From positions 1-26,455 of the IMG/VR virus record IMGVR_UViG_3300042541_001248: a stretch of DNA of 26,455 nt; one strand, given 5' to 3'. The notes beneath the pieces were generated by a model. That model saw only the letters and a list, made by a program, of their open reading frames with translations, was not told where the DNA came from and made no database searches. This document shows positions 1-26,455 of this stretch, in pieces. Numbering within the stretch: position 1 is the first letter of the stretch; every line of letters begins with the position of its first letter. A program made the position numbers and the translations under genes. The stretch is from a virus.

Positions 1-56
1 CAGCCGGGGTGGTCGCATGGCCCCCCGGTTGGCCCACCAAACCAATGGAGACTGCG

Positions 57-179
57 ATGGCAGGCAAGAAGTCGAACCCGTGCTGGAAGAACTACGAAAT
101 GGCAGGCATGAAGAAGGGCAAGGGCGGGACCCCTGTCCCGAACTGCGTCCCTAAGACACCGCCAAAGAGGAAGAAATAA
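57..179 (+). CDS. Small PCW-type phage protein, 40 aa
   Basis: Translation from the ATG at 57 gives 40 residues with the pattern NPCWKNYEMAGMKKGKGG, then PNCVPK and a basic tail PPKRKK. A GGAG sits about 6 bases upstream. The PCWK-YEM-G-KK-VPNCVP layout is familiar from small uncharacterised proteins of many environmental phages, where it often lies near structural genes. Two cysteines (in PCW and PNCVP) could form a small metal site or disulfide; that is inference. Its stop overlaps the start of the next gene by one base (TAATG), so the two are probably co-translated. Function unknown. Confidence 0.72.
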   Translation: MAGKKSNPCWKNYEMAGMKKGKGGTPVPNCVPKTPPKRKK

Positions 180-616
180 TGGCAAGCCAAGTTCCACAAC
201 GTGCCGTCCTCAGGAAAGTTCCCAGTGGCGAGATAGCCATCGAGACGGGCAGTGATGGCGTGTTCTTGCGCTTTGATTGCGACTGCATTGATGCACTGCC
301 CTACTGCAAGGCGGCCTGCTGTGGCCTGCATGGCATCGATGTAGAGCCGGAAGAACTGGTGAACAAGGTCACGATCAAGGGTGGTGATGGCAAGAGCAAG
401 ACCGTCACGCTAGGCAAGTTGGCTACTGGCGATGGTGATGACGGGCCAGAGATGTTGCGTGGGAGTGATGGTTTCTGCACGTGCCTTGATCGCGGCACAA
501 GGCTCTGTGGCATCTACAAGGATCGTCCTCAAACGTGCCGCGATTTCCATTGCACCAAGGGGCCGTCAGTTCGTGGATGGCGATTGGACTTCGCCCGTCA
601 TCTCTCTCATGAATAG
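179..616 (+). CDS. YkgJ-family cysteine-cluster protein
   Basis: 145 aa. The first cluster, CDCIDALPYCKAACC, matches the CxxxxxCxxxCC style of the YkgJ/UPF0153 Zn- or Fe-chelating family. The second half has the typical closing cysteines: C in GFCTCL, C in RLCGIY, then RPQTCRDFHC. The family probably binds a metal or iron-sulfur cluster, but its role in phages is not established. The start ATG overlaps the stop of the preceding 40-aa gene. A hairpin about 95 bases after the stop (711-734) may end this rightward unit. The gene is probably the last of the late region in a circular map, since no further rightward gene precedes the attachment region. Confidence 0.82.
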   Translation: MASQVPQRAVLRKVPSGEIAIETGSDGVFLRFDCDCIDALPYCKAACCGLHGIDVEPEELVNKVTIKGGDGKSKTVTLGKLATGDGDDGPEMLRGSDGFCTCLDRGTRLCGIYKDRPQTCRDFHCTKGPSVRGWRLDFARHLSHE

Positions 617-985
617 CACCCGCCGGTGCGTGATGCGAGCGGGCGTCTGGAATTTCTTGGGTCCCTCTTGGCCTCAAAAACTCCCCGCTTCCCCGGCGAG
701 CAGGCCCCAACCACGAAAGACTTTCTTTTCGTGGGCGAGGCATCGCGACCAAACCACGGCGTGAATTGCCCTGTCCTGCCACATCGAATTTTTGGGGTGG
801 CAATTGGCTCTGTCGTGGGAGCAGACCAGATCGCACGTTTGCCTACCCTAGGCCCTCGAATCCTAGGCCCCTAGCATTCGATTGTGGGGCCTTGTGGGCA
901 TGGGGGTGGCTCGACGTAGGCTCTGCTTGAATCGCCCTCTGTAGGCCACGACAAGGGCCTCCCCAAACCTACCCACCTTGCCACC
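617..985. other. Non-coding stretch between late end and XRE gene
   Basis: I see no convincing gene here: short frames lack ribosome-binding sites and show no family features. It holds a hairpin at 711-734. It also holds a direct repeat of CCTAGGCCC at 847-855 and 862-870 (15-bp register), followed by TCGAAT and ATTCGA arms at 857-862 and 876-881. The position next to an attP-like site makes integrase arm sites or operators possible; that is inference. Confidence 0.5.
711..734 (+). terminator. Hairpin, possible terminator of the leftmost rightward unit
   Basis: CCACGAAA (711-718) and TTTCGTGG (727-734) form a perfect 8-bp stem with an 8-base loop. The loop and right arm contain T tracts, but no U-run follows the stem. 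The position after the YkgJ-like gene fits a terminator or RNA-stabilising hairpin. Confidence 0.4.
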
Positions 986-1246
986 CTATTTTTTCGAGTT
1001 GGCAAGACCTGACTTGAGCAGACGGTCCACGGTGACCCCCAAGGCGTCTGCGACTCTCACCACGACCCCGGATTGGGAGGTGTGCTTTCCTTGGGCAACC
1101 CTAGCCACGGTCGCCACGGGATCGCCTGTGACCTTGGCGAGGTCCCTGCGAGACCACCCACGGACCTCCAGAAGGTTGGTGACGTTGACTGCTATTGCCC
1201 TGCGAATCTCCAAGTCGGTTGGAAACCCTCGCGCCTTGCGAATCAT
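986..1246 (-). CDS. XRE-family helix-turn-helix regulator (repressor-like)
   Basis: The longer frame that extends to 1636 is not real upstream, because it reads through the tRNA fragment. The ATG at 1246 is preceded on the coding strand by AAAGGGG at a good distance and gives 86 aa. The protein has an XRE/Cro-like HTH at residues 22-75: RGWSRRDLAKVTG as the first helices, VATVARVAQGKHTS as the recognition region, then VVVRVADALGVTVDRLL. It is the only recognisable transcriptional repressor in the window and lies beside integrase and attP, so it is the best candidate lysogeny regulator, although it faces away from the early operon. Its upstream region holds two GTTGCT repeats that might be operators. 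Confidence 0.85.
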   Translation of the reverse strand: MIRKARGFPTDLEIRRAIAVNVTNLLEVRGWSRRDLAKVTGDPVATVARVAQGKHTSQSGVVVRVADALGVTVDRLLKSGLANSKK

Positions 1247-1568
1247 GGTCGGCCCCTTTGGTTGCGTAGACGTTTTCCTGCTTGAAAACCGTTGCTTTAC
1301 GCACTTCTCACCACTACGGTTGCTAATGCACGAAGCAATACACCCCACTGGGCTCGAACCAGTAACCTTCGGTTTCGTAGACCGATGCTCTACATCTCCC
1401 AAAAGATGGATGGCACCCCTCTCTTGGGAAGAAGAGTTGATTCTGCGGAAAGCCGAGTTATTGGTATTGGCACCTTTGGGGGGGTATGGGACCACCGCAA
1501 GAGGGCGGCGAGGAAACCCCGAAGGTGATAGCGGCATGAACGCTGCGACGCACCATGAGCAGGCATAA
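1247..1568. other. Non-coding attachment region between XRE gene and integrase
   Basis: The interval has no gene. It contains the XRE gene's likely promoter side (1247-1330), with related blocks CCGTTGCTTTACGCA (from about 1288) and CGGTTGCTAATGCA (from about 1317). It also contains the tRNA-Arg fragment at 1339-1392 and 176 bases leading to integrase, including a run of eight G near 1480. Integrase accessory (arm-type) sites would be expected here. Confidence 0.55.
1339..1392 (-). tRNA. 3' tRNA-Arg(ACG) fragment, candidate attP core
   Basis: On the minus strand the sequence shows the D-stem end TAGAGCA, the anticodon stem TCGGT/ACCGA with loop CTACGAA (anticodon ACG, Arg), a 5-base variable loop, the T-arm ACTGG-TTCGAGC-CCAGT, and the acceptor 3' strand GGGGTGT plus discriminator A. 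No matching 5' acceptor or D-loop is found upstream, so only about 54 nt of a tRNA gene is present. Phages that integrate into tRNA genes carry such a 3' segment in attP so that the host tRNA is rebuilt. Integrase lies about 180 bp away. Phage genes flank both sides, so this is attP rather than attL or attR. Confidence 0.75.
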
Positions 1569-2468
1569 ATGTTTCGACGGGTTGATCGGTCGGTTGTTGA
1601 TTTTGCAGATGAGTACGATCTGGATCGCGGCCTCACGAAAGAGTCGGCTAGGCAATATCGCTATGCGGCCAAGTCCATAACCGATTGGGCCGGCAGGGCC
1701 GTGAGGGTTGGAGAACTTGATTCAGACACGTTCAACAGGTGGCTCCGCGACCTACAGTCGGGACACCTATCTCCAAGCACGGTCGCCAATCGCAGAAGGC
1801 ATCTGCTGGCGTTGTGGAGGGCCGCGGCAGACGCCCAGTTGTGCGAGGAGCCGCCTCGCAGGCTAAGGCCCGTCAAGATCCCCTATGCACCACCTAGGGC
1901 ATGGACGGTTGACGAGGTGAGGGCCTTGCTGCAAGTCACCGAAAAATTGCGGAGGACGCGGCGTGGCAAGATGCCTAGGAACGTGTGGTGGACGCTTGCC
2001 GTGCGGATCGCTTGGGACAGTGGGCTGCGTGGCGTTGATGTGTTGCGGCTAAAGGTGGATGACATCCAGCCCGATGGACTTGTCGTGATCGGGCAATCGA
2101 AGACCAACAGGCCAACGCTCTTCCGGCTATCCACGGGGACGATGCGAATGCTTGCCGAGTCGCTCACTGCCCATCCGCGAAAACTAGTGGTGCCATGGGG
2201 AGCGACAAAGGAATCGTTCCGACGCCAGTTTGCGAACATCGTGCAAAAGGCTGGCATACGCCGCGGCACTTGGAAATGGATTCGTCGTTCTTCCGCGACA
2301 GACGTAGAAAAGGCGTGCCCAGGTGCGGGGGCTTCGCACCTAGGACACGCCCACGGCAGCACGGTCGCCGCCAAGCACTACATCGACCCCTACATCATCG
2401 GCTCTCGGAGCGTTTGCCCGACGCCGCTAGAAACCTCTGAGACATCAACATCATCCGTGCCGGGATGA
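1569..2468 (+). CDS. int: Tyrosine recombinase (phage integrase)
   Basis: 299 aa. The N-terminal half (about 15-100) is a SAM-like core-binding domain (YRYAAKSITDWAG, then SPSTVANRRRHLLALWRAA). The catalytic half shows the family residues in order: R154 in SGLRGVDVLRL, K178 in QSKTNRP, the R239/R240 pair in WIRRSSAT, H260 in SHLGHAHG and the nucleophile Y271 in AAKHYID. The usual HxxR histidine appears replaced (WKWIRR). The ATG follows an in-frame TAA directly, so no earlier start exists; the ribosome site is weak. It should catalyse site-specific recombination at the adjacent tRNA-Arg fragment. Its last 74 bases overlap the end of the opposing early operon. Confidence 0.93.
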   Translation: MFRRVDRSVVDFADEYDLDRGLTKESARQYRYAAKSITDWAGRAVRVGELDSDTFNRWLRDLQSGHLSPSTVANRRRHLLALWRAAADAQLCEEPPRRLRPVKIPYAPPRAWTVDEVRALLQVTEKLRRTRRGKMPRNVWWTLAVRIAWDSGLRGVDVLRLKVDDIQPDGLVVIGQSKTNRPTLFRLSTGTMRMLAESLTAHPRKLVVPWGATKESFRRQFANIVQKAGIRRGTWKWIRRSSATDVEKACPGAGASHLGHAHGSTVAAKHYIDPYIIGSRSVCPTPLETSETSTSSVPG

Positions 2469-2583
2469 CAACAGTGCTGTTGCACTCGCCACAGCACCGC
2501 CCATCGTTGACAGGCTGCGCGTTGTTGCCTTGGTCCCAGCCTCCGACCTTCTCGATCTCACCGAAGCAAATAGAGCACTTCAC
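2395..2583 (-). CDS. Small CxxC zinc-ribbon phage protein
   Basis: 62 aa from a GTG start at 2583, with AGGAGGTGAAC directly upstream. The sequence CSIC at the N-terminus, GNNAQPVNDGRCCGECN, and VVIPARM near residue 40 match a widespread small phage protein with the NAQP-NDGRCC core. Two CxxC pairs suggest a zinc ribbon. The function is unknown. It is the last gene of the long leftward operon, and its 3' end runs into the integrase 3' end, giving converging transcripts. The GTG overlaps the stop of the upstream gene (GTGA). Confidence 0.78.
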   Translation of the reverse strand: MKCSICFGEIEKVGGWDQGNNAQPVNDGRCCGECNSTVVIPARMMLMSQRFLAASGKRSESR

Positions 2584-2795
2584 CGTTCACCTCCTTTCTT
2601 TGGGCCGTAAAGGGCCTTTAGCCTGTCCCGCTCCGCGGGCGTGAGGCCGTCGAAAATCTGCTGCTGTTGCGCCAGCGGCAGGCCAAAAATCGACCGCAGA
2701 TCAACCATTCCTGCGAACGGCGAATCTGCGTCCGTCGCAATCTTGAGGACGTTCAACCACTCTTGAACGACCGTCGCGTCACTCTTTGCGGGCAT
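2580..2795 (-). CDS. Hypothetical early protein, 71 aa
   Basis: The ATG at 2795 is preferred over the GTG one codon earlier because AGGAGG lies about 6 bases upstream. The protein is helical and polar (VVQEWLNVLKIATDADS, then QQQQIFDGLTPAERDRLKALYG) and has no recognised family. It overlaps both neighbours by a few bases (TGATG at the start, GTGA at the end), so it is translationally coupled inside the early operon. Function not known. Confidence 0.66.
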   Translation of the reverse strand: MPAKSDATVVQEWLNVLKIATDADSPFAGMVDLRSIFGLPLAQQQQIFDGLTPAERDRLKALYGPKKGGER

Positions 2796-3079
2796 CACTT
2801 GCCTCCTTTCTTGGCGACCTTCTTGGCCGCTTTCTTGGCAACGGCTTTTGTTGCCTTCACTGGCAACTTCGCCGCCGGCTTGCTGCGGTCGAGGCGATTT
2901 CGCGCTTCGATGCAGAACGCCAACTGCTCAAACCTCGTGCTGCCGCCATTCCACCTATTCACCAGATGCCCGCCACCAATATCGATCCACCCGTAGGTGG
3001 TCACCTCTTCGTGGCGGCCGGGGATCAGAACCTTGAACCCCCGGCTGGACAGTTCCTTCGTGAACTCCGTGTCAGTCAT
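2795..3079 (-). CDS. Hypothetical protein with Lys/Ala-rich tail
   Basis: 94 aa from the ATG at 3079, supported by GGAGGAG a few bases upstream; the longer frame to 3223 overlaps a real gene. The N-terminal 65 residues contain TDTEFTKELSSRGFKVL and YGWIDIGGGHLVNRW, a compact mixed fold I do not recognise. The last 25 residues are a low-complexity basic tail made of KATKAVAKKAAKKVAKKGGK. The tail suggests nucleic-acid contact, resembling bacterial H1-like proteins; that is inference. It overlaps the upstream gene by 8 bases. Confidence 0.66.
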   Translation of the reverse strand: MTDTEFTKELSSRGFKVLIPGRHEEVTTYGWIDIGGGHLVNRWNGGSTRFEQLAFCIEARNRLDRSKPAAKLPVKATKAVAKKAAKKVAKKGGK

Positions 3080-3266
3080 CGCACTCCTCCTTCTCTTCAT
3101 CGTCCGAGAACCGCAGACGCCGCGCAGTCTCACGCAAGACCGCTTCGTATTCGGCATCTGCCCATCGAGCCACAAACTCGACGCGATTGATCGCGCCGTA
3201 AATCGCCCGCAACTTGGCGTCACGCTTCGCCTGACTCGCCACCCTGCTGTCCCGCGACTTGCTCAT
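3072..3266 (-). CDS. Hypothetical helical protein, 64 aa
   Basis: The start ATG at 3266 is preceded by GGAGG at about 11 bases and overlaps the upstream stop (ATGA). The protein is highly charged and probably helical: basic at the N-terminus (MSKSRDSRVASQAKRDAKLR) and acidic at the end (DDEEKEECDD). No family recognised. It sits in a run of overlapping small genes (2395-3589) that look like one translational unit. Confidence 0.62.
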   Translation of the reverse strand: MSKSRDSRVASQAKRDAKLRAIYGAINRVEFVARWADAEYEAVLRETARRLRFSDDEEKEECDD

Positions 3267-3586
3267 GGCACGAGCACCTCCTCCTCGCCCGCGTCGGTCG
3301 TTGCGACCTCGACCGCGTGAGCCAAGTGCTCGTACTGGCTGGCGGCGTTTCGCAAGCCATCGGCCAGCCTGTTGAGTTCATCCGCAATCCACAGGTGAGC
3401 CCCCTTCCGCGCGGCGAAGACTTGTTCGTGCGCATACAGCGTTCGCACCTTGCCGTAATCGTCTTCCACAACGCGGCTCTGCGCATTGAGCATTTTGACT
3501 TCATGGACATACGGCCGGACGGGATCGTTTGCTGTCGCGATCCACGCCACCCACATCGTCGGAGGGTTTGTCAGATTCAGTTCCAT
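3263..3586 (-). CDS. Hypothetical early protein, 107 aa
   Basis: The ATG at 3586 is chosen over the GTG at 3589 because AGGAG lies 7-8 bases upstream of it. The N-terminal part (TMWVAWIATANDPVRPYVHEVKML) looks like a beta-rich domain. The C-terminal half (IADELNRLADGLRNAASQYEHLAHAVEVA) is a likely helix. No family recognised. It follows DNA ligase directly (ligase stop TGA overlaps its ATG), so it may be translated with it. Confidence 0.66.
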   Translation of the reverse strand: MELNLTNPPTMWVAWIATANDPVRPYVHEVKMLNAQSRVVEDDYGKVRTLYAHEQVFAARKGAHLWIADELNRLADGLRNAASQYEHLAHAVEVATTDAGEEEVLVP

Positions 3587-4407
3587 CACCGTTCTCCTTT
3601 CTCAAACGTGCATTCCTTGGCCTTCTTGTCATCGCGAAACCGCACGGCATTGGGATGCCGCAGGGAGCCGGAATCGAAGACTTGCCATCCCTTGACCTCG
3701 AGCACCCGCCCGATAAAAGCCTTGGGATCAGCGAACAACTCGTCGCGCTGCTCGTCAGTCCAGCCGCCGCCAACGCGAACCTTCTCGACCAACGTGCGTC
3801 CCTCGTAGAGCCCGCAGATAACAGCGCCTGCGCGGTCGGCATGACGCCCCTTCCCGCGCTCGACCCCCATCACGACGTAATCCACCGTGAAGGTTTGCTT
3901 GACGCGGCCAATGACCCCTGGCTCGTATTGATGCCGCGTGTTGCGGAACACAAGACCTTCGGCCTTGCCCCTCAAGACCAACGCCTTCCACGCCGCATCG
4001 GCCCGCTTGATAGGCGACGAACCAACGCACCGCATCCACGGAGCGCAGCCTTCGACCTTGTCGTGGAACTTGCCCATACGAAAACCGTACGTGTGGTTCC
4101 ACAACTCGCCTCCATCGATTTCAATCGCGTCGAACACCGTGAGCGATCCGGCATTCGCGGACGATTTTGACCGCTGTGTTCCAACCAGAAACTCGCCAAG
4201 CACAATGCACGGGGGCGCGTCCGGCGCAGGCAACTCGGCCTTCTTTACGCCTTGCCGCGAGAAGATTGACGCCTTTCCTTTCCCTATGACCGCACACGCC
4301 CACCACCCATCGAGTTTTGGCTGCACGATGTCGAACTCGTTCGCATTCACTGCGTCCTGCACCGTGTCGTAGTTGACATAGGTTTGGACCCGCTTTGCCC
4401 ACTTCAT
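3586..4407 (-). CDS. ATP-dependent DNA ligase
   Basis: 273 aa. The nucleotidyltransferase motifs are in order: KLDG with the adenylated lysine K31, SRQG at 50-53, GEF with E72, VFDAIE at 91-96, EGLVF with E150, and the closing VKQ with K170. A C-terminal OB-like domain follows (about 172-260). The size is that of minimal phage and bacterial ATP ligases. It seals nicks with ATP and likely serves phage replication or recombination together with the YqaJ/RecT/RusA set on the other arm. The ATG at 4407 has GAGGG upstream. The short leader carries the 14-nt element (4421-4434) and a GC-rich hairpin. Confidence 0.92.
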   Translation of the reverse strand: MKWAKRVQTYVNYDTVQDAVNANEFDIVQPKLDGWWACAVIGKGKASIFSRQGVKKAELPAPDAPPCIVLGEFLVGTQRSKSSANAGSLTVFDAIEIDGGELWNHTYGFRMGKFHDKVEGCAPWMRCVGSSPIKRADAAWKALVLRGKAEGLVFRNTRHQYEPGVIGRVKQTFTVDYVVMGVERGKGRHADRAGAVICGLYEGRTLVEKVRVGGGWTDEQRDELFADPKAFIGRVLEVKGWQVFDSGSLRHPNAVRFRDDKKAKECTFEKGER

Positions 4408-4420
4408 TGTCTATCCCTCT

Positions 4421-4434
4421 CATACTTGAGACAC
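4421..4434 (-). promoter_or_regulatory. 14-nt TGTCTCA element, ligase leader
   Basis: Read in the direction of the operon this is GTGTCTCAAGTATG, 14 bases before the ligase start. It is one of 12 copies in the window. The distance to the start codon is too short for a promoter, so an operator (roadblock) or RNA element is more likely. Confidence 0.6.
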
Positions 4435-4435
4435 T

Positions 4436-4474
4436 GGTCGGCCGCCCCGGCAGCAACGAGCCACCGGGGCGACC
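4436..4474 (-). other. GC-rich hairpin beside the element, CGTTG loop
   Basis: The arms CGCCCCGG and CCGGGGCG form an 8-bp stem, extended by GGT/ACC. The coding-strand loop is TGGCTCGTTGCTG. No U-run follows, so it is not a classical terminator. Three similar hairpins occur at other starts in this operon. Confidence 0.6.
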
Positions 4475-4485
4475 TCCCATACCGA

Positions 4486-4821
4486 TCACTTGATTGGGTG
4501 GACGCGGAGCGCCTCACCTCTCGGACTCATGGCGAAGAACACGCCGGCGTTGTTGCCCTCGTCATCGCATGACGCATAAAGGATTCCACCGTCGTTGAGG
4601 TCGAGGGCAATGGCACCGCCAGCGCCGTCCCAGCCCTCACGCTCCAGTTCCTTGGCGTTCATAAACCGCACTCGCAGGATCGTCCTGCCAGTGGGCCAAG
4701 CAACGCGACGGGGAGCCCTGCGAGACTTTGCTTTCTTGCAGTGCTTGCCCATGCCCAAGGCTTCGTCCATGATCTCCTGCAGCGCAGGGATGCCACCCTT
4801 CACCGCCTTGACGTTAGCCAT
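4486..4821 (-). CDS. Hypothetical early protein, 111 aa
   Basis: The start ATG at 4821 is preceded by AGGAGGTGGCGA, an excellent ribosome site. Residues 25-45 are basic (KHCKKAKSRRAPRRVAW). The C-terminal part (GGAIALDLNDGGILYASCDDEGN, then AGVFFAMSP) looks like a beta-sheet domain. No family recognised. It overlaps the upstream gene by 8 bases and is separated from the ligase gene by the element-hairpin leader. Confidence 0.66.
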   Translation of the reverse strand: MANVKAVKGGIPALQEIMDEALGMGKHCKKAKSRRAPRRVAWPTGRTILRVRFMNAKELEREGWDGAGGAIALDLNDGGILYASCDDEGNNAGVFFAMSPRGEALRVHPIK

Positions 4822-5206
4822 TCGCCACCTCCTTCACGCCGAAGTGATTGCGGATAGCGTCCCGGCAGGCGGCGGCTTGAAAGCCGCGGCCCATCTTGCA
4901 CTCGTACTCGATGCCGAGGTCCGCACAGATCACCTCGATGAGAGGCAACCCATAGACGCCAAGCAACTGCGGGACAGGCTTTCCATCCGACCCGAAGATC
5001 GTGGACTTGTAGTCCGACAAATCGCTCTCGTAGCAATCGGTGTGCTGCGCGACAATAGCCGGCGGCGCACCAATCTCCGTGAACGCTTCGGGCGTGAAGA
5101 TCGTGTGGCCGTCGCAGATGTCCGCGACCTTTAATACGATCTCCTTATCGACGTTGGCCCAAGAAAGCCGTTCTTTCTTGGCGTATCGCTTCTGACGCTT
5201 TGCCAT
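4814..5206 (-). CDS. Hypothetical early protein, 130 aa
   Basis: The ATG at 5206, with GAAGGAG upstream, gives MAKRQKRYAKK and a basic first 12 residues. The longer frame to 5293 would read through the hairpin leader. The middle has IVLKVADICDGHTIFTPEAF and a region around YESDLSDYKSTIFG. I recognise no family. It is translationally linked to the next gene (8-base overlap). The 87-base leader contains a GC-rich hairpin (5226-5267) and the 14-nt element (5272-5285). Confidence 0.68.
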   Translation of the reverse strand: MAKRQKRYAKKERLSWANVDKEIVLKVADICDGHTIFTPEAFTEIGAPPAIVAQHTDCYESDLSDYKSTIFGSDGKPVPQLLGVYGLPLIEVICADLGIEYECKMGRGFQAAACRDAIRNHFGVKEVANG

Positions 5207-5225
5207 GATGGCACTCCTTCTGAAG

Positions 5226-5267
5226 GCTCGCCGCCCTGCCGACAACGCATCGAACAGGGCGACGAGC
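5226..5267 (-). other. GC-rich hairpin in early leader, CGTTG loop
   Basis: The arms GCTCG plus CGCCCTG pair with CAGGGCG plus CGAGC, with one mismatch. On the transcribed strand the loop holds GATGCGTTGTCGG. It lies between the 14-nt element and the AAGGAG site of the gene starting at 5206. No U-run follows. Confidence 0.6.
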
Positions 5268-5271
5268 GGAT

Positions 5272-5285
5272 CACTGGTGAGACAC
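5272..5285 (-). promoter_or_regulatory. 14-nt TGTCTCA element
   Basis: Reads GTGTCTCACCAGTG along the operon. It lies 8 bases after the stop of the upstream gene (5293) and immediately before the hairpin at 5226-5267. Confidence 0.58.
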
Positions 5286-5292
5286 AAACACA

Positions 5293-6168
5293 CTACGAGT
5301 TGGCGTTAACCGACTCATCGATCTGACCGCAACCTTCCGCGAACTCCTCCCGCAATGCCCGCAGCGTATCCGCGGCGTGAGTGACCTGAACGATGTTCGT
5401 CACGACAAGCCGCTTCGTCGCGTACCCAAGGTTCTTGGCGACCGCGTGAAGCAAGTCATCCACGAACCAACTGAGCGCGAGGTGCGGCTGGTCTGTCGGA
5501 CAGATCACCGCGCCGGTCGCATGCTTAAAAGCCATCATGCTGGTCACGACCTTCAACAAATCCTCAACGATGCTTTTGCTGTACCCGTCCCGCGTGAACT
5601 CGGCCTCTGCGCCGTAGTGAACGCGGGAAGCAGCGTCTGCCATCCCGTTGATAGCCTTTGCCCACGCATCCACCTCGGCGCTGTATGGCAGATTCGTCTG
5701 CGCGTCAGGAGCCTGCCCAGGCCGCACGATGCGGGCCGGGAGCGTATGGTCCCTTGCAATCGAGAACGGATGACCCTTCTGCGACGGCAGCACCGCACCC
5801 CGTCCGATTTGCTCCAGCGCCTCGGAAGACCGCGTGATGCGTTGCTGCACCTCCTCTTGCCACTTGTCGTACTCGCTTCCGTTAACTTCACATTCATCGC
5901 AAGCGTCCGCGATGATCCCCGGAGTGGTGTCCATGTTCTCGCACCCATCCGGCACACTGATATCCTTCAACCCCCTGACAACCGCGTCGAGGCATTGCTT
6001 AGTCTCCGCGTCTTCAAGGTCGCTCTTCTGCGACTCCAACTCGTCCTTGTACGTGTCGAGTTCGTCGCGGAACGTCTCGACCGAACTGATCAGATCATCC
6101 AAGTCGCTCACGATTTCGCTCACGCGGTCCGAGTCGATCTTGCACTTGTCAAAAAACTTGCCGTTCAT
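5293..6168 (-). CDS. Hypothetical early protein with N-terminal coiled coil
   Basis: 291 aa. Residues about 12-68 (SDRVSEIVSDLDDLISSVETF, then DELDTYKDELESQKSDLEDAE) have the heptad spacing and charge of a coiled coil. Cysteines cluster at 59-94 (one in KQCLDAVV, others in DGCENM and DACDECEV). The rest is mixed helical with no recognised domain. The protein is acidic overall. The start ATG at 6168 has only a weak AAGGG. The leader carries the longest hairpin of the series (6192-6235) and a copy of the 14-nt element. The function is unknown; the long coiled coil suggests oligomerisation. Confidence 0.7.
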   Translation of the reverse strand: MNGKFFDKCKIDSDRVSEIVSDLDDLISSVETFRDELDTYKDELESQKSDLEDAETKQCLDAVVRGLKDISVPDGCENMDTTPGIIADACDECEVNGSEYDKWQEEVQQRITRSSEALEQIGRGAVLPSQKGHPFSIARDHTLPARIVRPGQAPDAQTNLPYSAEVDAWAKAINGMADAASRVHYGAEAEFTRDGYSKSIVEDLLKVVTSMMAFKHATGAVICPTDQPHLALSWFVDDLLHAVAKNLGYATKRLVVTNIVQVTHAADTLRALREEFAEGCGQIDESVNANS

Positions 6169-6191
6169 AAATCACTACCCTTCGTGGTTGT

Positions 6192-6235
6192 GGCACCGCG
6201 AGGCGACTACAACGTGTAGCCGCCCTCGCGGAGCC
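6192..6235 (-). other. Long GC-rich hairpin in early leader, CGTTG loop
   Basis: CCGCGAG pairs with CTCGCGG, then GGCG with CGCC and CTAC with GTAG, leaving an ACGTT tip on the transcribed strand; outer GGC/GCC extend the stem. This is nearly 18 paired positions, followed by no U-run. It lies between the 14-nt element and the start codon at 6168. Confidence 0.68.
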
Positions 6236-6239
6236 GAAT

Positions 6240-6253
6240 CAAATGTGAGACAG
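6240..6253 (-). promoter_or_regulatory. 14-nt TGTCTCA element
   Basis: Reads CTGTCTCACATTTG along the operon. It is placed about 10 bases after the stop of the upstream DUF932-like gene and directly before the hairpin at 6192-6235. Confidence 0.6.
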
Positions 6254-6263
6254 AAACACCAAA

Positions 6264-7010
6264 CTAGACCGCCATCGCCTTGGAGTTGAGCAAGCCGCAG
6301 TGTGCATCCATGAGGCCATGCAGACGCTGAGTCCGTTCCGCAAGAAGCAGCGGCGACGACTCCTTGAGCACCTCAGTGACCGCGTTGAACATCCTCCATG
6401 CCGACCAAGACACCGCGAACTCCTCGTGCGTTGGGAACTCCCACCGCGTGATGAGGTTGTCGATGAGCCGGGTCGGTATCACGTTCGTGCGAAGCGCCTG
6501 CAACATGATGTAGGCCGCCTCCTTCTTCTTCTCGATCTCCGTGGCCTTGTAGGCCGCGATCCTCTTGTCCTGCGAGCCGCGCGACTCAAGGAGTTGCGTG
6601 GCCGCGGAACACACCAACCTGGGCAACCGCTCCATCACGTGCTTGGTGTGCTTCGTCTGCACCTTGACCTCGCCGCTGAACGACAGGTTGGAGCAGACGA
6701 ACACCCGTGCACCGAGCAGCAACGCGACAGGGAAGGACATATCGTGGGAGTTGCGAATCCCAACGGCGAGTCCGTAGTCCTTGTCCTGCGTGGACCGCAG
6801 GTCGAGCACACCGAACATGCGCTTGCCGTCCCGAGCGATGAGGTATTCCTCGCCCGCGACTTCCAGCGAATGCCCGCAAATCGTTTGCTCGACCTGTTGA
6901 ATCACGAAGTCGTGCGGAATCGGTTTCCACGTGTCGGTCGCAGCCGGCGTGGGAATCTTCCGCAGTTGACTCCGAGACACAACACAACCGTCACCAAGAA
7001 TCCTAGACAT
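6264..7010 (-). CDS. DUF932-like phage/plasmid protein
   Basis: 248 aa. The central block YGLAVGIRNSHDMSFPVALLLGARVFVCSNLSFSGE (residues about 80-115), followed by KHTKHV, is the hallmark of the DUF932 (phage/plasmid-like) group. The N-terminal part (PTPAATDTWKPIPHDFVIQQVE) matches the family's usual lead-in. The biochemical role of DUF932 is not established; members are common on mobile elements. The ATG at 7010 has AGGAG 9 bases upstream. A partial 14-nt element (TGTGTCTCGG) lies inside its 5' coding region. Confidence 0.82.
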   Translation of the reverse strand: MSRILGDGCVVSRSQLRKIPTPAATDTWKPIPHDFVIQQVEQTICGHSLEVAGEEYLIARDGKRMFGVLDLRSTQDKDYGLAVGIRNSHDMSFPVALLLGARVFVCSNLSFSGEVKVQTKHTKHVMERLPRLVCSAATQLLESRGSQDKRIAAYKATEIEKKKEAAYIMLQALRTNVIPTRLIDNLITRWEFPTHEEFAVSWSAWRMFNAVTEVLKESSPLLLAERTQRLHGLMDAHCGLLNSKAMAV

Positions 7011-7090
7011 AACAAACTCTCCTATGCCGCTACTAGAAAAGGTGGCGAGCCGCGGCCCTCACGCTACCCGAAAATTCCTAAAACGGTCAT

Positions 7091-7888
7091 TCAAGACACA
7101 AAAGAAACCCGACCCTCGCGAATCGCCTTGTTGAGAATGAGAGTCTCCACCGCGTTGGCGTGACGCTCGATTGCAACCGACGCTTTCTGAATCTCTCCAA
7201 CGGCACGATCCGCACCAAAGCAAGCCATGCAGTCGATGCACTGCATTCGCTCTCCCGCCTCGTATGACGCGGGGCAGTTAAACTCGCCGCGGGATACCGG
7301 CTCGGCGTCAAACGATGTGCAGTCGCGGAACGTCCTCCATCCCATATCCCATGCGAGATCACGTTGGGCGATGGAATGAACCGATGCCATGAAGTACGAG
7401 CGATAGCCTTGAAACTCTCGCCGCCTCCACTGGTGCGTGTAGCCTGTCCAGCCGCCGGCCACAACAGTTGACCATCGCCGCACGATCTCCATCGGAATCA
7501 GCACGGGCTCGCCGTAGCCGCCCCATCGGATTGCACGATCCCGCAGCCAGCGGTCGTGAATCTCTGGGTCGTACTCCTCGTAGCCGCCGCCGCGGTAGCA
7601 CTCCCACACCGCACGCGGTGCGTTCTGCACAGCGACATAGCACCCCGCGATCAGATGCAGAGGACAGTCCAAACACGTTGCATGCGTCTCGCCGCGTTGC
7701 TTGGCGTCTGTCGGACTAACATCGTCGCGAACGATCCACACCGTGACCATGTCGCCGGTCTTATCGTTCTTGCTCCGCAGCGTGGCAATCACAACGTATG
7801 GATCGCCCGTGCCAGGGGAGATGCCGCGATGTACCACGATGCCCTTCGGCTCTTTATGCCGCTTGCTCTTCTTGCTGCGCATAATCAT
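7091..7888 (-). CDS. Conserved phage protein with GYTHQW and cysteine-pair motifs
   Basis: 265 aa. Recognisable blocks in order are DMVTVWIVRDDVSPTDAKQRG, the cysteine pair CLDCPLH followed by GCYVAVQNAPRAVW, YGEPVLIP, WTGYTHQWR at about 147-155, a C-terminal CPASYEAGERMQCIDCMACFG, and a final helical tail. These are shared by a family of uncharacterised phage and actinobacterial or planctomycete proteins (in my recollection labelled DUF7227 or unnamed). The cysteines suggest metal binding. The function is unknown. The start ATG at 7888 has AAAGG upstream. Confidence 0.8.
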   Translation of the reverse strand: MIMRSKKSKRHKEPKGIVVHRGISPGTGDPYVVIATLRSKNDKTGDMVTVWIVRDDVSPTDAKQRGETHATCLDCPLHLIAGCYVAVQNAPRAVWECYRGGGYEEYDPEIHDRWLRDRAIRWGGYGEPVLIPMEIVRRWSTVVAGGWTGYTHQWRRREFQGYRSYFMASVHSIAQRDLAWDMGWRTFRDCTSFDAEPVSRGEFNCPASYEAGERMQCIDCMACFGADRAVGEIQKASVAIERHANAVETLILNKAIREGRVSFVS

Positions 7889-7906
7889 TGCTTAGACCTT
7901 TCCGTG

Positions 7907-8254
7907 TTAGTTCCACCGGGACTTACGCTTCATCTGCGCGATAACGACCGCGTCGTTATGATCCTTGCGCATTTGCTCGAACTCCGTGATCAGCGCTACA
8001 ACGTCTTCGATCAGCCGCTCGTCCTCTGCGACCTCACGCAAAAGAAGGAGAAAGTGCTTCGCGAGCCGCGTCGGCATCGGAATGCAGTCAAACGACATAC
8101 AAGCCGCCGCCATCATCTTTGCCCTCACCACCCTGTCCGCGGGCAGTTCGACACGATCAGACCCTTCCGGCGTTGAGCCAAGTTGCTGATCCATTGCTTC
8201 CCGCTCCTTATCGTTAAAGAAAAGCCAACCATCGCCCGCGTCGATGTAAATCAT
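7907..8254 (-). CDS. Hypothetical early protein, 115 aa
   Basis: The start at 8254 is chosen because GGAGG precedes it; the longer frame to 8293 reads through a hairpin. The protein starts MIYIDAGDGWLFFND, has a helix-rich centre (PADRVVRAKMMAAACMSF, TRLAKHFLLLLREVAEDERL) and ends basic (MKRKSRWN). No family recognised. The leader contains the hairpin at 8285-8307 and the 14-nt element at 8317-8330. Confidence 0.68.
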   Translation of the reverse strand: MIYIDAGDGWLFFNDKEREAMDQQLGSTPEGSDRVELPADRVVRAKMMAAACMSFDCIPMPTRLAKHFLLLLREVAEDERLIEDVVALITEFEQMRKDHNDAVVIAQMKRKSRWN

Positions 8255-8284
8255 CGGAACAACCTCCGTGCTGCGCGACCCGCC

Positions 8285-8307
8285 CCCGGCCACGACGAGT
8301 GACCGGG
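8285..8307 (-). other. Hairpin in early leader, CGTCG loop
   Basis: CCCGG/CCGGG and CAC/GTG stems are separated by one mismatch, leaving a TCGTC loop on the transcribed strand. It follows the 14-nt element and precedes the GGAGG of the gene starting at 8254. No U-run. Confidence 0.55.
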
Positions 8308-8316
8308 AGCGTGCCG

Positions 8317-8330
8317 CATATGTGAGACAC
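8317..8330 (-). promoter_or_regulatory. 14-nt TGTCTCA element
   Basis: Reads GTGTCTCACATATG along the operon. Its first base is the last base of the TAG stop of the upstream gene, so it starts exactly where coding ends. Confidence 0.6.
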
Positions 8331-8566
8331 TAGATGAACACTTCACATTCCGTGGCCTCGACAACGCCGATCCGCAGACCGTCCTTCGCGTACCACTCGC
8401 CCGCCGCAAAGTTGGGGCAGGCCCCATCCTTGGCGAACCAGAACCACTGCTCCTCGCCAAGAATCTGGCGAATGAGCCTCGTCGCCTCGTATGCCGCATC
8501 GTCGTAGTCCTTCGACACCTTCACGATCTCCGCGACGTTGTCACGCATTGCAAGCATCACCCACAT
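8330..8566 (-). CDS. Hypothetical early protein, 78 aa
   Basis: The start ATG at 8566 has AAAGGAG upstream. The sequence begins MWVMLAMRDNVAEIVKVSKDY, continues with the helix AAYEATRLIRQILGEEQWFWF, and ends in a small beta-like region (GLRIGVVEATECEVFI). I recognise no family. It belongs to the run of short early genes with similar leaders. Confidence 0.64.
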   Translation of the reverse strand: MWVMLAMRDNVAEIVKVSKDYDDAAYEATRLIRQILGEEQWFWFAKDGACPNFAAGEWYAKDGLRIGVVEATECEVFI

Positions 8567-8591
8567 GGACCCACTCCTTTCTTTAGAGAAA

Positions 8592-8990
8592 TCACTCGTA
8601 CACTGCCGATGACCGGAACGAACGCGAACCGGCCACTTTCTCGATCACGATCTCAAACTCCGACGGGCCATCCGGCTCTGGCAGATAGTCGGCGTCGAGT
8701 CCCCGCTCGTCGCACCAATCGACCTCGCGAGAGCATCGCTCCCCGTATGCCCGCCGCGACTCGGCAGACATCTTTTCGGCCCGCACCGCGACAGCCAGGG
8801 CGACCTGACCCGCCAACGATTTCGTCGGGTACTTAGCCGACTTGACTAGGATCAAGTCGTGCCGCCACCAGCCGCCCTCTTCTGGGCCTCCGTACTTGCA
8901 AGTCCGCTCGTAGAGGGAGACGAATGTCTCCTCCGCGTTTTCGGCCTTGAGGCACACTTCATCGAACGCCGCACTAAAGAAACTGCTCAT
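8592..8990 (-). CDS. Conserved phage protein with YGGPEEGGWW motif
   Basis: 132 aa from the ATG at 8990, which follows a CTACAGAAAGGG leader box; the longer frame to 9257 overlaps the next gene. The motif KYGGPEEGGWWRHD (about 34-47) recurs in uncharacterised proteins of many phages and plasmids. The middle part (SLAGQVALAVAVRAEKMSAESRRAYGERC) is helical, then comes LDADYLPEPDGPSEFEIVIEK. Function unknown. Confidence 0.72.
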   Translation of the reverse strand: MSSFFSAAFDEVCLKAENAEETFVSLYERTCKYGGPEEGGWWRHDLILVKSAKYPTKSLAGQVALAVAVRAEKMSAESRRAYGERCSREVDWCDERGLDADYLPEPDGPSEFEIVIEKVAGSRSFRSSAVYE

Positions 8991-9030
8991 GTGAAACCCT
9001 TTCTGTAGGTTTAGGAATCGAACTACCGCA

Positions 9031-9291
9031 CTACTCCCACCAACGCTCTTCGCTCGGCTTGCCGCCTTTGGCCTTGCATTGCGCGATGAGGCCCGACCAC
9101 TCTGCCAGCAAGTCCTCTGACTCGCCGCAGTCGGACATCTGATTCTCAAGGCCGCACTTGTCGTAGCACTCAGCGCACAGCCCCGCGTGCTCGTTGTCAC
9201 CCCGGCCTGTCGAGCGAGTGGCCCGCTTGCATTCGTTGCACGTGTAGCACCCGCCAACGCTGAACCTGTTTCGCACTTTCCGCATGGTCAT
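9031..9291 (-). CDS. Zinc-ribbon phage protein with TRxTGRG motif
   Basis: 86 aa from the ATG at 9291. CYTCNECKRATRSTGRGDNE and LCAECYDKC form a four-cysteine zinc-ribbon pattern that I know from small phage proteins with the CYTC-TRETGxGE core. The C-terminus (SEDLLAEWSGLIAQCKAKGG) is a short helix. The leader is the clearest in the window: the 14-nt element (9305-9318), then CTACAGAAAGGCA directly before the start. The exact role is unknown. Confidence 0.75.
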   Translation of the reverse strand: MTMRKVRNRFSVGGCYTCNECKRATRSTGRGDNEHAGLCAECYDKCGLENQMSDCGESEDLLAEWSGLIAQCKAKGGKPSEERWWE

Positions 9292-9304
9292 TGCCTTTCT
9301 GTAG

Positions 9305-9318
9305 CAAATGTGAGACAC
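9305..9318 (-). promoter_or_regulatory. 14-nt TGTCTCA element, consensus copy
   Basis: Reads GTGTCTCACATTTG and runs straight into CTACAGAAAGGCA and the start codon at 9291, only 13 bases away. A promoter cannot fit here, which argues for an operator, roadblock or RNA role. Confidence 0.65.
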
Positions 9319-9323
9319 CGCAA

Positions 9324-9890
9324 TCAGACTTCGTAATCGCACAACTCAACAAACTCTTCCCCGCCCGGCATCGTCCAGTAGCCGGGAACATCAAGGCCGC
9401 ACCGGATACGCTTTGCCGTGTCCGTCGCCTTCCATTTGGTGAGGTAGCCAAGGCCCCGCACCTCTTTCCACCGGCCCTCGAGCCGCCGATCCACGACATA
9501 GGTGGAGGCACCGACTTGCCGCACCCGCACCTCGATGGGAGGAGCCTTCGGTGCCCGCACCTTGGGGCGAACGTACTTGTAGGTGATGGCACCCATGACG
9601 CTCTGCCCGTCGAGCCCGTCGCAGATCGTCGCCGCGAACTCTGCCGCATGCTCTCTGTCATCGAACAGAGAATCGACATGGGCCGAAATAAGCCGCGGGT
9701 CGCCGGTTACTGGTCGCACCTTGACGCCCGCCACAGAGCCGCTCGGGCTATCGATCTCGACCTTCCGCACCATCGGCTTGATGTAGCGAATGGCGCTCTC
9801 CGTCTTCACGACCTCGAAGGTCGCCATCCAGCACCACCCGCCCGTCGCACGATAGATATTGTCGTTCCGAATCAGTTCCGCAGTATTCAT
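9324..9890 (-). CDS. Hypothetical early protein, 188 aa
   Basis: The ATG at 9890 follows CTATAGAAAGGCA. The protein reads MNTAELIRNDNIYRATGG, then a likely beta domain (WCWMATFEVVKTESAIRYI), a middle with LFDDREHAAEFAATICDGL, and a C-terminus (VRVRQVGASTYVVDRRLEG, then WKATDTAKRIRCGLDV). I recognise no family. The leader lacks the 14-nt element but keeps the AGAAAGG box. Confidence 0.68.
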   Translation of the reverse strand: MNTAELIRNDNIYRATGGWCWMATFEVVKTESAIRYIKPMVRKVEIDSPSGSVAGVKVRPVTGDPRLISAHVDSLFDDREHAAEFAATICDGLDGQSVMGAITYKYVRPKVRAPKAPPIEVRVRQVGASTYVVDRRLEGRWKEVRGLGYLTKWKATDTAKRIRCGLDVPGYWTMPGGEEFVELCDYEV

Positions 9891-9915
9891 GGTATTTGCC
9901 TTTCTATAGCAACAG

Positions 9916-10125
9916 TTACTTCGTCCGCTGATCGCGTCGGCACATTGCCTCCGCACACCACAGGTCAGTCGCAATCGAATCGAGATCGACGTTCCGCCAG
10001 ATCCCCCCGTCCGACGTTTCCGCAAGATGGTCGATAATCTGCGAGGCGAGTTGAACCGACTTGATGACTCGCTTGTAGAACGCAGCCTTTTGCTTCGGGG
10101 TAACTTTCTTTGCACCGCCAGCCAT
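9916..10125 (-). CDS. Hypothetical early protein, 69 aa
   Basis: Starts MAGGAKKVTPKQKAAFYKRV, basic for 20 residues, then a helix (IKSVQLASQIIDHLAETSD) and LDSIATDLWCAEAMC. No family recognised. The leader holds CTACAGAAAGGCA and, 49 bases above the start, a consensus copy of the 14-nt element (10161-10174). Confidence 0.62.
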   Translation of the reverse strand: MAGGAKKVTPKQKAAFYKRVIKSVQLASQIIDHLAETSDGGIWRNVDLDSIATDLWCAEAMCRRDQRTK

Positions 10126-10160
10126 GTGATTGCCTTTCTGTAGCAGGGTATTAGATGCCG

Positions 10161-10174
10161 CAAATGTGAGACAC
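10161..10174 (-). promoter_or_regulatory. 14-nt TGTCTCA element, consensus copy
   Basis: Reads GTGTCTCACATTTG, identical over 14 nt to the copies at 9305 and 13141. It lies 3 bases after the stop of the upstream gene. Confidence 0.65.
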
Positions 10175-10176
10175 GT

Positions 10177-10512
10177 TTAGCCGATCCGTGAGTATCCGTA
10201 GTTGGTCATCGGCCGCGTGATCCGATACTTGCCCTTCATGATCTCGCACTCGAAGCCGAATGGCCGCTTGAGCATCTTCGTGATCTTGAGTCCCTTGACC
10301 TTCCGTTTCCGAATCGCTGTCTCGATGACCTTCTGGTAGTCCGCGATGTCTTCGTACTCGCACTCATCCGCCCACCGGCAAGCCAGATGATCCATCGTCG
10401 CCGCCAGATCGTCGAATAACTTCGACATGATCGCCGCCCGCTTGGGGTCGTGGCCGTTGTCGTAGGTCGCCTTCTTGCCGCCGCGATTCTGAGGTGTCAT
10501 TGCTTTCTTCAT
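10177..10512 (-). CDS. Hypothetical early protein, 111 aa
   Basis: Two starts are possible: MKKAM at 10512 (after AGAAAGGGCTGAACG) or the ATG four codons later, preceded by AAGAAAGCA. The protein is basic with RGGKKATYDNG near the start, then LFDDLAATMDHLACRWADE, VIETAIRKRKVKGLKI and a beta-like C-terminus (CEIMKGKYRITRPMTNYGYS). No family recognised. The first residues and the leader are shared with the neighbouring gene at 10559-10780. Confidence 0.65.
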   Translation of the reverse strand: MKKAMTPQNRGGKKATYDNGHDPKRAAIMSKLFDDLAATMDHLACRWADECEYEDIADYQKVIETAIRKRKVKGLKITKMLKRPFGFECEIMKGKYRITRPMTNYGYSRIG

Positions 10513-10545
10513 CGTTCAGCCCTTTCTGTAGCAGTGTTGTTGATG

Positions 10546-10559
10546 CAAACGTGAGACAC
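10546..10559 (-). promoter_or_regulatory. 14-nt TGTCTCA element
   Basis: Reads GTGTCTCACGTTTG. Its first base is the last base of the upstream TAG stop, as at 8330. It is followed by 19 bases and then CTGCTACAGAAAGGG. Confidence 0.6.
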
Positions 10560-10780
10560 TATCGAACGACTTCGACATAGACCGCTTCGACCCATTCGCC
10601 GCGAGCGTTTTTCCGAAACGCCTTGTATCCACAATTGAAAGCCTCTTCCAAGGCTTCGAGTGCCGTGTCCTTCGGCAGGCCGATAGGCTCGTTCGTGTTG
10701 CCGCATCGGGCTTGAAAATACTTGATAGGCTTCCGCGCCTTTTTGCCGCCCCTCGTCTTGGTCTTCATTGCTTTCTTCAT
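10559..10780 (-). CDS. Hypothetical first gene of the early operon, 73 aa
   Basis: The proximal gene of the leftward operon. It starts MKKAMKTKTRGGKKARKPIK, a basic region of about 20 residues like that of the next gene, then TALEALEEAFNCGYKAFRKNARGEWVEAVYVEV. The second half resembles a small alpha-beta unit, but I cannot assign it. The leader has CCTAAAGAAAGGGCTGAACG and, further up, a 7-bp hairpin (10814-10833). The gene nearest the early promoter is often a regulator or host-takeover factor; that is inference only. Confidence 0.65.
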   Translation of the reverse strand: MKKAMKTKTRGGKKARKPIKYFQARCGNTNEPIGLPKDTALEALEEAFNCGYKAFRKNARGEWVEAVYVEVVR

Positions 10781-10813
10781 CGTTCAGCCCTTTCTTTAGG
10801 TCTTGGAAACCGC

Positions 10814-10833
10814 TTCGGGATTACCTTCCCGAA
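10814..10833 (-). other. Hairpin in the early operon leader
   Basis: TTCGGGA (10814-10820) and TCCCGAA (10827-10833) form a perfect 7-bp stem with a 6-base loop, 34 bases upstream of the first early start codon. It could be an operator dyad or an mRNA 5' stabiliser. Confidence 0.45.
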
Positions 10834-10842
10834 ATCACACCT

Positions 10843-10873
10843 ATATTAGACCCGAATCGGCCATTTCTGGCAA
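10843..10873 (-). promoter_or_regulatory. Candidate early leftward promoter
   Basis: The minus strand shows TTGCCA (10873-10868) and TAATAT (10848-10843) with a 19-base spacer, which is long; TCTAAT with 17 bases is an alternative reading. The placement at the head of the leftward operon supports it, but the match is modest. Confidence 0.35.
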
Positions 10874-10894
10874 GTCTTATACCCCCTATATTTT

Positions 10895-10939
10895 AGGCCC
10901 AAAACGACCCCTTATGGGGGGGGTACGCCTTTTGGGCCT
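10895..10939. repeat. Long inverted repeat between divergent operons
   Basis: AGGCCCAAAA (10895-10904) and TTTTGGGCCT (10930-10939) are perfect 10-bp arms around a 25-base centre that itself contains ACCCC and GGGG arms. It lies between operons that both run away from it, so it is not an operon terminator. An operator or cruciform-type control element is likelier. The right arm overlaps the -35 of the candidate rightward promoter. Confidence 0.6.
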
Positions 10940-10960
10940 TTTCCAAGGCCCCTCTATAAA
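10932..10960 (+). promoter_or_regulatory. Candidate rightward promoter for csrA operon
   Basis: TTGGGC (10932-10937), a 17-base spacer and TATAAA (10955-10960). The -10 is good and the -35 is weak. The spacing is ideal. It would give a 5' leader of about 235 bases ahead of csrA. Confidence 0.45.
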
Positions 10961-11202
10961 AGGTCTGCTTGGATGGCAGATGGATGCCCATCCCGAAAGT
11001 GTAGGTGTCTCACGCGCGATTCAAGGATGGCAATAAGTTGTGTAGACGAACTGTCGCACACGTGATACGTTCTCGCCTCAAAGGATGCCCCTTCGATGGA
11101 TCGATGGGGAAAGGAGCCCGCGAAGGATGTGGGTTTTCTGAGGAGTCGTGGTGGGCGGTGATGGAATGCCGCTTCCACCTATTTCACAGCAAGGAGTTGC
11201 CA
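10961..11202 (+). promoter_or_regulatory. GGA-rich csrA leader
   Basis: The 242-base leader has ten GGA triplets, several as AAGGATG (around 11024, 11081 and 11124). The last, AAGGATGTG, is close to the known CsrA-binding core AGGAUGU. The tenth GGA is the ribosome site itself (AAGGAGT). CsrA proteins bind GGA motifs in hairpin loops near start codons, so autoregulation is plausible. The leader also holds a 14-nt element at 11005-11018. No gene is seen in it. Confidence 0.4.
11005..11018 (+). promoter_or_regulatory. 14-nt TGTCTCA element in csrA leader
   Basis: Reads GTGTCTCACGCGCG on the plus strand, in the direction of the rightward operon. The first nine bases are consensus and the tail diverges. 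Confidence 0.5.
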
Positions 11203-11418
11203 ATGCTTGTGCTTACGCGCAAGGAAGGCGAAGCGGTTGTGATTCCGCGAGCCTTGATCCGCGTGACCGTTACGCGGATCGATGGAAACCGAGTGAAGTT
11301 GGGTTTCGAGGCCCCGCAAGGTTTCGATGTGTTTCGAGAAGAGTTGCTGGCAGACCTGAGAGACAGGGACTACCGGCGTCAATCCCAAGAAAGGAGCGGT
11401 GCAGATGAGCATCGTTGA
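11203..11418 (+). CDS. csrA: CsrA/RsmA-family RNA-binding regulator
   Basis: 71 aa from the ATG at 11203, chosen because AAGGAG precedes it and because CsrA proteins begin MLVLTRK-GE. The core is complete: MLVLTRKEGEAVVIP, IRVTVTRIDGNRVKLGFEAP and FDVFREELL, the last holding the arginine that contacts the GGA motif. An extra 15-residue polar tail follows. CsrA dimers bind GGA-containing mRNA leaders and alter translation or stability. As the first gene of the recombination operon it may redirect host or phage mRNAs. It overlaps the next gene by 14 bases. Confidence 0.9.
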   Translation: MLVLTRKEGEAVVIPRALIRVTVTRIDGNRVKLGFEAPQGFDVFREELLADLRDRDYRRQSQERSGADEHR

Positions 11419-12304
11419 GCAGGAAGCCGACACAAGGGCGGCGTGGCTTGAAGAGAGAAAGAAGGGCATCGGCGGCAGTGATGCGGCGGCTGTCTGTGGC
11501 ATGGACCCGTGGCGTGATGCGCTGACGGTCTGGTCGCAGAAGGTCGGATTGCTTGAAGCCGATGACCTGTCCGACAACGAGGCGGTCGAGGCCGGTCTGG
11601 TTCTTGAGCGCACCATCGGTGAGTGGTACGGGCGAAAGTTCAACAGGAACGTAACGCTTGCGGAGCCGTTCGCTATTCGGCGGCACCCGGAGCATTCGTT
11701 CATGCGGGCAACGCTCGATGCCACGGAGGATCGGGACGGCGAACTTGTCGTTGTTCAGATCAAGAACACCTCGTATCCGCAGGATGCGTGGGAAGAGCAA
11801 TTGCCGGTTCACTACGAGATTCAACTGCAACACGAAATGATCGTCGCGGGTGCTACCCGCGGAGTGCTCGTCGCGTTGCATCGTGGGCAGAATCTTCGGG
11901 CCTACGAGCGGACCCTCTCGCAGGAATCGGCAGATCGGCTCATCGAGATCGAGCGGGAGTTCTGGGCGATGGTGGAGTCCGAAACTCCACCACCCGCCGG
12001 GAAGCACAGTTCTGAAACGGTGAAGGCACTGTTTCCGAAGGTTGAGATCGAAGACCTCACGGCGCTCGCGCCGGAAGCCGACGACCTCGACTTTGAGTTG
12101 CAGGAGATTCGCGGGCAACTCGATGAACTCTCCGATAGGCGGGAGCAGATCGAGTCCCAGATCAAGTTGTGGATTGGAAGTCACGCCGGCGGTTTGACCC
12201 CCCAAGGCGTGAAGTATTCGTGGAAGGGGTCCAAGGTTAATTACAAGCCGCAAGAGGCCAAGGTGGGCTACGTGCGGCGATTCACAAGGAGTGCCAAGAA
12301 ATGA
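11405..12304 (+). CDS. YqaJ-family viral exonuclease
   Basis: 299 aa. The ATG at 11405 fits the AAGGAG site (8-base spacing) better than the GTG at 11399. Hallmarks of the lambda-exonuclease/YqaJ fold are GIGGSDAAAVCGMDPW (21-36), E69 in LVLERTIGEWYG, D105 in RATLDA, QIK at 118-120, and Y-QLQHEM near 137-144. The C-terminus (from about 225) is a coiled coil ending in a basic segment. It digests one strand of DNA ends to leave 3' tails for the RecT annealase encoded next (ATGA overlap). Confidence 0.92.
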   Translation: MSIVEQEADTRAAWLEERKKGIGGSDAAAVCGMDPWRDALTVWSQKVGLLEADDLSDNEAVEAGLVLERTIGEWYGRKFNRNVTLAEPFAIRRHPEHSFMRATLDATEDRDGELVVVQIKNTSYPQDAWEEQLPVHYEIQLQHEMIVAGATRGVLVALHRGQNLRAYERTLSQESADRLIEIEREFWAMVESETPPPAGKHSSETVKALFPKVEIEDLTALAPEADDLDFELQEIRGQLDELSDRREQIESQIKLWIGSHAGGLTPQGVKYSWKGSKVNYKPQEAKVGYVRRFTRSAKK

Positions 12305-13116
12305 GCACGGCAATGTCAATCAAGGAGAAGGCGGCGACGGTGCGGTCTTTGATCGAGCGCAGCAAGGCGCAGATTCAGGCCGCTCTGCCCCGTCACCTGA
12401 CGGCAGAGAGGATGATGAGGGTTTGCAACACGGCGGTCCAGAAGACTCCCCAACTGCTCGACTGCGAGCCGCGGAGTCTGATTGGTGCCATCGTGCAGGC
12501 AAGCCAGTTGGGGCTGGAGCCCGATGGCACACTCGGTCACGCCTATCTGATTCCGTTTAACAACCGGAAGACGGGCAAGACAGAGTGCCAGTTCATCCCC
12601 GGCTACAAGGGTCTGATCGAGTTGGCGAGGCGGTCGGCGCAGATCAGCACGATCTACTCGCAGGCTGTCCATGCCAACGACGAGTGGGACTTCGCCTTCG
12701 GGCTGGAACCGCGGCTGACTCACAAGCCGACCGATGGAGAGCCGGGGCCTATGGTCGCCGTCTACGCCGTCGCTCGACTGCGTGATGGTGGTGCGCAGTT
12801 TGAGTGGATGTGGAAGCGTGAGGTCGATGCCATCCGTTCGTCATCCCGTGCCGGCAACAGCGGGCCGTGGGTGACGCACTACGAAGAGATGGCAAAGAAG
12901 ACGGCGCTTCGGCGGCTCTGCAAGTTGTTGCCGACCTCGCCGGAACTCACCAGGGCGGTTGCACTGGACGAGCAGGCCGAGGCCAGCGTCCCGCAGCAGT
13001 TGGATGTGTTCGTGACCGACGAGGACGTTGAGGACAGCGATTCTGGCGAGATCGAGGGTGCCACGCACGTGGCAGAGGTCGTGAAGAAGTTGGCGACGGT
13101 CGCTAACAACAAATAG
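12301..13116 (+). CDS. recT: RecT single-strand annealing protein
   Basis: 271 aa, normal for RecT. Typical blocks are AERMMRVCNTAVQKTPQLLDCEPRSL, AIVQASQLGLEPDGTLGHAYLIPF, CQFIPGYKGLIELARRS, and the C-terminal GPWVTHYEEMAKKTALRRLCKLLP. An acidic tail (VTDEDVEDSDSGEIEG) follows. It anneals complementary single strands made by the YqaJ exonuclease and is coupled to it by an ATGA overlap. Together with RusA downstream it forms a recombination-based replication module. Confidence 0.94.
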   Translation: MSTAMSIKEKAATVRSLIERSKAQIQAALPRHLTAERMMRVCNTAVQKTPQLLDCEPRSLIGAIVQASQLGLEPDGTLGHAYLIPFNNRKTGKTECQFIPGYKGLIELARRSAQISTIYSQAVHANDEWDFAFGLEPRLTHKPTDGEPGPMVAVYAVARLRDGGAQFEWMWKREVDAIRSSSRAGNSGPWVTHYEEMAKKTALRRLCKLLPTSPELTRAVALDEQAEASVPQQLDVFVTDEDVEDSDSGEIEGATHVAEVVKKLATVANNK

Positions 13117-13131
13117 TCATTAGGGCTGCGT

Positions 13132-13169
13132 CCGGGGCGAGTGTCTCACATTTGGGACGCTCGCCCCGG
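13132..13169 (+). promoter_or_regulatory. Perfect 10-bp hairpin holding a 14-nt element in its loop
   Basis: CCGGGGCGAG (13132-13141) and CTCGCCCCGG (13160-13169) form a perfect 10-bp stem. The consensus copy GTGTCTCACATTTG (13141-13154) starts on the last stem base and fills the loop. The structure lies between recT and the next gene's AGGAGG. No U-run follows, so attenuation, mRNA processing or protein binding is likelier than intrinsic termination. Confidence 0.68.
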
Positions 13170-13194
13170 CGGGCCGCGCAAGGAGGCAAGCGCT

Positions 13195-13929
13195 GTGGCA
13201 GATAACGTCGATTCTTACATACCTTTTTTTGGAAGAGATTTCCTTACGGCCACGATGGGCTGGACGGCAGAGGAGAGGGGCCACTATCTGGTTTTGCTCA
13301 TCACGCAATGGGAGCAGGGCTCGATACCGGCAGAAGCAGACCGAATCGAGTTAATGTCTCCGGGGGTCTGCAAGTGTTGGGGGACCATAGCCCCGAAGTT
13401 CCCTGTGGGGCCTGACAGCCTCCGTAGGAATCAAAGGATGGAAGAGCACAGGGCAAGAGCAGAGGGCCTTAGAAGGGCCAGATCGCAAGCAGGAGCGAAG
13501 GGCAACCGTGCCAGATGGGGAGATCGCGAGGTGATCGCAAACGAATCGCAAAGGGATCGCAAAGCGATTGATTTGCGAATCGCAAACACTATCGCAAAAG
13601 CATCGCCTCCATCTCCATCTCCATCTCCAATAAAGAAAGAAGAACTGCGTTCTTCTTCCTACGAGGAGAAGGTAGGACTTCCAGAATTTCCTTGCGATAA
13701 GGGCACGTGGGCTCCGACGCCGGAAATGGTGGCTGAATGGCAAGTCACGTACCCGGAACTCGACGTTGGCGGGCAACTGCGGCGGGCGAGGCAATGGTGC
13801 GCAGATAACCCCGAACGCAGGAAGACGCGAAGAGGGATGCGGGGGTTCATTGGTCGTTGGTTGGCAAATGCGAAGACCGCGCCGAAGCCGGTCTCGTCAA
13901 GCACGAAGGTTCTGGCAACGCTGTCGTAA
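13195..13929 (+). CDS. DUF1376-type replication protein, contains iterons
   Basis: 244 aa from the GTG at 13195, chosen because AGGAGG lies 8 bases before it; an earlier in-frame GTG at 13141 lies inside the hairpin. Residues about 7-50 (YIPFFGRDFLTATMGWTAEERGHY, LLITQWEQGSIP) match DUF1376, a domain found at the start of phage replication proteins. The centre is basic and low complexity (RARAEGLRRARSQAGAKGNRARWG) with a Pro/Ser linker. The C-terminus (PTPEMVAEWQVTYPELDVGGQLRRARQWC, GFIGRWL) resembles the end of phage replisome organisers. The gene carries the 11-bp-phased ATCGCAAA repeats, suggesting an initiator with an internal origin. Confidence 0.82.
   Translation: MADNVDSYIPFFGRDFLTATMGWTAEERGHYLVLLITQWEQGSIPAEADRIELMSPGVCKCWGTIAPKFPVGPDSLRRNQRMEEHRARAEGLRRARSQAGAKGNRARWGDREVIANESQRDRKAIDLRIANTIAKASPPSPSPSPIKKEELRSSSYEEKVGLPEFPCDKGTWAPTPEMVAEWQVTYPELDVGGQLRRARQWCADNPERRKTRRGMRGFIGRWLANAKTAPKPVSSSTKVLATLS
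13523..13598 (+). repeat. Iteron array ATCGCAAA, candidate replication origin
   Basis: Perfect copies start at 13534, 13545, 13556, 13579 and 13591; a degenerate ATCGCGAG starts at 13523, and ATCGCAAG lies at 13482. Steps are 11, 11, 11, 23 and 12, about one helical turn each, all on one strand. The octamer falls in three different codon frames (IAN, ESQ, DRK, IAN, IAK), so the repetition is not a protein repeat. TTTGCG-AAT-CGCAAA makes a small dyad at 13572-13586. A pyrimidine tract of CATCTC units and an A-rich stretch follow (13601-13645). The arrangement parallels lambda ori inside gene O. Confidence 0.68.
13636..13656 (+). repeat. Short hairpin in the A/T-rich part beside the iterons
   Basis: AAGAAGAAC and GTTCTTCTT form a 9-bp stem with a TGC loop, inside the coding region and just past the A-rich stretch. 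It could be part of the origin, like the dyads near phage origins, or merely reflect the Lys/Glu-Ser codons. Confidence 0.4.
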
Positions 13930-13940
13930 GGAGACGCAAG

Positions 13941-14567
13941 ATGGAAAAAGATGAATTCAACGAGTGGCTGAAGCGGCATCAGAAGGCATATCCCGCGATG
14001 GTGGATTGGTTTGCGAACCTCCCTGACCAGAACGGCACGCTGGGCCTGTGGTTCGACGTTCTGCGGTGGGTGGACAGGGCTCACGCCGACGAGGCGACGA
14101 TGCGAATGATGAGAGGCGTCGAGCCGTTGGTGAAGTTTACGAACTGGCATGACACCCCGCGGTTCGTTACCGATCACGCTTCGTGTCTCAAACGTGAGTC
14201 AAAGCCAAGGCGCACGTTCGCTGTGCCGGAAGGCGATGAAGAGATTCGCTACGCATGCGCGACGTGCCGGGACACGGGCATCGTGGATGTGTTTCACGGC
14301 AGGGACGTTAAGGCAGTGCGTAAGGGCAAGTTCACTGCCGTGACGCTGCATCGCTCTGCGAGAGCGTGCTCCTGTGCAGCGCAGGCCCGCTACAAGGGCA
14401 TGATCGAAAAGGGCGACCTTCCGATCTTCAACGACGTTGTTGATGTGATCATCCCAAACGACAGGCCAGCGTGCACGGCGGCCACAGCAGAGCAAGACAT
14501 CCAGTGCATCGCGGAGTCCTACGACTCCGGTCCAGTGTCTCTTGACGATTGGGTTTCTTCACACTGA
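13941..14567 (+). CDS. Zinc-binding hypothetical protein after the initiator gene
   Basis: 208 aa from the ATG at 13941, with AAGGAG upstream. The N-terminal half (MEKDEFNEWLKRHQKAYPAMVDWF, then WFDVLRWVD) is helical and resembles the zinc-poor N-terminal part of loader-type proteins. Residues about 105-155 hold YACATCRDTGIVDVF and, later, ACSC, a CxxC...CxC ribbon. It sits where helicase loaders (lambda P-like) usually follow the initiator, but I see no AAA or Walker motif, so the role is open. The internal GTGTCTCAAACGTG at 14183 matches the 14-nt element. Confidence 0.7.
   Translation: MEKDEFNEWLKRHQKAYPAMVDWFANLPDQNGTLGLWFDVLRWVDRAHADEATMRMMRGVEPLVKFTNWHDTPRFVTDHASCLKRESKPRRTFAVPEGDEEIRYACATCRDTGIVDVFHGRDVKAVRKGKFTAVTLHRSARACSCAAQARYKGMIEKGDLPIFNDVVDVIIPNDRPACTAATAEQDIQCIAESYDSGPVSLDDWVSSH
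14183..14196 (+). promoter_or_regulatory. 14-nt TGTCTCA element inside a coding region
   Basis: Reads GTGTCTCAAACGTG and includes the palindrome CTCA-AACG-TGAG. It is the only copy lying well inside a gene, so it may be chance. Confidence 0.3.
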
Positions 14568-14579
14568 AAGGAGTCAGGC

Positions 14580-14840
14580 ATGAGCGGTTTATTCACGAAG
14601 ATCACATCGGTGGAACAGGCGCACACCCCGGTTGCGCCCACCGACCCTGTCAACCATCCACAGCACTACGTGTCGCACCCAAGCGGCGTCGAGTGTGTGC
14701 AGATAGCGGAACACTTTCCGTTCAACGTCGGCAACGCGATCAAGTACCTGTGGCGGGCTGGGCTCAAGGGAGACAGCATCGAAGACCTCCGCAAGTGCCT
14801 CTGGTACGTGGAGCGAGAAATCAAGCGGAGGGGAGGATGA
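14580..14840 (+). CDS. DUF3310 protein (SaV-type nucleotide kinase-like)
   Basis: 86 aa. The core DPVNHPQHYVSHPSGVECVQIAEHF, then FNVGNAIKYLWRAGLKGDSIEDLRKCLWYVEREI is diagnostic of DUF3310, a short domain common in phage genomes and sometimes called a nucleotide kinase-like or SaV protein. The family is usually helical and its biochemical role is uncertain. The ATG has AAAGGAG upstream. It overlaps the RusA gene by 4 bases (ATGA). Confidence 0.9.
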   Translation: MSGLFTKITSVEQAHTPVAPTDPVNHPQHYVSHPSGVECVQIAEHFPFNVGNAIKYLWRAGLKGDSIEDLRKCLWYVEREIKRRGG

Positions 14841-15274
14841 GCGAGTGGCAGGAATTTGTCGTGTATGGGATGCCCGTTCCGCAGCCGCGGCCCCGCATCT
14901 CCATGCGTGGTGGATTCGCAAAGGCATACACACCAGCGGACCACCCGATTGTGGCCTACAGAAAGGCGATAGCAAAAGCCGCGCTGAAGGCCAACCCGCT
15001 GAAGGATTGGCGTAAGAAACTTGGCCGCCGGGTGCGGCTCGAGGTGTGGTGCGTGTTCCAGCGCCCGAAGTCGCATCGGAGGGCGAACGGATCGTTGCTG
15101 GATAAAGCGCCGGCGCTGCCACGGCCAGACACCGACAACCTCGTTAAGGGAGTGATGGATGCGCTCACCACAGCGGGCATCTACTCTGACGATGTTGTCG
15201 TTGCCGACCATCGCTGTCGCAAGCGATACGTAGGCGCGCGCATCGCGCCACACACCGTCGTTCGCGTGCGCTAG
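14837..15274 (+). CDS. rusA: RusA-type Holliday junction resolvase
   Basis: 145 aa from the ATG at 14837, with GGGAGG directly upstream. The catalytic pattern is intact: D98 and D100 in RPDTDNLVKGVMDAL, K104, and D119 in IYSDDVVV. The spacing of 2, 6 and 21 residues is the same as that of E. coli RusA D70/D72/K76/D91. The N-terminus VYGMPVPQPRPR is typical. It cleaves Holliday junctions made by YqaJ/RecT recombination before packaging. Confidence 0.93.
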   Translation: MSEWQEFVVYGMPVPQPRPRISMRGGFAKAYTPADHPIVAYRKAIAKAALKANPLKDWRKKLGRRVRLEVWCVFQRPKSHRRANGSLLDKAPALPRPDTDNLVKGVMDALTTAGIYSDDVVVADHRCRKRYVGARIAPHTVVRVR

Positions 15275-15303
15275 TGTTGGCGCATTTGTGAGACACACAC
15301 TAG
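15271..15303 (+). promoter_or_regulatory. Inverted repeat enclosing a reversed 14-nt element
   Basis: CTAGTGT (15271-15277) and ACACTAG (15297-15303) are perfect 7-bp arms around a loop containing CATTTGTGAGACAC (15283-15296). That is the element GTGTCTCACAAATG on the minus strand, opposite to transcription. It lies between rusA and the ParB-DUF4417 gene, which has only a weak ribosome site. Confidence 0.55.
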
Positions 15304-15313
15304 ACTGAGCAAT

Positions 15314-16570
15314 ATGAAAGTTGAAATGCTCGCGCTCGGCGCGATCGTACCTTACGGCAAGAACCCTCGTCGCAACAAAAAGGCGGTCGATGCCGTCGCG
15401 GCATCCATCAAGCAATTCGGATGGCGGCAGCCAATCGTCGTTGATGCCGAGAAGGTAATCATCGTCGGGCATACCCGATACTTGGCTGCGCAGAAACTCG
15501 GCATCGAGAAGGTTCCCGTCGTTGTCGCGAAAGACTTGCGTCCAGAGCAAGTCAAGGCGTATCGGATCGCAGACAACAAGACGAACGAACTTGCGGAATG
15601 GGACGTTGGCTTGCTGTCGGAAGAACTCAAGGAATTGAGTGACGCCGGCTGGAACAACTTCTCAGACCTCGCGTTCTCGAACATGGAAATCGATGCGCTG
15701 TTGTCGCCGCTGGCAGCGGAGACATTTACGCCCGAAAGGCCCACCCTGGCTTCGGCTGCAGAGGAGCAAGCAACGAGCGCGGATGGCGAAGAGCCGGGGG
15801 ACTTGCCGGATGACTCGCGGTCGCGGAACTACCTCGAAGAAGAAATCGAGGATGACGCAGAGCCAACGGGATCGGAAGGCCAGATCACGCAATACCGAGA
15901 GGACGCGGTCTTCCCCGCGAAGAATCGCTGGGGCATTCCAGAGTTGCGCCCCGATATGTTGTGGGACGGCGACATCAAAGGCGTCTACACAATCGATGGA
16001 GACATCTCACCAACGCGGCTCGTGCATTGGGGAACAGTTGGGTTCGATGAGCGGATGCGGGATCACGTGATCTGCTTCTTCGCAGACGATCAGCGATTTG
16101 AGGCGGCAGTGTGGGACAAGGCGGTTTCGTACATCGACAAACTGAAAGTTGTGCAGCCGAGCGGCCTTGTGTCACCGGACTTCTCTCTCTGGCAGGCAGA
16201 CCCGCCGTGCATCAACCTCTACAACATCTACCGTCAGTTCTGGTGTGCGAGGTACTGGCAAGAGGCTGGATTCAAGATCCTGCCGAACATCGCGGTGCTT
16301 GACGAGCAGTCCTACGACTATGTCTTGCTAGGGATGCCCAAGCGGGTGCCGGCGGCAATCGTTCAGGCGAGGACTACCAGCGGCAGCGACTTCCAGAAAA
16401 AACTCTGGCTCGAGGGTTTGCACTGGTGGTGCAGCAAAATCGAATGTCCGAAGATTTTTGTGTACGGAGGGGAGCATCGGCACTGGATTGAGCCTGCATT
16501 GCCGCGAGGCCCCAAGTTTGTGTGGATCGATTCTTTTCACAAGGCTCGCAAGGAGATGGGCAAATGCTGA
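15314..16570 (+). CDS. ParB-like N-terminal domain fused to DUF4417
   Basis: 418 aa. Residues about 5-95 are a ParB/Srx-type domain: GKNPRRNKKAVDAVAASIKQFGWRQPIVVD, then IIVGHTRYLAAQKLG and YRIADNKTNELAEWD. In phages this domain is usually joined to a DNA methyltransferase. Here an acidic linker (about 135-195) is followed by a DUF4417 region from about 205: WGIPELRPDML, HVICFFADDQRFEAAVW, SPDFSLW, NIYRQFWCARYWQEAGFKILPNI, and a C-terminal FVYGG. DUF4417 has no known activity. The gene sits between recombination and packaging genes, a common place for ParB-like proteins. Confidence 0.86.
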   Translation: MKVEMLALGAIVPYGKNPRRNKKAVDAVAASIKQFGWRQPIVVDAEKVIIVGHTRYLAAQKLGIEKVPVVVAKDLRPEQVKAYRIADNKTNELAEWDVGLLSEELKELSDAGWNNFSDLAFSNMEIDALLSPLAAETFTPERPTLASAAEEQATSADGEEPGDLPDDSRSRNYLEEEIEDDAEPTGSEGQITQYREDAVFPAKNRWGIPELRPDMLWDGDIKGVYTIDGDISPTRLVHWGTVGFDERMRDHVICFFADDQRFEAAVWDKAVSYIDKLKVVQPSGLVSPDFSLWQADPPCINLYNIYRQFWCARYWQEAGFKILPNIAVLDEQSYDYVLLGMPKRVPAAIVQARTTSGSDFQKKLWLEGLHWWCSKIECPKIFVYGGEHRHWIEPALPRGPKFVWIDSFHKARKEMGKC

Positions 16571-16758
16571 TGCGATTTGACGAGGACTCGATCCTCGGTG
16601 GCGATGGCAAGGGCGGTGGCGGCGGGAAGAAGGCCAAGAAGGGTGCCCGCAGCGCGAAGAAGTCCAAGGCCCGCAAGGGCGGCGGCGGCGGCGGCGCGAA
16701 GAAGAAGGGCGCGAAGAAGGGTACGAAGAAGGCCGCAAAGAAGAAGAAGAAGCGCTAG
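16564..16758 (+). CDS. Small histone H1-like basic protein
   Basis: 64 aa. The ATG at 16564 (or 16570) overlaps the end of the upstream gene and is preceded by AAGGAG. The first 15 residues (MLMRFDEDSILGG) are acidic to neutral; the rest is a repeat of Lys, Ala and Gly (KKAKKGARSAKKSKARKGG and later KKGTKKAAKKKKKR). Such tails bind DNA or RNA by charge, as in bacterial H1-like proteins. It may condense DNA near packaging; that is inference. The sequence is low complexity, so the reading frame rests on the good start. Confidence 0.7.
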   Translation: MLMRFDEDSILGGDGKGGGGGKKAKKGARSAKKSKARKGGGGGGAKKKGAKKGTKKAAKKKKKR

Positions 16759-16780
16759 TCGCTTCCCCGATCAACCGCTC

Positions 16781-16815
16781 GGCGGGAAGGGCCGGAAAGC
16801 CGGAATCCTCCCGCC
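16781..16815. terminator. GC-rich hairpin between converging genes
   Basis: GGCGGGA (16781-16787) and TCCCGCC (16809-16815) form a perfect 7-bp stem around a centre with further GGC/GCC pairing. It lies between the end of the rightward basic-protein gene and the end of the leftward peptidase gene, as expected of a bidirectional terminator. There is no T-run on either side. Confidence 0.5.
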
Positions 16816-16831
16816 GGGCGGCGCTCGGCCG

Positions 16832-17215
16832 CTAGGCCCTCGTAAACCAGCGAACCACAAGCCAATTACCTCGCCGGTATTTGGAGTGCTTCAGCCTTCC
16901 AAGTTCTGGGTCAAGAACGTCAGGCCCATCAATGGCGATGAAATGCCCTCGATGCTTGCCCGCCTTGCGAATTAGCGCTGCGCAGCAGTCTCGCGGAGTC
17001 TTGGCAGTCCGAAACGGATCTCCCTGCCCAGACCTAGTCGCCACCACGGGCGAACCCAGCACGCTGCACGTTGCGATAAACTCGTTGACGGTCAGCCCAT
17101 CGTGCGACTCATTGTTTGGGTCCGCTTGGCAAGCCTTTGTCCATGACGTTCCTGCCACCATCGCCGCGGTCGCTATGCCGCAGTCAATCTCGTTCCATTG
17201 CCGTACTAGCCGCAT
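16832..17215 (-). CDS. C39-like papain-fold cysteine peptidase
   Basis: 127 aa from the ATG at 17215, with AGGAGG 11 bases upstream; the longer frame to 17386 crosses a promoter-like region. The motif QWNEIDCGIATAAMV with C12 is the C39-type nucleophile region. GHFIAIDG with H91, then VLDP with D102, supply the other catalytic residues. The size is that of single-domain C39-like peptidases. It is the only leftward gene in the right part of the window, with its own promoter and a hairpin at its end, which is typical of a moron. The substrate is unknown: peptidoglycan-linked or host peptide cleavage, or protease-type defence interference. Confidence 0.83.
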   Translation of the reverse strand: MRLVRQWNEIDCGIATAAMVAGTSWTKACQADPNNESHDGLTVNEFIATCSVLGSPVVATRSGQGDPFRTAKTPRDCCAALIRKAGKHRGHFIAIDGPDVLDPELGRLKHSKYRRGNWLVVRWFTRA

Positions 17216-17260
17216 TGTTACAATCCTCCTTGCATAACGTGGAAAAGACCGAAAAGGGCC

Positions 17261-17266
17261 ATTGTA
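17261..17266 (-). promoter_or_regulatory. Candidate extended -10 for the peptidase gene
   Basis: The minus strand shows TGG then TACAAT (TGN-TACAAT), an extended -10. No good -35 is seen. A start near 17255 would give a leader of about 40 bases. A rightward TGT-TACAAT lies at 17216-17224, facing this one. Confidence 0.4.
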
Positions 17267-17279
17267 CCACACCCCCCAA

Positions 17280-17501
17280 ATGGCTACATTACCACACGAA
17301 AAAAACGATGCGATAAATCTAGCGGCTCTGACGCCCGAGCAGATGGCAGATATTCTGTCGAAGGCGGGTGGCAAGACGATTGACATAGATCAAGTTGCCC
17401 GCGACATAGAGGCTGGCGCTCCGACAGACAAGGACGGCAATCTCAATATGCTGGCCTACGCTGCGTGGTTAGCCCGCGAGGCACAGGCGCAAGGGCATTG
17501 A
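17280..17501 (+). CDS. Small terminase-associated protein with YAAWL module
   Basis: 73 aa from the ATG at 17280 (79 aa from a TTG at 17262). The sequence reads LAALTPEQMADILSKAGGKTI, then VARDIEAGAPTDKDGNLNMLAYAAWLAREAQ. It immediately precedes TerL and shares with the TerL N-terminus the pattern V...I...G...DG.L...YAAWL. It is probably the small-terminase-like or helper DNA-binding component, by position and similarity. The ATG lacks a Shine-Dalgarno site. Its stop (TGA) overlaps the likely TTG start of TerL. Confidence 0.68.
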   Translation: MATLPHEKNDAINLAALTPEQMADILSKAGGKTIDIDQVARDIEAGAPTDKDGNLNMLAYAAWLAREAQAQGH

Positions 17502-19819
17502 GACTCGACCTTCAAAAACTCTCCGTGCCGGAAGCCGCGAGAGTGCTCAACAGCACTGCTATAGGCGAGGTCATATCGCCGCGTGTTGTCTACCGGCACC
17601 TTAACAGGGCGGGTCTGAAGATTGGCGACGGGCGGTCGCTACATGTTGTCCGGTATGCCGCGTGGCTATTCAGCGTCCGCAGCGAAGCAAAGCCAGAGCC
17701 GGGGAGCGAGAGGGCCGACTACGAGAAGGTTAAGTCTGCTGCTGCAAAGCGGGCTAGGAACATCTCGGAAGCGGGACGCGACATAGCCGACGAAGATTGG
17801 GTGCGGCCAGCAAAAGACCAGACACGCAAAGATGCCGCGACCATGGGGTTCCGCGCTTTCTGCGATGCCTACTTTCCGCAGTTGTTTCACCTCCCATGGT
17901 CTGACGATCATCTACGAGTGATCTCAAAAATCGAGCGGGCGGTTCTCGAGGGAGAACTTTTTGCGATGGCAATGCCCCGCGGCAGCGGCAAGACAACGCT
18001 TTGCGAAATGGGCTGCATCTGGGCGCTGATGATCGGTGCGCATGAGTTTGTCACCCTCATAGGATCGGACGAGGGTCATGCCGCGGACATGCTCGACTCC
18101 ATCAAAAGCGAACTGGAAAACAACGATTTGCTGGATGAGGATTGGTCAGAAATAACAGGCCCGATTCGGGCGCTGGAGGGCATCCACCAAAGAGCGAAGG
18201 GGCAGTTGTTCAGCGGAGAGCGGACCCACATTGGCTGGACATCTGGAGAGATCGTTCTCCCCACCGTCCCCGGCTCGATGGCATCGGGAGGCATCATTCG
18301 CGTCGGAGGGATCACGGGCCGCGTTCGTGGAATGAAGTTCAAGAGGCCAGACGGCAGAAGCGTTCGGCCGTCGCTTGTATTGGTGGATGACCCACAGACA
18401 GACGAATCCGCAAAGTCTCCAAGTCAGTGCGCGACGCGAGAGGCGATTCTGTCTGGCGCTATCCTCGGCCTCTCAGGCCCCGGCACCAAAATCGCCGGAC
18501 TTATGACGCTCACCGTCGTTCATCAAGATGACATGGCAGATCGCATGCTCGACCGCACCAAACACCCAGCATGGCAGGGCGAGCGGACCCGCATGGTCTA
18601 TGCGTTCCCGAAAAATGAAGCGATGTGGGCGCAATACCGCGACCTTCGCAGGGGAGGGCAGGCAGAAGGGACAGGGACAGAGGCGGCCACTCGGTTCTAC
18701 ATGGAGAACCAAGCAGCGATGGACGAAGGGTCTTTGGTGTCGTGGCCGGCTCGGCATGACCCCGGAGAATTGTCGGCGCTTCAACACGCGATGAACATCC
18801 GGTGCGACCGCGGGGATAATGCCTTTTATGCGGAGTACCAAAACGAGCCGCTGCCATCGCTCACGGACCACATGGAGGTGCTGTCTGCGGAGGTAATTAA
18901 CAAGAAGAAAAATGGATACAAGCGCGGAGTCATACCCGCAAAGGCCAACAGAATTACGGCATTCATCGACGTGCAGCAGACTATTTTGTATTGGGTCGTG
19001 TGCGCGTGGGAGGATGATTTCAGCGGTGCAATCATCGACTACGGCACCCATCCAGATCAGGGGCGGGCATATTTCACGATGCGTGACGCGAAGCGCACGA
19101 TCCAGATTGAACACCGCGAGTCCGCGTTTGAATCAAACCTCTATGTGGCGCTGGAGAAGTGCGTCACCACGCTCGCATCCCGCGAATATCGCCACGACGA
19201 TGGCACATCGCAGAGGATCGAGAGGATGATGATCGATGCGAATTGGGGTTCCTCTACGGATATCGTTTACCAATTCTGCCGCGCCTCTCCATTCGGAAGC
19301 ATCGTAATGCCGTCGCACGGACGTTACGTAGGCGCATCGTCTTTGCCATTCTCTGAATACGCGAAGAGGCCGGGGGATCGCGTTGGGCCTAATTGGCGTA
19401 TTCCGGGTACGGCAGGGAAGAGGGCCGTAAGGCACTGCGTTTATGACACTAACTTTTGGAAATCATTCGCAACCGCCAGATTCCAGACTTCAATCGGTGA
19501 GCCGGGGTGCCTGACGCTGTTTAGCGACTATGACCACGGGCTGCTGTGCGACCATTTACTGGCAGAGGCTCCGGTGCGAACGGAAGCCAGAGGCCGAGTC
19601 GTGGACGAGTGGAAAACCAGAATTGTGGGGCAGGATAACCATTGGCTGGACTGCCTTGTAGGCAACTGCGTGGCGGCTTCGATGTGCGGTGTTAGGACAG
19701 TGGGTGTCGATGCCCAGGCGGGCGTTAGGAAGAAATACACAGGCGCGAGCGTCGGCGCAACACGAAAATCCTTTGGAAAGCCGCCGTTTGGTGAATCAAT
19801 AGAGAATCCGCTACGATGA
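17498..19819 (+). CDS. Terminase large subunit, GpA-like
   Basis: About 773 aa from the TTG at 17498, which overlaps the upstream stop; a GTG at 17465 is the other option. Residues 10-58 form an HTH-like module (LSVPEAARVLNSTAIGEVI, then VRYAAWLF). Walker A is MPRGSGKTT (about 159-167) and Walker B is LVLVDDPQ (about 293-300). The C-terminal nuclease has acidic residues in FIDVQQTILYW, MMIDANWGS and NHWLDCLV. This is the lambda gpA-type family that cuts concatemers and pumps DNA into the head. The product of the next gene fits the connector position. Confidence 0.92.
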   Translation: MRLDLQKLSVPEAARVLNSTAIGEVISPRVVYRHLNRAGLKIGDGRSLHVVRYAAWLFSVRSEAKPEPGSERADYEKVKSAAAKRARNISEAGRDIADEDWVRPAKDQTRKDAATMGFRAFCDAYFPQLFHLPWSDDHLRVISKIERAVLEGELFAMAMPRGSGKTTLCEMGCIWALMIGAHEFVTLIGSDEGHAADMLDSIKSELENNDLLDEDWSEITGPIRALEGIHQRAKGQLFSGERTHIGWTSGEIVLPTVPGSMASGGIIRVGGITGRVRGMKFKRPDGRSVRPSLVLVDDPQTDESAKSPSQCATREAILSGAILGLSGPGTKIAGLMTLTVVHQDDMADRMLDRTKHPAWQGERTRMVYAFPKNEAMWAQYRDLRRGGQAEGTGTEAATRFYMENQAAMDEGSLVSWPARHDPGELSALQHAMNIRCDRGDNAFYAEYQNEPLPSLTDHMEVLSAEVINKKKNGYKRGVIPAKANRITAFIDVQQTILYWVVCAWEDDFSGAIIDYGTHPDQGRAYFTMRDAKRTIQIEHRESAFESNLYVALEKCVTTLASREYRHDDGTSQRIERMMIDANWGSSTDIVYQFCRASPFGSIVMPSHGRYVGASSLPFSEYAKRPGDRVGPNWRIPGTAGKRAVRHCVYDTNFWKSFATARFQTSIGEPGCLTLFSDYDHGLLCDHLLAEAPVRTEARGRVVDEWKTRIVGQDNHWLDCLVGNCVAASMCGVRTVGVDAQAGVRKKYTGASVGATRKSFGKPPFGESIENPLR

Positions 19820-19835
19820 ACCCGGAGGTGACGGC

Positions 19836-20117
19836 ATGATTACGCAAGAACAAATGAACTCGCTTGTTGCCGCACTACTGGCAAATGCCGCTGGCCCAGC
19901 CAGCGCGAGCAATGACGCGGGAAGCGTCACAGCCCGAAGTGTTCCCGAACTCATTGAGGCAGTGAGATTCGTGGCCTCCATGAAAGCCGCCTCTAATCCG
20001 CAAAACAGGGGCCTTCGGATGAATGCCCTTCGACCCGCCGGCGCTGCGTTTGGGCACGGCGAGTTGAACGCTATGGATCAACTGGAACTCATGTGGCTTA
20101 ACAGAAGGTTCGTGTGA
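19836..20117 (+). CDS. Small head-tail connector-position protein (gpW-like place)
   Basis: 93 aa, with CCGGAGGTGACGGC as ribosome site. It lies exactly between TerL and portal, where lambda-type phages encode the gpW head-tail joining protein. The N-terminus MITQEQMNSLVAALLANAA is helical, followed by VPELIEAVRFVASM. The C-terminal MDQLELMWLNRRF is not a clear gpW match, so the family call rests on position. It is followed after one base by the portal GTG. Confidence 0.68.
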   Translation: MITQEQMNSLVAALLANAAGPASASNDAGSVTARSVPELIEAVRFVASMKAASNPQNRGLRMNALRPAGAAFGHGELNAMDQLELMWLNRRFV

Positions 20118-20118
20118 A

Positions 20119-21900
20119 GTGGGACTGCTTGACCGTCTGATCGGTCGCAAGCAAGCGGACACAACGGCACGAAAAGCCCCACAGATTTCACCCCAGCGGC
20201 TACGCGGCCGATACGATGCCGCGCAGACGACGAACGATAATTTCAATCATTGGGTGATGGCAGATCCGCTTTCTGCGGATGCTGGCATGACGCCGGCGGT
20301 TCGTCGCGTCTTGCGAAATCGCGCCCGATACGAGGCGGCGAACAACTCGTACTGCAAGGGGATGGTGCTCACGCTTGCAAATGACACCGTTGGGACCGGC
20401 CCACAAATCAAGGTGAACACGAACAGTCCCGCCGCCGACAGGATTATCGAGAAAAACGTCCACGCTTGGTTGGATGCAATCGATATCGCGAGGAAATTGC
20501 GAACAATCCGCTACGCGCAGTGCGTTGATGGCGAAGTTTTTGGGATGATGGTGACCAACGAGCGGCTGTCGGGGGTGCAACTCGACTTGCGGCTGGTAGA
20601 GGCTGACCAGATCGCAACGCCGACTCCATGGATGCTCAAGGAAGTCGATGGAATTGAGTTTGATGCAGCAGGCAACCCTTCCATCTACCACTTGCTGAAG
20701 AAGCATCCGGGTGCGCTCTACAACCTACCGAGCATGGAATACGACCGCGTTGACGCAAACATGGTCATGCACGTGTTTCGATCTGACCGCCCTGGGCAGC
20801 ACCGTGGGGTGCCGGAACTGACGCCTGCGCTTCCCCTATTTGCCATGCTCCGGCGTTACACACTGGCGACTCTGTCCGCTGCCGAAACGGCGGCAGACTT
20901 TGCGGCGGTTCTGTTTACCAACGCTCCCGCGAACGATTTGCCCGACGTTGAGCCGTTTGTCCCGCTGAACATTCAGCCGCGGTCAATGATGGCTCTTCCA
21001 GAGGGGTGGCAACTCGGGCAAATGCAGAGCGAGCAGCCGACAACCACATACGCAAACTTCAAGTCGGAAATCCTTAATGAAATTGCCCGCTGCTTGAATA
21101 TGCCCTTCAACATCGCCGCATGTAACAGCAGTTCGTACAACTACAGCAGCGGCAGGCTCGACCACCAAACGTATTTCAAGTCGATACGTATCGAGCGAAG
21201 CGGCCTGCAATACAAAGTCCTTGACAGACTATTTCGCGGGTGGATCAACGAGGCAGAAGACGTTGGCGGCCTTATTCCAGAGGATGCTGGCCCCGCCAGT
21301 GAGTGGAGTTGGTCGTGGGTGTGGGATGGCAACGAGCACGTTGACCCGCAATCAGAGGCCAGCGCGCAGCAGATGCGTCTGGAATCCAACACCACGACGC
21401 TCGCAGCGGAGTACGCAAAACTCGGCAAGGATTGGGAAATTGAACTGGAGCAACGAGCCAGAGAACTTGAGCGGATGCGGGAACTGGGAATCTTGCCGGC
21501 GGGCATGGCGGCACCCCTTGAAAATGAAGAGCAAAAGCAGGGCCCGCCAGACGAAGACGAGGCCGAAGTCGCAATGGAAGCAGGATTTAAGCCGCCGCAG
21601 GCCGCCAGAGCAGAGGCTGCGCGTGGCCTCGCATGGCGAAAAGAATACGGCAGGGGCGGCACCGCGGTAGGGCTCGCGAGAGCAAGAGACATCGCTGGTG
21701 GCAGGCCGCTTTCGGCAGACACAATCAAACGCATGGTGTCATTTTTTGCCCGCCACGAAGTGGACAAAAAGGGCAAAGGCTGGAGGCCGGGATCGGAAGG
21801 CTATCCTTCAAACGGCCGCATAGCGTGGGCTCTGTGGGGTGGTGATCCGGGGCGCGCTTTCGCAAGCAAAATCGCAAAGAAACTCGACCGCGGAGGGTGA
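20119..21900 (+). CDS. Portal protein, lambda gpB-like, with C-terminal extension
   Basis: 593 aa from a GTG. Residues 1-470 match lambda-type portals: MGLLDRLIGRKQ, RGRYDAAQTTNDNFNHW, SADAGMTPAVRRVLRNRARYEAANNSYCKGMV, then VDGEVFGMMV, HRGVPELTPALPL and RLDHQTYFKSIRIERSGLQ. From about residue 490 an added domain follows: WRKEYGRGGTAVGLARARDI, then LSADTIKRMVSFFARHEVDKKG and IAWALWGGDPGRAFA. I know this domain as a stand-alone or protease-linked unit in phages. The portal forms the ring through which DNA enters. The extra domain might tether other head components. Confidence 0.92.
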   Translation: MGLLDRLIGRKQADTTARKAPQISPQRLRGRYDAAQTTNDNFNHWVMADPLSADAGMTPAVRRVLRNRARYEAANNSYCKGMVLTLANDTVGTGPQIKVNTNSPAADRIIEKNVHAWLDAIDIARKLRTIRYAQCVDGEVFGMMVTNERLSGVQLDLRLVEADQIATPTPWMLKEVDGIEFDAAGNPSIYHLLKKHPGALYNLPSMEYDRVDANMVMHVFRSDRPGQHRGVPELTPALPLFAMLRRYTLATLSAAETAADFAAVLFTNAPANDLPDVEPFVPLNIQPRSMMALPEGWQLGQMQSEQPTTTYANFKSEILNEIARCLNMPFNIAACNSSSYNYSSGRLDHQTYFKSIRIERSGLQYKVLDRLFRGWINEAEDVGGLIPEDAGPASEWSWSWVWDGNEHVDPQSEASAQQMRLESNTTTLAAEYAKLGKDWEIELEQRARELERMRELGILPAGMAAPLENEEQKQGPPDEDEAEVAMEAGFKPPQAARAEAARGLAWRKEYGRGGTAVGLARARDIAGGRPLSADTIKRMVSFFARHEVDKKGKGWRPGSEGYPSNGRIAWALWGGDPGRAFASKIAKKLDRGG

Positions 21901-21904
21901 TGCG

Positions 21905-21979
21905 ATGGGGCTGGACGACTTTTGGTTTGAAGAAGAAGAAGAAGGCGACGAGTCGCTTGTTGAATTTCTCGACCTATAG
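21905..21979 (+). CDS. Tiny acidic protein, 24 aa
   Basis: Five bases after the portal stop, an ATG with GGAGGGTGATGC upstream opens a 24-residue frame: MGLDDFWFEEEEEGDESLVE and then FLDL. It is strongly acidic with aromatic residues. It lies between portal and protease genes, where small assembly factors occur. Its short length makes it uncertain; the good ribosome site supports it. Confidence 0.45.
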   Translation: MGLDDFWFEEEEEGDESLVEFLDL

Positions 21980-21998
21980 CCGCCACATAAGCGCTTGT

Positions 21999-22012
21999 CA
22001 TATTTGAGACAG
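21999..22012 (-). promoter_or_regulatory. Diverged reversed 14-nt element before capsid gene
   Basis: Reads CTGTCTCAAATATG on the minus strand, opposite to transcription, as at 15283. It sits in the only longer gap of the head operon (21980-22029). Confidence 0.42.
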
Positions 22013-22029
22013 TGCGGTACACAAGACGT

Positions 22030-23907
22030 ATGGACCCATTTTCGCTGACAGCCGAATTTTCTTTCGAGGACGCCGCCGTTAAAGCGTCGGCATCCGGCGA
22101 AGGAATGATGCAGCCACAAGGGCCGCGCCGGTTCAAAGTGAACGCCTACACGGGCGGTGCGATCAGGCAGGAATGGTCGAAAGAGCCCGTCATCGTTGAC
22201 TTGCAGGGCATGTCGTGGTCGAACAAGCGCCGCCCTATTCTTTTGCAGCACTCCTACGATCTGGACGCGATTCTCGGCCAGACAACGGACATTCGCGTTG
22301 AGGGCAAGAACCTCGTGGTCGAGGGCGAGATGATCGGCGGGAACGGAAACGCCGAGAAGGTAATCGCCTTGGCCGAACGCGGCTTTCAGTGGCAAGCGTC
22401 CATTGGGGCCGATGTTGTCCGAAGCGAAAAGTTGCCGCAGGGCGAAACCGCATTTGTTAACGGCCAGAGCGTCGTTGGTCCCGCAAGGATCATTCGTGCG
22501 TCGAGGCTGCGTGAAGTATCTGTTGTGACCCTTGGCGCGGACGATAACACGTCCGCTTCTCTTGCCGCTTCGGCGGCTCAACTGGAGGAAAGTTCCATGT
22601 CGGATGTCGTGCGCGACGATGCTGATTCGATCAAGGCCGAAGCCATCGCCGTTACGGCAAGCGTTCCGGCAATCAACGAGGATTCAATCGCGGAAAAGGT
22701 TACCGCACGACTCATGGCCGCCCAGGCCGAGGCCCGTCTGCAAGCCACGCGGGAAAGCCGCCCGTCCGCTCCCGCAGTGCATGTTCCACAAGACCGCGAG
22801 CCCTTCGGCGAAGTGCTGATGGCTGCAGCCTGCCAGAGTGGCCGGCTCACGGGCGTGGAGAAGTCGTTCTCTCCGCAGGTGCTCGAGGCCGCGCACAAGA
22901 AATACAAGGGCGGGATTGGCCTCAGTGAGATGCTGATTGAGGCCGCTCGCGCCAACGGCTACGAGGGTCGCACCACGTTCCGCGACGACTCCTACAGTCG
23001 CCCGATTCTCCGTGCCGCCTTCGCGACCCACGACATTGCCGACGTTCTGTCGGCCACGGTGAACAAGTTCCTGCTGCAAGGCTTCACCACGGTCGATACG
23101 TCGTGGCAGCGGATCTCGACCACGCGATCTGTCTCGGACTTCAAGACGGTCACCTCGTATCGCCTCACCGGCGGCTTCAAGTTTGAGGAGATGAGCGGCA
23201 AGTCCGAGTTCAAGATGGCAAGTGCTGGCAACATCAAGTACGAGAACGCTGCCCGCACCTACGGCATCGCCACGAACCTCAGCCGGGAAGACATCATCAA
23301 TGATGACCTGTCGGCCCTCACGCAGGTGCCAACGAGGATCGGACGCGGTGCCGCGCTGAAACTCAACGAGGTCTTCTGGACGGCGTTTCTCGACAACTCG
23401 ACCTTCTTCTCGGCGGGAAACAACAACTACTCCAGCGGGTCCTCGACTGCCTTTGGTATCGACGGGCTTACGGCCGCCGAACTGCTGTTTCTCAATCAGA
23501 CCGACGATGACGGCTTCCCGCTGGCCGTATCGCCGTCGATCCTGCTGGTGCCAACCTCGCTCAACGCGAAGGCGCTCCAGTTGAAGGGCAGCACGGAAAT
23601 CCGTGATACCAACTCCAACAAGTCGTACCCAACCGCCAACCCGCATGCGGGCAAGTACGAGATCATCACGACGCCGTACCTGTCCAATTCGTCGTTCACG
23701 GGCAACTCCACGACGGGCTACTACCTCCTCGCATCGCCCGCTGATCTCAGCACGGTCGAGGTCGCGTTCCTCAACGGTGTGCAGCAGCCCACCGTCGAGC
23801 AGGCCGACTTGGATTTTTCGCTGCTAGGCATACAGATGCGCGGGTTCTTCGACTTTGGGGTGGCGAAGGTCGAGCCGCGTGCAGGCGTCAAGATGGCTGG
23901 TGCTTGA
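22030..23907 (+). CDS. Prohead protease/major capsid fusion protein
   Basis: 625 aa from the ATG at 22030 (a GTG at 22012 is possible; no clear ribosome site). Residues about 30-190 are a prohead protease: RRPILLQHSYD with H74, FQWQASIGADV with S124, then SRLREVSVVTLGADDNTSA. A helical segment (about 190-255, e.g. RLMAAQAEARLQATRESR) is scaffold-like. The rest is an HK97-fold capsid protein: ILRAAFATHDIADVLSATVNKFLLQGF, YRLTGGFKFEEMSG, ATNLSREDIINDDLSALTQ, LNEVFWTAFLDN, ILLVPTSLNAKA, and a C-terminal FDFGVAKVEPR. One polyprotein would supply protease, scaffold and shell, with self-cleavage expected near residue 190-260. Confidence 0.93.
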   Translation: MDPFSLTAEFSFEDAAVKASASGEGMMQPQGPRRFKVNAYTGGAIRQEWSKEPVIVDLQGMSWSNKRRPILLQHSYDLDAILGQTTDIRVEGKNLVVEGEMIGGNGNAEKVIALAERGFQWQASIGADVVRSEKLPQGETAFVNGQSVVGPARIIRASRLREVSVVTLGADDNTSASLAASAAQLEESSMSDVVRDDADSIKAEAIAVTASVPAINEDSIAEKVTARLMAAQAEARLQATRESRPSAPAVHVPQDREPFGEVLMAAACQSGRLTGVEKSFSPQVLEAAHKKYKGGIGLSEMLIEAARANGYEGRTTFRDDSYSRPILRAAFATHDIADVLSATVNKFLLQGFTTVDTSWQRISTTRSVSDFKTVTSYRLTGGFKFEEMSGKSEFKMASAGNIKYENAARTYGIATNLSREDIINDDLSALTQVPTRIGRGAALKLNEVFWTAFLDNSTFFSAGNNNYSSGSSTAFGIDGLTAAELLFLNQTDDDGFPLAVSPSILLVPTSLNAKALQLKGSTEIRDTNSNKSYPTANPHAGKYEIITTPYLSNSSFTGNSTTGYYLLASPADLSTVEVAFLNGVQQPTVEQADLDFSLLGIQMRGFFDFGVAKVEPRAGVKMAGA

Positions 23908-23951
23908 TCAAAATCCTCAACCTCAACATTCCGCAGTAAGGAGAACGTAAC

Positions 23952-24281
23952 GTGGCTTCGACCGTTTCAGTTGGCTTTCGTGCAGACTACACCCCCTCGG
24001 CTGACGTTGCTCTGGGTGCCGTGGTCGTGCAGAACAAGTTGGTTGGAGTCGCGGATCGTCCGCTGCCTGCCAACAAACTCGGCTCGATTGCCGTCTACGG
24101 CATCTTCACGTTCCCCAAGGCCACGACCAGCGGCTCAGCGCTCGCTGCGGGCGTGGAGGTCTACTGGGACGCTGCTGCAAGCCGCGTGACTGCCACTTCG
24201 GCGGGCAACACCTTGGTCGGCAAGACCGTCAAGGCGGCCGTCGATGGTGATGCCACGGTCCTCGTTCTGCTGCGATCCTAA
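23952..24281 (+). CDS. DUF2190-like capsid-associated protein
   Basis: 109 aa from a GTG at 23952, with AAGGAG upstream. The beta-rich sequence (FRADYTPSADVALGAVVVQN, then LPANKLGSIAVYGIFTFPKA, LAAGVEVYWDAAA, GNTLVGKTVKAAVDGDATVLVLL) matches the DUF2190 family of small proteins next to capsid genes, thought to decorate the shell. Position directly after the major capsid gene supports this. Confidence 0.82.
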   Translation: MASTVSVGFRADYTPSADVALGAVVVQNKLVGVADRPLPANKLGSIAVYGIFTFPKATTSGSALAAGVEVYWDAAASRVTATSAGNTLVGKTVKAAVDGDATVLVLLRS

Positions 24282-24296
24282 TAGCGAGGGCGAGTC

Positions 24297-24668
24297 ATGC
24301 CAGACATCCTTGCGGATGCCGCAGCGTGGCTCAACGGCATGAGGCGGACTCATATGAGCCGCCACGTGGCCTACTCGCGGGCGGGAGTGTCGTCGCCGTG
24401 CTTGGCAACTGTTTCGCAAAGCGTGTTTGAGACGCAATCCGAAATGGGTGTCATTGAGCGGTGGGAGAGCAGGGACTTCCTAATATCCATGGATGACCTC
24501 CCTGTGGATTCTCCGCAGCGAGGAGACAGGATCGTGGAGACAATCGGGCCTACCGTTGTCACCTACGAGGTGTGTGCGCCACGCGGTTCGCCCGTGTGGA
24601 AATACGCCGATCCATTCAGAACATGCGTCCGAGTTTTTACCAAGGCGGTTGGCGAATCGCAGTCATAG
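24297..24668 (+). CDS. Head-closure / head-tail joining protein, likely
   Basis: 123 aa, start ATG after GAGGGCGAG. The N-terminal helix (MPDILADAAAWLNGMRRTHM) precedes a beta domain; MDDLPVDSPQRGDRIVE, then VVTYEVCAPRGSPVWKYAD and FRTCVRVFTK have the pattern of phage head-tail stoppers (PxxGD..., YEV, R-VFTK at the end). Its place, two genes after the capsid, agrees. I cannot confirm the family without a profile search. Confidence 0.66.
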   Translation: MPDILADAAAWLNGMRRTHMSRHVAYSRAGVSSPCLATVSQSVFETQSEMGVIERWESRDFLISMDDLPVDSPQRGDRIVETIGPTVVTYEVCAPRGSPVWKYADPFRTCVRVFTKAVGESQS

Positions 24669-24675
24669 GAACAAC

Positions 24676-24963
24676 ATGGCATACGTATCAACGATAAGCG
24701 TGACCGACTCGGCGCAGGTAACCGTACTGCCGCCTCCCACGGTCGGGATGTATCAATTTGTGGCAGTCGGCAACAACGGCACCAATACGGCTTACATCAA
24801 GTTCATCCCAGAAGGTGGCGATGTGACGCCGCAGAACGGCATTCCTTTGCCTGCCGGCGCGTCAATTTTGCTTGACCAAGACGACTCGCCGGTTCTTAAC
24901 AACGGCATCTTCGCGATTTGCGATAGCGGCGAAGACACCACCCTGGCTGTTCAAGCCTACTAA
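24676..24963 (+). CDS. Small virion-type protein, 95 aa
   Basis: The start ATG at 24676 has AGGA upstream; a longer frame from 24493 overlaps the previous gene. The protein is beta-rich (SVTDSAQVTVLPPPTVGMYQ, then TNTAYIKFIPEGGDV, FAICDSGEDTTLAVQAY). It looks like a small structural or adaptor protein of the tail-attachment area. No family recognised. Confidence 0.62.
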   Translation: MAYVSTISVTDSAQVTVLPPPTVGMYQFVAVGNNGTNTAYIKFIPEGGDVTPQNGIPLPAGASILLDQDDSPVLNNGIFAICDSGEDTTLAVQAY

Positions 24964-24972
24964 GGAGCAGCG

Positions 24973-25581
24973 ATGGCAATCGCAATCATCGGCGGCAGTT
25001 CTTCTGGCGGCGGCTCGTCCTACAACCAGAGCCTCAACACGACCGACAACGTCACGTTCAACAGCCTCACGCTGCCCAACTACACGCAAGTCGTGGTCGG
25101 CTCGTTCGACAATTCGACCGGCGGGGTGAACGGACTCAGCCTCATCTGTGCAGTCGGCTACGAACTCAACTGGCAGGGCGGGCGGCTGAAGAACGTCTAC
25201 AACAACGCTACGCAGATCATCCACGTTGACTCCCCGATTCAGTTCCATGCGGGCGTCCTGCCGAAGGTGGTCGCGCTCACCTACGCTGAAACCCTTGCCA
25301 CCGACGCCGAAACGGGCGAGATCTTCGACGTTACGCTGACCGGCAATGTAACGCTCTCAAACCCCACCAATCCGGTGGACGGCAAGACACTCCGCTGGCG
25401 GATTACGCAAGACGCAAACGGGAGCCGGGCGGTGACGCTGGGCGACAAGTTCGTAATCCCGTCCTCCGCGACCTCGCCGTTGCCGTTCAGCACGGCGGCT
25501 GACACGACGGACGTTCTCGCCGCGACGTATCACGCGGGCAGAGACAAGTGGGATGTCGTCGCCTTTGTGATGGGGTACTAA
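24973..25581 (+). CDS. Tail/appendage-type structural protein, 202 aa
   Basis: Start ATG with AAGGAG. The N-terminus SSSGGGSSYNQSLNTTDNVTF ends in the NQSLNTTD-x-x-TF sequence typical of trimeric tail appendage and fibre adaptor proteins. The middle TGNVTLSNPTNPVDGKTLRW and RAVTLGDKFVIPSS are also common in phage virion proteins. It probably attaches the repeat-rich fibre encoded next to the virion. No enzymatic motif is seen. Confidence 0.7.
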   Translation: MAIAIIGGSSSGGGSSYNQSLNTTDNVTFNSLTLPNYTQVVVGSFDNSTGGVNGLSLICAVGYELNWQGGRLKNVYNNATQIIHVDSPIQFHAGVLPKVVALTYAETLATDAETGEIFDVTLTGNVTLSNPTNPVDGKTLRWRITQDANGSRAVTLGDKFVIPSSATSPLPFSTAADTTDVLAATYHAGRDKWDVVAFVMGY

Positions 25582-25583
25582 TC

Positions 25584-26455
25584 ATGGCAACTCTCTATTT
25601 CAACGCTGCGGTTGACGCTAACTGGGACGAAATCGGCAACTGGTGGACGGACGATGCGTTCACCACGCAGGCGGCTGCCCTGCCAGCCAGCAGTGATAGC
25701 GTCGTGGTCAGTGCGAGCGTATTCGGCGGAAGCCCTAGCACAGTTGTGAACTTGACAGTTAACAACGGTGCCTATCTTAGCCTTAGTGTCGGCTTCACCG
25801 GCACCGCGACGTTCGACGGGGCGATCAACGAGGCGGCCCAGACAGGCGACATAACGTTTAACGGCGGTTCGACCAACATCAGCACCGTAACCGGCAACGC
25901 GACGTTTAATGGCGGGTCGGTCAACGGTGCCAACGGCACCGTAACCGGCAACGCAACGTTTAATGACAGTTCAATAAACGACGGCGGCACTGTCGGCGGC
26001 AACGCAACGTTTAATGACAGTTCGTACAACTACGGCACCGTAACCGGCAACGCGACGTTTAATGACAGTTCGCCCAACAGTTTCGGCACCGTCACCGGAG
26101 ACGCGACGTTTAATGACAGTTCGTACAACAGCGGCACCGTCACCGGAGACGCGACGTTTAATGGCACTTCGTACAACAGCAACACCGTCACCGGAGACGC
26201 CACATTCAACGCCAGTTCGACCAACATCACCGGCATTCTCTCTGCGGCAACTGCCACATTCAACGACAGTTCCACCAACAGCGGCAATCTCGATGCGACA
26301 ACTGCCACATTCAACGACAGTTCCACCAACAGCGGCAATCTCTCTATCACTGCCACATTCAACGACAGTTCCACCAACAGCGGCAATCTCTCTGGTGCCA
26401 CTGTGACAATCGCTGGCGGACCTGTAGAGGCTGGCGGCGGCCTGACAGATGGAAC
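25584..26455 (+). CDS. Repeat-rich fibre or adhesin, runs off the window
   Basis: Open frame from the ATG at 25584 to the window end, at least 290 aa, no stop seen. The N-terminus (MATLYFNAAVDANWDEIGNW, then a Val/Ser-rich part) resembles the capping region of a beta-solenoid. From about 25794 there are 12 repeats of about 15-18 aa with core ATFNDSSxNxGTVTGN. Such repeats predict a right-handed beta-helix and are common in phage fibres and adhesins. It directly follows the appendage gene, so a receptor-binding role is likely. No catalytic motif is seen in the visible part. Confidence 0.82.
   Translation, partial: MATLYFNAAVDANWDEIGNWWTDDAFTTQAAALPASSDSVVVSASVFGGSPSTVVNLTVNNGAYLSLSVGFTGTATFDGAINEAAQTGDITFNGGSTNISTVTGNATFNGGSVNGANGTVTGNATFNDSSINDGGTVGGNATFNDSSYNYGTVTGNATFNDSSPNSFGTVTGDATFNDSSYNSGTVTGDATFNGTSYNSNTVTGDATFNASSTNITGILSAATATFNDSSTNSGNLDATTATFNDSSTNSGNLSITATFNDSSTNSGNLSGATVTIAGGPVEAGGGLTDG
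25794..26400 (+). repeat. Tandem 45-54-bp repeats within the fibre gene
   Basis: Units encode ATFN-x-S-S-x-N-x-G-T/N-V/L-T/S-G. The first part uses GCG ACG TTT AAT codons; the last four or so units use GCC ACA TTC AAC. Three late units share an identical stretch of over 30 bases. The codon switch near 26190 suggests two separate expansions. Confidence 0.8.

Follow-up and report, generated by a model that had tools for sequence, protein, structure and literature searches.

Stoperators are established in actinobacteriophages (PMC9283540, PMC6550527, PMC10276819), and those of mycobacteriophage cluster A require a specialised repressor that has two domains and is monomeric (PMC9283540, PMC6550527). 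The L5 repressor is a protein of 183 aa that is thought to be monomeric on DNA, and the solved cluster A repressor binds an asymmetric site with a helix-turn-helix (HTH) and a Stoperator domain (PMC9283540, PMC6550527, PMC5712189). The R4-type repressor of a Streptomyces phage acts at an early promoter and at many intergenic stoperators (PMC10276819). The small HTH controller protein C.Kpn2I has been proven to block elongation by RNA polymerase, and it also inhibits a promoter (PMC6237814).

The 26,455-nt stretch of viral DNA analysed here (the window), which is a genome fragment, carries short dispersed sites that are best read as an operator/stoperator network, an analogue of the L5 system outside the L5 family. 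As in L5 and cluster A, the sites are many and short, lie mostly in gaps, are oriented with transcription and in a few cases fall within promoters (PMC9283540, PMC6550527, PMC5712189). An immunity repressor gene is a further likeness, suggested here by an XRE protein encoded beside an integrase and a probable attP. Unlike the 20 to 30 sites per genome of L5 and cluster A, there are 11 in the window fragment and 12 in a related phage, G001 (44.9 kb), and the promoter sites are counter-oriented; the XRE protein, unlike cluster A repressors, consists of an HTH alone in its 86 aa, and the sites are half-degenerate inverted repeats. The asymmetric 13-bp L5 consensus GGTGGMTGTCAAG, searched for here, had no match with fewer than two mismatches. 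In phage phiC31, conserved inverted repeats serve as repressor sites. A putative repressor with many intergenic sites is a feature shared with R4 and phiC31, the sites of the latter being inverted repeats as well, but those phages belong to another phage and host group, and the likeness rests on descriptions, not on sequence. The SPbeta system is similar in its single master repressor, MrpR, and its roughly ten dispersed intergenic sites (SPBRE), but MrpR has a tyrosine-recombinase fold, its sites lie in promoter regions and a role in elongation is not reported (PMC10516654). C.Kpn2I is comparable as a small HTH protein, C-proteins being fold neighbours of XRE, but it regulates a restriction-modification system locally, whereas the network here is genome-wide. 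Short intergenic repeats have also been noted as stoperator-like in T1, TLS, Stevie and Nostoc phage A-1/N-1; the passages that describe them name no binding protein, and a virulent or lytic lifestyle is reported for TLS and Stevie (PMC11447400, PMC4319613, PMC4916379).

The repeated element and its symmetry

A sequence-only reading of the window had described 12 copies of an asymmetric 14-nt element, with five unspecified bases (N5) after TGTCTCA. Every copy was verified in position and strand (Table 1) and the length of 14 nt held, but the spacer is N4. A scan for (G/C)TGTCTCA gave 12 matches against 1.8 expected, a number reached in 0 of 100 shuffles, and a scan for TGTCTCANNNNTG gave 11 copies against 0.36 expected, the maximum in 100 shuffles being 3. 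Among these 11 copies, defined by their fit to TGTCTCA-N4-TG, 10 are intergenic, in gaps that make up 8.9% of the window (P = 3e-10), and the single in-gene copy lies at 14184-14196. When 7-mers in the gaps were counted without bias, TGTCTCA ranked first in both phages, occurring in 11 gaps of the window (null maximum 5) and in 10 gaps of G001, and the same count in the motif-free phages G002, G004, G009 and G010 yielded no repeated motif above the null.

The claim of asymmetry was half right. The positions after TG mirror the first half far above background, with 2.57 of 5 matching its inverse as against 1.21 in the intergenic background (0 of 20,000 resamplings), and the element has the form of an inverted repeat, imperfect and half-degenerate: TGTCTCA-N4-TG(A/C)(G/T)NC(A/G). 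The repeat spans 18 bp, one half being strong and the other weak. At site 9, all five codons within the site are identical to those of G001, compared with 48% in the rest of the gene.

Table 1. Positions in the window of the repeated element, the associated promoters and the features around the XRE gene.
Feature	Position	Strand	Context	G001 counterpart
Site 1	4421-4434	-	early operon gap 5' of DNA ligase	3278-3291
Site 2	5272-5285	-	early operon gap	2374-2387
Site 3	6240-6253	-	early operon gap	1802-1815
Site 4	8317-8330	-	early operon gap; starts on last base of stop codon	44556-44569
Site 5	9305-9318	-	early operon gap; 13 nt before ATG; decayed copy in G002	44269-44282
Site 6	10161-10174	-	early operon gap	43649-43662
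Site 7	10546-10559	-	3' of first early gene; starts on last base of stop codon	absent
Weak copy	11005-11018	+	divergent control region; without TG; doubtful, weakest copy	not conserved
Degenerate site CTGTCGCACACGTGATACG	11051-11069	+	rightward control region; absent from G002	aligned with TCGTCTCACATTCGATACG
Site 8	13141-13154	+	hairpin loop 3' of recT	40921-40934
Site 9	14183-14201	+	within gene 13941-14567; near-complete inverted repeat	39787-39800
Site 10	15283-15296	-	in spacer of ParB-like gene promoter	
Site 11	21999-22012	-	in spacer of capsid/protease gene promoter	
ParB-like gene promoter, TTGGCG-N18-TAGACT	15277-15306	+	ParB-like gene at 15314	
Capsid/protease gene promoter, TTGTCA-N17-TACACA	21995-22023	+	capsid gene at 22030	
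Putative leftward early promoter, TTGCCA-N17-TCTAAT	10845-10873	-	-10 TCTAAT conserved in G000, G001 and G002	
XRE (Cro/C1-type HTH) protein, 86 aa, putative repressor	986-1246	-	Pfam profiles, G001 homologue, AlphaFold model	6728-6970
Tyrosine integrase, 299 aa	1569-2468	+	PF00589 above cut-off; absent from G002 and G004	65-68% identical
Probable attP, 3' half of tRNA-Arg(ACG)	1339-1393	-	92 nt upstream of XRE, co-oriented	6579-6633 (attP-like)
Small hairpin, XRE leader	1272-1289	-	GTTTTCaagcaGGAAAAC versus GCTTTCaagcaGAAAGC	

Relatives with and without the element

G001 carries 12 copies, ten of them at places matching window sites, and these ten shared sites persist in G000 and G001 despite divergence of the gap sequence. 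G002 and G004 carry none, though most of the same genes are kept; the decayed copy in G002 reads TGTTGCCTGTTTGATCC where G001 has TGTCTCAAGTTTGATCC, and the differences are concentrated in the core. The hairpin at site 8 is also present in G002, there without the site. Just three window proteins occur in G001 but in neither G002 nor G004: XRE, the integrase and one 78-aa early protein. Profile PF00589 had no match in G002 or G004, and PF01381 had none there at E <= 0.001. Phages that share promoters and operons, with and without the proposed repressor and the sites, offer an unusually clean natural comparison.

The full network is carried by two distinct genomes only. An exact 14-mer scan of IMG/VR returned 40 stretches, with a clear network only in the window's own virus, and G001 was the sole match in XRE and integrase scans of IMG/VR. 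No close relative was found among isolated phages, and a host search of a genome contig collection, by an exact attP tRNA scan and a terminase profile scan, gave no match.

Promoters, orientation and the proposed repressor

At the promoters of the ParB-like and capsid/protease genes the site fills the spacer between -35 and -10 and is counter-oriented to transcription. Both promoters are conserved in G001, each together with its site, and the capsid/protease promoter and its site are kept in L121 as well; G002 retains both promoters but has a site at neither. No site lies in the putative leftward early promoter, where silencing would therefore depend on roadblocks alone, and the rightward control region has a degenerate one. 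The proposed promoters fit the sigma-70 consensus poorly and are put forward on their conservation. Away from promoters, all 9 well-supported sites of the window and all 10 of G001 run in the direction of transcription, as do 12 of 12 independent loci when the weak copy at 11005 is included. The leftward early operon holds seven of the nine well-supported operon sites in its gaps, six of these 0-11 nt past a stop codon, and the earlier claim that two copies overlap a stop codon was confirmed (the sites at 8330 and 10559 start on the final base of TAG). The strong half faces the oncoming polymerase at every one of the nine operon sites; against the reading below, a simple dimer operator does not require a strong orientation bias. 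Co-directional operon sites and two counter-oriented sites inside promoter spacers together support the stoperator-like reading.

It is likely that the element is the operator of the lysogeny repressor of a temperate tailed phage, most likely the 86-aa XRE protein, which would both block initiation and act at stoperators. XRE is probably dimeric on the 18-bp inverted repeat. Filling the spacer at the ParB-like and capsid promoters, the bound repressor would block initiation; at the operon sites it would obstruct elongation in a polar manner, as a stoperator does, and such roadblocks may silence the prophage gene by gene.

XRE had been named as one candidate binder in the sequence-only reading, and its distribution agrees, XRE and the integrase being present in the motif-bearing phages and absent from motif-free G002 and G004. 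The protein scores 28.9 bits against PF13560 (cut-off 27) and 23.5 bits against PF01381 (cut-off 23), and is 80% identical to its G001 homologue overall and 83% over residues 1-77. Its AlphaFold model, of modest confidence (pLDDT 75), is a single HTH domain with a five-helix Cro/C1 fold that matches ClgR, C-proteins, DdrO and 434, with C-proteins among the top matches. From residue 45 onwards the two phages have the same third helix (model residues 44-51), the one expected to serve in recognition, as would be predicted for an identical core site.

Alternative explanations

XRE might instead act on initiation only, from operators at a weak internal promoter in each gap, with no elongation block. 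This is unlikely, even with two sites clearly within promoter spacers and the precedent of SPbeta MrpR, which has operator arrays at many promoters (PMC10516654): promoter-like pairs in the early operon are not beyond chance, alignments around the early sites show no conserved -35/-10, and the one-way orientation within the operon would be left unexplained. The site at 9305 also ends only 13 bases before an ATG, as noted previously. This short distance and the lack of a consistent -10 in the sense direction led us to reject the element as a phage promoter in its own right. A sigma-54 promoter was rejected on spacing one base short and missing GG/GC elements, and ParB/parS partition sites were rejected on the 59-79% conservation of the ParB-like protein in G002 and G004, both without sites.

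The sites may instead be bound by another DNA-binding protein of phage or host origin, for example a host regulator (SOS-type or other) or a product encoded outside the window fragment. The window is incomplete, so that an unseen protein from the missing part could bind, further small uncharacterised G001 proteins are absent from G002, and XRE is a putative binder. We consider such a binder decidedly improbable, however, as XRE is the sole recognisable DNA-binding regulator found to track with the motif. The HTH_17 protein of G001 has a homologue in motif-free G004, and one would not expect the site of a host regulator to follow a phage integrase and XRE in its distribution, though it could. 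A title-level literature search for LexA in Planctomycetes gave no lead.

The sequence-only reading had also raised an RNA element, either nut-like or a CsrA site. Antitermination or translational control by a box and hairpins bound by a phage RNA-binder would suit the co-directional operon sites, the strong hairpins with compatible stem changes beside or around several sites, and the phage csrA at 11203-11418. The lambda-type nut site fails in that the box is not always joined to a hairpin: hairpins are missing at 9305, 10161, 10546, G001 43650 and G001 44270, and when operon gaps of three phages were folded, strong hairpins were found retained without the box in motif-free G002. CsrA is likewise kept in phages without the motif (81% in G002), and GGA does not occur in the conserved core of 23 sites. 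The two conserved promoter sites lie on the non-transcribed strand, upstream of the probable start, and together with the inverted-repeat structure they point to duplex DNA, leaving an RNA element very improbable.

The operator/stoperator reading, if true, would place an oriented network with a minimal HTH protein in unrelated uncultured phages, which would suggest that prophages recurrently rely on elongation roadblocks for silencing, and the order of strong and weak half-sites would give a directly testable answer to what makes roadblocks polar. More tentatively, the network may have arisen independently of actinobacteriophage stoperators, with a minimal 86-aa Cro/C1 repressor whose strong half-site, facing the polymerase, makes the roadblock polar; integration would place its gene directly downstream of a reconstituted host tRNA-Arg gene, and read-through may switch on the repressor. 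Integrase, tRNA-Arg attP-like element and XRE adjoin one another in the window and in G001, where the attP-like element lies 94 nt from the XRE gene. Scans of the window for Rfam families and for tRNAs gave no matches. The small hairpin in the XRE leader shows a compatible stem change in G001.

Form and placement of the TGTCTCA-core site

All 12 (G/C)TGTCTCA copies described in a sequence-only reading were found at their positions in the window, an IMG/VR virus record of 26,455 bases (1.8 expected), two of them overlapping stop codons and one lying 13 bases ahead of an ATG, as had been described; the spacer before the following TG is N4, rather than the N5 given there. The tighter pattern TGTCTCANNNNTG has 11 copies in the window against 0.36 expected, and 10 of them are intergenic (P = 3e-10, gaps being 8.9% of the sequence). 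One copy lacks the TG (Table) and is a doubtful site. In an unbiased 7-mer count over gaps, TGTCTCA ranked first in the window and in the related phage record G001, and no 7-mer exceeded the null in the gaps of four other related records (G002, G004, G009, and G010).

The invariance of TGTCTCA and TG over 23 copies was imposed by the search pattern. The bases after TG are non-random in these copies (A/C, G/T, any, C, A/G), with the C at the fourth position after TG present in 19 of 22 copies in the first alignment. The second half resembles TGAGACA, which is the first half inverted: 2.57 of five positions match, against 1.21 in the intergenic background (0 of 20,000 resamplings), and some copies, such as the in-gene TGTCTCA-AACG-TGAGTCA, are near-complete inverted repeats. 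The element, previously called asymmetric, thus has a second half that is a degraded inverse of the first; it reads as an inverted repeat of 18 bp, strong in one half and weak in the other, and so has the shape expected for a dimeric HTH protein.

Features of the window and related records
Feature	Record	Position	Strand	Remark
XRE, 86-aa Cro/C1-type HTH protein	window	986-1246	-	
XRE leader hairpin	window	1272-1289	-	GTTTTCaagcaGGAAAAC; G001 GCTTTCaagcaGAAAGC, stem changes compatible
tRNA-Arg(ACG) 3′ half	window	1339-1393	-	92 nt upstream of XRE
tRNA-Arg(ACG) 3′ half	G001	6579-6633		94 nt upstream of XRE
Integrase	window	1569-2468		
Gap hairpins	window	4408-4485, 5207-5292, 6169-6263, 8255-8329, 13117-13194		very stable, long, without T-tracts
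78-aa early protein	window	8330-8566		no Pfam match
CTACAGAAAGG leader	window	9286-10540	-	repeated ahead of several early genes
Copy without TG	window	11005		
Degenerate site	window	11051		rightward control region
csrA	window	11203-11418		leads rightward operon, ahead of YqaJ and RecT
In-gene site	window	14183		
Repetitive protein	window	25548-26455		at contig end
Extra site	G001	5478		early-operon end
Extra site	G001	11151		near end of DUF6378 gene
Late-operon gap element	G001	23402-23421 (L110 3402-3421)		GTGTATCACGAGTGAGGCAC, both half-sites near consensus
Site-5 gap	G002	L112 10041-10089		
Single site	L123	4270	+	

Distribution in related phages and candidate binding proteins

Related phages were gathered by RecT; among them, G005 and the window represent a single virus. 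The network recurs in G001 (contig 3300042946_000505, 44.9 kb, RecT 87%), with 12 copies and 0 matches to a reversed control pattern, and 0 copies were found in G002 and G003 (RecT 84%) or G004 (RecT 74%). Ten window sites have a G001 counterpart: six are in early gaps, two at promoters, one in the gap that follows recT, and one within a gene; G001 has two extra sites. The capsid-promoter site also occurs in a short third record (L121), which looks like the G001 species, and a fourth (L123, terminase 84%) has one copy just upstream of the capsid promoter, not inside it, in opposite orientation.

The site-5 gap reads TGTCTCAAGTTTGATCC in G001 and TGTTGCCTGTTTGATCC in G002, all four differences lying inside five neighbouring core positions. 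This concentration suggests operator decay following repressor loss, G002 being a putative repressor-less derivative in which loss of lysogeny came before decay of the operators. The converse is seen at the in-gene site, whose codons are well kept between the window and G001 (5/5 identical, against only 48% of shared-residue codons elsewhere in the gene).

A comparison of all window proteins with those of the relatives left three that G001 has and that G002 and G004 both lack: XRE, the integrase, and a 78-aa early protein. Of six records, only the window and G001 have PF00589; PF01381 was not found in G002 or G004. XRE, already named as a candidate, exceeds the Pfam cut-offs for HTH_31 and HTH_3, and its AlphaFold model (pLDDT 75, built on two sequences only) has a five-helix Cro/C1 fold, with ClgR, restriction-modification controller proteins, DdrO, SinR, and the 434 repressor as neighbours, all at E-values > 0.001. 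Residues 45-56 are identical in both phages, consistent with their identical core site. The sites probably form a network of repressor operators, with XRE as the protein that binds them. The other candidate, CsrA, is conserved in all close relatives; since CsrA (81%) and the ParB-like protein are both kept in site-free G002, both are unlikely binders.

A nut-like box with hairpin had also been proposed. Many early gaps do contain long hairpins, with z reaching about -6. However, the corresponding G002 gaps have hairpins without sites, and several sites stand without any hairpin. Sites and hairpins thus occur independently, which makes an RNA element tied to hairpins unlikely. The stems of five gap hairpins show compatible changes between phages and are a conserved RNA feature separate from the sites. 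The CTACAGAAAGG leader looks like a standard ribosome-binding module.

Promoters, orientation, and a possible repressor switch

Shortly upstream of the ParB-like gene's ATG, the window, G001, and G002 all have TTGGCG-N17/18-TA(G/C)ACT, with an opposite-strand site in the spacer in the former two and no site in G002. The capsid gene likewise has TTGTCA or TTGTAT-N17-TACAC(A/C), with the site in the spacer in the window and G001, and G002 without. The same two promoters with and without a site indicate, by sequence comparison, that an operator was gained by or lost from a pre-existing promoter. Both promoters are putative, proposed on the basis of conservation; their fit to the sigma-70 consensus is poor, and a promoter scan covering the ParB-like one missed it. 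No site lies in the putative leftward early promoter (TTGCCA-N17-TCTAAT, minus), the -10 of which is conserved across three phages.

Sites at the two promoter loci point against transcription. All well-supported non-promoter sites in the window and G001 are co-directional with it, at 11 independent loci (12 with the TG-less copy), for which the calculated two-sided probability under random orientation is ~0.001 (11/11) or ~0.0005 (12/12). The distance from the upstream stop codon to the site is 0-11 nt for six of the seven early window sites and 52 nt for the remaining one. Most likely, XRE would hold the prophage silent, by occlusion at the two promoters and, in operons, by obstructing RNA polymerase mostly right behind each gene; we lean slightly towards the operon sites acting on elongation. 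The constant order, strong half first, may be a source of polarity. C.Kpn2I, a small HTH protein, has been demonstrated to stall elongating polymerase (PMC6237814), and the effect of L5 stoperators is gone when the sites are reversed (PMC9283540). The earlier stoperator-like reading is supported by gap placement and the co-directional non-promoter sites; the working principle would resemble that of the repressor-stoperator systems of L5 and R4, but three features that define L5 differ here: the consensus, the site number, and the repressor architecture. The system is best called a variant of the repressor-stoperator kind, not an L5 family member.

In both phages, a co-oriented tRNA-Arg(ACG) 3′ half, the probable attP, lies between integrase and XRE. 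Its T-stem shows compatible differences, as might be seen if each phage had a different target host. On integration, an intact host tRNA gene would be restored immediately ahead of XRE, and read-through from it could confine expression of the repressor to the integrated state. Integration-dependent immunity is known in phage BPs, where the route differs in that attP lies within the repressor gene (PMC4557955). The repetitive protein, with ATFNDSS-type repeats of ~16-17 residues, is possibly a tail or host-contact protein.
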